Below are positions 1-64,000 of a stretch of 64,000 nt of DNA, one piece after another. Origin of the DNA: Mesorhizobium sp. B2-3-12 (GTDB taxonomy: Bacteria > Pseudomonadota > Alphaproteobacteria > Rhizobiales > Rhizobiaceae); the NCBI RefSeq assembly GCF_006442205.1, contig NZ_VFVR01000008.1, positions 62,001 to 126,000 of the forward strand, written 5' to 3'. The translations under genes and the position numbers were made by a program. The first letter of the stretch is position 1. The number at the start of each line of letters is the position of its first letter. The notes beneath the pieces are model-generated. The model had not been told where the DNA came from. It saw only the letters and a program-made list of their open reading frames with translations, and made no database searches.

Positions 1-39
1 CATCCATTTGTAGAGAAAGTCGATGGCACGCGTGCTCAT
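1..39 (-). CDS. N-terminal fragment of small protein, cut by window edge
   Basis: The reverse strand opens with ATG at base 39 and stays open to the window edge, reading MSTRAIDFLYKWM. This opening resembles the start of small DUF768-type proteins that I recall from Mesorhizobium, but thirteen residues are not enough to assign a family. It would be last in a row of minus-strand genes (ligase, two small genes, this one). No clear ribosome binding site is visible. Confidence 0.35.
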   Translation of the reverse strand, partial: MSTRAIDFLYKWM

Positions 40-63
40 GCCGCGATAAGTTCGAACGGCTCG

Positions 64-297
64 TTAGGTTCCCGACTTGTTCACGGCAACTTCGTCGAAC
101 TCCGCCTCGATGCTATTGCTCACAGGCTTCTGGGCAACGGCTCCGTCCAAAGGCTCTCCATCGAACCCCTTAAGCCACGCGTCGGCCTGCTCCTGCCAAA
201 ACTCGGGCACGGCGCGCTCCTTGCCGTCCTTGCGCGCCTGGACGCCGTACATCCAGGCATAGTTGGCGCGCTCCTGGTCTTTCTTGGCGACAGGCAT
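64..297 (-). CDS. Small hypothetical protein
   Basis: A 77-residue, charged, soluble protein without a signal peptide or membrane segment. It begins MPVAKKDQERANYAWMYGVQ and is rich in aromatic residues and Lys/Glu. It starts 6 bases after the end of the upstream 70-residue gene, with a GGAGTGAGG-like ribosome site just before ATG, so the two are probably co-transcribed with the DNA ligase. I do not recognise a family. It is probably cargo of the integrated element that ends at 5261. Confidence 0.6.
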   Translation of the reverse strand: MPVAKKDQERANYAWMYGVQARKDGKERAVPEFWQEQADAWLKGFDGEPLDGAVAQKPVSNSIEAEFDEVAVNKSGT

Positions 298-303
298 TGA
301 TCC

Positions 304-516
304 TCACTCCTTACGGTCATGCGGCCGGACAACGTAAGCGAAGGTCCGCTTTTCTCCCTTCGTCTCGGTCACGCGCAGCCAGTCATTTTCCGCGCACCTG
401 AAAGTGACCGGCTGACCAAGGTGAACCTCAGCCGCTTTGAATGGCAACGATGCCATGACCATAGCAGTCGACACGACCGATGAACCGGCCATGACCTCTA
501 CCCTATACTGTGCCAC
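304..516 (-). CDS. Small hypothetical protein overlapping the ligase gene
   Basis: A 70-residue protein beginning MAQYRVEVMAG, mostly predicted beta strand with a basic C-terminus (RPHDRKE). Its start overlaps the last 14 bases of the upstream ligase gene, which suggests translational coupling in a ligase-led minus-strand operon. There is no signal peptide or recognisable motif. Function unknown; the coupling is the only hint of a link to the ligase. Confidence 0.6.
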   Translation of the reverse strand: MAQYRVEVMAGSSVVSTAMVMASLPFKAAEVHLGQPVTFRCAENDWLRVTETKGEKRTFAYVVRPHDRKE

Positions 517-1387
517 CTTTCCCTCGTTTATCTTCCCAGAAGTCCACCAGCTTTGCGTGGCGGAGATCCTCCTCGCCCTTCAGCGTTCTGACCCGGCCGA
601 CCAGACCGGGCTTCAGCCATTCGGCCTTGTCCTTCTTCTGGCCCTTTGGCACTGGCCCGCCGACCTTGCCTTGCACGCGGTCCCACAGGGCCTTTCGCTT
701 GTCGGCCTTGAACGCGATGAAAGCGCCGCCCCTGTACCGGCCGGCGTCCGCCATGAGCACCTGTGCGGCGTTACCCGGTTCCCGCTTCACGCCGATGATA
801 TCCATATCCTTCTCTTCAAAGCACTTGATCTTGCGCCACTGATTGGTCGGCCCGCTGCGATAGACGCTGCCTTCCTGTTTCGACACCATCCCTTCGAGAT
901 TGGCCTTGTCGACGAGGTGGAAGACGGCGTCGCCAGTGCCAGGCATAGCCTCGCTGAACTGGATGCGTCCGCCTCCCAGGATCACGCCATGCAGGATCTC
1001 GCGCCGATCTTCCACGGGCATGGAGCGCAAGTCGTGGCCGTTGAGATGGAGGAGATCGAACGCGACTAGGTACAGATCAGGTGACGGCCGGCGGCCACTG
1101 ACCGCCGCTTGCAGGGCGTGGAAGTCCGACAGGCCGGCATCATTGATCATGATGGTCTCGCCTTCGAAGATGAAGGTGTCGGCCTCGATGCCGGCGGCTT
1201 CTTCGGCGAGGAACCTATATCGGCCGGTCCAGTCAAAGCCGCGCTTGGTGTAGAACCTGATGCCGTCTTCATCCTTGATGACCTGGGTGCGGTAGCCATC
1301 GAATTTGATCTCGTGAATCCATTCATCACCCTTGGGAGGGTCGTCGTACAGTTCGGGCTCCATCGGCCGAATGAACTTCAAACGCAT
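503..1387 (-). CDS. ATP-dependent DNA ligase (LigC/LigD ligase-domain type)
   Basis: A 294-residue stand-alone ligase. The nucleotidyltransferase motifs are in order: motif I EIKFDGYR with Lys28 as the expected adenylation site, FEGETIM, the LYLVAFDLLHLNG segment, EGMVSKQ (motif IV) and QWRKIKC (motif V), followed by a C-terminal oligonucleotide-binding region from about residue 205. The family seals nicks by an AMP-enzyme intermediate, often in non-homologous end joining with Ku. No Ku, polymerase or phosphoesterase domain is fused to it or found in the window. It is the first gene of a minus-strand set near the end of an integrated element, so it is probably mobile cargo. Family call is firm; role is inferred. 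Confidence 0.88.
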   Translation of the reverse strand: MRLKFIRPMEPELYDDPPKGDEWIHEIKFDGYRTQVIKDEDGIRFYTKRGFDWTGRYRFLAEEAAGIEADTFIFEGETIMINDAGLSDFHALQAAVSGRRPSPDLYLVAFDLLHLNGHDLRSMPVEDRREILHGVILGGGRIQFSEAMPGTGDAVFHLVDKANLEGMVSKQEGSVYRSGPTNQWRKIKCFEEKDMDIIGVKREPGNAAQVLMADAGRYRGGAFIAFKADKRKALWDRVQGKVGGPVPKGQKKDKAEWLKPGLVGRVRTLKGEEDLRHAKLVDFWEDKRGKGGTV

Positions 1388-1509
1388 GCACTGAACTCGT
1401 GGAACGACGATTCAATCAGCTTTGGCTAAAATAGTTCCGAAACTGCAAACGGCATGCCCGATGCAACAAAGCTGAGTGCGCCACGTTGCCACCCACGGGA
1501 GTGGCGACG

Positions 1510-1959
1510 ATGACGAAGTACCAGGTTGAAGAGATCGATGACGACACGGTTGTGCCATTTGGCGTAGTCGTGGCGGATGATCCCATGAAGGCCGCCGAAG
1601 CGGCGGCTGGTGGTAAAAGGGTCTCGCCGAGGGCGCTACAGGATCACTGGTTCCGTGTGGTGGATGAGGCGCAGGCCGCCGTTTACGAGTACAGCTTGGC
1701 TGGCTCCGACGAGCTCCCAGACCCAGAATGGACGGAGTTGTCGGACCTTGGCCCGCCGATCCTTGGCAGGTTGCATGGCGGCGAGCCCGCCAACGACGGC
1801 GTCGATCACTTCTATACGTGCGCTGAATGTGGCCAGAGCGTCGACACGCGTGATCTAAGACAGGTCATGTGGCATGAGGTGCCGGGTCACAGCCGTATCG
1901 AAGCGGAGCCAGCTCCCGCTTCATGTTCCCTGGGGGAGCCAGATTCGACAAGAAATTAG
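1510..1959 (+). CDS. Hypothetical protein with a Cys/His cluster
   Basis: A 149-residue acidic protein. The ATG at 1510 is preferred because GGGAG lies 8 bases upstream; longer starts have no such site. Near residues 109-130 it has a CAECG pair and a following MWHE and PGH, which could hold a metal ion in a half zinc-ribbon. No signal peptide. It begins a plus-strand group divergent from the ligase operon. I do not recognise the family. Confidence 0.6.
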   Translation: MTKYQVEEIDDDTVVPFGVVVADDPMKAAEAAAGGKRVSPRALQDHWFRVVDEAQAAVYEYSLAGSDELPDPEWTELSDLGPPILGRLHGGEPANDGVDHFYTCAECGQSVDTRDLRQVMWHEVPGHSRIEAEPAPASCSLGEPDSTRN

Positions 1960-1995
1960 AAAGCGCGCATACTCATCAATAATCGGGGATAGTTG

Positions 1996-2340
1996 ATGCG
2001 CTTTTTTCTCGAGGCAGTGATCTTGCCTGCCGTATTTCTGTCAGGTTGTTCAGCCGATTACTTAAACCATTACGATGGTGTCACTTTGGCCGCTGGAGAC
2101 GCAAATCACGCTAATGCGCTCATGCAGACGGTCGACCCATTCAATCCAAACAGTCAGAACACCCACATCGAAGGCGATGGCCAGCGAGCGGCAGCTATAG
2201 CAGCGGCCTATCGCAGCAGGCCGCCCGCCACCGTCGCGGCCGGTTCCAAGGGCAACTGCCCGACGGACAGCAGCACTGCCTCGGACGGTTCGAACTGCGG
2301 CAAGCGGTCCGCCGAGAGCCGCCCCGGCGGCGCTAATTAA
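1996..2340 (+). CDS. Small lipoprotein
   Basis: A 114-residue protein with a short hydrophobic signal peptide ending in the lipobox LSGC (Cys18), so it should be lipidated and membrane anchored. The mature part is polar, with a Gly/Ser/Asn-rich tail. ATG 1996 is chosen over the in-frame TTG three bases earlier; GGGGAT lies upstream. No family recognised. It lies inside the integrated element. Confidence 0.65.
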   Translation: MRFFLEAVILPAVFLSGCSADYLNHYDGVTLAAGDANHANALMQTVDPFNPNSQNTHIEGDGQRAAAIAAAYRSRPPATVAAGSKGNCPTDSSTASDGSNCGKRSAESRPGGAN

Positions 2341-2356
2341 GCAAGAGGGATTGGGA

Positions 2357-2599
2357 TTGGCCATCCGATATCAAATCTACTCGCGCCCGCACCTCAACGC
2401 AGATGGCGTCCACGGCGCATGGCTTTTTGTGCTTTCACCAATCCTGAACGGCTTGGCATGGTGGTGGTATTTCGGCCAGCCGGGCATGTGGCCCCTGATC
2501 GCTATCGGCGCGACGGCCGTCGCCTTCCTTGGCGGCTTCATTCTACTTCTGGTGGGGCGTGACTACGACAGCAAGGTCGACGAGATAGGCGGAAGCTGA
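2357..2599 (+). CDS. Small two-helix membrane protein
   Basis: About 80 residues with two hydrophobic stretches (roughly residues 20-38 and 44-66) and a charged C-terminus, so an inner-membrane protein. The start is uncertain: two TTG codons at 2351 and 2357 are in frame, and AGAGGGA at 2344-2350 is better spaced for 2357. It ends 2 bases before the nuclease gene, implying co-transcription. Function unknown. Confidence 0.55.
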   Translation: MAIRYQIYSRPHLNADGVHGAWLFVLSPILNGLAWWWYFGQPGMWPLIAIGATAVAFLGGFILLLVGRDYDSKVDEIGGS

Positions 2600-2601
2600 A
2601 C

Positions 2602-3417
2602 GTGGGCCAATCCCGCTACGACAACCAGTCTGATCAATGGCGCAAGCGGCGACGGGCGCGTTTGCTTGCGAGCATTCCGAAGCGGCTGGTATTCGTAACT
2701 GTCGCTGCGGCCGGCGCCCTGGCCGCGCAGACGCTCATGCATCACAGCGATCGTTTGCCGGAGCTAAACCTGTCGAACTTGACGGGGCCGAAGCCGGCGC
2801 CGATCGTGGGTGTCGCTTCAGTGATTGACGGCGACACAATCGAAATCCACGGACAGCGCATCCGCTTCAACGGCATCGACGCGCCGGAGAGCAACCAATA
2901 TTGCGACGACGCCAAGGGTTTCGAATATCCGTGTGGCCGGCGATCGGCCGAAGCGCTCGACACCTTCCTGGCTGCCTCGAGGCCGGCGCAATGCACGTTC
3001 GTCGATTGGGACCGCTATCACCGCTTCGTTGGGGACTGCCGGCGCGCTGATGACGTCAGCGTCGCCGCCTGGATGGTCGAGCACGGCCAGGCTCTGGATT
3101 GGCCGCGCTACAGCCATGGCGCCTACAGCGCCCAACAGGCGACTGCCGAGGCGGCCAAGATAGGTGTGTGGGTCGGCAAGTTTCAGGCGCCTTGGGAGTG
3201 GCGCGCAGTGCATGCCGACGGCGCGGCGCCATCGCGCCAGCCGCTCGGCATCGTCAACCGCAAGCTCGTCGCGCAGAGCGGCTATTCGTGCGAGCCGCGG
3301 CGAACGTGCAAGCAAATTGGTTCCTGCGACGAAGCTCAATGGTACCTGCAGAACTGCTCGTGGGGTGGGAGGCTGGATCGGGACGGCGACGGTGTGGCGT
3401 GCGAAAGCCTATGCTGA
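2602..3417 (+). CDS. Membrane-anchored thermonuclease (SNase) with excalibur domain
   Basis: A 271-residue protein starting at GTG 2602 with GGCGGAAG upstream. It has a basic N-terminus, one membrane or signal segment near residues 28-46, and a staphylococcal-nuclease domain at about 68-195 with VIDGDTIEI, IRFNGIDAPE and YHRFVGDC supplying the usual Asp, Arg and Glu residues. A Cys-rich C-terminus ends in DRDGDGVACES, the calcium-binding excalibur motif. The family cuts DNA or RNA outside the cytoplasm with calcium. It is the last gene of a short plus-strand group inside the integrated element. Domain assignment is firm; the substrate is unknown. Confidence 0.85.
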   Translation: MGQSRYDNQSDQWRKRRRARLLASIPKRLVFVTVAAAGALAAQTLMHHSDRLPELNLSNLTGPKPAPIVGVASVIDGDTIEIHGQRIRFNGIDAPESNQYCDDAKGFEYPCGRRSAEALDTFLAASRPAQCTFVDWDRYHRFVGDCRRADDVSVAAWMVEHGQALDWPRYSHGAYSAQQATAEAAKIGVWVGKFQAPWEWRAVHADGAAPSRQPLGIVNRKLVAQSGYSCEPRRTCKQIGSCDEAQWYLQNCSWGGRLDRDGDGVACESLC

Positions 3418-3569
3418 AGTGCAAGATTCCAGCAAACTTAACTCGTTTCAGTCAAGAATATTTTTGCTCCGATTAGTGATCACTTTTTCGAGAGGTCTGG
3501 CGGTTCGCTTCCTAAATCCTCTTGTTCAGTATATTAGATCCTGGAAACGTAATACGAATGGAGGAAGCA

Positions 3570-3812
3570 ATGTCTATAAGCGTTAATGCCTCAGATAAGC
3601 AAGGTGGAGTTGACGTTCCGACAATGGAGGAATTCAACAATTTGGTTAGACGCGTGGCGGAACTTGAGGCAGGTGTTATCAAGACCACCGACAAGATTTC
3701 TCTGATGGCGCAGGGCGAATTACTTACTTGGATTACTCAGGGTGGCGAGGTAAAGTCGCGCGCCACCGACTACATACCACAATTTCAGGGGTGGACTGTT
3801 GTAAGGCGCTGA
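3570..3812 (+). CDS. Small hypothetical protein of lower GC
   Basis: An 80-residue protein started at ATG 3570 because GGAGGAAG lies 5 bases before it; the frame stays open further upstream but without a ribosome site. It has a central amphipathic stretch (MEEFNNLVRRVAELEAG) that could form a coiled coil. The gene and the 150 bases before it are clearly more AT-rich than their neighbours, which suggests recent transfer. No family recognised. Its stop is 16 bases from the convergent integrase gene. Confidence 0.6.
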   Translation: MSISVNASDKQGGVDVPTMEEFNNLVRRVAELEAGVIKTTDKISLMAQGELLTWITQGGEVKSRATDYIPQFQGWTVVRR

Positions 3813-3827
3813 AACGGCATAAGAGCG

Positions 3828-5069
3828 TCAGATATCAGGTGCCAGCTGCCTTATGATGTCTGCCACATAAGACGGCGCCAGATGCGCGTAGTGCTTCTCT
3901 GCCATTCTGGTGTCGCTGTGGCCAAGCGCTTCGGCGACGACGATCAGCGGTGCGCCGTTGCGGACCATCGTGCTGGCGTAGGTGTGTCGGATTTCGTGCA
4001 GCGTGACATCGGAGAGCCTCGCTTTGGCGAGCAGAACCTTCCACGGTCGATTGTAGGTAGACGGCGCCCATGCTGCGCCGCTTTCCTGCCGGAGCAGTGC
4101 GTCGGTGCCAGGACGGTCGCTGGCGAGCCGTTCGAATAGCTCAGCGCCGCCCGCAGGCACCGGGATGTGGCGCGGCTTGCCGCTCTTGCTCTCTGCGACG
4201 AAAACCGATTTGTTCGCGACGTCGTAGTCCGACACACGCAGCCGAGCCAGTTCACCGAAACGCGCGCCGGTCACCAGAGCGGCAGACACGAGATCCCGAA
4301 TGGCGCCGTTGCTGGCGGCGATGAGCGCCTTCTGCTCGGCAGGCGACAGAAACCGGACACGCGCGGCCGTCGTGCCGCGGTAAGGCTTCACCAGACGCCA
4401 CGCAGTGTCATCGGTCACGAGCCGATTGTTAAAAGCCCAATTGAGAGCAGCCTTCAGGGTAGTGAGGGTCCTGTTTGCTGTGTCCCGCCGGCGCCGGATC
4501 ATCTCGGGGTCCGTTAGATCGACTGTAACCGTGTTCGCTTTGCTCGCGGATTTCTTTGTCCGCAGCCGCTTCTGCGCTGTCACCATGCCATCCCGCCAGG
4601 CGCGCACCTTTTCGATCGTCAAGTCGGCTACCTTCGCCGAACCCAGCTTTGGCCGAATGTGGAACGCGGCCCGGGTCTTGGCATCGCCGATCGACTTCAT
4701 ACCTTCGGCGCTCCGCGCTTCAAAATACCGGTCGAGAGCGTCGTTGACCGTTAACGCCGCGGGCGCGTTGCTGCCACCTTTCAGCACCTTCAGCCAGGCG
4801 CGCGCCGCCTCTTTGGCCTGCTCATGCGACAGGATGGTTGAGCCGTCGGCCGCTACGACGTCGTCGGCGCGCCCCAGCTTGGCCTGAACGCGAGCCCCGT
4901 CGCTCGAGCGTGATGCAGCCAGCCATGCGCCGCCGCGGCCATAGCTTCCCCGGCCTCGTCGATACCCCAGCCGCAGGCCAGGATTGATGATCTCCCATTC
5001 GGGAGCGTCCGAGTAGGGAAGGGCCGCCCGACTGGTCCGACTTGAAAGAACGCTGCGGCGCTGCGCCAT
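3828..5069 (-). CDS. Tyrosine-type site-specific integrase
   Basis: A 413-residue tyrosine recombinase. The start at 5069 (MAQRRSV) has GGAGG 6 bases upstream; the frame is open to 5165 without support. An N-terminal DNA-binding part and a SAM-like core-binding domain (about 105-240) precede the catalytic domain, which shows TGARFGELARL (first Arg), a Lys in SKSGKPRHIPV, HEIRHTYAS (His-x2-Arg), LGHSDTRM and the Tyr of EKHYAHL. Its start faces a 3' tRNA-Glu half 144 bases away, the usual layout for an integrase beside its attachment site. It very likely integrates and excises the element whose right end is this part of the window. Confidence 0.92.
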   Translation of the reverse strand: MAQRRSVLSSRTSRAALPYSDAPEWEIINPGLRLGYRRGRGSYGRGGAWLAASRSSDGARVQAKLGRADDVVAADGSTILSHEQAKEAARAWLKVLKGGSNAPAALTVNDALDRYFEARSAEGMKSIGDAKTRAAFHIRPKLGSAKVADLTIEKVRAWRDGMVTAQKRLRTKKSASKANTVTVDLTDPEMIRRRRDTANRTLTTLKAALNWAFNNRLVTDDTAWRLVKPYRGTTAARVRFLSPAEQKALIAASNGAIRDLVSAALVTGARFGELARLRVSDYDVANKSVFVAESKSGKPRHIPVPAGGAELFERLASDRPGTDALLRQESGAAWAPSTYNRPWKVLLAKARLSDVTLHEIRHTYASTMVRNGAPLIVVAEALGHSDTRMAEKHYAHLAPSYVADIIRQLAPDI

Positions 5070-5212
5070 TCTGCCTCCGGGAGTTTTCGTTGCTGATTTC
5101 GTTGCAACGAACCCGCTAAAATGCAGATGGTCGCATACACACAATAGCGCACATTGCTCTTGCAAATCAAACGTGTAAGAGCATGCGCAGGTGTGCAGGA
5201 AAGTCCAAGTTG

Positions 5213-5261
5213 TCGCCCTCTCACGGCGGGAACAGGGGTTCGATTCCCCTTGGGCGTACCA
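5213..5261 (+). other. Attachment site: 3' half of tRNA-Glu(CTC)
   Basis: This 49-base stretch reads as the 3' part of a tRNA: anticodon stem-loop with loop CTCTCAC (anticodon CTC, Glu), a TTCGATT T-loop closed by AGGGG/CCCCT, the 3' acceptor strand TGGGCGT and ACCA. The 5' half is absent: the bases before 5213 do not pair with the acceptor strand. This is the pattern left when a tyrosine integrase recombines into a tRNA gene and copies its 3' end. The intact tRNA should lie at the other end of the element, left of the window. Confidence 0.82.
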
Positions 5262-5486
5262 AACATCGACGGTCGTTGATCTCCAGGCAGTCGGACTCCT
5301 TCGGGCCAGTGCTTGTATGGGCTTGCCTCGGGACCGCGCAATGCCTGCGAGAGCCCTGACGTTCTGTTCTCGAATCTACCCAATTTAAGTCAGGCTGCGG
5401 CGCTTGAAAGCCCTGCGATCTCTGGTACTTGCGCTGTGGGGATAGGTTCCGCGGCGACGCGGATTTTGGGTCGGGTACAGTTTGGA

Positions 5487-5684
5487 ATGACCGTTTTGAA
5501 AGTGACATGCACGCACTGCCATGGCGGCGGCAAAGTTTTCGATTGCTCCAGATGGCGTGCGTCGAGAGGATATTGCTGCCCGCAAGGGACGCATCAAGGT
5601 GGTTGCCCCGGAAAGACCTTGGCGTGCCCGGAATGTGCCGGCGTTGGGACGATGCCGGAAGCCGAGTTCAGGGCCGTCGCCTAG
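5487..5684 (+). CDS. Small zinc-finger protein with two CxxCxGxG repeats
   Basis: A 65-residue protein from ATG 5487. It has two DnaJ-type zinc motifs, CTHCHGGG near residues 7-14 and CPECAGVG near 48-55, with additional Cys residues between. This resembles the cysteine-rich domain of DnaJ without its J-domain, so it probably binds one or two zinc ions. It is the first gene outside the integrated element. Function unknown; the motifs are plain in the translation. Confidence 0.65.
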   Translation: MTVLKVTCTHCHGGGKVFDCSRWRASRGYCCPQGTHQGGCPGKTLACPECAGVGTMPEAEFRAVA

Positions 5685-6035
5685 GCTCCGTCCGGTCGCA
5701 AAAGATGATGGCCTTCACGGCTATCCGCACGGCGCGATGGAACAGCAGGCACGTTAAGGTTTCGTTTACCAATAAGCTGTCTACTGGAGGCAATTCGCTT
5801 TCGACCCGCGACCACGGATGTACTGGCGCATGATCGAGGCGGAAAGGAAAGGTCGGCGCAATGCCGGCCTTTTTGTTTTTCGGGATATGGCTCAGCCAGG
5901 CGCCAGGGCGGCTTTGCCGTCGGCCCATTCGAACAACTTTTCGGCAAGGGATATTGCCATTGTCCATGCCGGCTCTACCATCGATCCCAGCAGTCCGCAC
6001 GGGTTGCCGCGCTGTTCGTGACGATGAGGTTTGCG
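5685..6035. other. Intergenic region without a recognised gene
   Basis: About 350 bases between the zinc-finger gene and the TolA-like gene. Apart from the hairpin at 5850-5880 I see no coding frame with a convincing start, and no tRNA or known regulatory motif. Confidence 0.5.
5850..5880 (+). terminator. Rho-independent terminator
   Basis: AGGTCGGC and GCCGGCCT form an 8-bp stem (one G-T pair) around the loop GCAAT, followed by TTTTTGTTTTT. It probably ends the transcript of the zinc-finger gene or of a short untranslated RNA. Confidence 0.7.
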
Positions 6036-6404
6036 ATGAAACGCGTTGCCAAACTGATGATTGCGGCTGTGATGTCGGCAGGTTTCGTGTGCACATCGGC
6101 TGCCGCAACGCTCAACACCATGGCTGATGTCGGGGCAGCGATCCAGTCGTGCTGGACACCACCTGCCGGTGCCGGAGATTCCTCCGTGACGCTGAGCTTC
6201 AGTTTCAAGCGCGACGGGACCTTGATCGGTCCGCCGCGGGCGACCGCCGCCAAGGTGGCGGGGGACGAAAAGGCGCGCAAGTCGTTCATCGATGCGGCCG
6301 TTGCCGCCGTCACCAGTTGCACGCCGCTGAGTTTATCGCCGAAGCTGTCTCAAGGAATTGCCGGCAACGTGTTCACGCAGCAATTCGTTTCGCCCAAGCC
6401 GTAG
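6036..6404 (+). CDS. Periplasmic protein with TolA/TonB C-terminal-like domain
   Basis: A 122-residue exported protein. ATG 6036 is preferred (GAGG 6 bases upstream); ATG 6024 and GTG 6018 are alternatives. It has a signal peptide with an AAA cleavage region near residue 24. The mature part has CWTPPAG, VTLSFSFKRDGTL, FIDAAVAAVTSCTPL and a closing VFTQQF, the order seen in TolA/TonB C-terminal domains, with two Cys that could form a disulfide. It lacks the long helical domain and N-terminal membrane helix of TolA, so it is a free periplasmic relative. Role unknown. Confidence 0.65.
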   Translation: MKRVAKLMIAAVMSAGFVCTSAAATLNTMADVGAAIQSCWTPPAGAGDSSVTLSFSFKRDGTLIGPPRATAAKVAGDEKARKSFIDAAVAAVTSCTPLSLSPKLSQGIAGNVFTQQFVSPKP

Positions 6405-6492
6405 CGGTATGCCCAAAACGCCTGCATGGAGTAGCTGCAGCTCGGGTGAACTGGAGAACCGGGTCGGGCGTCTTCCTCCTGATCGCCGCCGA

Positions 6493-6708
6493 TCAATGGC
6501 TGAGCCGCCGTACCGCGGCATGCCGTGCCAGATCCGGCGCCTCGAAGACATAGTCGCTCCAGGCCGATTCCGGGATCTGCCCGGCCAGATAGCACTCCAG
6601 CAACAGGCTTTGCTCGGGATTGAGCGGCCGTGGCGCCCGCTCGTGATCCAGCCCTAGAGAGTGAAAAAGGTTTCTTGTCAGTTCCGAAACCGTGAAGTGG
6701 ATCGACAT
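6493..6708 (-). CDS. Small hypothetical protein
   Basis: A 71-residue soluble protein beginning MSIHFTVSELTRNLF, with a helical middle (LNPEQSLLLECYLAGQ). The ATG has a strong ribosome site, AGAGGAGAA, 4-5 bases upstream. It is divergent from the DUF2865 gene across a 313-base AT-rich region. I recall similar short proteins in rhizobia but cannot name a family. Confidence 0.6.
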   Translation of the reverse strand: MSIHFTVSELTRNLFHSLGLDHERAPRPLNPEQSLLLECYLAGQIPESAWSDYVFEAPDLARHAAVRRLSH

Positions 6709-7021
6709 CTGCGTTCTCCTCTGCCCTTCAACGCAGCAGGCCGGGCAAAGGTTTCAAGGCCGGACACCGGTAAGGCAGGATTTGTCGCATGGCCCGATGC
6801 GTCGGCCTTGGCCTGCGGGCCTATCTCAGTTGTTTTCCGGGTCGTCTCAATCTTGAAATAAAAATGTAATATCGAATTTACAGGCGGGACTATATTACAC
6901 TAGATAGAAGTCTTTCCGGCCAATAGTCTTAAAATATTAGGTACTGCTCATTTAGTGGTATTTTTCCCAAGTCGAAAGAGCGTGGTTCCGGACTATCGGC
7001 AACAAGGATCATGGCGTTCAG
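6709..7021. other. AT-rich divergent intergenic region
   Basis: No coding frame is convincing here. The stretch 6850-6960 is far more AT-rich than the rest of the window and contains the 8-bp inverted repeat listed at 6865-6899. It should hold the promoters of the two divergent genes. Confidence 0.5.
6865..6899. promoter_or_regulatory. Inverted repeat, possible operator
   Basis: TGTAATAT at 6865-6872 and ATATTACA at 6892-6899 are exact inverted copies separated by 19 bases (arm centres 27 bases apart). The position between two divergent genes in an AT-rich tract suggests a dimeric regulator site. The regulator is unknown. Confidence 0.4.
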
Positions 7022-7933
7022 ATGACCCGTTTCTATGTCTTCATGATGATCGCGCTGGCGATGGTGGCTGCCTCTGCGTTCGGCACGACCTCTTCCTATG
7101 CGGACAGTTGCGGTGCGATCAAAAGCCAATTGCTCTCCGCGGGCCGCGGAGGAGGCGTCAGTCCGGCACAGGCTCAGCTTCGCCGCCAGCTTGCTGCAAT
7201 CCAGGGCCTGGAGAGGCAACGCAAATGCACGGCGCAAAGCGCAGCGGGCGGCTTCTTCAACGCTTGCGCCGACTTGGCTCGAAACCGGACAGAGGTGCAA
7301 CGCCAGATCGCGGCCGCGTCCAATTCCGGGCGGGACAATTCAGGCCTGCAGGCGCGGTTCGCGGCCCTCGGCTGTTCATCGCAGGCCAGGCAGGAGCGCC
7401 CGGCATCGAAGACTCAATCGGCGGCCGGGGCAATATCGGGCGGCAATGCGATGTTGTTTTGTGTCCGCCTGTCGGATGGATATTTCTTCCCCGCGCCGAA
7501 GTCGCAATTCGCCGGCAGCGGCGATCTGAAGGAAATGGCCGATCAATGCCGATACATCTGCGACGATCCGGCGGTCGATCTCTACACGCTGAGCGATATC
7601 AGCCAGGAAACCGACAGCATGGTGTCGCTCGATACGCGCAAGCCGTATACCGAACTGCCGACCGCTTTCCGCTACCGTGACGACGCCGATTTCAAGGCCT
7701 GCGAGGTCAAGCGTTATTACCAGCGGGTTGCGGAACTGAGGGCGAGGACGGTGACGCCGACGAACATGACCAACGCCATCATCCCCTTGCCTCAGCCCAA
7801 GCCGGACCTCGGCGACGTCGCGGCAATCCCAAAATCGGATACCGAGGTTTCTGGTGCCGCCCAGCTGCAGGCGATCGAGGCCGACAAGCGAACGGTCCGC
7901 GTTGTCGGTCCAGCCTTCTTTCCGGCTGAATGA
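7022..7933 (+). CDS. Exported DUF2865 protein
   Basis: A 303-residue protein with a signal peptide (about 1-27, ending SYA before DSC). Residues about 30-110 are helical with several Cys. The DUF2865 core follows at about 143-240: MLFCVRLSDGYFFP, DQCRYICDD, VDLYTLSD, YTELPTAFRYRDD and FKACEVKRYY, with paired Cys that suggest disulfides. The C-terminal 60 residues are Pro/Asp-rich and probably disordered. The family is common in Hyphomicrobiales and has no assigned function. It stands alone, divergent from the 71-residue gene. Confidence 0.8.
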   Translation: MTRFYVFMMIALAMVAASAFGTTSSYADSCGAIKSQLLSAGRGGGVSPAQAQLRRQLAAIQGLERQRKCTAQSAAGGFFNACADLARNRTEVQRQIAAASNSGRDNSGLQARFAALGCSSQARQERPASKTQSAAGAISGGNAMLFCVRLSDGYFFPAPKSQFAGSGDLKEMADQCRYICDDPAVDLYTLSDISQETDSMVSLDTRKPYTELPTAFRYRDDADFKACEVKRYYQRVAELRARTVTPTNMTNAIIPLPQPKPDLGDVAAIPKSDTEVSGAAQLQAIEADKRTVRVVGPAFFPAE

Positions 7934-8000
7934 TGGCAAGCGTTTTCGAGCGGCGTCTCGATGAAACCTGCCGCCCGCCTGCTGGAGCCACGATCCAACT

Positions 8001-8025
8001 GGAACAGGGGCGTGCTGCCAACGTT
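8001..8025 (+). promoter_or_regulatory. EcfG-type promoter for the 78-residue gene
   Basis: GGAAC at 8001-8005 and CGTT at 8022-8025 are separated by exactly 16 bases, the consensus for the general-stress sigma factor EcfG. The -10 element ends 28 bases before the ATG at 8054, leaving room for a start point and the AGGAGA ribosome site. Confidence 0.7.
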
Positions 8026-8053
8026 GTGGTCGACATCAGGCAGGAGAAACGCC

Positions 8054-8290
8054 ATGGCCACGTTCAGGGAAATGAGGGTTCTGGAGATCGTCGAAGACAG
8101 CGCGCTGACGTCCGATCAGAAAATCGCCGAATTGCGCAAGATCGAATCCGAGGCGCGCGGGCTGCAGCGGGCGGCGTCGGAGAGCCCGATGGGCGGCGAT
8201 GACGGCTGGCAGGACGATCTGCGCCAGGTCCGGCTGGCGCTCGACAAGCTCGGGGCAAAGGAACCGAGAAAAGGCGCGGCGTCGCTTTAG
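8054..8290 (+). CDS. Small helical protein, probable EcfG-regulated
   Basis: A 78-residue soluble protein. ATG 8054 has AGGAGA 6 bases upstream; the frame is open earlier but without support. The sequence (MATFREMRVLEIVEDS, then EIxxLRKIExEAR-like helices and DDLRQVRLALDKL) is nearly all predicted helix, with heptad spacing that could give a helical hairpin. No domain recognised. The promoter at 8001-8025 suggests induction in the general stress response. Confidence 0.7.
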   Translation: MATFREMRVLEIVEDSALTSDQKIAELRKIESEARGLQRAASESPMGGDDGWQDDLRQVRLALDKLGAKEPRKGAASL

Positions 8291-8354
8291 GGACAGGTCT
8301 CCCCCAGAAGCTTGTGGCGGGGCCTGGAGAGCAACTCCGGCGAGAGGCGTGTAA

Positions 8355-8708
8355 CTAATCGCAGACCATGCGAACCCTTTGGCCGGGCGCGCTCACATTC
8401 CTGCATGCCAATTGTTTCTCGGGCGCCGACGGCGGTGCCGAGGGCTGTGATACCCTGGTTCGATATCGCCTGTGTACGGCAGGCTTCCCGGCCTTGCGCT
8501 CGGATACTTGTCCAAGTGGCTGCGGCGGCCCGGGAAAGGCACCGTTGTCGATCTGAGGCTGGTAGTCGACATTGGGCGGCGGCCGGTCCCAGAAGCGCCT
8601 GGCGTCGAGCGGCCGCGGGATAATCACCGTGCCGTCATAGCTGCGCGAACAACCGCTGCCGAAAAGCAACGCCACGCCCAGCAAAAAAGGCCCGATCCGT
8701 CCAGACAT
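8355..8708 (-). CDS. Small lipoprotein
   Basis: A 117-residue protein started at 8708 (MSGRIGPFLLGVALLF), with the lipobox FGSGC near residue 21, so lipidated. AGGGG lies upstream of the ATG. The mature part is Pro/Arg-rich (PRPLDARRFWDRPPPN) and ends with Cys residues near the C-terminus. It is divergent from the large hybrid kinase. No family recognised. Confidence 0.6.
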   Translation of the reverse strand: MSGRIGPFLLGVALLFGSGCSRSYDGTVIIPRPLDARRFWDRPPPNVDYQPQIDNGAFPGPPQPLGQVSERKAGKPAVHRRYRTRVSQPSAPPSAPEKQLACRNVSAPGQRVRMVCD

Positions 8709-8795
8709 AAGCAACACCCCTGGCCTGCTTATAGCGCGGCCTTGCTCCATGCGACAACCGGGCGGAATAACGCAGGAGGAATAGGTCGGTTGCGT

Positions 8796-8820
8796 CATTA
8801 AGGTTAGCGGATCGTTAATG
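8796..8820. promoter_or_regulatory. Short inverted repeat between divergent genes
   Basis: CATTAA (8796-8801) and TTAATG (8815-8820) are inverted copies spaced by 13 bases, between the lipoprotein and the hybrid kinase. Six-base arms can arise by chance, so this is only a possible operator. Confidence 0.25.
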
Positions 8821-8890
8821 CTTCTGCGGCACATTCCGCCGACGAACCGCGGAGGGAGGGTTCGGCCTTGATTTTCGGGGTGGGGACAGC

Positions 8891-13435
<4,545 letters not shown>

Positions 13436-13859
13436 CACCCGCGTCGCTCGGATTGCCGGGTTCACGAGGCAAATCCAGGGAATCAGCGGGGATGTGCCGC
13501 TACCGCCGCGTGCAATGACTATGGTGCGATCGCGCCATATCAAAGACAGTGACCAGCCGGGACAATGGCGAAATCGAATCCGCTCTTCTCGGTTACGGGC
13601 GGGAGCAGCGACCGCCAGCAAGAAACAGCGTCACTCTACCCCAACGGACCTGTTTTTGGCGATGGCCCGGCCATGATACGCTCTGGCTTGGAGCAACGCG
13701 CTCCCGTCCGGATTTTCTTCACTTTGGCAAGTCCCGTCAAATCGCGGGCGCTGCCTAACCTCGGACGGGCTCAAGCCCCTGATTCCGGCGGTAAACCCGG
13801 CTCGCTCGGCGAACGTCTGGCATCATCGCCTTTCCCGGTGCCGGCGACGCGTTACCGGG
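13436..13859. other. Intergenic region upstream of the PHO box
   Basis: About 420 bases between the hybrid kinase and the pst promoter. I see no convincing gene and no strong terminator hairpin; short frames here lack ribosome sites. Confidence 0.5.
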
Positions 13860-13888
13860 CTGACACGAAACTGTCATGCGACTGTTAT
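13860..13888 (+). promoter_or_regulatory. PHO box (three PhoB repeats) upstream of pstS
   Basis: Three 7-base units, CTGACAC (13860), CTGTCAT (13871) and CTGTTAT (13882), repeat every 11 bases with 4-base AT-containing spacers. This matches the PhoB consensus CTGTCAT-N4-CTGTCAT, with one extra unit. It lies about 80 bases before the pstS start, so PhoB, encoded at the end of this operon, should activate it under phosphate limitation. Confidence 0.85.
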
Positions 13889-13965
13889 AATCGAAGGCTA
13901 TTGGCCTCAGCGGGCGCCGGAGGAAATGGCGCCGAGAGACCACCTTCCGAACAGGAGCAGGCCAC

Positions 13966-15021
13966 ATGAGACATTTCATCCGCTCGGCGGCCGTTGCGAT
14001 TGCAATGGCTGCGGCGTCCACCCTCACCCTTTCCGCGGCAATGGCAGCTGACCTTTCCGGCGCCGGCTCGACCTTCATCTATCCGGTGTTCGCCAAATGG
14101 GCCGACACCTACAAGAAGGACACCGGCATCGGCCTCAACTATCAGTCGATCGGCTCCGGCGGCGGCATCAAGCAGGTCATTGCCAAGACCGTGACCTTCG
14201 GCGCCACCGACAAGCCAATGTCCGACGCCGATCTGGAAAAGAACGGCCTCGTGCAGTTCCCGATGGTGATGGGCGGCATCGTGCCGATCGTCAACCTTTC
14301 CGGCGTCAAGCCGGGCGAACTCGTCCTCGACGGCAAGACGATTGCCCAGATCTATCTCGGCGCCATCACCACCTGGGATGATGCCGCGATCAAGGCGCTG
14401 AACCCCGACCTCAAGCTGCCGTCGACCGCGATCGCCGTCGTGCATCGTTCGGACGGCTCGGGCACCACCTTCAACTTCACCGACTATCTGGTGAAGCTCT
14501 CGCCGGACTGGAAGGAAAAGGTTGGTTCGGACACCGCCGTCGAATGGCCCACGGGCGTCGGCGCCAAGGGTTCGGAAGGCGTTGCCAACACCGTCAAGCA
14601 GACGGACGGCGGTATCGGCTATGTCGAGTACGCCTATGCCAAGCAGAACAATCTCTCCTACTCCAAGATGCTGAACGCCGCCGGCAAGGTCGTCGAGCCG
14701 TCGCTCGAATCCTTCGGCGCCGCCGCTTCGAACGCCGACTTCAAGACTGCCAAGAACTTCAACGTCATCATCACCAACGAACCCGGCGACGCCACCTGGC
14801 CGATCGCCGCTTCGACCTGGGTCCTGATTCACAAGGCTCCGGATGATGCCGCTGCCACCGGCGAAGCGCTGAAGTTCTTTGCCTGGGCCTACAAGGACGG
14901 CAAGGAAACCGCCAAGGCGCTCGACTACGTGTCGATCCCCGACAGCGTCGTCGACTTGATCAAGGCTTCGTGGAAGGCCGACATCCAGGCCGACGGCAAG
15001 CCCGTCTACGCCGGCGAGTAA
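13966..15021 (+). CDS. pstS: Phosphate ABC transporter substrate-binding protein PstS
   Basis: A 351-residue periplasmic phosphate-binding protein. The signal peptide ends near AMA at 26-28. Phosphate-site motifs are all present: [29 protein letters not shown] and [18 protein letters not shown] is also typical of the family. Length and order fit PstS well. AGGAG lies 8-12 bases before the ATG. It is first in pstS-pstC-pstA-pstB-phoU-phoB and is followed by a hairpin that should make its mRNA more abundant than the rest. It binds phosphate with high affinity and delivers it to PstCAB. Confidence 0.97.
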
Positions 15022-15030
15022 TATTCTCGA

Positions 15031-15058
15031 AGGAGCGCCGCATCAGCGGCGCTCCTTT
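15031..15058 (+). terminator. Hairpin between pstS and pstC, partial terminator
   Basis: AGGAGCGCCGC and GCGGCGCTCCT form a perfect 11-bp stem around the loop ATCA, followed by a short T run. It sits 9 bases after the pstS stop, inside the operon, so it probably ends or stabilises part of the transcripts, giving excess PstS over the membrane parts. Confidence 0.7.
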
Positions 15059-15087
15059 CTCATCAACCTGAAAGAGCCGAGCTTGAT

Positions 15088-16071
15088 ATGAGCGCTGTCC
15101 AGGAAGCCTTGCCAGCCGTTAAAGGATCGCGCGATGCAACCGTTCGACGGTTCGCGTTGACCGATTCGATCTTCCATGGAATGACCCGCGCCGCCGCGAT
15201 ATTGGTGCTGGTCCTGCTCGGCGGTGTTGCGATCTCGCTGTTTGCCGGTTCCTGGCAAGCGCTGTCGACCTTCGGCTTCTCCTTCCTGACCACCGAAAGC
15301 TGGAACCCGGTGACGGAGAAATTCGGTGCACTGGCGCCGATCTATGGCACCATCATCACGTCCGCGATCGCCATCCTGATAGCCGTGCCGCTCGGCATCG
15401 GCATTGCCATCTTCCTCACCGAGCTTTGCCCGCGCCCGCTGCGGCGCCCGATCGGCATGGCTGTGGAATTGCTGGCCGGCATCCCCTCGATCATCTACGG
15501 CATCTGGGGCCTGTTCGTGCTGGCACCGTTCCTGCAGACGACGGTGCAGCCTTTCATCATCAGCGTGTTCCACGGCATTCCGGGCCTTAACAATCTCTTC
15601 GCCGGCCCCCCCTATGGCATCGGCTTGCTGACCTCGGCGATGATCCTGGCCATCATGATCCTGCCTTTCATCACCTCGATCACCAAGGATGTCTTCGATA
15701 CGGTGCCGTCGGTGCTGAAGGAATCGGCTTACGGGATCGGCTGCACGACCTGGGAGGTCACGCGGCGCGTCGTCATTCCTTACACGCGCATCGGCATCAT
15801 GGGCGGCGTGATGCTCGCGCTTGGCCGCGCACTCGGTGAAACGATGGCGGTGACCTTCGTCATCGGCAACGCGCACCGGATCAGCACCTCCCTGTTCGCG
15901 CCGGCAACGACGATCTCGGCGACCATCGCCAACGAATTCACCGAAGCCGTCGGCGATCTCTATACCTCCTCGCTGGTTGCGCTCGGCCTGATCCTGTTCG
16001 TCATCACCTTCATCATCCTTGCCATCGCCCGCTACATGCTGATGCGCATAGACGCCCGCACCGGAGCCTGA
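15088..16071 (+). CDS. pstC: Phosphate ABC transporter permease PstC
   Basis: A 327-residue inner-membrane permease with about six helices, the first near 30-50. The cytoplasmic coupling loop with the EAA-like motif is seen at ESAYGIGCTTWEVTRRVVIP. It pairs with PstA to form the phosphate channel. The gene starts 66 bases after pstS and ends 3 bases before pstA, so the permeases are co-translated. Length is usual for the family. Confidence 0.95.
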   Translation: MSAVQEALPAVKGSRDATVRRFALTDSIFHGMTRAAAILVLVLLGGVAISLFAGSWQALSTFGFSFLTTESWNPVTEKFGALAPIYGTIITSAIAILIAVPLGIGIAIFLTELCPRPLRRPIGMAVELLAGIPSIIYGIWGLFVLAPFLQTTVQPFIISVFHGIPGLNNLFAGPPYGIGLLTSAMILAIMILPFITSITKDVFDTVPSVLKESAYGIGCTTWEVTRRVVIPYTRIGIMGGVMLALGRALGETMAVTFVIGNAHRISTSLFAPATTISATIANEFTEAVGDLYTSSLVALGLILFVITFIILAIARYMLMRIDARTGA

Positions 16072-16074
16072 CCG

Positions 16075-16926
16075 ATGTCGACAGCCGCATCGCTTCACCA
16101 GAGCCGCAAACGCAGAAATGGCGTGATGATGACGCTGTGCGTCATCGCCGCCGGCATCGGCCTTGCCTGGCTGGCGCTCATCCTTGGCGCTCTGCTCTAC
16201 AAGGGCCTCTCGGGCGTCAATCTTGCGGTCTTCACGGAAATGACGCCGCCGCCCGGCGACGCCGGCGGCCTGCTCAACGCCATCTACGGCAGCATCGTGA
16301 TGACCATTATCGGCATCATCGTCGGCACGCCGATCGGTGTGCTGGCCGGCACCTACATGGCCGAATATGGCCGCTTCTCGAAGCTCACCACCGTGGTGCG
16401 CTTCATCAACGACATCCTTTTGTCGGCGCCGTCGATCATCATCGGCCTGTTCGTCTACGAATTGATGGTGCGGCCGATGGGGCACTTCTCGGCGATCGCC
16501 GGCGCCGTAGCACTTGCCATCCTGGTCATCCCGGTTGTCGTGCGTACCACGGAGGACATGCTCAACCTGGTGCCCAATGCCTTGCGCGAAGCCGGCACCG
16601 CGATCGGTGCGCCGCGCTGGGTGGTCATCCGCTCGGTTGCCTATCGCGCCGCGATGTCGGGTATCGTCACCGGCATATTGCTGGCCATCGCCCGCATCTC
16701 CGGCGAGACGGCGCCGCTCTTGTTCACCGCGCTCAACAACCAGTTCTGGTCGAGCAATCTCAACGCGCCGATGGCCAGCCTGCCTGTCACCATCTTCCAG
16801 TTCGCTCTCAGCCCCTATGAGGAATGGCAGCAACTGGCCTGGACCGGTGCACTCATCATCACATTGACGGTTCTCGCGCTCAGCATCTTTGCGCGCAGCC
16901 TGACCGGACGCAGAGAGGACAAATGA
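16075..16926 (+). CDS. pstA: Phosphate ABC transporter permease PstA
   Basis: A 283-residue inner-membrane permease with about six helices and the coupling loop [20 protein letters not shown]. The motif [15 protein letters not shown] is typical of PstA. The ORF ends inside the pstB start (ATGA overlap at 16923-16926), showing translational coupling. It forms the phosphate channel with PstC. Confidence 0.95.
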
Positions 16927-17726
16927 GCCAGATGTTGTCTCCAGACATGACGATCGCCACAGAGGCAGCCGCCAAATCCAAGATCGAGGTCAAGAACCTC
17001 AATTTCTACTACGGCCAGTCGAAGGCCCTGAAGGATATCACCTTGTCGCTGCCCGAGCGCAGCGTCACCGCCTTCATCGGCCCTTCGGGTTGCGGAAAGT
17101 CGACGCTGCTGCGCGTCTTCAACCGCATCTACGAGCTCTATCCCAAGCAGACCGCCGAGGGCCAGGTGCTGCTCGATGGCCAGAACGTTCTTGACCGCTC
17201 GCAGGACCTCAACCTGCTGCGCACCAAGATCGGCATGGTGTTCCAGAAGCCGACGCCGTTCCCAATGTCGATCTATGAAAATATCGCTTTCGGCGTCAGG
17301 CTCTATGAGAAGATCAGCAAGGCCGAGATGGATGGCCGTGTCGAGCAGGCGCTGAAGCGTGCGGCATTGTGGACCGAGGTCAAGGACAAGCTCAACGCCA
17401 GCGGCCTCAGCCTTTCCGGTGGCCAGCAGCAGCGGCTTTGCATCGCCCGCACCGTGGCAGTGAAGCCGGAAGTCATTCTGCTCGACGAGCCGGCCTCGGC
17501 GCTCGATCCGCTGTCGACCGCCAAGATCGAGGAGCTGATCGACGAATTGCAAGCCGACTACACGATTGTCATCGTCACCCACAACATGCAGCAGGCGGCG
17601 CGCGTGTCGAAGCAGACGGCGTTCATGTATCTGGGCGAGCTGATCGAGTTCGACAAAACCGAGAAGATCTTCACGTCGCCCCGCGAGAAGCGCACCCAGG
17701 ACTACATCACCGGCCGCTTCGGCTGA
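16923..17726 (+). CDS. pstB: Phosphate ABC transporter ATPase PstB
   Basis: A 267-residue ABC ATPase. ATG 16923 is chosen because it overlaps the pstA stop by 4 bases. Walker A GPSGCGKS is at 53-60, and the signature [13 protein letters not shown], Walker [12 protein letters not shown] and switch His in [10 protein letters not shown] follow. The insertion with [11 protein letters not shown] is typical of PstB. It powers phosphate uptake by PstSCA and, with PhoU, takes part in signalling phosphate status in studied bacteria. Confidence 0.97.
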
Positions 17727-17751
17727 TCGCACGCATACGAGGACCAGGATC

Positions 17752-18459
17752 ATGGCCGAACACACGGTTGCAGCCTTCGACGAAGATCTCGGACAGATCA
17801 GCAGGCTGATCAGCGACATGGGCGACCTCGCCGGCTCGATGGTCGGCGGCGCCACCAAGGCGCTGCTGAACTCCGACAACGCTCTTGCCCAGCGCGTCGT
17901 CTCCGACGATGCCATCATGGATGCGCGCCAGCGCGAACTCGACGACCGCGCCATAACGCTGATCGCCAAGCGGCAGCCGATGGCCGACGATCTGCGTCAT
18001 GTCGTCGGTTCGATCCGCATGGCCGGCGACCTTGAACGCATCGGCGACCTTGCCAAGAACATCGCCAAGCGCGTCGGCACTGTCGGTCTCAGCGCCACGC
18101 CGCGCGACCTTTCGCATTCCATCGACGCCATGGCGCAACTGGTGCTGATCCAGGTGCATGGCGTGGTCGAGGAATATGCGGCCGGCGATGCGTCGGCACT
18201 GGCCAAACTCAGGAATGACGACGAGCGCATCGACGTCAAATACACCTCGGTGTTCCGCGAACTGCTGACGTACATGATGGAAGATCCGCGCAACATCACC
18301 GCCTGCACGCATCTGTTGTTCTGCGCCAAGAATCTCGAGCGCATCGGCGACCACGTGACCAACATCGCTGAAAATGCATACTATGTGCTGACCGGCACGC
18401 AGCTGCCCGCCAATCGCCCTAAGCAGGACGAGACCGCGATGTCGGCGCCGGCGGTATAA
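17752..18459 (+). CDS. phoU: Phosphate signalling protein PhoU
   Basis: A 235-residue all-helical protein made of two similar three-helix halves. Each half carries the metal-binding motif of the family: DLERIGDLAKNIAKRV near residue 90 and NLERIGDHVTNIAENA near 193. PhoU restrains the PhoR-PhoB pathway and uptake when phosphate is plentiful. It lies 25 bases after pstB in the same operon. Confidence 0.95.
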   Translation: MAEHTVAAFDEDLGQISRLISDMGDLAGSMVGGATKALLNSDNALAQRVVSDDAIMDARQRELDDRAITLIAKRQPMADDLRHVVGSIRMAGDLERIGDLAKNIAKRVGTVGLSATPRDLSHSIDAMAQLVLIQVHGVVEEYAAGDASALAKLRNDDERIDVKYTSVFRELLTYMMEDPRNITACTHLLFCAKNLERIGDHVTNIAENAYYVLTGTQLPANRPKQDETAMSAPAV

Positions 18460-18474
18460 CAGGGTGACAGGCCG

Positions 18475-19164
18475 ATGATCGCGCCGCGCATCATGGTGGT
18501 CGAGGACGAGGAACCGCTTGGCGTGCTCCTCCGCTACAATCTGGAATCGGAAGGTTACCAGGTCGAAGTGGTGACGCGCGGCGATGAAGCCGAAATCCGG
18601 CTGCAGGAAAACGTCCCCGATCTCCTGGTGCTCGACTGGATGGTGCCGGCAGTGTCCGGGATCGAACTCTGTCGGCGCCTGCGAATGCGGCCCGAGACCG
18701 AGCGGTTGCCGATCATCATGCTGACGGCGCGCGGCGAGGAAAGCGATCGCGTGCGCGGCCTGTCGACGGGTGCCGACGATTATCTGGTCAAGCCGTTCTC
18801 GACGCCGGAATTCATGGCCCGCATCAAGGCGCTGCTGCGCCGCGCCAAGCCGGAAGTGCTGTCCAGCGTGCTCAAGGTCGGCGACATCGTGCTCGACCGT
18901 GAATCGCACCGGGTTTATCGCAAGAAGAGCGAGATCCGGCTCGGACCGACCGAGTTCCGGCTGCTGGAATTCATGATGCGCCATCCCGGCCGGGTGTTCT
19001 CGCGCAGCCAGCTGCTCGACAATGTCTGGGGCGAGACGATCTATATAGACGAGCGCACGGTGGACGTGCATGTCGGCCGGCTGCGCAAGGCGGTCAACAA
19101 TGGCCGCATGCCCGACGTCATCCGCACCATCCGCGGCGCGGGCTACGCGATCCGCGAGGATTAG
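18475..19164 (+). CDS. phoB: Phosphate response regulator PhoB
   Basis: A 229-residue OmpR-family regulator. The receiver has VVEDEEP, phospho-acceptor Asp54 in LDWMVPAVSG and the conserved Lys in DYLVKPFS. The winged-helix domain (about 130-227) has the recognition segment RTVDVHVGRLRKAV and ends IRTIRGAGYAI. It should bind the PHO box at 13860. It is the last gene of the operon, 15 bases after phoU. The cognate kinase PhoR is not in this window. Confidence 0.95.
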   Translation: MIAPRIMVVEDEEPLGVLLRYNLESEGYQVEVVTRGDEAEIRLQENVPDLLVLDWMVPAVSGIELCRRLRMRPETERLPIIMLTARGEESDRVRGLSTGADDYLVKPFSTPEFMARIKALLRRAKPEVLSSVLKVGDIVLDRESHRVYRKKSEIRLGPTEFRLLEFMMRHPGRVFSRSQLLDNVWGETIYIDERTVDVHVGRLRKAVNNGRMPDVIRTIRGAGYAIRED

Positions 19165-19259
19165 GTCTCCGATCGGATCGCATCCGTTGGTGAGTAGCTC
19201 AAACGGCTTCGGTCAACCTCCAACGTTGATGCAATTCGCGACTTCGGCGCCAGGTCCGC

Positions 19260-20504
19260 TCAGGCCACGTTCTTCCCTGAACCTGTTTTCGCCTGCACGC
19301 CCGGCGCGAAAATCTCCTGGTCGACGAAGGTCAAGGCGCGCATGGCGCAGCCTTCGCGGATGAGCGGCAGTTCGTTCGGCTCGGTGTCGAAGGAAATCGA
19401 TCCCGAATGCTGGCCGCCGGCGGTCTGGGCGATGGCCTCGCGCAAGGCCGGCTCGATCAGGTCGAAGGCGGCGGCGCTGACGCCAACCATGGCGACGGGT
19501 GCGGGATCGATCAGGGCGAACAGGCTGCCGAGACCGTATCCCAACGCTTCACCGGCCTTGCGGTAGGCTTCGCGCTCCGGTCCGTCGCTTTCCCGTGCGG
19601 CCGCGGCGAGTGTCCGCATCTGTGCGTCGCTGACATCGGCGACCGGTTCGGTGTCCTCGCCAAGCTGCCTGGCGTTGCGCAGGATGGCATAGTTGCCGGC
19701 ATAGGCCTCGACGCAGCCACGCCGGCCGCAGCGGCAGAGCGCGCCGCCCGGGCGATGGATCATGTGGCCGAACTCGCCTCCGGACGAATGGGTGCCGGTG
19801 AACAGCTCGCCCTTCAGCACCAGGCCCATGCCGATGCCGTGCGAGAGCAGGATGGCGATGAAGTCGTCGCGGTAGCGTTGGGGGTCGCGCCAGCGCAGCG
19901 CCACCGCCATCATGTTGCAGTCGTTCTCCATGGTGGCGGGGATGCCGAATTCGGCTTCGAGTATGTCGGCGAAGGCAATGTCCGTCCGCGGCGTGATCGG
20001 CGACCACAACATGGCACGCGCCTCGGTGTCGGTAATGCCCTGGATCGCCAGCGCGATGCGGGCAACACTGCTGACATCGAGATCGGGATCCTCGAGGCGG
20101 CGGCGCACGATTGCCGTGCATTCGCCGATCAGAGCTTCACGCGACATGGTCAGCGTGTCCAGCCGGCGCTGTTCCTCTGATATCACCTGGCCGGCATAAT
20201 CGATGACGGCGACGGACAGGAAATTCAGCGACAGCACCACGGTCATCACAGCCGCGGCCTCGGGGTTGAGGCCGAGGCCAACCTGCGGCCGGCCGCGTTT
20301 GAGTGAGCCGGCCTCGTTCGGCTTGCCTTCGGTCAGGATACCCTCGCCGATCAGGTCGGCTGATATCGCCGATATGGTCGAGTGACTGAGGCCGGTGGTG
20401 GCGGCGATCTCGGTGCGCGAGGGCTGACCGCCCCGGCGCACGGCTCCAATCACCATTGCGCGGTTGCGCCGGCGCAGATCGTCGTGGCGGATTCCGACCG
20501 ACAT
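19260..20504 (-). CDS. ROK-family transcriptional repressor, xylose-type
   Basis: A 414-residue regulator started at MSVGIRHDD (20504), with GGGAAG or GGGGGAGG upstream. An N-terminal winged helix (about 15-75; [17 protein letters not shown]-like) precedes a ROK sugar-kinase-like domain with the zinc motif [10 protein letters not shown] and the nearby GGEFGHM. Such NagC/XylR-type proteins lose DNA binding on meeting their sugar. It is divergent from the xylose-type transporter, and two matching palindromes lie in between, so it very likely represses that operon and perhaps itself. The sugar is inferred from the transporter. Confidence 0.88.
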
Positions 20505-20604
20505 GCTTCCCACATCCTCCCCCGTTGCCGCGGCTCTTGACGCCCCTCGAACATCGCCGGCAACGGGGTAGAATACTGGCAGATGCATCTGGAGCTGTCA
20601 TTAT

Positions 20605-20625
20605 TTATTCCGAGACTCGAAAAAA
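20605..20625. promoter_or_regulatory. ROK repressor operator 1 (imperfect palindrome)
   Basis: Arms TTATTCCGAG and CTCGAAAAAA flank a central A at 20615; two mismatches break perfect symmetry. It is a weaker copy of operator 2, about 100 bases from the repressor start, and may serve autoregulation and looping. Confidence 0.65.
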
Positions 20626-20660
20626 GGGTCTCGGCACCTCAAAATCCATCAGGATCGATG

Positions 20661-20709
20661 TTGACAGTGTTCCGGCGATGGACCAGTGTTTTTTCGAGGC
20701 TCGAAAAAA
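20661..20709 (+). promoter_or_regulatory. xylF promoter with ROK operator 2 (perfect palindrome)
   Basis: TTGACA at 20661-20666 is a good -35 element. At 20689-20709 lies a perfect palindrome with arms TTTTTTCGAG and CTCGAAAAAA around a central G at 20699, overlapping the expected -10 and start region. A repressor bound here would block RNA polymerase. The -10 sequence itself is poor. Confidence 0.7.
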
Positions 20710-20773
20710 TAGAGCCTTTGTGCCGGCCCTCGGGTCAGTTTGGTCGCGCCATACGCGGCGCAGGGAGGATATC

Positions 20774-21814
20774 ATGAAGAGATTCACAGCCGCCATCCTG
20801 GCGGGTGTCGCCATGTCGCTGACGCTGGCTTCGGTCGCGCAGGCGAAGGACAAGGTCATCGGCGTTTCGTGGTCCAATTTCCAGGAAGAGCGCTGGAAGA
20901 CCGACGAGGCCGCCATGAAGAAGGCGATCGAGGCCGCGGGCGACAAGTACATTTCCGCCGATGCGCAGTCCAACCCCGGCAAGCAGCTGACCGACGTCGA
21001 GAGCCTGATTTCGCAGGGCGCCAATTCGCTGATCATCCTGGCGCAGGATGCCTCGGCGATCGGCCCGGCGGTGCAGAAGGCGCTCGACGAGGGCATTCCG
21101 GTCGTCGGTTATGACCGCCTGATCGAGAACAAGGACGTCTTCTACCTGACTTTCGACAACAAGGAAGTCGGCCGCATGCAGGCCCGCGAAGTGTTCAAGG
21201 TGAAGCCTGAAGGCAACTACGTCTTCATCAAGGGCTCGGGTGCCGATCCGAATGCCGATTTCCTGTTCTCGGGCTCGATGGAAGTGCTGAAGGAAGCCAT
21301 CGATTCCGGCAAGATCAAGAATGTCGGCGAAGCCTATACGGACGGCTGGCTGCCCGCCAACGCCCAGAAGAACATGGAGCAGTTCCTCACCGCCAACGAC
21401 AACAAGGTCGACGCGGTGGTCGCGGCCAATGACGGCACCGCCGGCGGCGTCGTCGCCGCGCTGACGGCGCAGGGGCTCGCCGGCACCGTGCCGGTCTCCG
21501 GCCAGGACGGCGACCACGCCGCGCTCAACCGCATCGCGCTCGGCACCCAGACCGTGTCGGTGTGGAAGGATGCGCGTGAACTCGGCAAGAACGCCGCCGA
21601 GATCGCCTCGCAGCTCGCCGACGGCAAGAAGATGACCGACATCGCCGGCGTGAAGGACTTCACGACGCCTGGCGGCAACACCGTCAAGTCGCTGTTCCTG
21701 ACCCCGGTCGCCATCACCAAGGACAATCTCAACCTCGTCATCGACGCCGGCTGGATCAAGAAGGACGAAGTCTGCGCGGGCGTCGCAGCCGGCAGCGTCG
21801 CGGCCTGCAACTGA
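20774..21814 (+). CDS. xylF: Xylose-type ABC transporter substrate-binding protein
   Basis: A 346-residue periplasmic sugar-binding protein started at ATG 20774 after GGGAGGAT. The signal peptide runs to about residue 24 (VAQA). The periplasmic-binding fold (Peripla_BP_4) shows [35 protein letters not shown] and [11 protein letters not shown], which match XylF more than ribose or galactose binders. It feeds the xylH/xylG transporter. A terminator-like hairpin follows it, as is common for binding-protein genes. Xylose is the likely ligand from family likeness. Confidence 0.9.
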
Positions 21815-21839
21815 GTTTGACCGCTTGAAGAAATGAAGG

Positions 21840-21868
21840 CGCCGCGGCCCCCAAAGCCGCGGCGTTTT
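21840..21868 (+). terminator. Hairpin after xylF
   Basis: CGCCGCGGC and GCCGCGGCG form a 9-bp GC stem with a 7-base loop, followed by TTTT. It lies 26 bases after xylF and before the permease gene, so it probably limits read-through and raises the amount of binding protein relative to the transporter. Confidence 0.7.
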
Positions 21869-21958
21869 CTCAAAAAGATTTGTGTTTCCGCGTCACGCGG
21901 ATAGCTTCTAGGCTGGGTTCGGCATCCGCGTCAGACGGCCAGCCGGTGGGAGAAAATC

Positions 21959-23311
21959 ATGACCGATACGACGTCCAATCCGCAGGCCGACACCGCGCGC
22001 GCCTCGGAACTCGGCGCTGTCGCCCGGTTCCTGAAGGCGACCGAGATCGACACCCGGATGCTCGGCATGGTCGGCGCCCTGCTGCTGATCTGGGTCGCGC
22101 TGCATGTGATTTCGAGCCTGCGTCTGGGCGTCAATCCGCTCGATTTCGACAGCCGCACCTTTCTCACGCCGCGCAATCTGTGGAACCTGTCGGTGCAGAC
22201 GTCCGCGGTCGCCATCATGGCCTGCGGCATGGTGCTGGTCATCGTCATGCGCAACATCGACCTGTCCGTCGGTTCCGCCGAAGGGCTGATCGGCATGGTC
22301 ATGGGCTTTGCGCAGGTGCATTTCCTGGTTCGGTTCGTCGGGCTTGAACTCGGCAATCCATGGATATGGGTCCTGGCCCTGGTCATCGGCCTGGCGCTCG
22401 GCCTTCTGATCGGCGCCTTCCAGGGTTTCGTCATCGCCTATCTCGAAGTGCCGGCCTTCATCGTCACGCTGGGTGGCCTGCTGGTCTGGCGCGGGGCCGC
22501 CTGGTGGGTCACGTCAGGCCAGACGGTGGCGCCGCTGGATGCCACCTTCCAGCTGATGGGCGGCGGACCGGCCGGATCGATCGGCGCAACCTGGAGCTGG
22601 GTCGTGGGCATCGTCGCCTGCCTGGCCGTCGTGTTCGCATTGTTCAACGGGCGGGTGCAGCGCAAGCGCTTCCGCTTCCCGCTGCGGCCGATCTGGGCCG
22701 AGACGCTGATGGGCGCCGTCACCTGCGCCGTCATCATGGGCGCCGTCTGGCTGGCCAACTCCTATCCGTGGCCGATCGGCATCGTGAACCGCTACGCGGC
22801 CGCCAACAACATCACCGTGCCCGAGGGCGGGCTGTTCATCGCCCACGGCATTGCGATCCCGGTGCTGATGGCGGTCGCCGTCGGCCTGGTCATGACCTTC
22901 ATCACCAACCGCACCCGTTTCGGCCGTTATGTCTTTGCCATCGGCGGCAATCCGGAAGCGGCCAATCTCGCCGGCATCAACACACGCTGGATCACCATGA
23001 AGGTGTTCATGATCATGGGCGTGCTGGCCACGATCGCGGCCGCCATTTCGTCGGCCCGGCAGAACTCCTCCACCAATGTGCTTGGAACATTGGATGAGCT
23101 GCTCGTCATTGCCGCCGCCGTCATCGGCGGCACCTCGCTCGCCGGCGGCTCGGGAACGATCATCGGCGCCATGCTCGGCGCATTGCTGATGCAGTCGCTG
23201 CAGTCGGGCATGGTGCTGCTCGGCGTCGACTCGCCGCTGCAAAGCATCGTCGTCGGCGCCGTGCTGGTCATCGCGGTGTGGCTCGACACCGTCTATCGCA
23301 AGCGGGTTTAG
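21959..23311 (+). CDS. xylH: Xylose-type ABC transporter permease
   Basis: A 450-residue inner-membrane protein with ten or more hydrophobic helices. The family hallmarks are [49 protein letters not shown] and [12 protein letters not shown], all typical of BPD_transp_2 sugar permeases of the XylH type. Residues about 215-300 form the longer insertion found in XylH but not RbsC. GTGGGAG lies 8 bases before the ATG. It forms the channel with the ATPase 10 bases downstream. Confidence 0.92.
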
Positions 23312-23321
23312 GGGTACGATC

Positions 23322-24146
23322 ATGGCTGACAAAACCGCTCCCGCAACCGCCCCCACAACCGCCCCCACGGGCACGCCGCTGATCGACATGCGCAACATCT
23401 CGATCGCCTTCGGCGGCATCCGCGCCGTCGACGATGCCTCGATCGATCTTTTTCCCGGCGAGGTCGTGGCGCTGCTCGGCCATAACGGCGCCGGCAAGTC
23501 GACGCTGATCAAGATCCTGTCCGGCGCCTACAAGCGCGACGCCGGCCAGATCTTCGTCAATGGCGAGGAGGCGGCGATCTCCAACCCGCGCGACGCCAAG
23601 AAATACGGTATCGAGACGATCTACCAGACGCTGGCGCTGGCCGACAATGTCGATGCCGCCGCCAATCTGTTCCTCGGCCGCGAGCTGATGACCGCCTGGG
23701 GCACGCTCGACGACGTCGCCATGGAGGCCGAGGCGCGCAAGGTAATGGGCCGGCTCAATCCGCGCTTCCAGCGCTTCAAGGAGCCGGTGATCAAGCTGTC
23801 GGGCGGTCAGCGGCAGTCGGTGGCGATCGCACGCGCCATCCTGTTCAACGCCCGCATCCTGATCATGGACGAGCCGACGGCGGCGCTCGGCCCCCAGGAA
23901 ACGGCGCAGGTCGGCGAACTTGTCAGGCAGCTCAAATCCGACGGCATCGGCATCTTCCTGATCAGCCACGACATCCATGACGTGTTCGAACTGGCCGACC
24001 GCGTCTGCGTGATGAAGAACGGGCAGGTCGTGGGCACGGCCCGCACCACTGACGTCACCCAGGACGAGGTGCTGGGCATGATCATCCTGGGCAAATGTCC
24101 TCCAGGTGCCATACCCGGGCCGGGTGCTCTGAAGATCGCCGCCTGA
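23322..24146 (+). CDS. xylG: Xylose-type ABC transporter ATPase (single domain)
   Basis: A 274-residue ATPase. A Thr/Ala/Pro-rich leader of about 18 residues precedes one ABC domain: Walker [10 protein letters not shown], signature [13 protein letters not shown], Walker [13 protein letters not shown] and [13 protein letters not shown]. Enterobacterial XylG has two fused ABC domains (about 510 residues), so this is the short, FrcA-like form known in rhizobia and must act as a homodimer. GGGG lies upstream of the ATG. Last gene of the operon. Confidence 0.88.
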
Positions 24147-24287
24147 GCCGCGAGCGCTGGCCGGCGGGGCCGCCCGGGCGCCCGTTCACGTGATATGCCA
24201 GTGATCACGATGGCTTGGCCTGACCATTGTGTTGGCCCGTCGACTTGCCCATAAAGGTCCTGTTTTGCTCATGGACCGCATCATCCG

Positions 24288-25928
24288 TTGAAGAAGCTTT
24301 TTCCAATCGTCGCGTTCATCGCCGTCGCATTGATCAGCATGACCATGGCGGGATTCGCTTATTTCGCGACGCAGGAGGCCGCTCGCATCAAGTTCGAGGG
24401 GGCAGCCGATGACGCCCTCAACCGGATCGAGAGCCGTATCGACCTGCATCTGTCGCTGCTGCGCTCGACGCAGGCCCTGTTCGACGCGCGCAACGGCGAT
24501 ATTTCCCAGAACGAGTTCAAGGCCTTTTTCAAGGCGCTGGATGTCGACAGCAATTTCGCCGGCCTGCGCGGCATCGGGTTCCTGCGACTGGTCAAGACCG
24601 GCGACGAGGCGGCGGTCGAACGCGATATCCTCCACGATTTCGGCGCCAGCCACCCGGTCTATCCCGATACCACCCAGCCCTCGCGCGCGCCGATCGCGCT
24701 TTTCGAGCCGCTCGATCCGTCAAACCAGGCCAGCATCGGCTACGACATGTTCAGTGAGCCGGTGCGGCGCGCGGCGATCGAAAAGGCGATGGCCGACGAC
24801 CAGCAGCACGCAAGCGGGCTGGTGCAACTCGGCCAGGGCACGGGGGCCGCGCAAACCTTCACCGGGTTCCTGGTCTTCGTGCGGCTCAATGTCGAAACGG
24901 CGCCGGAGGTCATCAACGCATCACGGTCCTCGACCGCCGGCTTTCTCTACGCGGCCTTCCGGGCTCGGGACCTGTTCCAGATCGCGCTCAGCCGTGCGCC
25001 GCTGCTGCCGGTCAACACCGAGATCTACGACGGTGCGGTGAGCGGCGACAATCTGCTGTTCCGCTCGGAGACGCCACCGGTGTCATCCCTGGGAGACCCG
25101 CTGCTGGTCACCCGCAAGATCACCGTGGCGGGACGGCCCTGGACCGTATTGTTCAGGCCGACCAGTGCCTTCTCGCAACCGTCTTCGCGCGCCATCCCGG
25201 TGATGCTGGGGCTGTTCGGCCTGCTGCTTGCCGGCGCCATCGCGCTGGTGGCGCGCTATCAGGAGCGTGCCTATGACGCGGTATCGGCTTTGCACGAGAC
25301 GACGGAAAAGAGCCTGCTCGAAAAGGATCTGATGCTGCAGGAGATGAAGCACCGCATCAAGAATTCGATCACCAGGGTGCTGGCGATCGCCCGGCAGACG
25401 GCTTCGCGGGCGACCGACGTCAACGAGTTCTCCGCTTCCTTCTCGGCCAGGTTGCAGGCGATGGCCGCGTCGCAGGACATGCTGACGCGCTCGCGCTGGC
25501 AGAAAGCCGACCTTGCCGACCTGTTGCGCATCGAGCTTGGCCAGGTGTTCGGCAAGGAGCTGCCGGAAGGGCTCCTGTCTGGTCCGGAAGTGCTGCTCGA
25601 CGAAACCACGACGCAGGCGCTTGGCCTGACCTTTCACGAACTGGCCACCAATGCGCTGAAATATGGCGAGGCCGGTAATTCCGCCAATTCATCCAAGGGG
25701 GACTGGGCGCTCAAGGTGGACTGGTCGCTGGAAGGGCGAGGGCGCGAGCGAACCCTGGCGCTTAACTGGCGGGAAGCCGGGAAAAACAAAGTCGAGGCAC
25801 CGGCCGTGACCGGATTCGGCACCAAGCTGATCGACCTCAACGTCACGCGCGAATTGCGCGGCACGATCAAGCGCGATTACGAGGCCGACGGCCTGAAGGT
25901 GGAGATCAGAATTCCGTTGATCGGCTGA
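24288..25928 (+). CDS. CHASE-domain HWE-type sensor kinase
   Basis: A 546-residue membrane sensor. Helices near 5-26 and 303-323 bracket a periplasmic CHASE domain (about 60-260; GIGFLRLVKTGDEAAVERD). The cytoplasmic kinase is of the HWE/HisKA_2 class: EMKHRIKNSITRVLAIARQ carries the phospho-His, FHELATNALKYGE is the N box, LNWREAG the WxE motif and GFGTKLIDLNV the G box. TTG at 24288 is the only reasonable start. It may be a PhyK-like input to the PhyR system 4 kb downstream; that is inference from class and position, with no EcfG promoter seen before it. Confidence 0.85.
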   Translation: MKKLFPIVAFIAVALISMTMAGFAYFATQEAARIKFEGAADDALNRIESRIDLHLSLLRSTQALFDARNGDISQNEFKAFFKALDVDSNFAGLRGIGFLRLVKTGDEAAVERDILHDFGASHPVYPDTTQPSRAPIALFEPLDPSNQASIGYDMFSEPVRRAAIEKAMADDQQHASGLVQLGQGTGAAQTFTGFLVFVRLNVETAPEVINASRSSTAGFLYAAFRARDLFQIALSRAPLLPVNTEIYDGAVSGDNLLFRSETPPVSSLGDPLLVTRKITVAGRPWTVLFRPTSAFSQPSSRAIPVMLGLFGLLLAGAIALVARYQERAYDAVSALHETTEKSLLEKDLMLQEMKHRIKNSITRVLAIARQTASRATDVNEFSASFSARLQAMAASQDMLTRSRWQKADLADLLRIELGQVFGKELPEGLLSGPEVLLDETTTQALGLTFHELATNALKYGEAGNSANSSKGDWALKVDWSLEGRGRERTLALNWREAGKNKVEAPAVTGFGTKLIDLNVTRELRGTIKRDYEADGLKVEIRIPLIG

Positions 25929-26009
25929 TGCCTGCTTATCGGCAGATGGAAAGCCAGGAAATCCGGAGGCCGGAAAGCGGCCCCCGGATCTGTATTCCGC
26001 TATCGCGAA

Positions 26010-26255
26010 TCAGTTGCAGCGGGCCGTGTAGATCCGGCCGCGATGATCGCGATACTGGCAGTAGCCGTTGCGCAGGTTGCGGACCAGCAGGCCCGACCCG
26101 GCACCGACGGCAGCGCCGATCAGCGCGCCCTTGCCGCCGCCGACCAATCCACCCACGCCCGCGCCGATCAAGCCGCCGCCGACGACGTCCTTCTCGGTCG
26201 AGGTACAGCCGCTGACAGCAACCACCGCAACCATGGCAATAAGTATTTTCCGCAT
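26010..26255 (-). CDS. Glycine-zipper lipoprotein
   Basis: An 81-residue lipoprotein. The signal peptide ends in VSGC (Cys17). Residues about 26-58 are a Gly-rich zipper (GGGLIGAGVGGLVGGG and a second run), as in small outer-membrane proteins of the SlyB/OsmB kind, and the tail has YCQYRDHRGRIYTARC with two Cys. GAGGAG lies 7 bases upstream. Possibly an envelope stress protein. Confidence 0.75.
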   Translation of the reverse strand: MRKILIAMVAVVAVSGCTSTEKDVVGGGLIGAGVGGLVGGGKGALIGAAVGAGSGLLVRNLRNGYCQYRDHRGRIYTARCN

Positions 26256-26336
26256 AAGTCACTCCTCACTTGTGTCCACACTTTGGTAAGCTCCAACCGC
26301 CATTTAGCACGAAACGACGGCCTTTGCTGCTGCAAT

Positions 26337-26663
26337 TTATTGTTGGCTAAGGTAGTCTTTTTCTGGGCGGATCGTGTTCGACGCCATGACGAGGTTGGAT
26401 ATGGCCAACGAAGCGTCAAGACTACCATCTGGCCGCACCTTCCAGACAATCTGATCGTAGTCGTCCTCCAAGGCGGGATCGACCGCGAGGCATTTGGCAA
26501 TGACATGCTCCGCCTGCCCCTGAACGTCGCCCATTGCGAAGGGGCGTTCGGCGGTGCACGCGTCAGCAGTCTCAAAAACACTGACAGGGACCTGCAATTC
26601 CCGACATTCGGCCATCGTGTTCGAGCAGCCGATGACCAGTAACAACGCGGCTATGTGTTCCAT
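26337..26663 (-). CDS. Small Cys-containing lipoprotein or exported protein
   Basis: A 108-residue protein. The start at 26663 (MEHIAALLLVIGC) has AGAGGAA 8 bases upstream. The hydrophobic N-terminus ends in a lipobox-like LVIGC at Cys13. Later Cys residues (AECREL, DACTAER, AKCLAV) could pair. No family recognised. A likely EcfG promoter with a 17-base spacer is at 26688-26713. Confidence 0.6.
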   Translation of the reverse strand: MEHIAALLLVIGCSNTMAECRELQVPVSVFETADACTAERPFAMGDVQGQAEHVIAKCLAVDPALEDDYDQIVWKVRPDGSLDASLAISNLVMASNTIRPEKDYLSQQ

Positions 26664-26687
26664 GACGAATGTTCCTCTGGCCGCAAT

Positions 26688-26713
26688 AACGGACAACATC
26701 GCCAAAAAGTTCC
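26688..26713 (-). promoter_or_regulatory. EcfG-type promoter for the 108-residue gene
   Basis: On the reverse strand GGAAC (26713-26709) and CGTT (26691-26688) are spaced by 17 bases. The -10 element is 24 bases before the start codon. The 17-base spacer is allowed by the consensus but less common than 16. Confidence 0.55.
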
Positions 26714-26844
26714 TGCCATTCCAACGGGGCTACACGCACAGCAGCCTGGTGAAACAGATCCGGACACGCCAAGGCCTGCCGACCGGGCATGCCAACGGCG
26801 CATCCCAACGATACTCTCAAAGGCGAAGAGGGTCGGGAGCTAGA

Positions 26845-27021
26845 TCAAATCAATTGCCAGAGGATGACCAGAACCATGATCGCGGCGATTGCTGGGATGA
26901 TGCCCCTCATCAACCCTTGGCCTGCCTCGGGCGGTGGTTCCACGGAGGCTTCGGCGTCGAGAAATTCTCCCATGGAAACACGGGCGGCCTGTTCCAGTCT
27001 GTTGATGTCGGCAACCGTCAA
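26845..27021 (-). CDS. Small single-helix membrane protein
   Basis: A 58-residue protein with TTG start at 27021, supported by GGAGG 6 bases upstream; the nearby ATG is out of frame and stops at once. The N-terminal half is soluble and acidic (TVADINRLEQAARVSMGEFL). The C-terminal 20 residues (GIIPAIAAIMVLVILWQLI) form a membrane helix, so it is probably tail-anchored. Function unknown. Confidence 0.55.
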   Translation of the reverse strand: MTVADINRLEQAARVSMGEFLDAEASVEPPPEAGQGLMRGIIPAIAAIMVLVILWQLI

Positions 27022-27151
27022 GACATTCCTCCCGTAGCCCGCTGCAAGTCCTGCCGCACAATGTCCGAAGGCAGGGCCAGTTCCGGCGGTCTCTGGGAAA
27101 AACAGCATCCGCCCTTATGGTGAACAGCCGGTTACGAGTCGTTGCTGGCGC

Positions 27152-28186
27152 TCAGGGCGTTTCGAAATTGCTGTGCGGAACGACAAGGCGGTATTCGAGG
27201 TGGCCATCGCCGATATCGAGGTTCGCGGTTCCGTTCAGGGATGCTGGCACCACGCGCTCCAGCGCGACGCTGCCGAATCGCTTTTGGCCGCCACCATCGC
27301 CGTTGGCTCCTATCGCTTCAGCCCATGTCAGCGACAGGGCCACCTCCCCGGTGGTGGTGGCATTGAGGTCGGCGGTGACTTCGACGAAGCCCCCCGGCCG
27401 GGACAGGGCGCCGTAGCTGACGGAGTTGACGGCGAGCTCATGGATTGCCAGACCGATATGCAGCACGGCGTTGGGATTGAGGTAGGGATTGGCGCCACGG
27501 AAGCGGAGGCTGTGCGACGGATTCGCCCCGTAACGGCCGACCTGGCTCGCCACCAGTTCTTGAAGGGCTGCTCCTCGCCAGTTGGAGGACGTCACCAGAT
27601 CCTGGGAAGAGGCCAACGACTGCAACCGGCCGCGAAACCGCGTCTGGAAGTCGCCAATGTCATCGGAATAGCGACCCGTCTGGGCCGCGATGCTCTGGAT
27701 GATCGCCAGCAGGTTTTTCGAGCGGTGGCTGACTTCCCGCAGCAGCGTCGTCAATGTCTGTTCGCGCCGCTTCTGCTCGGTCGTCTCGACCATCGTGGTG
27801 ACGACACCTTGTACATCGCCATCGTCGCCGCGGTCGGCGTCGACCCAGATCTGAAACCAGCGTACGCCATTCTCGACCGGGACGCTGATTTCAAGGCGTT
27901 GCGGATCACCGGTCGTGATCACGTCGCGCTTGGCGGCGCCGATGCGGTCGGCCTGCGCCATGGGCAGGATGCCGTTGACGTCGGCATCGTCGGAAGCCCA
28001 GGGCGCGCGCATGTTGCGGGCCCATACGGTCTTCATCTCGCGATCCTGATAAAGGACGGAAATACCGGCATTGTGCAGTGCGTGGAGAAGGGCCCGGCCA
28101 AGCTGCATGCCGCTTTCGGCAGGGTGCATGGCGATGACTTCATCGTCCCGTGCGGCTTCCGTTCGATCTGAAGTCCTGGAGCGCAT
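27152..28186 (-). CDS. Cytosolic PAS-HWE sensor kinase
   Basis: A 344-residue kinase without membrane segments. A PAS-like sensor covers about 28-138 (ALHNAGISVLYQDREM, then VTTMVETTEQKRREQ). The HWE kinase follows: EVSHRSKNLLAIIQSIAAQ with the phospho-His, HIGLAIHELAVNSVSYGA (N box) and LTWAEAIG (WxE). It has an EcfG-type promoter 29 bases upstream, so it is probably produced in the general stress response and may phosphorylate PhyR, as HWE kinases do in relatives. Start 28186 fits the promoter; 28129 is an alternative. Confidence 0.85.
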   Translation of the reverse strand: MRSRTSDRTEAARDDEVIAMHPAESGMQLGRALLHALHNAGISVLYQDREMKTVWARNMRAPWASDDADVNGILPMAQADRIGAAKRDVITTGDPQRLEISVPVENGVRWFQIWVDADRGDDGDVQGVVTTMVETTEQKRREQTLTTLLREVSHRSKNLLAIIQSIAAQTGRYSDDIGDFQTRFRGRLQSLASSQDLVTSSNWRGAALQELVASQVGRYGANPSHSLRFRGANPYLNPNAVLHIGLAIHELAVNSVSYGALSRPGGFVEVTADLNATTTGEVALSLTWAEAIGANGDGGGQKRFGSVALERVVPASLNGTANLDIGDGHLEYRLVVPHSNFETP

Positions 28187-28214
28187 CGGTCAATCCGTCC
28201 ACCAATTCAGGCTG

Positions 28215-28239
28215 AACGGCTCACTGTCGAATGGGTTCC
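28215..28239 (-). promoter_or_regulatory. EcfG-type promoter for the PAS-HWE kinase
   Basis: Reverse strand GGAAC (28239-28235) and CGTT (28218-28215) with a 16-base spacer, 28 bases before the start codon at 28186. The rest of 28187-28371 holds no gene. Confidence 0.75.
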
Positions 28240-28371
28240 CAATGAAGTCCCCCCGAATACCACTCCCTAAAGCGGTCCGCCGGACGGTATCCATTGAAGG
28301 ACACCGCCCGGCGGTGGCTGGAAACCGTTTGAGGGGTGCGGCTTCCAGTGTTCGCTCGATGGATCACTCGC

Positions 28372-28536
28372 TCACGCCCGCTTGAACAGGCCGGCCAGAA
28401 GCGAAATGACCAGAAAAGCGAGAAAGATGAAGAACAAAATCTGCGCTATCCCTGCGGACGTGCCGGCGATGCCGCCAAAACCGAGCGCGCCGGCTATGAT
28501 CGCCACGACAAGAAATACGAGCGCCCAGTAAAGCAT
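28372..28536 (-). CDS. DUF1328 (YtjA-type) small membrane protein
   Basis: A 54-residue protein made of two hydrophobic helices ([20 protein letters not shown], then the [17 protein letters not shown] region) ending KRA. Sequence and length fit DUF1328. AAGGAG is 8 bases upstream. The family is common and stress-induced in several proteobacteria, with no known activity. An EcfG promoter lies at 28567-28591. Confidence 0.85.
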
Positions 28537-28566
28537 GGTTCTTCTCCTTCCGAACTGTGCGATGAA

Positions 28567-28591
28567 AACGTCGGTCGATGCAGTTTGTTCC
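28567..28591 (-). promoter_or_regulatory. EcfG-type promoter for the DUF1328 gene
   Basis: Reverse strand GGAAC (28591-28587) and CGTT (28570-28567), 16-base spacer, 30 bases before the start codon. Confidence 0.75.
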
Positions 28592-28744
28592 ACCATTTGC
28601 CCAAAAAGACGAGGCTTGCAAACCGTTGGCGGCGGAGCGGGCCTCAAAATTAGGGGATGACGGTTCCCGACGCCAGAAAGGCCGTCGATGCATCGCATCG
28701 GACAGCCTTTGATGGAGTGAGTTTGGGCTGGAAAGCGACGAAAA

Positions 28745-29539
28745 CTATGCAGCGGCTTTCGCCTGGCGGTCAAAGAACAACGCCTGGCTGATCAGCGCCT
28801 TGACCATGTCAGGATTGAACGGTTTGGTGACCAGGAAGGCCGGCTCGGGACGCTCGCCCGTCAGGAGGCGCTCGGGAAAGGCCGTGATAAAGATCACCGG
28901 TACCGAGGTCGACGACAGGATCTCGTTGACCGCCTCGATGCCCGAACTGCCGTCGGCAAGCTGGATGTCGGCCAGCACCATCTTCGGCCGCGTCTTGCCG
29001 AACATGGTCACCGCTTCGGCGTGGGTGCGCGCTGTTCCAACCACGCGGTGGCCGAGGCTCTCGACCATCTCCTCTATGTCCATGGCAATCAGCGGCTCAT
29101 CCTCGATGATCAGCACGTCGGTCGCCACCTGGCGGGAAATCTCGCTGCTCGCCTGGGCCAGTAGTTCGGAGAACTGCTGGTCGCCGACGTCCAGGATCTC
29201 GGCCGCCTCGTCCTCGCTGAAGCCTTCGACGGCAACCAGCAGGAAGGCCTGGCGGGGGAGCGGCGCGATCGCATTGAGGTTGGCCGCGGCGCGCTGTTCC
29301 CAGGCCGATTGTGTCTGTTCCTGCGGAACGCGGATGGCAACCGAGGTGAAGAGCTTGGCGAAAACCTTGTACAGAGCGATCCGGTCGCTCGAGGCCTCGG
29401 GGAAGATGTCGACGTCGGCGATGATGGCTTCGAGCATCGCGGCGACCAGCGCGTCGCCGCTCTCTTGCGATCCCGAGACGGCACGCGAGAAGCGGCGCAG
29501 GAACGGAAGGTGCGGTGCGATGGTGGCGGATAAACTCAT
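28745..29539 (-). CDS. phyR: General stress response regulator PhyR
   Basis: A 264-residue protein. The N-terminal half (about 1-135) is an ECF-sigma-like domain with region 2-like and region 4-like helices ([23 protein letters not shown]). The C-terminal receiver (from about 141) has IIEDEPL, phospho-acceptor Asp191 in [12 protein letters not shown] and Lys in VTKPFN. When phosphorylated, PhyR binds the anti-sigma factor NepR by its sigma-like domain and frees EcfG. It is divergent from nepR-ecfG and has its own EcfG promoter, giving positive feedback. Confidence 0.96.
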
Positions 29540-29610
29540 GATGAGACGTCTCCCTCAGATGACGTGATTGCACGGATTGCAGGTCAGGCTGTCGCATGCC
29601 CCGCTAATAC

Positions 29611-29635
29611 AACGCGGGTTTTCCGAAAAAGTTCC
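29611..29635 (-). promoter_or_regulatory. EcfG-type promoter for phyR
   Basis: Reverse strand GGAAC (29635-29631) and CGTT (29614-29611), 16-base spacer, 71 bases before the phyR start. It is only 9 bases from the oppositely directed nepR promoter. Confidence 0.85.
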
Positions 29636-29644
29636 GCCCGTTAT

Positions 29645-29669
29645 GGAACGAATAGACGGGAACTGCGTT
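29645..29669 (+). promoter_or_regulatory. EcfG-type promoter for nepR-ecfG
   Basis: GGAAC (29645-29649) and CGTT (29666-29669), 16-base spacer, about 90 bases before the nepR start. It implies that EcfG drives its own operon. Confidence 0.85.
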
Positions 29670-29759
29670 GAAGGTCGGGATGGGCAACCAGACGAGGGTG
29701 CCGCTTGCCTTGTGTTGAGTTGGATAGAGCGGCTTGGTGTCTGGAACTATAAGGGCAAA

Positions 29760-29963
29760 ATGAAGGAAATGACGAAAGATATTTTGGCTGGCGCCACGGG
29801 CAGGCGCCGGAACGGCGTCGGCGACCCGCTGGGGCCGAACTCCGAAATCGGGCGCAAACTCAAACAATATTACGACGAGCTGGTCTCCGACAATGTGCCG
29901 GATCGCTTCGCCCAGTTGCTCAGTCAGCTGGAACAGGCCGAACCCGCGCAGAAGAAGGACTGA
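29760..29963 (+). CDS. nepR: Anti-sigma factor NepR
   Basis: A 67-residue protein. ATG 29760 (MKEMTKDI) has AAGGG upstream; the frame is open back to 29568, but the promoter at 29645 excludes much of that. The core IGRKLKQYYDELVSDNVPDR and the following FAQLLSQLE are the two conserved helices of NepR that hold EcfG or the PhyR sigma-like domain. It is followed 3 bases later by ecfG. Confidence 0.93.
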   Translation: MKEMTKDILAGATGRRRNGVGDPLGPNSEIGRKLKQYYDELVSDNVPDRFAQLLSQLEQAEPAQKKD

Positions 29964-29966
29964 GAG

Positions 29967-30518
29967 ATGGCTGCGGTCTCCCAAGGCTTCAAGACCGATC
30001 TGCTTGGGGCAATCCCGAGCTTGCGGGCCTTTGCCGTGTCGCTGACGCAGAACGCCGACAAGGCCGACGACCTCGTCCAGGAAACGCTGGTCAAGGCCTG
30101 GGACAAGCATGAGAGCTTTCAGCCCGGCACCAATCTCAAGGCATGGCTTTTCACCATCCTGCGTAACGAGTTCTATTCGCAGATGCGCAAGCGCGGCCGT
30201 GAGGTGCAGGACAGCGACGGCATCATGACGGCCCGGCTCGCGGTGCATCCGGCCCAGCACGGCCAGCTCGACCTCAAGGATTTTCGCGGCGCCCTCGAAC
30301 AATTGCCCGAGGATCAGCGCGAAGCCATCATCCTGATCGGCGCGTCGGGCTTCTCATATGAAGAGGCCGCCGAAATCTGCGGCTGCGCCGTCGGAACCAT
30401 CAAGAGCCGCGTCAGCAGGGCCCGCACACGCCTGCAGGAAATCCTGAAAATCTCGGGCGAGGACGAGTATGGTCCGGATGCGATCTCGGCTCAGGTCACG
30501 GGGACGGCGGCGCATTGA
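29967..30518 (+). CDS. ecfG: General stress ECF sigma factor EcfG
   Basis: A 183-residue ECF sigma factor. Region 2 (about 20-85) has DLVQETLVKAWD and TNLKAWLFTILRN. Region 4 (about 118-168) has LPEDQREAIILIGASGFSYEEAAEI and GTIKSRVSRARTRL. The pairing with nepR and divergent phyR makes it EcfG, which reads GGAAC-N16/17-CGTT promoters. A tail of about 15 residues follows region 4. Released by PhyR in stress; under its own promoter. Confidence 0.95.
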   Translation: MAAVSQGFKTDLLGAIPSLRAFAVSLTQNADKADDLVQETLVKAWDKHESFQPGTNLKAWLFTILRNEFYSQMRKRGREVQDSDGIMTARLAVHPAQHGQLDLKDFRGALEQLPEDQREAIILIGASGFSYEEAAEICGCAVGTIKSRVSRARTRLQEILKISGEDEYGPDAISAQVTGTAAH

Positions 30519-30555
30519 AATTCGAGCCGGATAGCGGCCATCCGGACCTGGGGTC

Positions 30556-31005
30556 TCAGCCAGGGACGCCGCGACCGTAGGCCAGCGCCACGGCCTCGAC
30601 GAGGTCTTCGCCTGAATAGGGCTTGGTCACCAGTCTCACCCCGGGGAAGGATGCCTTGATCTCGTCCGCATCCGAATAGCCAGACGCAAACACGAACGGA
30701 ACGCCGGTCTCACGCAGCCCAGCCGCGAATTCCAGCGTCGAGGCGCCGCCCAGCATCAGGTCGACAATGGCCGCGTCGAATTGCGTCGCGACCTCTCGGC
30801 CATCGATCTCGGTCAGGTCGCGGGCAACCACCACCTCGCCGGCCCCGTGGTCGCGGCAGAGTTGCTCGACATCCATGGCTATGAGGAATTCATCCTCCAG
30901 GACAAGAATGCGCAATCCATCAAGTAATCGAGGCACAGGCAATTGCTCCTTGAAACGCGGGGAGTCATGATCGCAATTGGGTGCGTTGTCATTTAAAAAA
31001 GACAT
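30556..31005 (-). CDS. Single-domain response regulator, FAT GUY type
   Basis: A 149-residue protein that is a receiver with a short N-terminal extension. It has ILVLEDEFLIAMDVEQL, a phospho-acceptor Asp in AIVDLMLGG, the motif FVFASGYSDAD and Lys in LVTKPYSGEDL. FA-S/T-GY in place of the usual T/S segment marks the FAT GUY class, which in relatives (such as SdrG) passes phosphate between HWE kinases and PhyR. It has no output domain. Convergent with ecfG. Start 31005 is chosen; 31059 is possible but runs closer to the divergent gene. Confidence 0.82.
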   Translation of the reverse strand: MSFLNDNAPNCDHDSPRFKEQLPVPRLLDGLRILVLEDEFLIAMDVEQLCRDHGAGEVVVARDLTEIDGREVATQFDAAIVDLMLGGASTLEFAAGLRETGVPFVFASGYSDADEIKASFPGVRLVTKPYSGEDLVEAVALAYGRGVPG

Positions 31006-31086
31006 GCGCCCGGCGATGAAGCGCCGATCCCGGGCAAGTGCTTGGGACGGATCCGCCAACCGGCGGACTTTCGCAGAGGGGTCGAA

Positions 31087-31848
31087 ATGCCAAGCCAGAT
31101 CGGGCGTGCTTTTTCAAGCCGCCAATATCCTTGCGAGCAATGCCCATTACGGCCGCTGCCGGTGTTCCGGGAGTTCGAGCAACCGGAATTGGCCTTCATC
31201 AGCAAGTTCAAGAAGGGGGAACTCGCGGTCGACAAGGGGGCAACGGTGCTCGTGGAGGGGAGTCACAGCGCCCATCTCTATACCGTGCTGTCCGGCTGGG
31301 CGTTTCGATACAAGCTGTTGCATGATGGCCGCCGGCAGATCCTCAACTATCTCATGCCTGGCGATCTCATCGGCCTGCAAGGCAGCGTCATGGGGGAAAT
31401 GCAGCATTCCGTCGAGGCCCTGTCGCCCATGCTGCTTTGCGTGTTCGAACGCGATAACCTGCATGAGCTCTACCGCAACCATCCGGGCCTCGCCTACGAC
31501 ATCACCTGGATCGCCTCGCGCGAAGAGCGCATGCTGGACGAGAACCTGCTCAGTCTCGGTCGCCGCAGCGCGATTGAGCGCGCTGCCTACCTCATCGCCT
31601 TCATCGCCAGCCGCGCCAAGGTCGTCGGACTGAACGGCAAGCAGTCCGTGCAGATCCCGATCACGCAGCAGCACATCGCCGATACACTTGGCCTGTCGCT
31701 GGTTCACACCAACAAGACTATCCGCAAACTGATGGATCGCCAGCTGATCGTCTGGCGCGACGGCGGTTGTGGCGTCGTAGATAATGAAGGCTTGAAAAAG
31801 CTCGCCGGCTGGGAAGGGCTGGGCGAGGGCCGCCGGCCGCTGATCTGA
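31087..31848 (+). CDS. Crp/Fnr-family transcription regulator
   Basis: A 253-residue regulator started at MPSQIGRAF (31087) after AGAGGGG. N-terminal CEQCPLRPL carries two Cys. A cyclic-nucleotide-binding fold (about 45-150; LYTVLSGWAFRYKLLHDGRRQI) is followed by a winged helix with ITQQHIADTLGLSLVHTNKTI. Without the four-Cys set of Fnr, an iron-sulfur cluster is unlikely. Such FixK-like proteins are frequent in rhizobia. It sits within the stress island and might relay another signal to it; targets are unknown. Confidence 0.85.
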   Translation: MPSQIGRAFSSRQYPCEQCPLRPLPVFREFEQPELAFISKFKKGELAVDKGATVLVEGSHSAHLYTVLSGWAFRYKLLHDGRRQILNYLMPGDLIGLQGSVMGEMQHSVEALSPMLLCVFERDNLHELYRNHPGLAYDITWIASREERMLDENLLSLGRRSAIERAAYLIAFIASRAKVVGLNGKQSVQIPITQQHIADTLGLSLVHTNKTIRKLMDRQLIVWRDGGCGVVDNEGLKKLAGWEGLGEGRRPLI

Positions 31849-31917
31849 GGCGGTGCTTCTTGCCGGGCGGCGGATCGGGTGTTCACGGCCGGTTTTCGGG
31901 TAGTTTGTCCCGGTATC

Positions 31918-31942
31918 GGAACCTTGAGACGTAAGGCGCGTT
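31918..31942 (+). promoter_or_regulatory. EcfG-type promoter for the DUF883 operon
   Basis: GGAAC (31918-31922) and CGTT (31939-31942), 16-base spacer, 30 bases before the ATG at 31973, with AAGGAG in between. Confidence 0.8.
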
Positions 31943-31972
31943 TGAAACCGAGCAATCACAAGGAGTTAAGCA

Positions 31973-32299
31973 ATGGCAACCGCTGCAGGGAAGACCGTCA
32001 ACGAAGCCCGGACGAATCCGGATCTCGAAGCTGACATCAGGCAGTTGAAAGCCGACATCGACAAGCTCACCAAACAGCTGGCCAAGACCGGTGAACATGG
32101 CTACGGCACGGCGCGCCGCGCGGCGGCCGAAGGCGTGGAGCAGTTGCGCGCCCAAGGTGAAGCCGCCTTCGACAGCCTGCGCGGCAATGCCAGGGACATC
32201 GAGGCGCAGATGTTGGCAAGCGTGCGCGAGAAGCCGGTGACGTCGCTGGCAATAGCCGCCGGCGTCGGCTTCCTGTTCGCGCTGCTCGCGCGTCGCTAG
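31973..32299 (+). CDS. DUF883 (ElaB/YqjD-type) membrane-anchored protein
   Basis: A 108-residue protein. A long helix with heptads (ADIRQLKADIDKLTKQLAK, then EGVEQLRAQGEAAFDSLRGN) is followed by a C-terminal membrane helix (VTSLAIAAGVGFLFALLARR). This is the DUF883 layout; E. coli relatives bind ribosomes at the membrane in stationary phase. It is followed 10 bases later by a YqjE-like gene, the same pairing as yqjD-yqjE. EcfG promoter upstream. Confidence 0.88.
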   Translation: MATAAGKTVNEARTNPDLEADIRQLKADIDKLTKQLAKTGEHGYGTARRAAAEGVEQLRAQGEAAFDSLRGNARDIEAQMLASVREKPVTSLAIAAGVGFLFALLARR

Positions 32300-32309
32300 T
32301 TCCGCGCGG

Positions 32310-32783
32310 ATGGGATTGCTGGCTACCCTGCTCTCGGGTTTCGCCTCGGGTGAAACAATGGCTGCCGTGCGGCGCGCGCGCTCGGCAGCCATCGTCTATG
32401 CGATCGCCCTGCTGGCGGCATTCTGCGGCCTCGGCTTCCTGGTCGGTGCCGCCTATATCTGGACAGCGGCCCGCTATGGATCGCTGGCCGCCGCTATTGG
32501 TTTCGGTGTAGGCTTTCTGGTGATCGCGGGTCTCGTTGTTCTGGTCCACAGCGTGATGTCGGGCGCGCAGGTCCGCCGCGAGGCAAGGCGGCGCAAGGCC
32601 GACATGAAAGCGATGGGCATTACAGCCGCGCTCGCCGTGCTGCCGACATTGCTCAAGGGCGGGCTCAAGGGAAAAGGCGGGCTGGGGATCATTTTGGGTC
32701 CGGCCGTTGCGCTTGCCGCCTACGCCATCTATCGCGAGAACGTGAAGTCCGATACCGACCATCCGGATGCCGGGGAAGGGTAG
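32310..32783 (+). CDS. YqjE/DUF1469-like membrane protein
   Basis: A 157-residue protein with two strong membrane helices (about 27-55 and 60-82) and a weaker hydrophobic stretch near 125-142; the loop is rich in Arg/Lys (QVRREARRRKADMK). It fits the Phage_holin_3_6/YqjE family and follows the DUF883 gene in the same operon, so it should also be EcfG-controlled. Its 3' end is 18 bases from the convergent kinase gene. Confidence 0.75.
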   Translation: MGLLATLLSGFASGETMAAVRRARSAAIVYAIALLAAFCGLGFLVGAAYIWTAARYGSLAAAIGFGVGFLVIAGLVVLVHSVMSGAQVRREARRRKADMKAMGITAALAVLPTLLKGGLKGKGGLGIILGPAVALAAYAIYRENVKSDTDHPDAGEG

Positions 32784-32801
32784 CGACAGGCCTACCCCTC
32801 C

Positions 32802-34334
32802 TCACTTCGACAGATCTTCCAGCGGCATCGATATTTCGGCGAAGACCCCGTCGGGCCGGAATTCATGGGTCACTTCGCTCGAAATGACCTTGGCCAGACT
32901 GCGCCGGATGAGGATCGAGCCAAACCCTTGCCGCTCGGGCGGGGCAACTTCGGGACCGCCGCTTTCACGCCAGGTCAGCACCAGGCGCCGCTCGCCTTTC
33001 CTGCCTTGCGCCTTCCAGCCGAGATCAACCTTGCCTGATGCAACCGACAGCGATCCATATTGCAGCGCGTTGCTGGCCAGTTCGTGCAGGATCAGCCCAA
33101 GACCGACGGCCTGATCGGGCGAGAGCAACACGTCGGCGCCGGAGATCGTCAAGCGCGGCTGGTCGGCGGGATCAAAAGGCCTGGTTTCGATCTGGACGAG
33201 TTCGCGGATGCCGATGCCGCGCCATTCACGATCGGACAACAGACCATGGGCGATGCCCAGGGCCTGAAGCCGCGCGCTGAACGCCTCGAGGAATTCGCTC
33301 GGCTGGCGGGCATGGCGCACGGTCTGCGTCGCCAGCGCCTGGACAGTCGCCAGCGTGTTCTTGACGCGGTGGTTGAGTTCCCTGAGCAGGAGCCGTTGCC
33401 GTTCGTCGCCGAGCCTGCGTTCCGAGATGTCGTAGTTGACGCCAAAGATCAGCGTCGGCTTGCCGTCGTCATCGCGCTCGATGACACGTCCGCGTGTGGC
33501 CACCCAGCGTGGCGGATGGAAGCCTTTCACGCGGTATTCGCCAAAATAGTCGTCACTGCCGGTCAACGCGTCACGAAAGCTGGTTTGGGTCTGGTAGACG
33601 TCGCGGGGATCTATGGCTGTCAGAATGTCGCGCGCCCGCAGCCGGGTCGAGCGCGGCAGGTTGAACAATTCCGGCAACCGGACGTCGCAGTCGATGACGT
33701 CGGTGCGGATGTCCCAAGCCCAACTTGCCAGCGAAGCAGCATCGAGCGCGATGGCGCGCCGCTTTTCCTCGCGCGCGAGGGCGGCTTCGGCGACAGCGCC
33801 GGTGCGGGTCGCGTGCTTCAGGGTGAACATGCTGCCGGCGAGGCCGGCGAGCGTTTTCAACTGGTCGAGCTTGGACCGGGACGGGTGAGCACACGGCTTG
33901 CGGTGCATGACGCACAGGGTTCCGATCCGCGCTCCCGCGACAATGATCGGGACGCCGGCATAGAAGCGCACATGATGCTTGCCGGTCACCAGCGGGTTGG
34001 CTTGGAAACGCTGGTCGGCCGCTGCGTCAGTCACCACCATCGGCTCATCGCCAGCGGCGATGGCGTGTGCACAGAAGGAGGTGGCCGTCGGGGTCTGCGC
34101 TTCTTGCATGCCACGACAGGATTTGAACCATTGCCGACCGAGGTCGACGAGTGTGACCAGGGCGATCGGCGTGCGCGTCACAGCGGCGGCAAACCCGCCG
34201 ATGCGGTCGAAATCCGGGTCGGGCGCCGTATCCAGCATCTCAAGCCAGTGCAGCACGGCCAGCCGGTGCACGTCCTGCACGGCGCGCGCAACCTCGGCCG
34301 GCAGACCGGCTGCTGTTTCCACCCTGCTATTCAA
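32802..34334 (-). CDS. GAF-PAS HWE sensor kinase
   Basis: About 510 residues, cytosolic. A GAF domain (about 30-180; LVTLVDLGRQWFKSC, TSFCAHAI, FYAGVPI) is followed by a PAS domain (about 200-310; ASWAWDIRTDVIDC and GVNYDISERR) and an HWE kinase (ELNHRVKNTLATVQALATQ, ILHELASNALQYGS, LTWRESGGP, GFGSILIRRSL). The start is unclear: the frame is open to 34484, but that would run over the EcfG promoter and start of the opposite gene, so TTG 34334 is proposed (GTG 34322 also possible). It could feed PhyR; the signal is unknown. Confidence 0.82.
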   Translation of the reverse strand: MNSRVETAAGLPAEVARAVQDVHRLAVLHWLEMLDTAPDPDFDRIGGFAAAVTRTPIALVTLVDLGRQWFKSCRGMQEAQTPTATSFCAHAIAAGDEPMVVTDAAADQRFQANPLVTGKHHVRFYAGVPIIVAGARIGTLCVMHRKPCAHPSRSKLDQLKTLAGLAGSMFTLKHATRTGAVAEAALAREEKRRAIALDAASLASWAWDIRTDVIDCDVRLPELFNLPRSTRLRARDILTAIDPRDVYQTQTSFRDALTGSDDYFGEYRVKGFHPPRWVATRGRVIERDDDGKPTLIFGVNYDISERRLGDERQRLLLRELNHRVKNTLATVQALATQTVRHARQPSEFLEAFSARLQALGIAHGLLSDREWRGIGIRELVQIETRPFDPADQPRLTISGADVLLSPDQAVGLGLILHELASNALQYGSLSVASGKVDLGWKAQGRKGERRLVLTWRESGGPEVAPPERQGFGSILIRRSLAKVISSEVTHEFRPDGVFAEISMPLEDLSK

Positions 34335-34388
34335 ACCAGGTTCCCATGACTTAGCCTTGATGTCCTTGTCGTCGCCGGCCCTGCAGCC

Positions 34389-34413
34389 GGAACCATCTCT
34401 GCGAGGGACCGTT
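34389..34413 (+). promoter_or_regulatory. EcfG-type promoter for the 66-residue gene
   Basis: GGAAC (34389-34393) and CGTT (34410-34413), 16-base spacer, 57 bases before the ATG at 34471. Confidence 0.75.
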
Positions 34414-34470
34414 ACCCGAGCGTGATTTGCCGATCGCGTCAGCCGACGCGACACCAGACGAGGACCCGCC

Positions 34471-34671
34471 ATGGCCAGGAACATTCCCGAAAATAAAGCG
34501 CGTCAGGGGCGGTGGGGCTGGCATGGGTTCCGAATCCTGATCGCCGGACTGCTCTTGGTGCTCGTCGCCTGGGGCGTCGCCGAAATCTACGGCGTGTTGA
34601 TCAAGGCGCCGAACAGCGATGAGCAACATTTGCCCACGCCGCCGAGCACCGGTCCGGCGCCCTCCGGCTGA
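34471..34671 (+). CDS. Small single-helix membrane protein, EcfG-regulated
   Basis: A 66-residue protein: basic N-terminus (MARNIPENKARQGRWGWHG), one membrane helix (about 21-45; ILIAGLLLVLVAWGVAEI) and a Pro-rich tail. GAGG lies 6-8 bases upstream. No family recognised. The promoter at 34389 places it in the stress regulon. Confidence 0.7.
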   Translation: MARNIPENKARQGRWGWHGFRILIAGLLLVLVAWGVAEIYGVLIKAPNSDEQHLPTPPSTGPAPSG

Positions 34672-34700
34672 GGACAGCACCTTGGTGGCTTCACACCGCA

Positions 34701-35621
34701 TCAGGCAGCCTTCACCTGGGCGACGCTGGCCGGTACCAGCACATTGAGCGCTCCAGGTTTGATGTCGATCGTCGTTTCCCGATCGAGCTTGACCAGTTCG
34801 CCATCCAGGACGGCGCGGAACTTCCTGCCGCCGGAATGGATTTTGAGGGTCGCCCTGTCGGCTTGGTGGATTTCGACATGTTCGTTGTCACGCCACTTGC
34901 CGCGCGCCACGTTGAACAGGAACTTGACCAGCTCGGCGCGCTGCTGCGCCACCGTGACGTAAATGCCGAGCACGCCACCGGCCGGATTGTCGGCATAGGG
35001 CAAGTGGCCTTCGCCGAAGAGATTGTTGGTCACGCCGAGGCCGGATATCCGGGCACTCATCTCCGCTTCACCGATGCCGAGCGTGACGTTCATTGCCGGC
35101 GGATTCTTGATCGTTGCCCAGGCTGCCTTGGCGGAAGCGCTGATCTTGCCCAGGCGTGAGCCGAATTCCATGCCCTGGCGCAGTTGCACCATCTTGGCAT
35201 GCATGCCGATCGAGAACTGATGGACGAAAGGCTGGCCATTGGCCGTTGCCATATCGACGGCGACGATTTCGCCGTCGGCGAAGGATTTCAGCGCTGCATC
35301 GAGCGACTGTGGAATGCCGAGGCCGCGCGCAAACAGGTTCATCGTGCCGGCCGGCAATATTGCGAGCGCCTTTTTCTTCCCCATCAGCCTGGCGGCCGCT
35401 GCCGAGATGGTGCCGTCACCGCCTCCGGCGAGCACGACGTCGACGGTGTGGCGCGACGCGGCGCTGTCGAGGGTTTCCACGACGTCCTTGCCGGCAACGA
35501 TGTCGATAGTGAGAGAGTGGCCCGCCGATTCCAGCGTCTCACGCATCCGGTCCGAAAAGGCGGCGAGATCGGTGGTGCGCAAGGTGCCGCCGTCCCGGTT
35601 CAGCACCGCTGCGAATTTCAT
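34701..35621 (-). CDS. Diacylglycerol/lipid kinase family protein (YegS/BmrU-like)
   Basis: A 306-residue enzyme of the DAGK catalytic-domain family. The nucleotide motif GGGDGTISAAAARL (about 66-79) and LPAGTMNLFARGLGIP are diagnostic; a second beta-sandwich domain runs from about 125 to the end. The family phosphorylates lipids such as diacylglycerol, sphingosine-like bases or phosphatidylglycerol. The substrate is unknown here. An EcfG promoter with a 17-base spacer lies upstream, so it may reshape membranes during stress. Confidence 0.85.
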   Translation of the reverse strand: MKFAAVLNRDGGTLRTTDLAAFSDRMRETLESAGHSLTIDIVAGKDVVETLDSAASRHTVDVVLAGGGDGTISAAAARLMGKKKALAILPAGTMNLFARGLGIPQSLDAALKSFADGEIVAVDMATANGQPFVHQFSIGMHAKMVQLRQGMEFGSRLGKISASAKAAWATIKNPPAMNVTLGIGEAEMSARISGLGVTNNLFGEGHLPYADNPAGGVLGIYVTVAQQRAELVKFLFNVARGKWRDNEHVEIHQADRATLKIHSGGRKFRAVLDGELVKLDRETTIDIKPGALNVLVPASVAQVKAA

Positions 35622-35676
35622 GCCCCTCTCCGCTGCTCAATTAAAACCGGCCGGGCTACCTCCAGCCGGAGGCTGA

Positions 35677-35702
35677 AACGTGGCGAACCAGGAAAAGGTT
35701 CC
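35677..35702 (-). promoter_or_regulatory. EcfG-type promoter for the lipid kinase gene
   Basis: Reverse strand GGAAC (35702-35698) and CGTT (35680-35677) with a 17-base spacer, 55 bases before the start codon. Confidence 0.65.
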
Positions 35703-35789
35703 GTCGGCGCCGGGGCCGGACTCCAGGTTGCGGCGACAGGCGATCAAATCCGCATCGTGGGTTTTGCCTTCAGACATCGCGGTTTTGTC

Positions 35790-35814
35790 GGAACAACGAC
35801 ATGGTCACGACGTT
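35790..35814 (+). promoter_or_regulatory. EcfG-type promoter for the PRC-barrel gene
   Basis: GGAAC (35790-35794) and CGTT (35811-35814), 16-base spacer, about 78 bases before the ATG at 35893. It lies close to the oppositely directed lipid-kinase promoter. Confidence 0.75.
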
Positions 35815-35892
35815 GTGAACCTGTAGAGATGCCGCGTCCCCGGGGTTCCGATCCGGCTGCGGCGTGCGAAGAAATCACGAGGAGAGATTATC

Positions 35893-37221
35893 ATGATCCG
35901 CACCCTTTTAGCCACGACCGCCCTTGCGACGATGGTTGCAACCGGCGCCTTCGCGCAGAGCGCTACAACGACGGCCCCCGCGAACCAGCCTGCCGCCCAG
36001 GAGCCCGCCGCGACCGCGCCGGTGCCGCGCGCCGAAGGCAGCATCGTCACCAACATCATCGGCGAAACCGTCTACAATGGCACTGGCGACAATGCCGAGA
36101 ATATCGGCAAGGTCACCGACGTCGTCTTCGACAAGGACGGCATGGCGAAATCCGTCGTCATCGGCGTCGGCGGCTTCCTTGGCGTTGGAACCAAGAATGT
36201 CGCCTTTGACTACGACAAGCTGCAATGGGCCGAGAAGAACGGCGACCGTTGGCTGGTGGCGCAGACCACCAAGGACGAACTGACGGCCCATCCGGAGTTC
36301 GACAGCAAGGCTTACGCGCCGGCCCCGGCCGCAGCAACGAACACCCAGGCGCCGGCCACGTCGACCACCGCACAGGCGCCGGCCACATCGACCGACACCG
36401 CACAGCAGCCTGCCGAGGCGAACGCTGAGCCGGTCAAACAGGCTGATGGCAATCTGGCCACAAACATCATCGGTGAAAATGTCTACAACGGCACCGGCGA
36501 TGACGCCCAGAAGATCGGCGACGTGAATGACATCGTGCTGACCAAGGAAGGCAAGGCGCAGTCGCTGATTATCGGCGTGGGCGGCTTCCTCGGCATCGGA
36601 GAGAAGAACGTCGCCTATGATTTCGCCAAGGCGAAGTGGGCGCAAAAGAACGGCGACCGCTGGCTGGTGGCGCAGACCACCAAGGAAGAGCTGCAGGCGC
36701 AGCCGGACTTCAACCGCAAGGCCTATGATCCGGCGCCGGCCACGACGGCATCCAACGAGCCGGCCGCCACCGCGCCATCGGCCACCACGACCGCTCCAGC
36801 CGTGGCTCCGGCGGACAAGACGGCAGCTGCGCCGGCTGACGCCACGGCTCCCGACCAGACGCAGACCGCCGCTATCGACAAGTCAACGCTGACCGCCATG
36901 CCGGTCGGAGAGATCAGGGCCGACGACCTGAAGGGCACCACCGTTTACGGCGCCAACGATGCCAAGGTTGGTGAGATCGGGGATGTGGTGCTGGCGCCGG
37001 ATAAAAAGGCGGACGCGGTTATCATCGATGTCGGCGGCTTCCTTGGTATCGGGGAGAAAGAGGTCGCGGTCGGCATGGACAATCTGAAGTTCATGACCGA
37101 CAAGAACGGCAAAAAATACCTCTATACAAGCTTCACCAAGGAAGAGCTCGAGAAGCAAGCGGCTTACGACAAGAACTCCTACGCGCAGAAGCGCGACGAG
37201 CAGCGTCTGATCGTGAAGTGA
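35893..37221 (+). CDS. Exported protein with three PRC-barrel repeats
   Basis: A 442-residue protein with a signal peptide (about 1-22, ending AFAQ). Three PRC-barrel units follow at about 50-140, 188-278 and 338-428. Each has VYN/VYG at the start, then a VGGFLGxGxK segment and a closing helix TTKDEL/TTKEEL/FTKEEL. Ala/Thr/Pro-rich linkers of 40-60 residues join them. Units 1 and 2 are near copies; unit 3 has diverged. Such proteins are often stress-induced in rhizobia; the role is unknown. AGGAGAG lies 5 bases upstream. Confidence 0.82.
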   Translation: MIRTLLATTALATMVATGAFAQSATTTAPANQPAAQEPAATAPVPRAEGSIVTNIIGETVYNGTGDNAENIGKVTDVVFDKDGMAKSVVIGVGGFLGVGTKNVAFDYDKLQWAEKNGDRWLVAQTTKDELTAHPEFDSKAYAPAPAAATNTQAPATSTTAQAPATSTDTAQQPAEANAEPVKQADGNLATNIIGENVYNGTGDDAQKIGDVNDIVLTKEGKAQSLIIGVGGFLGIGEKNVAYDFAKAKWAQKNGDRWLVAQTTKEELQAQPDFNRKAYDPAPATTASNEPAATAPSATTTAPAVAPADKTAAAPADATAPDQTQTAAIDKSTLTAMPVGEIRADDLKGTTVYGANDAKVGEIGDVVLAPDKKADAVIIDVGGFLGIGEKEVAVGMDNLKFMTDKNGKKYLYTSFTKEELEKQAAYDKNSYAQKRDEQRLIVK

Positions 37222-37225
37222 GAGT

Positions 37226-37254
37226 TAGGCAGTAGGCAGCATAGGCAGTAGGCA
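37226..37254 (+). repeat. Tandem 13-base repeat
   Basis: TAGGCAGTAGGCA occurs at 37226-37238 and again at 37242-37254, just after the PRC-barrel gene. The second copy is the left arm of the hairpin at 37243-37269. Confidence 0.6.
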
Positions 37255-37269
37255 CAATCCCTACTGCCT
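37243..37269. terminator. Hairpin between convergent genes
   Basis: AGGCAGTAGG and CCTACTGCCT form a perfect 10-bp stem with a 7-base loop, followed by ATTTG. It separates the PRC-barrel and sulfatase genes, and the right arm contains the sulfatase stop codon. It probably acts for both. Confidence 0.55.
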
Positions 37270-38820
37270 ATTTGCCGTGCCAACGTGGCCAACCACGCCA
37301 TTTCCCGTCAGTTCCGCCAGCGCCAGCGACTGGTCGAGATGCTCGGCCCGCCATGCGAGCAGCCTTTCGGCGAATTCCAGCCGGGTGGACAGATGTGCCG
37401 GACTGCGCGCGAGGTTCTTCAACTCGCCGGGGTCGGCCTCCATGTCGAAAAGCAGGGGCGGCAGGCCGCCGCCGAAATGCACGTATTTGAATTTCTTTGT
37501 ACGGACGACAGCGAGGTTGCACTGGCGCGAGGCGATGCCGAAGTGCTGTTCGGCCTCACCGTCCGCGATCGAGCGGAAGTCGAACTCCCAATGCGCGGCG
37601 TCGCGCCAGACGGTGGGCGTTCCGCCGCTCAGGAAGGGTTTCAGCGAGCACCCGTCAAGATGCGGTTCGGGAGCCACGCCGAGGAGATCGATGAGCGTCG
37701 GCAAAATGTCCACGGCCTCGGTGAAGCGATCGACGGTGCTGCCGGCAGCCTTGCGATGGCGTGGATCGCGGATGATCAGCGGGATGTGGTAGCTGCCGTC
37801 GAAATAACCGCCCTTGCCCAGCATGAAGTGGTCGCCCATCATTTCGGCGTGGTCGGAGGTCAGCACGATGATGGTGTCGTTCCAGGCGCCTTGGGTTTTC
37901 AGCGCTTGCCAAAGGCGGCCGAGCTGCGCGTCGACCTCTGAGATCATGCCGTAATAGATTGCCCGGATGCGGCGGAAATCATCCTCGCTCCAGTCGTGTA
38001 CCTTGCCCGTGGCGCCAGGGCGGAACTTCGCGCGTTTTTGCCGGCCAAGATCATAGGCGATGTAGGGGTGGCTCTGAGACTCGGCACGCCAGCTTTCCGC
38101 GCGGAAAAATGCGGGGCCATCGGCCGGATCGTATTGGGTGTTGAACGGTTCGGGTACGATGAAGGGCGGATGCGGGCTGATGAAGGAAAGATGGGCAAAC
38201 CATGGCGTCGCCTCCTCCTGCTCGCTCAGCCAGCGAATGAATTCGCCGGCCAAGAAGGCCGTTGGCGTCTGGTCCTTCGAGTAGACGGGAGGCGCTTCCG
38301 TCACCGCGCCATCCGCCTCGCCCACGGAACGATGTATGTCGGGATATCCGGCGCTGTCATCGATGCCCTGCTGCTTCAGCCAGGACAGCCACTGCTTCTG
38401 ATGTTCGGGCAGCAATTGGCGCGCCGTGAAGCCGGGCAGGACGCCTTCGTAGCTGCGCAACCGTGGATCGGCTGGCGCCAGCTGGCGCGGGTCGAGCGAC
38501 ACGTCGGTATAGCCGAACAAGGTCGGATCGTAACCGACGCTGCGCGCGGCCAGCGCGATATTGCCGTGGCGGGCATCGAGCGGCGTGCCGTTGCGGCAGA
38601 CACGGTTGTTCATCTGGTAGAGGCCGGTGTAGAGGCAGGCACGCGCCGGCGAGCACGGCGCCGCGCCGCCGTAATGGCGCTTGAACAGCACGCCTTCGGC
38701 GGCCAGCGCATCGGCGTTGGGCGTCTTCACCTGGGGATGGCCGGCAGCCGACAGGCAGTCGCCACGCCACTGGTCGCAGGTGATGAGGAGGACATTGGGC
38801 CGCCTGCCTTTTCCAGTCAC
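37261..38820 (-). CDS. Sulfatase-family hydrolase (arylsulfatase or phosphonate monoester hydrolase)
   Basis: A 519-residue enzyme of the alkaline-phosphatase superfamily. GTG 38820 is chosen for GGGAGG 8 bases upstream. Motifs: NVLLITCDQWRGD with a metal Asp, PCSPARACLYTG where Cys56 should become formylglycine (C-x-P-x-R), SFISPHPPF, and TSDHAEMMGDHFMLGKG with Asp/His ligands. The length and the MLGKGGYFDGSYHIPLIIRDP region resemble rhizobial phosphonate monoester hydrolase. The substrate is unproven; no signal peptide, so cytosolic. It needs a formylglycine-generating enzyme, not in this window. Confidence 0.85.
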   Translation of the reverse strand: MTGKGRRPNVLLITCDQWRGDCLSAAGHPQVKTPNADALAAEGVLFKRHYGGAAPCSPARACLYTGLYQMNNRVCRNGTPLDARHGNIALAARSVGYDPTLFGYTDVSLDPRQLAPADPRLRSYEGVLPGFTARQLLPEHQKQWLSWLKQQGIDDSAGYPDIHRSVGEADGAVTEAPPVYSKDQTPTAFLAGEFIRWLSEQEEATPWFAHLSFISPHPPFIVPEPFNTQYDPADGPAFFRAESWRAESQSHPYIAYDLGRQKRAKFRPGATGKVHDWSEDDFRRIRAIYYGMISEVDAQLGRLWQALKTQGAWNDTIIVLTSDHAEMMGDHFMLGKGGYFDGSYHIPLIIRDPRHRKAAGSTVDRFTEAVDILPTLIDLLGVAPEPHLDGCSLKPFLSGGTPTVWRDAAHWEFDFRSIADGEAEQHFGIASRQCNLAVVRTKKFKYVHFGGGLPPLLFDMEADPGELKNLARSPAHLSTRLEFAERLLAWRAEHLDQSLALAELTGNGVVGHVGTANRQ

Positions 38821-38904
38821 TTGCTTTACCCTCCCGGTCCATTCGAATGTGCACATGGAACCCGATTCCATCAACCGCGCAAGGCCACGCCCCGTTATCT
38901 GATT

Positions 38905-38931
38905 GGTGAACAAGGCGCTTTTTATTGTTCA
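38905..38931. promoter_or_regulatory. 27-bp inverted repeat, likely operator
   Basis: GTGAACAA (38905-38912) and TTGTTCAC (38924-38931) are exact inverted copies with 11 bases between, in the 226-base region between the sulfatase and the dioxygenase operon. The arm centres are 19 bases apart, about two helical turns, as for MarR- or LysR-type dimers. The regulator is not nearby. Confidence 0.5.
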
Positions 38932-39046
38932 CTTTTAAAGCACAGTCCATTCTGCGTTTGCCGCCTTTGCCGCCGCCGATCGTGTCCTCATATTGGCCTG
39001 GACAGCGGCAAGGGCCGCACAAAGCACTAAGGGAAGGAGCAGGATC

Positions 39047-39979
39047 ATGCTCGACCAGATCAAAGGGCTGCATCACGTCACGTCGATGGCCAGGGATGCG
39101 CGCCAGAACAATGATTTCTTCACGCACAAGCTCGGTTTGCGCCGGATCAAGAAAACAGTCAATTTCGACGCGCCCGACGTCTATCACCTCTATTATGCCG
39201 ACGAGCTCGGCACGCCGGGTTCGGTTATGACCTACTTTCCATTTCCCAATATCGGCAAGGGCCGCCATGGTGTCGGCGAGGTCGGCACCACGGTCTACTC
39301 CGTGCCCGAAGGCACGCTCGGCTATTGGGAAAAGCGCTTCGCTGACGAAAACATAACCGGTGTCTCGCGTGAGGAAAGCTTCGGCGAGAAGCGGCTCGGA
39401 TTCGCCGGCCCGGACGGCGACGGTTTCGCCCTCGTCGAGGACAAGGCGGACAGCCGTGCCCCATGGATGAAGGGCGCCGTTCCCGCCGACGAGGCGATCC
39501 GTGGCTTTCACTCGGTTTCACTGAGGCTGAAGGACGGCGGCGCCACCGAGGAGCTGTTGAAATTCATGGGCTACGAGGAGGTCGCCACGTCCGGCAATGT
39601 CAAACGGCTCGCGGTGAAGAATGGTAACGGCGCCGATGTCGTCGACATTGAATCGCTGCCGACTGCCCCGTTTGCGGATCTCGGCGCCGGCTCGGTTCAC
39701 CATGTCGCCTTCGCCGTCGAGAACCGCGCCAAGCAGCTCGAAGTGCGCAAGGCACTGATCGACACACGCTATGGCGTGACGCCGGTGATCGACCGGGACT
39801 ATTTCTGGGCGATCTATTTCCGCACGCCGGGCGGCGTGCTGTTCGAAGTCGCAACCAATGAGCCGGGTTTCGACAAGGACGAGGATACCGCGCATCTGGG
39901 CGAGGCGCTGAAGCTGCCCACGCAGCACCAGCACCTGCGGCCCTATCTTGAACAGCATCTGCAGAAGCTGGAGGGCTGA
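39047..39979 (+). CDS. Glyoxalase-fold ring-cleaving dioxygenase (MhqO-like)
   Basis: A 310-residue protein started at ATG 39047 with GGAAGGAGC upstream. Two vicinal-oxygen-chelate halves: GLHHVTSMARDARQNNDFF near residue 6 and GFHSVSLRL near 152, then HHVAFAVENRAKQLEVRKAL and TPGGVLFEVATNEPGF near 265-280 for metal ligands His, His and Glu. The MhqO/CatE-like family cleaves hydroquinone or catechol rings. It is followed 4 bases later by an MhqD-like esterase, the pairing known from quinone stress in Bacillus. Substrate inferred. Confidence 0.82.
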   Translation: MLDQIKGLHHVTSMARDARQNNDFFTHKLGLRRIKKTVNFDAPDVYHLYYADELGTPGSVMTYFPFPNIGKGRHGVGEVGTTVYSVPEGTLGYWEKRFADENITGVSREESFGEKRLGFAGPDGDGFALVEDKADSRAPWMKGAVPADEAIRGFHSVSLRLKDGGATEELLKFMGYEEVATSGNVKRLAVKNGNGADVVDIESLPTAPFADLGAGSVHHVAFAVENRAKQLEVRKALIDTRYGVTPVIDRDYFWAIYFRTPGGVLFEVATNEPGFDKDEDTAHLGEALKLPTQHQHLRPYLEQHLQKLEG

Positions 39980-39983
39980 GGCG

Positions 39984-40634
39984 ATGAGCAAGGACGCTTA
40001 CATTCACAAGGTACTGCCCGGTTCGCCGGGCGGTCCGCTGCTGTTTGTCTTCCATGGCACGGGCGGCGACGAGAGCCAGCTTGTTTCGCTGGGGAGCGAT
40101 CTCGCGCCCCAGGCCACCATTGTCTCGCCGCGCGGCGATGTTTCCGAACATAGGGCGGCGCGTTTCTTCCGCCGCACCGGTGAAGGCGTCTACGACATGG
40201 ACGATCTGGCGCGGGCGACGGGTAAGATGGCTGAATTCGTCAAGGCGCATGTCGAAGCGGCCCATGTCGGGGTGGCCCATGTCGGGGTGGCAAAGCCATC
40301 GGCTGTGCTCGGTCTCGGCTATTCCAACGGCGCCAACATCCTGGCTTCGCTGGTGTTCGAAGCGCCCGACCTGTTCGACGCCACGGTGCTGATGCATCCG
40401 CTCATTCCGTTCGAACCGCAGGTGAAGGGAAGCCTCGCTGGCCGCCCCATCCTAGTGACGGCGGGCAGGCGCGATCCGATCTGCCCGCCTAACCTGACGA
40501 CGCGGCTCGAAGCCTATTTGCGCGCCGACGGCGCCGATGTCACAGTGGAGTGGCACGAAGGCGGGCACGAGGTGCGGCCAAACGAAATCGAGGCGGCGCG
40601 GCGGCTCTTTGCCGGTGCCGCGCAAGGAGCTTAG
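39984..40634 (+). CDS. Carboxylesterase/hydrolase (MhqD-like)
   Basis: A 216-residue alpha/beta hydrolase. FHGTGGDESQ gives the oxyanion region, GYSNG the nucleophile Ser114, GRRDPICP the Asp and EGGHEVRP the His. It is of the phospholipase/carboxylesterase type. Residues 94-103 contain a duplicated HVGVA from a 15-base tandem repeat in the DNA. It is co-transcribed with the dioxygenase before it and the acetyltransferase 2 bases after it. Confidence 0.82.
   Translation: MSKDAYIHKVLPGSPGGPLLFVFHGTGGDESQLVSLGSDLAPQATIVSPRGDVSEHRAARFFRRTGEGVYDMDDLARATGKMAEFVKAHVEAAHVGVAHVGVAKPSAVLGLGYSNGANILASLVFEAPDLFDATVLMHPLIPFEPQVKGSLAGRPILVTAGRRDPICPPNLTTRLEAYLRADGADVTVEWHEGGHEVRPNEIEAARRLFAGAAQGA
40260..40289 (+). 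repeat. 15-base in-frame tandem duplication
   Basis: GCCCATGTCGGGGTG occurs twice in succession within the esterase gene, adding five residues (AHVGV) without breaking the frame. Confidence 0.85.
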
Positions 40635-40636
40635 AG

Positions 40637-40936
40637 ATGCCCGATCAACTGCCTGAGATCGAACTGGAAGATCGCGGCTCCAAGGGTCGCTACGTGCTGC
40701 GCGGCCCCGGCGGCGCCGAGGCCGAAATGACCTTCACCAAGATCGGCGAGCATCAGCTCATCATCGACCACACGGAAGTGCCGGACGCCTTTCGCGGTCA
40801 GGGTGCCGGGCTTCGGCTCGTCACCCGCGCCGTCGAGGATGCGCGGGCGGCGGGCAAGAAGATCATCCCGCTCTGCCCGTTCGCCAACGCGCAATTCCGT
40901 CGCCATCCGGAATGGGCCGACGTGTTGAAGCAATAG
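40637..40936 (+). CDS. Small GNAT acetyltransferase (YjdJ-like)
   Basis: A 99-residue acetyltransferase of the short Acetyltransf_CG type. HTEVPDAFRGQGAGLRLVTRAVEDAR is the acetyl-CoA binding segment (R-G-Q-G-x-G-like), and IIPLCPFANAQFRRHPEW is the family's C-terminal signature. It starts 2 bases after the esterase gene (TAGAGATG), so it is the third gene of the operon. Its acceptor is unknown. Confidence 0.85.
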   Translation: MPDQLPEIELEDRGSKGRYVLRGPGGAEAEMTFTKIGEHQLIIDHTEVPDAFRGQGAGLRLVTRAVEDARAAGKKIIPLCPFANAQFRRHPEWADVLKQ

Positions 40937-41033
40937 GGTCGGGCAGGCTTTGTCATTTGCGCGGGTGGCACATCTTGCCTAAGTGGGTATGATATATCGC
41001 TCCCGCGCCGATGAACCAACCGAATGACCCCCC

Positions 41034-42092
41034 ATGACCGAATCCGATCTCGTCCCCGTCTTCGACGGCCATAACGACACGCTGCTGAGGCTCTATCAGT
41101 CCAAGAACACCGACGTCGAAAAGCTGTTCATCGAAGGGAAATCGGGCGGCCATATTGACCTGCCGCGCGCCAAGGCCGGCGGATTTGCCGGCGGCATGTT
41201 CGCCATTTTCCCGCCGCCGGTGGAGAAAGCGCGGCGCAGCGCCGTGCCTTTGGCGCCGAGCGACAGCGAGCCGCTGCCGCCCGAGGTTCCGCGCGCCGAT
41301 GCGCTCAACTCGACGATCGCGATGGCCTCCATCCTGTTTCGGCTGGAGCGGGCCGGGGCGCTGGCCGTTTGCCGCAGTGCCGGCGATGTCCGCGCCGCCA
41401 TGGCGCGAGGCACGATCGCCGCGGTGTTCCACATCGAGGGCGTCGAGGCGATCGACCCCGAGCTCACCCTGCTCGACGTACTGCATGCCGCGGGCCTGCG
41501 TTCGCTCGGCATCGTCTGGAGCCGGCCGAATGCATTCGGCCACGGCGTGCCGTTCCGTTTTCCGTCCTCGCCAGACACCGGGCCTGGCCTGACCGATGCC
41601 GGCAAGGCGCTGGTCAGGGCGTGCAATGAACTGAAGATCATGATCGACCTCTCGCATCTCAACGAGAAGGGCTTTCGCGATGTTGCTGAAATCAGCGATG
41701 CGCCGCTGGTCGCCACCCATTCCAACGTGCATGCGATTTGCGGCCATTCGCGCAATCTCACCGATTGGCAGCTCGGCGCGATCCGCGAGTCCGGCGGCAT
41801 GGTCGGGCTGAACTTCGCCACGGGCTTCCTGCGCGAGGATGGCCGCATGAATGCCGACACCAGCCTCGACATCATGGTGCGCCATATCGATTCCCTGCTG
41901 CAGGCGCTGGGCGAGGATGGGGTCGGTCTCGGCTCGGATTTCGACGGCGCGATGATCCCGGCCGTCATCGGCGACGTCGCCGGCCTGCCGAAACTCGTCG
42001 ATGCGCTGGCGGCGCGTGGCTTCGGCCGTGCGCTGATCGAGAAGATCGCCTACCGCAACTGGCTGAACATGCTGGAGCGCACGATCGGCTGA
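41034..42092 (+). CDS. Membrane dipeptidase (peptidase family M19)
   Basis: A 352-residue zinc dipeptidase. FDGHNDTLL gives the first His/Asp ligands, HIEGVEAID the Glu, ATHSNVHAICGHSRNL two His, and GLGSDFDGA the Asp. No signal peptide is present, so it is cytosolic. M19 enzymes cut dipeptides or related amides. In Pseudomonas a homologue belongs to the glycine-betaine regulon, which fits its place beside the amine catabolic genes here. Convergent with the minus-strand FAD/GcvT operon. Confidence 0.9.
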   Translation: MTESDLVPVFDGHNDTLLRLYQSKNTDVEKLFIEGKSGGHIDLPRAKAGGFAGGMFAIFPPPVEKARRSAVPLAPSDSEPLPPEVPRADALNSTIAMASILFRLERAGALAVCRSAGDVRAAMARGTIAAVFHIEGVEAIDPELTLLDVLHAAGLRSLGIVWSRPNAFGHGVPFRFPSSPDTGPGLTDAGKALVRACNELKIMIDLSHLNEKGFRDVAEISDAPLVATHSNVHAICGHSRNLTDWQLGAIRESGGMVGLNFATGFLREDGRMNADTSLDIMVRHIDSLLQALGEDGVGLGSDFDGAMIPAVIGDVAGLPKLVDALAARGFGRALIEKIAYRNWLNMLERTIG

Positions 42093-42097
42093 GCCAG

Positions 42098-42346
42098 CTA
42101 GGTGTCGAACCCCATGCGCGCCAGCCAGTCCTTGCCAACGCCACGGTCGCGGATGATCGGCAGCGGGTTTTCCGAATCGAGCCGGGCGCAGATGCGGTAG
42201 ACTTCGAGCGTCTCGGCGCTCATCTCTTCGCGCTTGTAGAAGAACATGGCGGCGGCATAACGGGTGCGGCCCGACCATTTTTCGCCGAGCGGCGTGTTGA
42301 CCAGTTCCCACTGTTCGGCGGCTTCGCCTTCCACATCCTCGGCCAT
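42098..42346 (-). CDS. Small hypothetical protein in the FAD/GcvT operon
   Basis: An 82-residue soluble protein (WELVNTPLGEKWSGRTRYAAA, EVYRICARLDSENPLPIIRD). It starts 2 bases after the stop of the GcvT-like gene, so it is the last gene of a four-gene operon. No cofactor motif or membrane segment is seen. Because it always follows tightly here, it may be a subunit or accessory of the demethylating enzymes; unproven. Confidence 0.65.
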   Translation of the reverse strand: MAEDVEGEAAEQWELVNTPLGEKWSGRTRYAAAMFFYKREEMSAETLEVYRICARLDSENPLPIIRDRGVGKDWLARMGFDT

Positions 42347-42348
42347 GC

Positions 42349-43608
42349 TCAGAAATCCGCCGGTGGATTTGATGTGCGGCGGTCGAGCTTGATGAAGGGC
42401 CGCGCCACCACCTTGGCCCGTTTCATCAGCTTCTGATACTGCAATTCACGCATGGCGTAGATCTCGACCCAGAGGTCTTCCACGAGGGTATCACCATAAG
42501 GCCGCGCCAGCGAGGCGATGGCGATGTTGCGCTTGGCCATCGGCGACCACATTGCGGCGCTGACCAGCCCGACCTCCTGGCTCTTCCTGTAGTAGACGAT
42601 GGCGTGTTCGGCCGGAATGTTGCCCTCGATCTCCAGCCCGACCAGGACATGGAGCAGCCTGCGTTTTGTCCTCGCTTCGAGGATGGCGCGGCGGCCGTTG
42701 AAATGGCCTTTTTCCAGATCGATCATGAAGCCGAGGCCGATCTCGTCGGGCATGCGCAGGCGGTCGGCGCGGATGGCGTGTTCGGCGGTGGTGAAATCGG
42801 CATTGGCGACAATCAGCCCGGCTTCGAGGCGTGCGCGGTTGAGCGCGGTGTAGCCGATGGCGCGGATGCCGCGCGGTTCACCTGATGTCATCAGCCGGTC
42901 CCACAGGCTCAACGCCTTGTCGGCCGCAACGAAGAGTTCGTAGCCGAGATCGCCGGTGAAGCCGGTGCGCGAGATGGTGACGGTGGCGCCATCATGTTCG
43001 AACTCGGCGAGATCAAAGACCTTTAGCTTGTCGACACCGGCGAAGCCGGCATCGCGCAGCACCGCGAACGAGGTCGGGCCCTGCAAGGCGAGCCCGGCGA
43101 CGGCTTCTGTTTCCTCCTCGACGGTCACCTCGAAACCGAGGGCGCTGTCCAACAGCCAAGGCAGATGCCGCTCCTGCGAACAGAGCCGGAAGCGTGTCGG
43201 CGACAAGCGAAAAAGCGTGCCGTCGTCCAGGACAAAACCTTCGTCGTCGCACCACGCGGTGTAGTGGACGCGGCCGGGCCTGAGCCTGGTGACATCGCGT
43301 AAAGTGACGCGGTCGAGGAAGGCTTCGGCATCCGGCCCCTCGATCCGGTATTTGGTCATCGGCGAGATGTCGAACAGCGCCGCCTGGCTGCGAATGGCGA
43401 AATATTCGAGCTCCTCGTCCCACAGCGAATGCGGCGCGCGGTAGCCGGCCCAATTGTACCAGTCCTGGGTCTTGGCCAACGCGTCGAGGCGCGGCTGGAA
43501 CGGCGTGCCGAGGCGCAGTGTGCGAAAGTGGGATTGCGCCGCTATGCGGGCGGCGGCGATAAGGTCTGGCGCAGCCGCGAGGGGCTTTTTCTTGGTTGCC
43601 TGGGCCAT
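42349..43608 (-). CDS. GcvT-family aminomethyltransferase/demethylase
   Basis: A 419-residue protein of the GcvT fold. FALFDISPM-like (AALFDISPMTKYRIEGPDAEAFLDRV) and VTISRTGFTGDLGYELFV are typical folate-binding segments; GYTALNRARLEAGL and the C-terminal barrel follow. Such enzymes move one-carbon units from methylated amines to tetrahydrofolate. It is a stand-alone protein, not fused to a dehydrogenase domain. It lies 3 bases after an FAD oxidoreductase in the same operon, suggesting that they demethylate one substrate in turn. Substrate unknown. Confidence 0.85.
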   Translation of the reverse strand: MAQATKKKPLAAAPDLIAAARIAAQSHFRTLRLGTPFQPRLDALAKTQDWYNWAGYRAPHSLWDEELEYFAIRSQAALFDISPMTKYRIEGPDAEAFLDRVTLRDVTRLRPGRVHYTAWCDDEGFVLDDGTLFRLSPTRFRLCSQERHLPWLLDSALGFEVTVEEETEAVAGLALQGPTSFAVLRDAGFAGVDKLKVFDLAEFEHDGATVTISRTGFTGDLGYELFVAADKALSLWDRLMTSGEPRGIRAIGYTALNRARLEAGLIVANADFTTAEHAIRADRLRMPDEIGLGFMIDLEKGHFNGRRAILEARTKRRLLHVLVGLEIEGNIPAEHAIVYYRKSQEVGLVSAAMWSPMAKRNIAIASLARPYGDTLVEDLWVEIYAMRELQYQKLMKRAKVVARPFIKLDRRTSNPPADF

Positions 43609-43611
43609 GGT

Positions 43612-45177
43612 CTACCCCTTCATCGCGATGATGCGCCGCGCCGCGTTCAAACCGGGCGCACCCGAAACACCACCGCCGGGATGCGAACCGGCGCCGGCGA
43701 GGAACAGCCCGTCGAGCGGCGTGTCGTAACCCGACCAGCCGGAGACGGGGCGCGAGATCAGCATCTGATCGGCCTGCAATTCGCCGTGATGCCAGTGGCC
43801 GCCGGGCATGCGGTAACGCTTTTCGATATCGGCTGGCGTCAGAAGCTCGGCATGGCGCACGGTTTTGCCGATGCCGGGCGCGTAGGCTTCCAACTGGGCC
43901 ATGATCGCCGCGAGGAATTTAGGCTTGCCGGCATCCCAGCCCTCTTTCAACTGATAGGGCGCGTATTGCACCACGGCCGACAACACGCAGGCGCCGCCGG
44001 GCGCCAGCGAGGCGTCGGCAAGGCTGGGCAGCGTGACCTCCATCACCGGCTCGGGCGAGAATTCGCCATATTTCGACGGATTGAAGGCGCGCTCGACATG
44101 ATCGGGCGAGGGGGCAATGACAAGTCGGCCCTTGTGGTCGGCAGCATCGGCGCCAGTGAACCGCGGCGGCCGGTCGAGCGCCAGATGAAGCTTGGCGACA
44201 TCGCCCTTCATACGGATGTTCTTGACCTTGCGGGTGAAACCCGTGTCAATCTCACGCGGTCCGACGAGGTCGAGGAAGGTGGTTGCCGGGTTGATGGCGG
44301 AGACGATGGTGCTGGCGCGCAGCTCTTCTCCAGTGTCGAGCGCCACACCGACCGCGCGGCCTTTCTCGACAAGGATACTTGCGACCGGCACCGACGTGCG
44401 GATGGTGACGCCGGCCTTGTCGGCGGCGGCGCGGATCGCGGCGACCACCGCGCCCATGCCGCCTTGCGGCAGCCATTGCGCTCCGGCCGCGCCTCCGGTC
44501 TCGCCGGCCAGACGATAATAGAGGCCGAGCAGCGAGGTCGGCGAGCGCGGGCCGAGATGGCTGCCAAGCGTGGCGTCAAAGGCGAGCAGGCCCTTCAGCC
44601 TGTCATCGGCGAGCTGTTCGTCGAGCAGGTCGGCGACGTTCATCAACAGCACGCGCAGGAAGTCGCGCATGCCTTCCTTGCCGAGTTTCTTCAGCGCCAA
44701 TGCGGTCTGGCCGAGCGAAGCGGTCTCCAGCAGCGACATGCCGCCGAGATCGGGTGGGCGCCGCGCCAGGAACGGTTTCAATATGCCGGCATAGCGCAAC
44801 AGCTGTGCGCGCAATTCCTTCCAGGCCGATTGCTCGGCGGAACTGGCACCGGTCAGCACCTCGCCATAGGCACCATGCAGGACAAGCGCCGGGCCGTCCT
44901 TCGACAGCGCAACGGACGGGATGAAGTCGGCACGGGCGATCCGCAGCCCGTGCTTTTCCAGCTCCAGCGTCTTCATCACATCGGGATGCAGCCGGTTCAG
45001 CACATGCGCGATCGAGGAAACGCGAAAGCCGGGCGCGAATTCCTGGGTGCGCGCCGCGCCGCCGAGTTCAGCTGCGGCTTCCAGCACCAGCACCTTGCGG
45101 CCGGCCTTCGCCAGCGTGGCGGCGGCGACAAGCCCGTTGTGGCCGCCGCCGATAACGATGCCATCAAATAACGTCAT
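43612..45177 (-). CDS. FAD-dependent oxidoreductase, CrtI/phytoene-desaturase-like
   Basis: A 521-residue flavoprotein. The N-terminal dinucleotide motif is GIVIGGGHNGLVAAATLAKAG, with Glu of VLVLEAAAELGG for FAD ribose. The C-terminal FAD segment is LDGLFLAGAGSHPGGGVSGAPG. The family includes carotenoid desaturases and amine or retinol oxidoreductases; no carotenoid genes are nearby. It overlaps the preceding paralogue by 14 bases and precedes the GcvT gene by 3 bases. Probably it dehydrogenates the pathway's amine substrate. Confidence 0.85.
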   Translation of the reverse strand: MTLFDGIVIGGGHNGLVAAATLAKAGRKVLVLEAAAELGGAARTQEFAPGFRVSSIAHVLNRLHPDVMKTLELEKHGLRIARADFIPSVALSKDGPALVLHGAYGEVLTGASSAEQSAWKELRAQLLRYAGILKPFLARRPPDLGGMSLLETASLGQTALALKKLGKEGMRDFLRVLLMNVADLLDEQLADDRLKGLLAFDATLGSHLGPRSPTSLLGLYYRLAGETGGAAGAQWLPQGGMGAVVAAIRAAADKAGVTIRTSVPVASILVEKGRAVGVALDTGEELRASTIVSAINPATTFLDLVGPREIDTGFTRKVKNIRMKGDVAKLHLALDRPPRFTGADAADHKGRLVIAPSPDHVERAFNPSKYGEFSPEPVMEVTLPSLADASLAPGGACVLSAVVQYAPYQLKEGWDAGKPKFLAAIMAQLEAYAPGIGKTVRHAELLTPADIEKRYRMPGGHWHHGELQADQMLISRPVSGWSGYDTPLDGLFLAGAGSHPGGGVSGAPGLNAARRIIAMKG

Positions 45178-46783
45178 GGGCCAGGCTCATATGCGAGGTG
45201 GATTTGGCGAGGTCGCGCAGGATTTCGGCAGCGGCGTTGCGGCCGGGCGCGCCCATGACGCCGCCGCCGGGATGGGTCGAGGAGCCGCACATATAGAGCC
45301 CGCCAACCGGCGACCGATACTGCGCGTAGCCCGGCACCGGGCGATTGAACAGAAGCTGGTCGAAGGTCAGTTCGCCCTGGAAAATATTGCCTTCGGTGAG
45401 GCCGACCTCGGCTTCGATCTCGCGCGGCGTGCGTACTTCCATGTGGATGATGCGGTCGCGGAAACCGGGCGAATACTCAGCGATCTGCGCGATCACGCTC
45501 TCGGCAAAACCGTCGCGATCGGCATCGGTCCAGTCGCGGCCGTTCACCTTTGGCGGGGCATACTGCACGAAGCAGCTCATGAAGTGTTTGCCCGGCGGCG
45601 CCATGGTCGGATCGAGCGTCGTCGGAATGACCATGTCGAGGAAGGGATCGGCCGACCAGCGGCCAGCCTTCCAGTCGTCATAGGCGCGCTCCATGCGCTC
45701 CATCGAATCGGTGAAATGCATGTCGCCGCGATAGACGGGCGAATCCATCGGCAGAGCGGGGAATTCCGGCAGCGAATCGAGCGCGATGTTGACCTTGCCG
45801 GAGGAACCGCGAATCTTGAAGTTCTTCACCCGCCGCAGGAAGATGTCAGGAAGTTCCTTCTCCTCGACGAGTTTCAGGAAGGTGCGCTTCACGTCGGCAT
45901 TGGAGACGACCAGCTTGCCGTAGATTTCCTCGCCGCCGGCCAGAACCACGCCCCTGGCCTTGCCTCGGCTCACCAGCACATGGTCGACCTCGGCGCCGGT
46001 GCGGATCGTGCCGCCCGATGCCTTGAGGGAGGCCGTCAGAGCCTTGGTCACCGCGCCCATGCCGCCGCGTGCATAGCCCCAGGCACCAACGGAACCATCG
46101 ACCTCGCCCATGTAATGGTGAAGCAGCACATAGGCGGTGCCGGGCGACATCGGCCCGAGCGCCGTGCCGATGATGCCAGACAAGGCGAAGTTCGCCTTGA
46201 TGACGTCGGTCTCGAAATATTCGTCGAGGAATTCCGAGATCGACATGGTCCAGAAGCGCAGGGTCAGCGCCATTTCCTCCGATGACAGTCCGGCGAATTT
46301 CTTGCCGAGATAGAGGAGTTCGCCGAGGTCGCGCGGGCGCAGGCTGGTCGGGTCAGGCGCGGTGCGCATCAACAGCGGCTGGATGAAGCGGCATTGCCGC
46401 GTCACGTCGCGGGCGTAGCGGTCATAGGCCTCGGCGTCCCTTTTGGAGAAGCGCGCGAATTCGCGCCGGTGCGCGTCGTGGTCGCGGTAGTTGGCGAGGT
46501 AGTCACCGTCGCGCGTGAACACCGCGCCGCCCTCATAGGAGATGACCTGCAGGCCGAAGCGCGGCAGTTCGAGGTCGCGCATGATCTCGGGGCGGAACAG
46601 CGAGCAGACATAGGAGCAGTTGGAGTAGAGGAAGCCCGGCGTCAGCTCGCGGCTGGTGGCCGCGCCGCCGACCCAGTCATTCTTCTCGACCACCAGCACG
46701 TCGAGACCGGCGCGCTGCAGGTAGCAGGCGTTGACCAGGCCGTTATGTCCGCCGCCGATGATGATCGCATCCCAAGCTTTCAT
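45164..46783 (-). CDS. FAD-dependent oxidoreductase, paralogue of the next gene
   Basis: A 539-residue flavoprotein started at MKAWDAIIIGGGHNG (46783). The FAD motifs are IIIGGGHNGLVNACYL, VVEKNDWVGGAATS, and near the end GGLYMCGSSTHPGGGVMGAPG. It shares the fold and order of the downstream 521-residue enzyme, so the two may act as a pair or be isoenzymes. It is first in the minus-strand operon and shares a 278-base regulatory region with the methyltransferase, where an operator-like palindrome lies. Confidence 0.85.
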   Translation of the reverse strand: MKAWDAIIIGGGHNGLVNACYLQRAGLDVLVVEKNDWVGGAATSRELTPGFLYSNCSYVCSLFRPEIMRDLELPRFGLQVISYEGGAVFTRDGDYLANYRDHDAHRREFARFSKRDAEAYDRYARDVTRQCRFIQPLLMRTAPDPTSLRPRDLGELLYLGKKFAGLSSEEMALTLRFWTMSISEFLDEYFETDVIKANFALSGIIGTALGPMSPGTAYVLLHHYMGEVDGSVGAWGYARGGMGAVTKALTASLKASGGTIRTGAEVDHVLVSRGKARGVVLAGGEEIYGKLVVSNADVKRTFLKLVEEKELPDIFLRRVKNFKIRGSSGKVNIALDSLPEFPALPMDSPVYRGDMHFTDSMERMERAYDDWKAGRWSADPFLDMVIPTTLDPTMAPPGKHFMSCFVQYAPPKVNGRDWTDADRDGFAESVIAQIAEYSPGFRDRIIHMEVRTPREIEAEVGLTEGNIFQGELTFDQLLFNRPVPGYAQYRSPVGGLYMCGSSTHPGGGVMGAPGRNAAAEILRDLAKSTSHMSLAHDVI

Positions 46784-46961
46784 TTTGGCCCCGGTCCTCC
46801 CTCTTTCGCCCAATTCCCAAGGGAAAGCGCTGCGCGCTTTTCCCGGGAAAACCGCTCACGGTTTTCCTGGATTCGCTTAGGCGATCCGCTGTTCATTTTT
46901 GCGTGATCTGTTCCCGAATGCGCGGAATTTGGCACGGCCTCGGCCATTCTGTCCAGCCATT

Positions 46962-46977
46962 CTGAATGAATGTTCAA
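46962..46977. promoter_or_regulatory. BetI/TetR-type operator, site A
   Basis: CTGAATGAATGTTCAA read on the other strand is TTGAACATTCATTCAG, matching 12 of 16 positions of the perfect palindrome at 57938. It lies between the FAD operon and the methyltransferase gene. A weaker 11/16 match at 47025-47040 is 63 bases further on. Confidence 0.5.
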
Positions 46978-47061
46978 CAAACGGTGTTGCGTTTTCGCGC
47001 ATGTACGCTACGCTTTGCCGGCGTTCGAACGAGCATTCCGTCGATTGGGGACCGAGGGCTG

Positions 47062-47862
47062 ATGATCGAAGCGGCAGAGGCCGAACCGGAATATGACGAC
47101 ACCGCCATCCGCTTCCTCGAGGCGCTGTGGGGCGAAGGCTATCTGTCGCCAGGCGGGCCCGAGGAGGTAAACCGGGTGGTCGAGGGCCTTTCGCTGAAGG
47201 GCAGGACGATCCTCGATATCGGTTGCGGCTGCGGCGGCATCACGCTGCATCTGGTCGAGCATCACGGCGCTGCGCATGCCACCGGTTTCGATGTCGAACG
47301 GCCGGTGATCGCGGCGGCCAGACAGCGCGCCGCCGCGCGTGGCCTTGGCGGGCGCGCCAGCTTCGTTCAGGCGCCGCCGGGATTGCTGCCTTTCGCCGAC
47401 AGCTCGTTCGATGTCGTCTTCTCCAAGGATGCGCTGCTGCATGTGGCTGACAAGGACGCCCTGTTCGCCGAGATATTTCGCGTGCTCAAGCCGGGGGGTG
47501 TTTTCGCAGCCTCCAACTGGATGATCTCGCATGACGGCGAGCCGTCGCCCGAGATGAAGGCCTATGTCGCGGCCGAGGGGCTGTCCTTCGCCATGGCTTC
47601 ACCGGCGCGCTATGCCAAGGCGATGCGTGGCGCGGGCTTTGCCGATATCACCGTCAGGGACCGCAATCCCTGGTATCGCGAGGTCGCGCGCGGGGAGCTG
47701 GAAAGGCTGAAAGGGCCGCTCTATCCGGCCGTTACCGCCGTGGTGGGCGCTGCCTATGTCGACAAGAACATCAAGACCTGGGAGGCCATGCAGAAGGTGC
47801 TTGACAGTGGCGAGCACCGTCCCACTCATCTTCGCGGATGGAAGCCGGATGCAAAGGGATAG
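47062..47862 (+). CDS. SAM-dependent methyltransferase
   Basis: A 266-residue class I methyltransferase started at MIEAAEAEP (47062); an upstream ATG at 46966 would overlap the operator. Motif I is [12 protein letters not shown], followed by [46 protein letters not shown] and [13 protein letters not shown]. The pattern resembles phosphoethanolamine or sarcosine methyltransferases. It is followed by the TetR gene after 6 bases. Why a methyltransferase sits among demethylating enzymes is unclear; the acceptor is unknown. Confidence 0.85.
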
Positions 47863-47868
47863 CCGGCG

Positions 47869-48582
47869 ATGCTGGAGGCCATCACACGCATGAAGACGGC
47901 AGACGCCAGGGACGCCCTGCTCGAACCGGCACGCAAAGTCGACGCCGAGAAGCGCGGGCGCAAGGCCTCCAAAGAGGTCAGGCAGCTTCAGCTCATCGAG
48001 GCGACGATCGATTCGCTTGCCAAGCGCGGCTATTCCGAGACGACGATGGCCGATGTCGCCGACGGCGCCGGCCTGTCGCGCGGCATCGTCAATTTCCACT
48101 TCGAGAGCAAGGAAAAGCTGCTCGTCGCCACCTTGCAGTATATGTATGATGAATACTCAGCGCACTGGCGCAATGCGCTGCAGAAAGCGGGGGACGACCC
48201 CGCCCGCCAGTTGCAGGCGCTGGTCGCGGCAGATTTTGATCGTTTGATCTGCAACAAGCGCAAGCTCGCCGCCTGGTGCGCCTTCTGGGGCGAGGCCAAG
48301 TCGCGGCCGACCTACCAGGCACTGAGCAGCGCGCGCGACGTGGTCTACCAGGATATCTTCATCGAGCTCTGCGCCGCGCTGAAGCAGAGCGGCTCCTATG
48401 CCTATGAGCCGCCGGTCATGGCCTTGGCGCTCAGCGCCATGCTGGAAGGCTTGTGGCTGCGGTTGATGATGGGAACCGAGGACACCACCCGCGAGACCGC
48501 CTTGCAGGCGGCCAATGAATTCCTGTCGGCGGCGTTCCCCAAACATTACCCGCGGAAGGCCGCCGGCACGACAGGATCATAA
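47869..48582 (+). CDS. TetR-family regulator, BetI-like
   Basis: A 237-residue regulator with an N-terminal extension of about 35 residues. The helix-turn-helix is TTMADVADGAGLSRGIVNFHFESKEKLL. The C-terminal domain has KLAAWCAFWGEAKSRPTYQ, characteristic of BetI-type ligand domains. BetI represses betaine synthesis genes in response to choline; this relative sits amid amine catabolism genes and is probably a local repressor. It likely binds the TTGAA-N6-TTCAA palindromes at 46962, 55156 and 57938. Start 47869 or 47890. Confidence 0.85.
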   Translation: MLEAITRMKTADARDALLEPARKVDAEKRGRKASKEVRQLQLIEATIDSLAKRGYSETTMADVADGAGLSRGIVNFHFESKEKLLVATLQYMYDEYSAHWRNALQKAGDDPARQLQALVAADFDRLICNKRKLAAWCAFWGEAKSRPTYQALSSARDVVYQDIFIELCAALKQSGSYAYEPPVMALALSAMLEGLWLRLMMGTEDTTRETALQAANEFLSAAFPKHYPRKAAGTTGS

Positions 48583-48612
48583 AAACAGAACACCACAGAG
48601 GATGGAACAGCG

Positions 48613-49695
48613 ATGAAGACATTCACACGACGCCTGACCCTGACATTTGCGCTGGCCGCGACGCTGGCGACTTCCGGCGCCGCCCTGGCGATCGCCGCCG
48701 ACAAGGACCTGATCGTGTTCGACTGGTCGGGCTATGAGGCCCCGAGCTTCCATCCGAAATATGTCGAGAAGAACGGCGATTCCCCGACCTTCGCCTTCTT
48801 CGGCGACGAGGACGAGGCGTTCGAGAAAGTCCGCTCCGGCTTCAAGGCAGACCTTGGCCACCCCTGTTCGCAGAGCGTGACGAAGTGGCGCGAGGCCGGC
48901 CTGCTGCAGCCGCTCGACACCTCGAAGATCACGGGCTGGAAGGATCTCAACCCCGGTATCATGGCGATGAAAAATCTCGCCACGACCGATGACGGCAAGG
49001 CCTGGTTCATGCCTTGGGACTGGGGCAACACGCAGCTCACCTACAACTCGTCGAAGATCGACGCCAAGGATGTGCAGTCGCTGAAGGCCTTTGCCGATCC
49101 GAAGTTCAAGGGCCGGGTGTCGATCGGCGACAATGTCGACGATGCCTACGCGCTGGCGGCGCTCGCCATCGGGTTGAAGGACTGGACCAAGATGACGGAC
49201 GACCAGTTCAAACAGGCGTCCGACTTCCTGCGCGAGGTGCACAAGAATGTCCGCTCCTACTGGACCGACACCACCGACGTCGTCCAGCTGCTCTCCGGGG
49301 GCGAGGTCGATCTCGCCTGGGCCTGGAACGACGCGACGGTTCAGTCGGTCGCCGCCGGCGTGCCGATCAAGTCCGTAAAGGATACGAATGAAGGCATCTC
49401 GACCTGGGTCTGCGGCTATGTGCTGTTCAAGGACGCGCCCGGCAATGTCGAGAAGGCCTACGATTATCTCAACGCCGTCAACGATCCCGAGATCGCCAAG
49501 GTGCTGGTCAAGGACTGGGGCTATGGCCAGGCCAACGCCAAGGGCATGGCTGGCGTCGACCAGGCGATCCTGAAGGAAAAAGGCTATGACGACGTGCAGA
49601 AATTCGTCGACAAGACGCTGTTCCAGTCGCCGTTGCCGTCCGATCTCAAGCTCAAGATGATTGCCGAATTCGAGAAGATCAAAGCGGGGTACTAG
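48613..49695 (+). CDS. ABC transporter substrate-binding protein, PotD-like (1)
   Basis: A 360-residue periplasmic protein with a signal peptide to about residue 28. The mature part opens LIVFDWSGYEAPSFHP and contains FAFFGDEDEAFEKV, HPCSQSVTKWREAG, WFMPWDWGNTQLTYN and GDNVDDAYALA, in the SBP_bac_8 fold of polyamine binders. It lies 30 bases after the TetR gene. The paralogue 117 bases downstream is a near copy; both should use the Pot-type permeases at 52-55 kb. The ligand is unknown and presumably a cationic amine. Confidence 0.87.
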   Translation: MKTFTRRLTLTFALAATLATSGAALAIAADKDLIVFDWSGYEAPSFHPKYVEKNGDSPTFAFFGDEDEAFEKVRSGFKADLGHPCSQSVTKWREAGLLQPLDTSKITGWKDLNPGIMAMKNLATTDDGKAWFMPWDWGNTQLTYNSSKIDAKDVQSLKAFADPKFKGRVSIGDNVDDAYALAALAIGLKDWTKMTDDQFKQASDFLREVHKNVRSYWTDTTDVVQLLSGGEVDLAWAWNDATVQSVAAGVPIKSVKDTNEGISTWVCGYVLFKDAPGNVEKAYDYLNAVNDPEIAKVLVKDWGYGQANAKGMAGVDQAILKEKGYDDVQKFVDKTLFQSPLPSDLKLKMIAEFEKIKAGY

Positions 49696-49812
49696 CCCTC
49701 CGTTCGAAGAGCCCATCCGTCTGTCGGCGACGCCGGCGGATGGGCTCGCCAAAGCGCGTGAATTTGCCTAACCTCGCCCCGACATCTTTCGCGATGAGGG
49801 AGTTTTCGCGCC

Positions 49813-50886
49813 ATGAATTCCATGCTTCGCCGCCTTGTCGTCGCCGCAGCCTGCATGATGGGCGCCGGCGCGGTCTATGCCTTCGCGGAAGGCGGCGAGC
49901 TCGTCGTGTTCGACTGGTCCGGCTATGAGGACCCGTTGCTGCATCCCGCCTACACCGCCAAACATGGCGCCGAGCCGACCTTCGCCTTCTTCGGCGACGA
50001 GGACGAGGCGTTCGAGAAGATGCGGGCCGGCTTCAAGGCAGACATCGCGCATCCCTGTTCGCAAAGCGTGTCGAAATGGCGCGACGCTGGCATGCTGCAG
50101 CCGCTCGATACGTCCCGGATCGCCGGCTGGAAGGATCTCAATCCCGGCATCATGGCGATGAAGAACCTCGCCACCACCGAAGACGGCAAGGCTTGGTTCA
50201 TGCCGTTCGACTGGGGCAATACGGCGTTGCTCTATCGCACCGACAATGTGACGGCCGACGAGGCGAAGTCGCTGCGGATCCTGGCCGATCCGAAATTCAA
50301 GGGGCGCGTCACCATCGGTGACAATGTCGACGACGCCTATGCGTTGGCGAGCCTGGTCATCGGGCTCAAGGACTGGACCAAGATGACCGACGCCCAGTTC
50401 AAGGAGGCGTCCGACTTCCTGCGCCAGGTGCACAAGAACGTCCGTCTCTACTGGACCGATTCGAGCGACATCGATCAGGCCTTTTCCGGCAACGAGGTCG
50501 ACCTCGCCTGGGGGTGGGGCCAGACGTTGATCGCGATGAGCGGGCAAGGCGTTCCCGTCGCCATGAACAGGGATACGAAGGAGGGGATGTCGACCTGGGT
50601 CTGCGGCTACGTGCTGATGAAGGACGCGCCGGGAAAGCTCGACCAGGCCTATGATTTCCTGAGCGCGGTCAATGCGCCCGATATCTCGAAATACATGGTC
50701 ACGACTTTCGGCTATGGCCATGGCAACAGTGCCGGCATGGCGACGATCGACCACAAGGTGCTGGCCGAGCGTGGCTTCGACGACATCGACAAATTCCTCG
50801 ACAAGACCCTGTTCCAGCAGCCGGTTGCGCCGGAACTGAAGAAGCGGATGGTCGACGAGTTCGAGAAGATCAAGGCCGGCTATTGA
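49813..50886 (+). CDS. ABC transporter substrate-binding protein, PotD-like (2)
   Basis: A 357-residue paralogue of the preceding gene, with the same layout: signal peptide to about 26, LVVFDWSGYEDP, FAFFGDEDEAFEKM, HPCSQSVSKWRDAG, WFMPFDWGNTALLY and GDNVDDAYALA. Much of the sequence is identical, but the segment before TWVCGYVL (WGWGQTLIAMSGQG against WAWNDATVQSVAAG) differs, which lies where ligand contacts are expected. So the two may bind different amines. The stop overlaps the TTG start of the amine oxidase by 3-4 bases. Confidence 0.87.
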   Translation: MNSMLRRLVVAAACMMGAGAVYAFAEGGELVVFDWSGYEDPLLHPAYTAKHGAEPTFAFFGDEDEAFEKMRAGFKADIAHPCSQSVSKWRDAGMLQPLDTSRIAGWKDLNPGIMAMKNLATTEDGKAWFMPFDWGNTALLYRTDNVTADEAKSLRILADPKFKGRVTIGDNVDDAYALASLVIGLKDWTKMTDAQFKEASDFLRQVHKNVRLYWTDSSDIDQAFSGNEVDLAWGWGQTLIAMSGQGVPVAMNRDTKEGMSTWVCGYVLMKDAPGKLDQAYDFLSAVNAPDISKYMVTTFGYGHGNSAGMATIDHKVLAERGFDDIDKFLDKTLFQQPVAPELKKRMVDEFEKIKAGY

Positions 50887-52193
50887 ACGACAAAACCGAA
50901 AGAACCGACGTCGTCATCGTCGGCGCCGGCTTTACCGGCCTGTCGGCCGCGCTCGAACTGAAACAGGCCGGCATCGATTTTGTGCTGCTCGAAGCGCGCG
51001 ATCGTGTCGGCGGGCGGGTCGAGGCTGTCCGCAACGAGCTGGGCGAATTGATCGACAGCGGCGGTCAGTTCCTGTGCGTGGATATGCCTGAGGTGATGGC
51101 GCTGGCCATGGCGCACGGCAAGACGCTCGTCGAGACCTATGTCGATGGCGAGTTCATCACCCATCCATCGCTGACCCCGGCGAGAGCCGAGCGTACCTAT
51201 CATGCGTCGATGGCGATCCGCGAGCGCATGAACAGCACCGATCCGGACGACCCGGCAATTGCCGGACTGACTGTCGCGGCCTGGTTGGAACAACAGCATG
51301 ACACGGCCGATACCAAGGCGGCTTTCCGGTCGCTCGTAGAAGGGCTGTGGTGCCTGGCGGCGGACAAGGTGCCGCTCTGGTACCTGATCGACAATGATCG
51401 CCGCATCACAAACGAGGTGTTCGAGCTGCAGTATTTCCTGCGCGAGACCATGCAATCGCTGGCCGAGGATTTGGCCGGCGAGCTCGGCGACCGGCTGCGG
51501 CTGAACGAAGCGGCAACGCGGATCGAGCATGGATCGCAGGGCGTTCGTATCGCCACGACGGCGGGGGCCGTCGAAGCACGGGAGGTGCTGATCGCCCTGC
51601 CGCCGGCGACGGCCGCCAAGCTCGAATTCGCGCCCGCCTTACCTGATGCCCTGGCGAATGCGCTGACCGTCTGGGAAAGCGGCGCGGTGATCAAGATGCT
51701 GGTGCGCTACGGCAAGCCATTCTGGCGCGAGCGCGGCCTGAGCGGCATGGTCATGTGGCGCGATCTGCCTGGACTCTTTGTTTGCGATGGCAGCAAGGAC
51801 AGTGACCATGCCGCGGTCATCGTCTTCGTTGGTGGTCCCCTGGCGCAGCGCTGGCACGCGCTCGGCGACGCGGCATTGGAGGCGGAAGTAACGGCAAGGC
51901 TGGTGGACGCGTTCGGCCCCGCGGCAAACGATGTCCTCGACCTCAGCGCCCGCGACTGGACGCATGACCGCTGGAGCGGTGGTGCCTATAGCGACCTCAT
52001 CGTCGATGTGACGGCCAGGGATGCCGAGCGCACCATTCTTGCCGGCGCGCCGCCGCTGCATTTCGCATCGTCGGAATTGTCGCCGTCATTCCCGGGCTAT
52101 GTCGAAGGCGCGATCGTTGCCGGGCGCATCGCGGCGCTGAAGATCATCGTCGATGTTCAGTCGGCCATCGCCACCAACGCTTCCGGATCATAG
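50883..52193 (+). CDS. Flavin-containing amine oxidase
   Basis: A 436-residue flavoprotein starting at TTG 50883, coupled to the end of the binding-protein gene (TTGA overlap). The FAD motif VVIVGAGFTGLSAALELKQ is followed by LLEARDRVGGRVEAV, and the C-terminus has SPSFPGYVEGAIVAGRIAAL. It fits the amino_oxidase family, which oxidises mono- or polyamines to aldehydes with release of ammonia. Its last 37 bases overlap the convergent PotA-like gene. It may start breakdown of the amine brought in by the transporter. Confidence 0.88.
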   Translation: MNDKTERTDVVIVGAGFTGLSAALELKQAGIDFVLLEARDRVGGRVEAVRNELGELIDSGGQFLCVDMPEVMALAMAHGKTLVETYVDGEFITHPSLTPARAERTYHASMAIRERMNSTDPDDPAIAGLTVAAWLEQQHDTADTKAAFRSLVEGLWCLAADKVPLWYLIDNDRRITNEVFELQYFLRETMQSLAEDLAGELGDRLRLNEAATRIEHGSQGVRIATTAGAVEAREVLIALPPATAAKLEFAPALPDALANALTVWESGAVIKMLVRYGKPFWRERGLSGMVMWRDLPGLFVCDGSKDSDHAAVIVFVGGPLAQRWHALGDAALEAEVTARLVDAFGPAANDVLDLSARDWTHDRWSGGAYSDLIVDVTARDAERTILAGAPPLHFASSELSPSFPGYVEGAIVAGRIAALKIIVDVQSAIATNASGS

Positions 52194-53254
52194 GCGAGGC
52201 GGATCGAGGTGCCGACCGGGATGTCGTCGGCGCCGAAATCGTTGGTCTCGGTCACCGACAGCGGCTTTTCCAGGCCGGGGATTTCGACGATCAGATGGGT
52301 GATCTCGCCGAAATAGTGGCGCTCGACCACCTTGCCGGCGACCTCGAATTTGGCTGTCGCATTGTCCCACAGCACGCGCAGGCGCTCCGGCCGGATGCCG
52401 AGCGTCGCGCCGCCGCCATTGCGCACGAAAGCCTTCGGCTTGTCGGTCTTGATGCGGCCGAATCCCAGCGTGTCCACGACCAGCGAGGCGCCGCTCTCCT
52501 CGACGATCTCAGCCTTGACGAAATTCATGCCGCCCAGGAAATCGGCGACCTGACGGTTGACCGGCCGCTGGTAGATTTCCTTGGGCGAGGCGACCTGGGC
52601 GATCTTGCCGCCAAACATCACGGCGATGCGGTCGGACATTGCGAGCGCCTCATACTGGTCATGGGTGACGAGCACGAAGGTGATGCCGACGGCCTGCTGC
52701 AGGCGGCGCAGTTCGACCTGCATCTGCTCGCGCAGTTTCTTGTCGAGCGCCGACAGCGGTTCGTCGAGCAAAAGCACCTTGGGCCGCATCACCAGTGCGC
52801 GGGCCAGCGCCACACGCTGGCGCTGGCCGCCGGAGAGTTCGGTGGCGAGCCGCTTGCCGAGACCGGTGAGCGAGACCTGCGCCAGCGCCTCCTCGACCCG
52901 GCGCTTTTCCTCACCGCCCTGCAGCTTCAGCCGCTTCAGTCCGTAGGCGACATTCTGTTCGACATTGAGGTGCGGGAAGATGGCGTAGCTCTGGAAAACC
53001 ATGTTGGTCGGCCGGCGGTTGGCCGGGATGCCTTCCATGGGCTGGCCGCCGACCGCGATCGAACCGCTGGTCGGGTTGTCGAACCCGGCGATCATGCGCA
53101 AGAGCGTGGTCTTGCCGCAGCCGGAGGGGCCAAGCAGCGAGAAGAACTCGCCTTCCCTGATGGTCAGGGAGGCGTCGTCCAGCGCCTTGAACGCTCCGTA
53201 GCTGCGGGTGACGTTCTTGATCTCGATCATGGATCGTTGCGGCTGCTCAGGCAT
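52157..53254 (-). CDS. Polyamine-type ABC transporter ATPase (PotA-like)
   Basis: A 365-residue ATPase. Walker A GPSGCGKTTLL, signature LSGGQRQRVALAR, Walker B VLLLDEPLSALDKKLR and the His of VTHDQYEAL are intact; a C-terminal TOBE domain follows from about 285. This is the PotA/spermidine-putrescine branch. Its start overlaps the permease gene by 8 bases, and its end overlaps the amine oxidase on the other strand by 37 bases. It powers uptake through the two permeases next to it. Confidence 0.92.
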   Translation of the reverse strand: MPEQPQRSMIEIKNVTRSYGAFKALDDASLTIREGEFFSLLGPSGCGKTTLLRMIAGFDNPTSGSIAVGGQPMEGIPANRRPTNMVFQSYAIFPHLNVEQNVAYGLKRLKLQGGEEKRRVEEALAQVSLTGLGKRLATELSGGQRQRVALARALVMRPKVLLLDEPLSALDKKLREQMQVELRRLQQAVGITFVLVTHDQYEALAMSDRIAVMFGGKIAQVASPKEIYQRPVNRQVADFLGGMNFVKAEIVEESGASLVVDTLGFGRIKTDKPKAFVRNGGGATLGIRPERLRVLWDNATAKFEVAGKVVERHYFGEITHLIVEIPGLEKPLSVTETNDFGADDIPVGTSIRLAYDPEALVAMAD

Positions 53255-54071
53255 AGAGGCCTCCCTCGTTCTGGGTGCGTCTGGCCGCGCGGCGACGCAG
53301 GATTTCGGCGATCGTCATCAACAGGAAAGAAGCGACCAAGAGCAACGTGCCGAGCGCCAGCACGCCGGGCAGTTTCGAGGCAAAACGCAACTGGCCCCAG
53401 ATGTAGATCGGCAGCGTCGCCTCGGTGCCGGTCAGGAAAAAGGCGATGATGAATTCGTCCAGCGAAATGGTGAAGCAGACGAGCAGGCTGGAGATGATGG
53501 CCGGCGCCACCATCGGCAGCGTCACACGCCGGAACGTGCCGAAGGCGCTCTCGCCGAGATCGGCGGAGGCTTCCTCCAGGCTGCGGTCGAAACCCTCGAA
53601 GCCGGAGGTCAGCACCGTCATCGAATAGGGGATGCAGACCAGGACATGGCCGAGCACGACGGTGAACAGCGACAGGCTCAAGCCAAGCTGCAGCATCACC
53701 AGCAGCATGGAGATGGCAACGATCACTTCGGGCAGCACCAGCGGCGCCATGATCAGTCCGTTGATGGCACGGCGGCCGGGATAGCGGTAGCGGGTGATGG
53801 AGCGGGCCGCGAGGATGCCGAGTACGGTGGCGAGCACGGAAGCCGACACGCCGACGATCAGGCTGTTCCAGGCAGCGTCGAGCAGCGCCGGCGTGCGCGG
53901 CAGGTCCTCGTACCATTGCAGGGTGAAGCCGGTGAGCGGGAATTTCGGTGTGGGCGCCGTGTTGATCGAGAAGATCGGCAGGAAGATGACCGGCAGATAG
54001 AGGAAGACGATGTAGAGGAACGCATAGGCGGACAGCCAGCCGCCGGGCAGGAAACGAGACCGCGCTGTCAT
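53247..54071 (-). CDS. Polyamine-type ABC transporter permease (PotC-like)
   Basis: A 274-residue inner-membrane permease with six helices, the first near 13-32. The coupling loop reads EEASADLGESAFGTFRRVTLP. LDEFIIAFFLTGTEATLPIYIW is typical of PotC. The start overlaps the other permease stop by 4 bases (ATGA). Confidence 0.92.
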   Translation of the reverse strand: MTARSRFLPGGWLSAYAFLYIVFLYLPVIFLPIFSINTAPTPKFPLTGFTLQWYEDLPRTPALLDAAWNSLIVGVSASVLATVLGILAARSITRYRYPGRRAINGLIMAPLVLPEVIVAISMLLVMLQLGLSLSLFTVVLGHVLVCIPYSMTVLTSGFEGFDRSLEEASADLGESAFGTFRRVTLPMVAPAIISSLLVCFTISLDEFIIAFFLTGTEATLPIYIWGQLRFASKLPGVLALGTLLLVASFLLMTIAEILRRRAARRTQNEGGLYA

Positions 54072-54985
54072 CGAGCCATCCTTTGCAAGGCGCGGATGAT
54101 CAGCACCGTGGCGCCGGCCATCAGTGAGACGATCAGCATGGTGGTGACGGAAAGTGCCGCACCGAGCGGCCAGTTGGCGGCCTTGCCGAACTGCGCCTGG
54201 ATGGCATTGGCGATCATGACGCCGTCCTTGCCGCCGACGAGCTTCGGCGTGACGTAGTCGCCGACCGTCGGGATCATGACGATCAGCGCGGCTGAAATGA
54301 TGCCTGGCGCCGACAGCGGCAAGGTCACGCGCAGGAACGAGCGCAACGGGCCGTCGCCAAGGTCCGTGGCTGCTTCGACCAGCGTGCGGTCCACCTTCTC
54401 CAGGGATACGAAAATCGGCAGGATGGCGAAGGCCGCCCAGGCATGGGTGAGCGTGATGATGACGGCGCTCGAATTGTAGAGCAGGGCGGTCGACGGTTCG
54501 TCGATGATGCCGAGGCCCATCAGCCCGGAATTCAAGACGCCATTATAGCCCAGGATGACCTTCCACGACATGACGCGCAGGAGATAGCTGGTCCAGAACG
54601 GGATGGTGATGAGGAACAGCCAGAGGCTCTTGTGACGGCCGCCATGGAAGGAAATGAAGTAGGCGATCGGGTAGGCGAGGAGGACCGTAAAGAAACTGAC
54701 CGTCAGCGAGATGTAGAGCGAGCGCCACAGGAGATCGCGGTAGATCGGCTCGGTCAGTGCGACGCGGTAGTTTTCCAGCGTGAAGGTGCGGTCGATGGTC
54801 AGGTAATGCTGCGTCCAGAAGGAGTGGGCGATGACCACCAGGATCGGCAGGACCAGGAGGATGAGCGCGTAGAGGAAGGTTGGGCTGATCAGGGCAAAGC
54901 CCTGTACGGGCTCGGATTGCAGAAGGGCATTTCGTCTGGCCCGCGTCATGCGCAACGGGGGCGCCCCTTCCGCGGCCGCCGTCAT
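54068..54985 (-). CDS. Polyamine-type ABC transporter permease (PotB-like)
   Basis: A 305-residue permease started at MTAAAEGAPP (54985), with CCGGAG upstream; the frame is open to 55057. It has six helices and the coupling loop VEAATDLGDGPLRSFLRVTLP. PTVGDYVTPKLVGG is the family's signature. First gene of the minus-strand transporter operon, divergent from the aminotransferase; operator site B lies between. Confidence 0.9.
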   Translation of the reverse strand: MTAAAEGAPPLRMTRARRNALLQSEPVQGFALISPTFLYALILLVLPILVVIAHSFWTQHYLTIDRTFTLENYRVALTEPIYRDLLWRSLYISLTVSFFTVLLAYPIAYFISFHGGRHKSLWLFLITIPFWTSYLLRVMSWKVILGYNGVLNSGLMGLGIIDEPSTALLYNSSAVIITLTHAWAAFAILPIFVSLEKVDRTLVEAATDLGDGPLRSFLRVTLPLSAPGIISAALIVMIPTVGDYVTPKLVGGKDGVMIANAIQAQFGKAANWPLGAALSVTTMLIVSLMAGATVLIIRALQRMAR

Positions 54986-55155
54986 TGCCCGACTCCGGGG
55001 GGCAGCGCTCCTGGCATGATCTTGGTTGCTGGCCTGGACTCTTGCGCCATGCGGCATCCCATTTTGATGACGCCGACTGTTGTTCCCCTTGCCGGCTTTC
55101 TTTCATCATGCGCGCATCAGCGGATTGAAATCAAGCGCCATTTCTGCGATGTTGA

Positions 55156-55171
55156 TTGAACGGACATTCAA
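55156..55171. promoter_or_regulatory. BetI/TetR-type operator, site B
   Basis: TTGAACGGACATTCAA: the outer five bases on each side are symmetric and it matches 13 of 16 positions of the perfect palindrome at 57938. It lies in the divergent region between the transporter operon and the aminotransferase. Confidence 0.6.
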
Positions 55172-55217
55172 GATTTGATGCGGAAAGCCCCTATTTCTGG
55201 GATTTTCTTCTGATTTC

Positions 55218-56675
55218 ATGTCCGAGAAAAAATCGTCAAGAGATGTGGAGGCGAGCATGGCGGCGATGAGAGACCTGAAGGCGACCGAAACGGCAGCGCC
55301 CGGAGGCGACGATGCCATTGAACTGGGCAAGCGGCATCTCATCCAGCCTTGGCCTTATGCCGGTTCGGTCGGCGCCGAGGCACGCGCGCTGATCGGCGAG
55401 GGCGACGGCATCTACATCACCGACAGCACCGGCAAGCGGCTCATCGATGGCCCGGCCGGCATGTGGTGCGTCAATGTCGGGCATCGCCGCGAGGAACTGG
55501 CCAAGGTGATGTACGATCAGGCGATGGCGCTGTCCTACAACACGCCCTGGTACACGATGAACGCGCCGTCGGCGGAGCTTGCCATGCGCATCGCCGGCCA
55601 TGCGCCGGGCGATCTCAGTCATGTCTTCTACACCACCGGCGGTTCCTCGGCCGTCGAGACGGCGCTGCGTTTCATGCAGTTCTACAACAATGTCCGCGGC
55701 CGGCCCGAAAAGAAGCTGATCCTGAGCCGTGGCGGCGCCTATCACGGCTCGACCTATCTGTCGGCCTCGCTCAATGGCCGCCCGCGCGACCGCGACTGGA
55801 TGGACGGCGCCGACGAACTGGTGGTAAAGCTCGCCTCGCCCGATCCGTTCCGGCGCCCGCAAGGCATGAGCCTTGCCGCCTTCACCGATTTCCTCGTCGA
55901 CCAGTTCCGCGACACGGTCGCGCGTGTCGGCGCCGACAGAATAGGCGCCTTCGTCGGCGAGCCCATACAGGCCTCTGGCGGCGTCGTCATACCGCCGGAC
56001 GGCTATCTCAAGCGTATCCGCGAGGTCTGCCGCGACAACGACATCCTCTATGTCTCCGACGAGGTGGTGACGGGCTTCGGCCGGCTTGGCCACGTCTTTG
56101 CGTCGGGTGATGTTTTCGGCATCGATCCCGACATGATCACCTTCGCCAAGGGCGTCACCTCGGGCTATTTCCCGCTCGGTGGCGTCATCATTTCCGAGCG
56201 GCTGCTGGAAGAATTGCGCCGTTCCAATCATCCCGACGCACTGTTCGGCCACGGCCTGACCTATACGTCGCATCCGATCGGCTGCGCGGTGGCCTTGAAG
56301 AATCTCGACCTGCTGGAAGAAAGCGTGCTTGCCCACACGCAGGCGGTGGCGCCCTATTTCCAGGCGCGGCTGAAGACGCTGGAAGAGCTGCCGCTGGTCG
56401 GCGAGGTGCGCGGCGTGGGGCTGATGGGCTGCGTCGAATGCGTCGCCGATCGCGAAAGCAAGGATCCGCTGCAGCTCGACAAGAATGTCGGCAAACGCAT
56501 CGATGCGCACTGCCACGAGCTCGGTCTTTTGGTGCGGCCGCTGATCAACATGTGCGTGATGTCGCCGCCGCTCATAATCACGCGCGAGCAGATCGACGAC
56601 ATGGTCGGCATTTTGCGCGAGGGTATTTCGCGGACGATGGACGATCTGAGGAAAGAGGGCGTGTGGCGGGGGTGA
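55218..56675 (+). CDS. Class III aminotransferase
   Basis: A 485-residue PLP enzyme. GGSSAVETALRFMQFYN, SRGGAYHGSTYLSAS, VSDEVVTGFGRLG (Asp for PLP nitrogen) and FAKGVTSGYFPLGGV with Lys311 for the Schiff base are all in place. The family of omega-transaminases moves the terminal amine of putrescine, GABA, beta-alanine or similar compounds to pyruvate. It fits a pathway in which the amine is transported and then deaminated. It shares the operator region with the transporter. Substrate inferred. Confidence 0.9.
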   Translation: MSEKKSSRDVEASMAAMRDLKATETAAPGGDDAIELGKRHLIQPWPYAGSVGAEARALIGEGDGIYITDSTGKRLIDGPAGMWCVNVGHRREELAKVMYDQAMALSYNTPWYTMNAPSAELAMRIAGHAPGDLSHVFYTTGGSSAVETALRFMQFYNNVRGRPEKKLILSRGGAYHGSTYLSASLNGRPRDRDWMDGADELVVKLASPDPFRRPQGMSLAAFTDFLVDQFRDTVARVGADRIGAFVGEPIQASGGVVIPPDGYLKRIREVCRDNDILYVSDEVVTGFGRLGHVFASGDVFGIDPDMITFAKGVTSGYFPLGGVIISERLLEELRRSNHPDALFGHGLTYTSHPIGCAVALKNLDLLEESVLAHTQAVAPYFQARLKTLEELPLVGEVRGVGLMGCVECVADRESKDPLQLDKNVGKRIDAHCHELGLLVRPLINMCVMSPPLIITREQIDDMVGILREGISRTMDDLRKEGVWRG

Positions 56676-56679
56676 CATG

Positions 56680-56712
56680 CTTCCTTCTCACCGTTCTACG
56701 GGGAGAAGGAAG
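56680..56712. terminator. Bidirectional hairpin between convergent genes
   Basis: CTTCCTTCTC and GAGAAGGAAG form a 10-bp stem with a 13-base loop, in the 40 bases between the aminotransferase and the Rieske oxygenase. Confidence 0.6.
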
Positions 56713-56715
56713 GGG

Positions 56716-57918
56716 TTACCCTCGCGACCGCAGCGCGTCGTTCAGATTCCACATGTCCTTTTCCTCAGGCGCGGTCTCCAGGCCGAGCACCGGAATCTGC
56801 CGGCGCAAATGGTCGTGGTGGGTGCGCACGCCATATTCGAGGTCGGAGAGGTAAAAGCCCTCGAAGGCCTCGGACAGCATGGATTCGTTCGACCAGACCG
56901 AAAGCTGCACATCTTCCGACATGGTGTCGCGGTCGATGCGGAAGGAGAGGTAGCGGGCGGCGGCCTGCTCGCGGCTTTCGTCCCCGTAGCGGTAGATGGC
57001 GCCGCGCAGCAGGGTCTCGCTCGTCGACAGCGGGAACTCCTGATAGAACTGCACCGATTCCGGCATCACCGACAGAACGGCGTTGGGGAAGATGCCGTAA
57101 TAGACCCAGGCCTTCCTGAGATGGTCCGGCAGATGCGTCGGCTCCGGTGCGATGTTGACGTAGTTCTTGACGCTCCAGCGGCGGCCGGCATGCGGGTTGT
57201 AGCTGGCGAAGGAACGCGAGACGCCGTTGACGAAAGGCTCGTCGAAATAGGTGGCGCCGTAGAGATCCTGCAACGCCGGGTGCGCCATGGCGACGTGATA
57301 GCCTTCATTGTCAACGTCGCGCACCGACTTCCAGTTGACCGGTGTCTTCTGGGTCCAGGTGCCCCAGGAGGGCACCATGTCGGCGGCCTTGTAATGGGCA
57401 AATTCCGGTTCGATCGGCTTCAGCAGTTCGGCGACGGAGGGCTGTGGGCCGCCATCGCGGAAGCGGATGAAGATGAAGCCCATCCAGACTTCGAGATGGA
57501 GCGGCATCAGGCCGAACTCGGTCTTGTCGAGATCGGGGAAGGAGCGCGGGCGGGCTGCGCCGCGCAGCGTGCCGTCGAGATTGTAGACCCAGCCATGGAA
57601 CGGGCAGACCAGCGCGTTCTTGCAATTGCCCTGGCTGTCGGCGACGACGCGGCTGCCGCGGTGGCGGCACATGTTGTTGAAGCCGCGCACGACGCCGTCC
57701 TTGCCACGCACGATCAGCGCGCGCTCGCCAACGACGTCCATGGTGAGGTAGTCGCCGGCGTTCGGTATGTCGCAGACATGCCCGGCGATCTGCCAATGAT
57801 TGCGGAAGACATGCTCCTTCTCCAGTTCGAGAAGGGCGGCGGAATGGTAACTCCAGCCCGGTAGTCCCCGCCGGTCCCAATCGTTCGGGATTGCCACGTC
57901 ACGGAGGTGCGGGTTCAT
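56716..57918 (-). CDS. Rieske-type ring-hydroxylating/N-demethylating oxygenase, alpha subunit
   Basis: A 400-residue oxygenase. The Rieske cluster ligands are Cys84/His86 (MCRHRGSR) and Cys105/His108 (CPFHGW). The mononuclear iron site has DNEGYHVAMAHP with His208 and His213. The sequence resembles the GbcA/stachydrine-demethylase branch that removes methyl groups from betaines. A ferredoxin reductase partner is needed and is not in this window. The gene stands alone behind a perfect TetR palindrome (57938), so it is likely induced with the rest of the cluster. Confidence 0.9.
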   Translation of the reverse strand: MNPHLRDVAIPNDWDRRGLPGWSYHSAALLELEKEHVFRNHWQIAGHVCDIPNAGDYLTMDVVGERALIVRGKDGVVRGFNNMCRHRGSRVVADSQGNCKNALVCPFHGWVYNLDGTLRGAARPRSFPDLDKTEFGLMPLHLEVWMGFIFIRFRDGGPQPSVAELLKPIEPEFAHYKAADMVPSWGTWTQKTPVNWKSVRDVDNEGYHVAMAHPALQDLYGATYFDEPFVNGVSRSFASYNPHAGRRWSVKNYVNIAPEPTHLPDHLRKAWVYYGIFPNAVLSVMPESVQFYQEFPLSTSETLLRGAIYRYGDESREQAAARYLSFRIDRDTMSEDVQLSVWSNESMLSEAFEGFYLSDLEYGVRTHHDHLRRQIPVLGLETAPEEKDMWNLNDALRSRG

Positions 57919-58392
57919 GAAACGTCTCTTCTTTTTATTGAATGATCATTCAATAAAATCACATTTTTCATTGAAATGCAACGGCTTGTGGAAATCAGAC
58001 GATTCACCATTGAAAATCCAGACGCCGGTTTTAGCAGAATTTCGCATCGCGGTTGGCCCTGAAAACCCCGAAGAATCCGGGTGTTAGCCAGGGTCCCAAA
58101 ACCTCCACCCGCCGCCGGGTCACGCCGCAAATCGTGCTCTCCGGACAGACCCTGCGGACAGGGCCTTTGTCGGTAAGAAAAGCCTCGCCGACGCCCCCGC
58201 CGCCCACGGAGGCGCACGGACAGCGCAACGTGCTACCCCGAATCGGAATGGCCAATGACCGATTTTGACCGATTCTGCCCGTATTCATGTTTCAATCCGG
58301 TTACATGCTCGGGCTGTCGTCACCTTTGCGTCGTTACAGAGCGCGATTAAATTCGTTTCATCGCAAAAAGAAAATCAACGAAGGGGACGACG
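57919..58392. other. Intergenic region, 474 bases
   Basis: Besides the palindrome at 57933-57958 I see no gene here. The stretch before the small exported-protein gene has AT-rich bases from 58320 on that probably include its promoter. Confidence 0.5.
57933..57958. promoter_or_regulatory. BetI/TetR-type operator, site C (perfect palindrome)
   Basis: A 26-base perfect palindrome with core TTGAATGATCATTCAA (57938-57953), starting 15 bases before the Rieske gene, where it would block transcription. TetR proteins bind such sites as dimers; the BetI-like gene at 47869 is the only TetR member in the window. Confidence 0.75.
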
Positions 58393-58800
58393 ATGCATGC
58401 GAAAGTCCAGATCACCAGCGGCAACCGCTTTCAGGCTCCAGAGCGCTCTGACCGCCGCCCGAAGCTGGCGCTTCGCCAGCGCGCCAGCGACCACCCGATG
58501 GCAATGTTCATGGCGCTGGCTGCTTGCGCCTTCGCCGGCATGGCGTTCACGCCGACGGTCGGCCCAGCCTTCGCTTCGTTGAATCCGCCGGCCAACATCG
58601 TCGAAGGCGCACCGACCACAACCACGACCGCCCGCCTGCCGATGCCGGCGATCGATTTCGCCTGCAAGGGGCAGGCCTGGGGCGCCGAGAACGTGGACTG
58701 CCTGCGCGCCATTGCCCAGCAGTCCGGAACGCACAAGGCCCGCGCGATCCGCATGATCGCCAACGCCGCGCCGCTGACCGGCACGCCGAACATCTTTTGA
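58393..58800 (+). CDS. Small exported or membrane-anchored protein
   Basis: A 135-residue protein. A basic N-terminus of 35 residues is followed by a hydrophobic segment (about 36-58; MAMFMALAACAFAGMAF), which is a late signal or anchor. The mature part has a Thr-rich linker and CKGQAWGAENVDCLRAIAQQ with two Cys. AAGGGGA lies upstream of the ATG. Similar short proteins occur in Hyphomicrobiales; function unknown. Confidence 0.65.
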   Translation: MHAKVQITSGNRFQAPERSDRRPKLALRQRASDHPMAMFMALAACAFAGMAFTPTVGPAFASLNPPANIVEGAPTTTTTARLPMPAIDFACKGQAWGAENVDCLRAIAQQSGTHKARAIRMIANAAPLTGTPNIF

Positions 58801-58823
58801 TTTCCGCCTCCGGGTTTCTGGCC

Positions 58824-58870
58824 CGGGCATGATCTTAAAAAACAGGTTCCCGTTTGGGGATCATGCCCTG
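58824..58870. repeat. Intergenic palindromic repeat (RIME-like)
   Basis: GGGCATGATC (from 58825) and GATCATGCCC (to 58868) are exact inverted arms around about 24 bases that include ACAGGTTCCCG. It resembles the intergenic palindromes with GATCATGC ends that are scattered in rhizobial genomes, as I recall. It may also end transcription of the small gene. Confidence 0.55.
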
Positions 58871-58938
58871 GACTCCCCGAGCGCTTCCTCCAGCGCTCCC
58901 CTCGGCTCCCGCCGCCCTGTCGGCCGGGGGCCTCTTTT

Positions 58939-61026
58939 TTATCCTTGCGACACTGCCTGCTCGGCAATGGTCGAAAGCACGCTGCGCACATCCAGCGTGC
59001 TGAATGGTTTTTCGAGGATCTGTGGCCGCTGCTGCGCCGGCAAGGCTTCGATTTCCGCCTTGGCGCCGATCAGGTCGCCAGTGACCAGCACGAAGCGCCG
59101 CGCCAGATCGGGCCGCTCGGCAAGCAGTTCCCGGTAGATCGAAATGCCCGATATCCCGGGCATGCGCAGATCCGAAAAGACGATGTCGGGCGGCATGTGG
59201 CCGCTCAGGGTGGCTTCGCGCGATTCCCAGATCGACGCGGTCCGCGACTTGATGCCCATCAATTCGAGGATGTCGGACAACGAACCGGCGACGTCAGGCT
59301 CGTCATCGATGATCAGGGCATGGCGAAGGCCGCTCGATCGTGGCTGGCTTTCGCCGGCGGCGGCGATACCTGCCGATATGGCCGGCAACTGAACGACGAA
59401 ACGCGCGCCCCTGGGTAGTACTTCCTCGAACCAGACATTGCCATTGTGCCGTTCGATGATGGATTTCGAAATCGACAGGCCGATGCCCGTGCCGACGCCG
59501 ACCGGCTTGGTGGTGAAATAGGATTCGAAAATGCGGTTGCGGATCGCTTCCGGCACGCCGGGGCCGTTGTCCTCGACGGAAAAGCCTGGATTGCCGCGCT
59601 CGCTTCGAAACGTCCGCACCTTGATCAGACGGTCGCCGGCGATGCCGGCCAGCGCATGCTGGCTGTTGATGAGGAAATTGGCCGCCACCTGGGTCACGTG
59701 GTCGGCATCGGCCATGGCCAGCAGCGGACCCGGCGCGAAATCGGTATCGATGATGATGCCGCTCGAGCGCGCGCCATAGGCGGTCACCTCGAGAGCGGCG
59801 CGGATCACCTGGTTGAGATCGGTCTCGGCCTGCGCCGCCGGATGGAGCCGGACCATCGACAGGAAGCTCTTGACGATGCGGCCGCAGCGCTCGGCGGCGG
59901 CACGCACCTTCTCGGCACGAACCTTGGTCTGGGGGTCGGATGCGAATTCATGCAGCAGCGTCGATTGTGCGACCACCACGGCCAGCGGGTTGTTGAGTTC
60001 GTGCGACACGCCCGCCAGCAGCGAGCCCATTGCCGCCATTTTCTCGTTCTGGTGCAGCTTCTCGCGCTGGCGGTTGATCTCTTCCTCGGCGCGCAGCTTG
60101 TCGCGCAAGTCGCGGATCGAGCCGAAGATGAGGCGACGGTCGGCGACCCGCATCTCTGTCGCCGTCAGTTCGATCGGGAACACCTCACCGGCGGCATTCT
60201 GGGTGACGGTTTCCAGCCGCTGGCCGACCATCGGTGCGCCACGGCCCGACATGTAATCGGCGCCAGACATATAGCCCTTGCGGTAGTAGACCGGCACGAT
60301 GGTGTCGAGCAGGTCCTTGCCGAGGATGGCGCTGCGCGGAAAGCCGAACATCTTTTCCGCGGCCGGATTGAATTCGATGATCGACCCGGCCTCGTCGATG
60401 ACGATGATGGCGTCCAGCGAGGCCTGCAGCATGGTGCGGCGGATCACTTCGCTGGCATGGGCGTCGGAGGGCGAGTGTTCGATGGCGTCGCCGATGGCGA
60501 GTGCGATGATGTGCAGCGTCGCCTCTTCCTCGTCGGTCCATTCACGCTCCTCGACGCAGTCGTTGACGGCGAGCGTGCCCCACAGATGACCGTGCGCGAA
60601 GACCGACACCGACAGGAACGACTTGATGTTCTGCTTTTCGAAATCGTCCCTCAGGAATCCTTCGAGATCGCGCGTATGCCCGGCGAAAATCTTGCCCTGC
60701 CGCTCATCCTCGGCCAGCCGCTCCAGCAGCGGATCCGAATTGACGATCGACTGCATGATGACGGTCGGTGAGGCCAGTTCGCCGCCGAAATCGGGGTCGA
60801 TCCAGTAGGCGGCGACAGACTGGGCGAAACCCTGGCCGGGCAGTTCGCGCAGACGAAACAGGATGCCGCGTTGGCACTCCATGGCACGGCAGAGCGTTTC
60901 CAATATGCCGTCCATTTCGCGCTGCCAGTCGCCGGCCTCGCGCAGCCGGCGCACGACGCGCACGGCCGCCATCGCCGCGCCCTGCCTGAAACCCTGCATA
61001 TCCGTGCTTGCCGTGTCGCCCGTCAT
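58939..61026 (-). CDS. GAF-PAS hybrid histidine kinase with receiver
   Basis: A 695-residue cytosolic sensor: GAF (about 30-190; CQRGILFRLRELPG and LSVSVFAHGHLWGTLAVND), PAS (about 203-325; SLDAIIVIDEAGSIIEFNPAAEKMFG), a HisKA of the NtrB style (GSLLAGVSHELNNPLAVV with the phospho-His), HATPase (NFLINSQHAL, DNGPGVPE, GTGIGLSIS) and a C-terminal receiver (ALIIDDEPD, Asp in VFSDLRMPGISG, Lys in LEKPFS). Output presumably goes to the response regulators encoded just upstream (61107). Signal unknown. Confidence 0.9.
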   Translation of the reverse strand: MTGDTASTDMQGFRQGAAMAAVRVVRRLREAGDWQREMDGILETLCRAMECQRGILFRLRELPGQGFAQSVAAYWIDPDFGGELASPTVIMQSIVNSDPLLERLAEDERQGKIFAGHTRDLEGFLRDDFEKQNIKSFLSVSVFAHGHLWGTLAVNDCVEEREWTDEEEATLHIIALAIGDAIEHSPSDAHASEVIRRTMLQASLDAIIVIDEAGSIIEFNPAAEKMFGFPRSAILGKDLLDTIVPVYYRKGYMSGADYMSGRGAPMVGQRLETVTQNAAGEVFPIELTATEMRVADRRLIFGSIRDLRDKLRAEEEINRQREKLHQNEKMAAMGSLLAGVSHELNNPLAVVVAQSTLLHEFASDPQTKVRAEKVRAAAERCGRIVKSFLSMVRLHPAAQAETDLNQVIRAALEVTAYGARSSGIIIDTDFAPGPLLAMADADHVTQVAANFLINSQHALAGIAGDRLIKVRTFRSERGNPGFSVEDNGPGVPEAIRNRIFESYFTTKPVGVGTGIGLSISKSIIERHNGNVWFEEVLPRGARFVVQLPAISAGIAAAGESQPRSSGLRHALIIDDEPDVAGSLSDILELMGIKSRTASIWESREATLSGHMPPDIVFSDLRMPGISGISIYRELLAERPDLARRFVLVTGDLIGAKAEIEALPAQQRPQILEKPFSTLDVRSVLSTIAEQAVSQG

Positions 61027-61106
61027 TGTCAGCCGTCATTCCCAGAGTCACGCCACTTCGATCGTCTGGCAACGGCTGCGAAGCGGAAACCCCGTGGGTC
61101 CGACGC

Positions 61107-61832
61107 TCAGTTGCCGTCGCCGGTCGGCAGCGAGAAGATATAGCCTTCGCCGCGCACCGTGCGCAGGAATCTTGGGTTGGCCGGGTCGCTCTCGATCTTC
61201 TTGCGTAGGCGCATGATGCGGATGTCGACGGCGCGCGACGATTCCGGGTCCTCGGTGAAGCCGATCGCCTCCGAGATCGCGGCCCGGGTCAAGAGCCGGT
61301 TGGCGCGGGTCAGGAAAACTTCCAGCACGTCGAACTCGCTCTTGGCCATGTCGATCACCATGCCGTTGGCGCCCGTGACCAGCCTGCCGTCGAGATCGGC
61401 CTGGAAGGGGCCGAAGGCGACGGAGCGCCGATCCGTCCTGGCTTTCCTGTCCGGCAGCTCCGTCGGCTGCGGGACGCGGCGCAGCACGCTGCGGACTCTC
61501 GCCAGCACTTCGCGCAGTTCATAGGGCTTGACGATATAGTCGTCGGCGCCGAGTTCCAGCCCGACGATGCGATCGAGCGCGGTGCCGGCGGCGGTCGCGT
61601 AGATGATGCCGATCGGCATTTTCGAGCGCAGCCAGCGGCCGAGCGACAGGCCGTCCTCGCCCGGCATGGCGATGTCGAGGATTGCCAGATGGAAGGGCTG
61701 CGTTTCGACGAGGGCGCGCGCGGCGGCCGCGTTTTCGGCGGTGGCCACGTCGTAGCCGGAGGCGCCGAGATATTCGGCCACCGCGTCCCTCAGGTCGGGC
61801 TCGTCCTCGACGATGACAATTCTTGCCCGCAC
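61107..61832 (-). CDS. OmpR-family response regulator
   Basis: About 241 residues from GTG 61832 (VRARIVIVEDEP), with GGGAG upstream; the frame is open to 61892. Receiver: IVIVEDEPDLRDAV, Asp in LAILDIAMPGEDG, T in IIYATAAG, Lys in YIVKPYELRE. Winged helix: DVLEVFLTRANRLLTRAAIS and RAVDIRIMRLRKKI ending IRTVRGEGYIF-like. It resembles TorR/OmpR regulators. Its kinase is probably the hybrid kinase 80 bases downstream. Confidence 0.88.
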   Translation of the reverse strand: MRARIVIVEDEPDLRDAVAEYLGASGYDVATAENAAAARALVETQPFHLAILDIAMPGEDGLSLGRWLRSKMPIGIIYATAAGTALDRIVGLELGADDYIVKPYELREVLARVRSVLRRVPQPTELPDRKARTDRRSVAFGPFQADLDGRLVTGANGMVIDMAKSEFDVLEVFLTRANRLLTRAAISEAIGFTEDPESSRAVDIRIMRLRKKIESDPANPRFLRTVRGEGYIFSLPTGDGN

Positions 61833-61925
61833 TATGCTCTCGCTCCCACTTTCAGTGGAAAGTAGATTGGGTATAAACATGATGTCCAGCACTCATATCC
61901 GGTTGCCAGGGAACGGTTGGAAAAC

Positions 61926-62627
61926 ATGGCCGCAAGAGCCGTCATCGCGCTTGTTTCCGTCGCCGAGGTGGTGGCGACCGAGCTTGCCGACCATCTCGAC
62001 CGGCGCGGCCATGACGTGCGCCAGGCGCGGCAACCCTGGGAGGCGGAATCGCTGCTGGCGGGCGGCGGCATCGACGTCGTCGTCGTTGGCGACAGCCTCA
62101 GCCAGGCCGAGGGTCGAGATCTGCTCAGGCGCTATGGCCATCAAGGTGGCGGCGGCGAGGGTGGACCGGATTTCATCCTGATCTGCCGACCCGCCGATCT
62201 CCTCGACAAGGTGCTGGCGCTTGAGCTTGGCGCCGCCGACGTCGTCGAAAGTCCGCTCAATGTCAGGGAACTTGCCGCGCGCGTCGGCGGCCTGCTTTCG
62301 CGGCGCGGCAGGGGCACCCAGGAACTGATTGTGCTGGAGAACGCGACCGTCGATCTGAGATCGGCGATCGTCATGCATCGCTCCGGTACGCAGGAGCAGC
62401 TCTCGCCCGGCCAGGTGGCGCTGCTCAGGCTGTTCCTGGCGAGCCCGCGCAAGGTGCTGACGCGTGACGACATTATCGCCGCCGCGCCCGCCGAGAATGC
62501 CGACGCCTTCGATCGCTCGATCGATTCGCGCATCGTGCGGCTGCGCCGCAAGCTCGACACCGAAACCATCACCACCATACGCGGCGCCGGCTACAGGTTC
62601 GATCCGCCACGGCAGTTCGCCGACTGA
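61926..62627 (+). CDS. OmpR-like protein with degenerate receiver
   Basis: A 233-residue protein (ATG 61926; TTG 61917 possible). The N-terminal domain follows the receiver fold but has lost the acidic pair (IALVSVAEVVA instead of an EDD-type loop), and the Lys of the KP motif is replaced (VVESPLNVREL); only an Asp in VVVGDSLSQ may match the phospho site. The winged helix is intact (LSPGQVALLRLFLAS, SIDSRIVRLRRKL, TIRGAGYRF). So it should bind DNA without normal phosphorylation. Divergent from the canonical regulator at 61107. Confidence 0.8.
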   Translation: MAARAVIALVSVAEVVATELADHLDRRGHDVRQARQPWEAESLLAGGGIDVVVVGDSLSQAEGRDLLRRYGHQGGGGEGGPDFILICRPADLLDKVLALELGAADVVESPLNVRELAARVGGLLSRRGRGTQELIVLENATVDLRSAIVMHRSGTQEQLSPGQVALLRLFLASPRKVLTRDDIIAAAPAENADAFDRSIDSRIVRLRRKLDTETITTIRGAGYRFDPPRQFAD

Positions 62628-62697
62628 CGGTCCTCTTTTCCCGCTGGTTTTCCGGATGAACATCGGCCTTTCCATCGTCACGCCGATGTCACGAGGT

Positions 62698-62865
62698 TCA
62701 GCGCACCACCAGCAATGACGGGCCCGAGGGCATTTCGCCGCTCGTGACGAGTTCGCTTGCGTGAGCACGCTCCTTGAGCAGCACGGTGGCGAGAGCGGCA
62801 AAGCCGAGCAGACCCTGTGCGTAGAGCAGCGCGGAAAGCACGGAAGCCGCAAATTTTGTTTTCAT
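62698..62865 (-). CDS. Small membrane or exported protein
   Basis: A 55-residue protein, MKTKFAASVLSALLYAQGLL at the start with a hydrophobic helix to about residue 29, then a short polar tail. TTGGGGATTGGGACG precedes the ATG. It may be a signal peptide with a 25-residue mature part or a small anchored protein. No family recognised. Confidence 0.45.
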   Translation of the reverse strand: MKTKFAASVLSALLYAQGLLGFAALATVLLKERAHASELVTSGEMPSGPSLLVVR

Positions 62866-63578
62866 CGTCCCAATCCCCAAAATGAATCTGTCGCGGGTCG
62901 CTTCAGGAAACTCCCGAAGTGCCCGCGCCGCCCACGGAGCCCCCCGTCGCGGCGCGGGCCTTCGGTCCTCTCGGCAGCAAGTTGCCGGAGGGGCCGCGCA
63001 ATGCCAGCAGCCGAAGGCCAACCCGCCAGAGGGCCTTCAACCGGGCGATGCGCAGGCTGGAAACAATCCAGACCAAGGCGCAAAACAGGGAAACGTGCAG
63101 GGTTGAAATCTCACTCGAACTTATCGCTGCCAGCCTCGCCGCGGGATCGCCGGCAACTGTGCCGACGCCGCCGATGGCTGCCGCCGCGATGTTGATCCTG
63201 AAGAGCCAGGACCGCGTGTTCGTTTTCGTTCCCGTGATCGTTGCTGTTTGCTTTCGTTGCGTCAACTTTTGCGTCCAATCCGTATCCGGATCATGCCGCC
63301 GGAGCCGCGCTTTGTTGCAGATTGGTTTCGAAATAGAGCCTGTCTCTTTCACGTATAGGCAATGCGAACTTTCGTTTCGAGGCGGATACCTTTGTGCCTC
63401 GTCGTCCCGGACCGCCGATGGCGACCACACTGGCGCGCTTCGATTGCCTGTCCTGTTGACCAGGGGAAACAAATTCGAAACGCAAACGAGCATTCAGCGA
63501 AATATGTCCGAAACACGCGAGGGGGATAAGCCAGCCATCGAATTGGAGCCGGCTCGACCGGCAGAGAGAGGGGACATC
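62866..63578. other. Intergenic region, about 710 bases
   Basis: No confident gene. A minus-strand open stretch (62903-63493) has one hydrophobic segment but no supported start, and a plus-strand Gln/Pro-rich frame near 62882-63106 lacks a ribosome site. Probably regulatory or a decayed gene. Confidence 0.4.
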
Positions 63579-64000
63579 ATGCACACCACCATTTCCGCCA
63601 AGCTCATCAACGTTGCCGCCGCCGCGCTCATGGGCAGCGCACTTCTGTTCGACGCCCACGCCGCCCACGCCGCCAACACCGTCGTGGCGCGCGTCTCGCT
63701 GTCGCAGCAGGTGATGGAAGTCTCGGTCGACGGCCGGCCGACCTTCGCCTGGAAGGTTTCCACCGGCGACAGGACGCATGTGACGCCGACCGGCTCGTTC
63801 AAGCCGACCCGCATGCATGAGATGTGGTATTCGAAGAAGTACGACAACGCGCCGATGCCGCATTCGGTCTTTTTCAGCGGCGGCTACGCGGTCCACGCCA
63901 CCTATGCCATCAAGCGCCTTGGCCAGCCGGCCTCGCATGGCTGCGTGCGGCTGCATCCCGACAATGCCGCCGACTTCTACCAACTCGTCGAGACCTTCGG
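63579..64000 (+). CDS. L,D-transpeptidase (YkuD), cut by window edge
   Basis: The frame opens at ATG 63579 after GAGAGAGGGG and runs past the window end with 140 residues seen. The signal peptide is about 1-32 (HAAHAAN). The YkuD domain has VSLSQQVMEVSVDGRPT, VSTGDRTHVTPTGSF, VHATYAIKRLGQPASHGCVRLHP with the catalytic His and Cys of SHGCVRL. Such enzymes cross-link peptidoglycan or attach lipoproteins to it in the periplasm. The C-terminus is missing. Confidence 0.88.
   Translation, partial: MHTTISAKLINVAAAALMGSALLFDAHAAHAANTVVARVSLSQQVMEVSVDGRPTFAWKVSTGDRTHVTPTGSFKPTRMHEMWYSKKYDNAPMPHSVFFSGGYAVHATYAIKRLGQPASHGCVRLHPDNAADFYQLVETF

Follow-up and report, generated by a model that had tools for sequence, protein, structure and literature searches.

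The window that we analysed is a stretch of 64,000 nucleotides from the soil bacterium Mesorhizobium sp. B2-3-12, and all 14 gene calls between positions 41034 and 57918 hold (Table 1). This confirms the co-located amine-catabolism genes described in the initial annotation. We define the unit as the 13 genes from 42349 to 57918, which are arranged in five presumed transcription units: FADa–FADb–GcvT, MTase–TetR–SBP1–SBP2–MAO, PotB–PotC–PotA, the aminotransferase and the Rieske oxygenase. The M19 dipeptidase, previously counted as a member, is probably a neighbour outside the unit: in relatives, the operator described below lies upstream of it in 0/19 cases, and 118 of 119 genus genomes have a match. 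Counter to its exclusion, the M19 gene adjoins the TetR unit in G389, G500 and G470 as well, including genomes in which the units are scattered.

Table 1 Genes and predicted operators of the cluster, in window positions
Feature	Position	Strand	Basis or comment
M19 peptidase	41034-42092	+	
GcvT-like THF-dependent C1-transfer protein	42349..43608	-	PF01571/PF08669; third gene of FADa-FADb-GcvT run
FADb, CrtI/CrtO-like FAD oxidoreductase	43612..45177	-	PF01593; adjoins FADa in relatives
FADa, CrtI/CrtO-like FAD oxidoreductase	45164..46783	-	profile matches, fold search
Operator O1	46962..46977		CTGAATGAATGTTCAA; one mismatch; between FADa and MTase genes
SAM-dependent methyltransferase (MTase)	46966..47862	+	profile matches; true start probably 47062
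TetR repressor, presumed regulator	47869..48582	+	NF001978; BetI-type C-terminal domain, PF13977
Periplasmic binding protein 1 (SBP1)	48613..49695	+	PotD-like, altered site
Periplasmic binding protein 2 (SBP2)	49813..50886	+	SBP1 paralogue (65%)
Flavin amine oxidase (MAO)	50883..52193	+	PF01593; accessory
PotA-like ABC ATPase	52157..53254	-	
PotC-like permease	53247..54071	-	
PotB-like permease	54068..55057	-	
Operator O2	55156..55171		TTGAACGGACATTCAA; divergent PotB/aminotransferase promoter region
Class III aminotransferase (AT3)	55218..56675	+	NF005447, over cut-off
Rieske oxygenase	56716..57918	-	separate clade near GbcA/CntA
Operator O3	57933..57958		TTTTATTGAATGATCATTCAATAAAA; perfect 26-bp palindrome; upstream of Rieske gene

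One palindromic operator, TTGAA-N6-TTCAA, is common to three promoter regions (46962, 55156 and 57938), and its strict form occurs at two places in the 6.2-Mb genome, both within the cluster. The listed MTase start falls inside O1. In relatives, the operator precedes the first genes of the presumed units (AT3, 43/48; PotB, 23/23; MTase, 16/18; Rieske, 24/37; FADa, 51/94) and is nearly absent before inner genes (FADb, 1/96; PotA, 0/50; PotC, 0/50; SBP2, 0/26; MAO, 0/32). These counts cover PotA, PotB and PotC sequences of at least 60% identity and AT3 and Rieske sequences of at least 45%; SBP1 and GcvT were left out because none of their matches started within the 25 N-terminal residues. The operator is retained at five loci where the units are unlinked (L122, L123, L128, L164 and L165). 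Among 61 genus genomes, the site is present in 49/49 with the Rieske gene and 1/12 without it. The shared predicted operator at first-gene promoters thus bears out the earlier proposal that the genes form one regulon, which we consider well supported by sequence.

The regulator is probably the local BetI-like TetR protein, which scores 127.7 bits against NF001978 (cut-off, 118) and 125.1 bits against TIGR03384 (cut-off, 201.3). The operator goes with this gene in relatives. Leaving the source genome aside, the gene occurs in all 12 selected genus genomes that have the Rieske gene and in none of the 4 selected ones that lack it. Against the regulon reading, the operator was not found in six Rhodobacterales loci (L058, L062, L071, L073, L081 and L083). 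The strict site is present in 87 of 199 family genomes, and the motif may have other users in the family. Scanning for sigma-70 promoters gave no useful signal (3 hits versus 2.8 expected).

The conservation check proposed in the initial annotation showed that much of the combination is kept. The association exceeds chance: FADb and GcvT lie with FADa in 73 of 80 genome loci, the other seven of which reach a contig end, and the trio is intact in all 22 dereplicated loci that have 7 kb of sequence on either side (16 of 38 clusters were dropped because their flanks were too short). The core is usually found with a class III aminotransferase and a Pot importer, and often with a Rieske oxygenase. 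The Rieske orthologue occurs in at least 12 of the 22 loci (some flanks end before its position), a count that speaks against our main reading. Across 119 genus genomes, 88 have both FADa and the Rieske gene, 1 has FADa alone, 9 have Rieske alone and 21 have neither (Fisher P = 2 × 10−15, kinship ignored); the sole FADa-only genome is 79% complete. The nine Rieske-only genomes keep TetR and have no FADa match, which counts against our main reading and indicates that the two halves of the cluster are separable. In the seven whose loci were read, AT3 and PotB are retained in three (G389, G438 and G500) and the cluster is decaying in four (G401, G451, G464 and G495); the remaining two genomes are G439 and G478. 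FADa is sparse in the wider class (19/385 genomes), and the core recurs in other alphaproteobacteria, several of them from marine records, and in a few gammaproteobacterial MAGs.

The Rieske oxygenase had been described as GbcA-like, a description of which distant similarity survives and orthology does not. The enzyme scores 138.8 bits against the GbcA profile NF058607 (curated cut-off, 670), and 12 cluster sequences form a clade of their own (support 100/98; 13 with the L106 enzyme, 98/98). GbcA-like sequences fall elsewhere in the tree, in which the GbcA references take their names from similarity or gene context and the placement of several long branches is uncertain. By these comparisons the enzyme is in its own clade, neither GbcA nor CntA. 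The Rieske ligands, the bridging Glu205 and the iron ligands H208 and H213 are kept in 35/35 sequences and align to CntA. A bridging Glu, as in YeaW/CntA and not Asp as in BenA/AndAc, and His–His iron ligands are features shared with group V (quaternary-amine) Rieske oxygenases. The PDB structures that match best are carnitine monooxygenase and one entitled ‘Monoxygenase; demethylase’ (3vca/4qup), which we take to be Stc2, the stachydrine demethylase of Sinorhizobium. CntA/YeaW is the closest solved Rieske structure by sequence, but Cys206 and Cys209 of CntA are Gly206 and Val209 in all 35 cluster enzymes. Presumed Stc2, likewise a Rieske demethylase of a betaine, has the motif E-C-Y-H-C, whereas the cluster enzyme has E-G-Y-H-V. 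The missing Cys-X-X-Cys near the iron counts against our main reading; this motif lies beside the iron in some characterized quaternary-amine Rieske oxygenases (PMC10952381). As far as tested, the reductase partner is missing, as first noted: none was found locally, and the two PF00970 reductase domains detected in the genome both sit on another contig.

FADa is the slowest-evolving enzyme of the set and is more conserved than FADb in 33/33 loci; the FAD-site glycines of FADb are invariant (89 sequences). Both score below the CrtO (307 and 225.6 bits, respectively; cut-off, 1000) and CrtI-family (134 and 116.3 bits; cut-off, 238) profiles. In a PDB fold search, the AlphaFold model of FADa is nearest to the carotenoid desaturase 4rep, followed by amine and nicotine oxidases. 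The GcvT-like protein has a GCV_T domain (PF01571, 198 bits) and Asp128, kept in 82 of 88 sequences and aligned to D97, the catalytic Asp of E. coli GcvT, features of a GcvT-type THF-dependent C1 transferase. It falls below the cut-offs for glycine-cleavage GcvT (TIGR00528, 150.4 versus 235.85 bits; NF001567, 202 versus 300) and for heterotetrameric sarcosine oxidase SoxA (137.4 versus 1164). Its best NCBIfam match is the GcvT part of trimethylamine N-oxide (TMAO) demethylase (252 bits; cut-off, 1100), which is also the best PDB match, ahead of aminomethyltransferases and then dimethylglycine oxidase. In TMAO demethylase, this nearest relative is half of a longer protein, whereas the cluster GcvT is separate and accompanied by two FAD proteins.

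Demethylation chemistry is suggested by the conserved Rieske centre and its PDB matches, by Asp128 and the TMAO demethylase match, and by a FADa fold common to amine oxidases. With the neighbour genes, these comparisons support the N-methylated amine theme of the initial annotation. We read the cluster as a regulon for breaking down an N-methylated amine, most likely a compound with a trimethylammonium (quaternary) group, and put the probability of this at roughly 60%. In this reading, a quaternary or tertiary amine would be N-demethylated by oxidation and then deaminated. The amine would be taken up by the Pot-type importer with its two diverged binding proteins, and the substrate or a product would displace TetR from the operator. 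The Rieske oxygenase, served by a reductase encoded elsewhere, would hydroxylate one N-methyl group, which would leave as formaldehyde; FADa and FADb would oxidize the remaining N-methyl group or groups, and GcvT would pass the one-carbon unit to tetrahydrofolate. Deamination of the amine left after demethylation, by the class III aminotransferase or alternatively by the amine oxidase, would give an aldehyde that enters central metabolism. Genes near the core in distant relatives likewise relate to trimethylammonium compounds or amines: they include carnitine 3-dehydrogenase (over the cut-off in L071; by similarity in L038 and L080), an MttB homologue (L109), a TauD enzyme (L118), OYE-type oxidoreductases (L075, L083 and L109) and, in L106 and both below cut-off, PuuC-like aldehyde dehydrogenase and gamma-glutamylputrescine-synthetase-like genes. 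Of the 22 dereplicated loci, 18 carry an aminotransferase, drawn from two families (11 and 7) that never occur together there, so this step seems required.

Glycine betaine is known to be degraded by GbcAB and by dimethylglycine and sarcosine oxidases with GcvT domains, and the cluster resembles this system in its Rieske N-demethylation, its flavin- and GcvT-based C1 transfer and a BetI-like control that recalls choline regulation. A second set for glycine betaine, possibly derived from carnitine, with the Rieske enzyme yielding dimethylglycine and FADa, FADb and GcvT yielding glycine, would fit the BetI-like repressor and the carnitine dehydrogenase genes, which in L038 and L071 are joined by BKACE-like and acyl-CoA genes. 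We nevertheless consider it unlikely: the genome has a GbcA-like enzyme (515.7 bits, below the cut-off of 670) whose gene adjoins one for a Fer2/NAD reductase, and it contains 16 further strong GcvT domains, many of them within long reading frames; the cluster Rieske clade is separate; and, to our knowledge, the known pathway needs neither an aminotransferase nor a Pot importer. Compared with that pathway, the cluster adds both, and its flavin partners are two CrtI-like proteins and no fusions.

Uptake of a polyamine or N-methylputrescine by the Pot importer, with the aminotransferase and amine oxidase acting on the diamine and demethylation secondary, is a further, improbable account. The transporter make-up and the Trp/Tyr residues of the binding site are those of E. 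coli PotABCD, a polyamine transaminase is among the aminotransferase matches, and L106 has PuuC-like aldehyde dehydrogenase and gamma-glutamylputrescine-synthetase-like neighbours (both below cut-off). The closest PDB matches of the amine oxidase are cyclohexylamine and monoamine oxidases, followed by putrescine oxidase. However, the binding proteins score 93.2 and 80.4 bits against PotD (NF007048; cut-off, 582), and the carboxylates Glu36, Glu171 and Asp257 that hold spermidine in PotD (PMC4096761) are Gly40, Asp177 and Cys267 in 27/27 aligned binding proteins. Replacement of two of the three weakens the polyamine idea raised initially. The amine oxidase, moreover, occurs in just 2 of the 22 dereplicated loci, and the Rieske and GcvT proteins are left without explanation.

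A cyclic or aromatic substrate carrying an N-methyl or O-methyl group, such as an alkaloid or a compound resembling homarine, whose ring the Rieske or FAD enzymes would attack, is doubtful, as no ring-cleavage enzyme was recognized among the 13 genes and the bridging residue is not that of BenA/AndAc, despite the modelled likeness of FADa to nicotine oxidoreductase, the demethylenation of berberine by GcvT-type enzymes (PMC5547118) and a homarine catabolism pathway reported in environmental bacteria (cited in PMC13390433). Berberine-type demethylenation itself was considered and not preferred.

Under the N-demethylation reading, the cluster would be a new variation on betaine-type demethylation. 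In full-text literature searches, no paper assigning the cluster was found among the matches listed, by title or abstract opening, in line with the initial remark that the combination was unfamiliar; this novelty falls if the genes of a 2026 Nature Microbiology homarine paper are the cluster genes. New here is the predicted palindromic operator common to three promoter regions, a direct and cheap handle, as a compound that releases TetR from it would point to the substrate. The novel component would be a demethylase in three parts, made up of the CrtI-like proteins and GcvT; we know of no demethylase composed of a CrtI-fold pair and GcvT, which tells against the main reading. Tentatively, and at somewhat less than even odds, FADa–FADb–GcvT may be a new N-demethylase complex, in which the CrtI-fold flavoprotein pair oxidizes N-methyl amines and passes the carbon to a separate GcvT. 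It would define a trimethylammonium pathway beyond those described, in which importers and aminotransferases, each of two families, could be exchanged to fit the core to different substrates. With the core in most sampled Mesorhizobium and in scattered, partly marine relatives, there may be an unrecognized route by which a methylated amine is broken down in soil and sea.

A PMT-like N-methyltransferase is odd within a demethylation set and speaks against the main reading; the closest solved structures of the MTase are phosphoethanolamine N-methyltransferases.

The genes at 42349-57918 are read here as a probable regulon for demethylation of N-methylated amines, and the gene set that the initial annotation named agrees, in families and gene calls, with our own analysis. 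The cluster includes two CrtI/CrtO-like FAD oxidoreductases (FADa and FADb) that form a trio with GcvT, two PotD-like binding proteins (SBP1 and SBP2) and a BetI-like repressor (TetR). FADa has 97% identity to relatives in named Mesorhizobium records (window genome G000, contig C34). Throughout, the genomes compared are skewed towards close relatives. A search for palindromes in intergenic stretches revealed a putative operator, TTGAA-N6-TTCAA, within the cluster.

Units, putative operator sites and neighbouring features of the window
Feature	Position	Direction or location
GcvT-FADb-FADa unit	from 46783	leftward
Methyltransferase-TetR-SBP1-SBP2-amine oxidase unit		rightward
PotB-PotC-PotA unit	from 55057	leftward
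Class III aminotransferase	from 55218	rightward
Rieske gene	from 57918	leftward
Perfect 26-bp palindrome	57933-57958	upstream of Rieske gene
Related palindromic site	55156	PotB/aminotransferase intergenic region
Related palindromic site	46962	FADa/methyltransferase intergenic region
Overlapping palindromes	46820-46868	FADa/methyltransferase gap
M19 peptidase gene	41034-42092	
PehA-like hydrolase, Dioxg, MhqD-like esterase	37261-40634	
Repeat-containing protein	35893-37221	

When one of the ten arm bases may mismatch, the 64-kb window holds 4 sites versus 0.5 expected from first-order random sequence, 3 of them being those of the cluster. A scan of all 6.2 Mb of the genome for the strict pattern, TTGAAYRNNYRTTCAA, gives two places, both inside the cluster; reversing the pattern as a control gives no match. 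Taken together, 61 genus genomes hold 140 matches to the strict site in its forward pattern and 6 to the control. Among the matches listed (75 places in 28 genomes, assigned by eye against FADa and Rieske coordinates), 69 are close to FADa or the Rieske gene, 5 are at other positions and the remaining one falls on a short contig. All 49 Rieske-positive genomes have the site, as does 1 of the 12 Rieske-negative genomes (G442, which has three). TetR orthologues were found in 12/12 Rieske-positive genomes picked for odd arrangement and in 0/4 genomes that have neither FADa nor the Rieske gene. Together, the site counts and orthologue distribution indicate that site, TetR and Rieske gene are gained or lost jointly within this genus. 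In Mesorhizobium G470, the FADa, methyltransferase-TetR and Rieske/aminotransferase units are unlinked and the site is retained at each. In the wider family the strict site occurs in 87/199 genomes, where the motif may also serve other genes.

In fetched loci of relatives, many of them close relatives and their counts thus not independent, the site lies upstream of PotB (23/23), the aminotransferase (43/48), the methyltransferase (16/18), the Rieske gene (24/37), FADa (51/94), TetR (11/62) and FADb (1/96), and upstream of none of PotA (0/50), PotC (0/50), SBP2 (0/26) or the amine oxidase (0/32); the tally covers genes other than SBP1 and GcvT, neither of which was countable. The background rate was 169/5000 random 320-bp stretches. 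Of the genes beside the M19 peptidase, Dioxg has the site in 2/19, PehA in 1/7 and Est in 0/19. The M19 dipeptidase, initially counted as a cluster member, is probably a neighbour, because it lacks the site (0/19) and has a match in 118/119 genus genomes, including those without the rest of the cluster. One observation points the other way: in G389, G500 and G470, too, M19 adjoins the TetR unit. Separately, three overlapping near-perfect palindromes in the FADa/methyltransferase gap (GGGAAAGCGC..., TTTTCCCGGGAAAA and GGAAAACCGC...TTTTCC) look like a short intergenic repeat element.

Gene content was compared across 22 dereplicated loci that have 7 kb of sequence to either side; with flanks of at most 10 kb, the frequencies are lower bounds. 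The trio was present in 22/22, TetR and an aminotransferase in 18 each, PotABC in 16, a binding protein in 15, a Rieske orthologue in 12, the methyltransferase in 6 and the amine oxidase in 2. Two aminotransferase types, that of the window (11) and a glutamate-semialdehyde-aminomutase-like one (7; NF041362 at 420 bits, under its 525 cut-off), never occur together, and nor do two binding-protein families (8 and 7). The first family is paired with the window's aminotransferase type in 8/8 cases, and the second with the other type in 5, with the first in 1 and with neither in 1. This pattern looks like a single demethylation core whose entry and exit steps can be swapped. In L115 and L117, the most distant loci, the trio occurs without TetR, importer, aminotransferase or Rieske gene. 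For pairs of >40% identity only, FADa was better conserved than FADb (33/33 loci), GcvT (29/29), Rieske (14/14) and aminotransferase (13/13), making it the best-conserved enzyme, and better than PotB in 6/8.

The trio is dispensable for retention of the remaining genes, because nine genus genomes keep the Rieske gene and TetR without a FADa match. Gene content was read in seven of these (all but G439 and G478): G389, G438 and G500 retain the aminotransferase and PotB, and G401, G451, G464 and G495 show signs of decay. FADa and GcvT are shortened in G495 (L162). TetR, amine oxidase and M19 persist in G401 and G451 (L161, L163), where no importer, trio or aminotransferase was seen close to TetR; G464 (L127) is similar, with a shortened Rieske gene as well. 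L069, titled an Exiguobacterium profundum MAG, is a Firmicute-labelled contig with an alphaproteobacterial-type cluster and a stop in FADa; the record is probably mislabelled.

The Rieske enzyme retains its cluster ligands, iron ligands and Glu205 in 35/35 rows, and has Gly206 and Val209 where CntA has a Cys pair (35/35). In a 29-row tree with long branches on several rows, the cluster enzymes form a clade to themselves, distinct from the GbcA-like rows (whose names rest on similarity or gene context), the CntA/YeaW rows and the BenA/AndAc rows (YeaW, BenA and AndAc as annotated). GcvT Asp128 is retained in 82/88 rows. The FADa model (pLDDT 80) is nearest in fold to carotenoid desaturases, then amine oxidases, and its score is under the carotenoid-family cut-offs. 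The nearest PDB entries to the methyltransferase are phosphoethanolamine N-methyltransferases. The binding proteins retain the Trp/Tyr residues of the PotD site, whereas PotD Glu36, Glu171 and Asp257 are replaced by Gly, Asp and Cys, invariant in 27/27 (PotD residue roles from PMC4096761).

As to substrate, a trimethylammonium C4 compound is kept in play by carnitine-pathway genes near the core in L038, L071 and L080. Plain glycine betaine degradation is disfavoured, as the genome has a separate GbcA-like gene (515.7 bits, below the cut-off of 670), which adjoins a Fer2/NAD reductase. It also has a carnitine dehydrogenase over cut-off and, not counting the GcvT of the cluster, 16 strong GcvT domains. 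The Fer2/NAD reductase is also a candidate electron donor for the Rieske enzyme of the proposed demethylation regulon. A distant alphaproteobacterium has an MttB-family trimethylamine methyltransferase homologue close to its core (L109, 2673-4181), and a DMSP-lyase-family protein (PF16867; family in 5 loci) ends a Rhodobacterales version (L081, 24647-25498).

Left of the cluster, a PehA-like ester hydrolase (531.8 bits, cut-off 900), Dioxg (labelled by eye, without a family match) and an MhqD-like esterase (under cut-off) are conserved next to M19 in Mesorhizobium loci. Beyond them, a long, apparently secreted protein has, by eye, three similar-looking repeats (VYNGTGD... / VGGFLG) separated by Ala/Pro/Thr-rich linkers.
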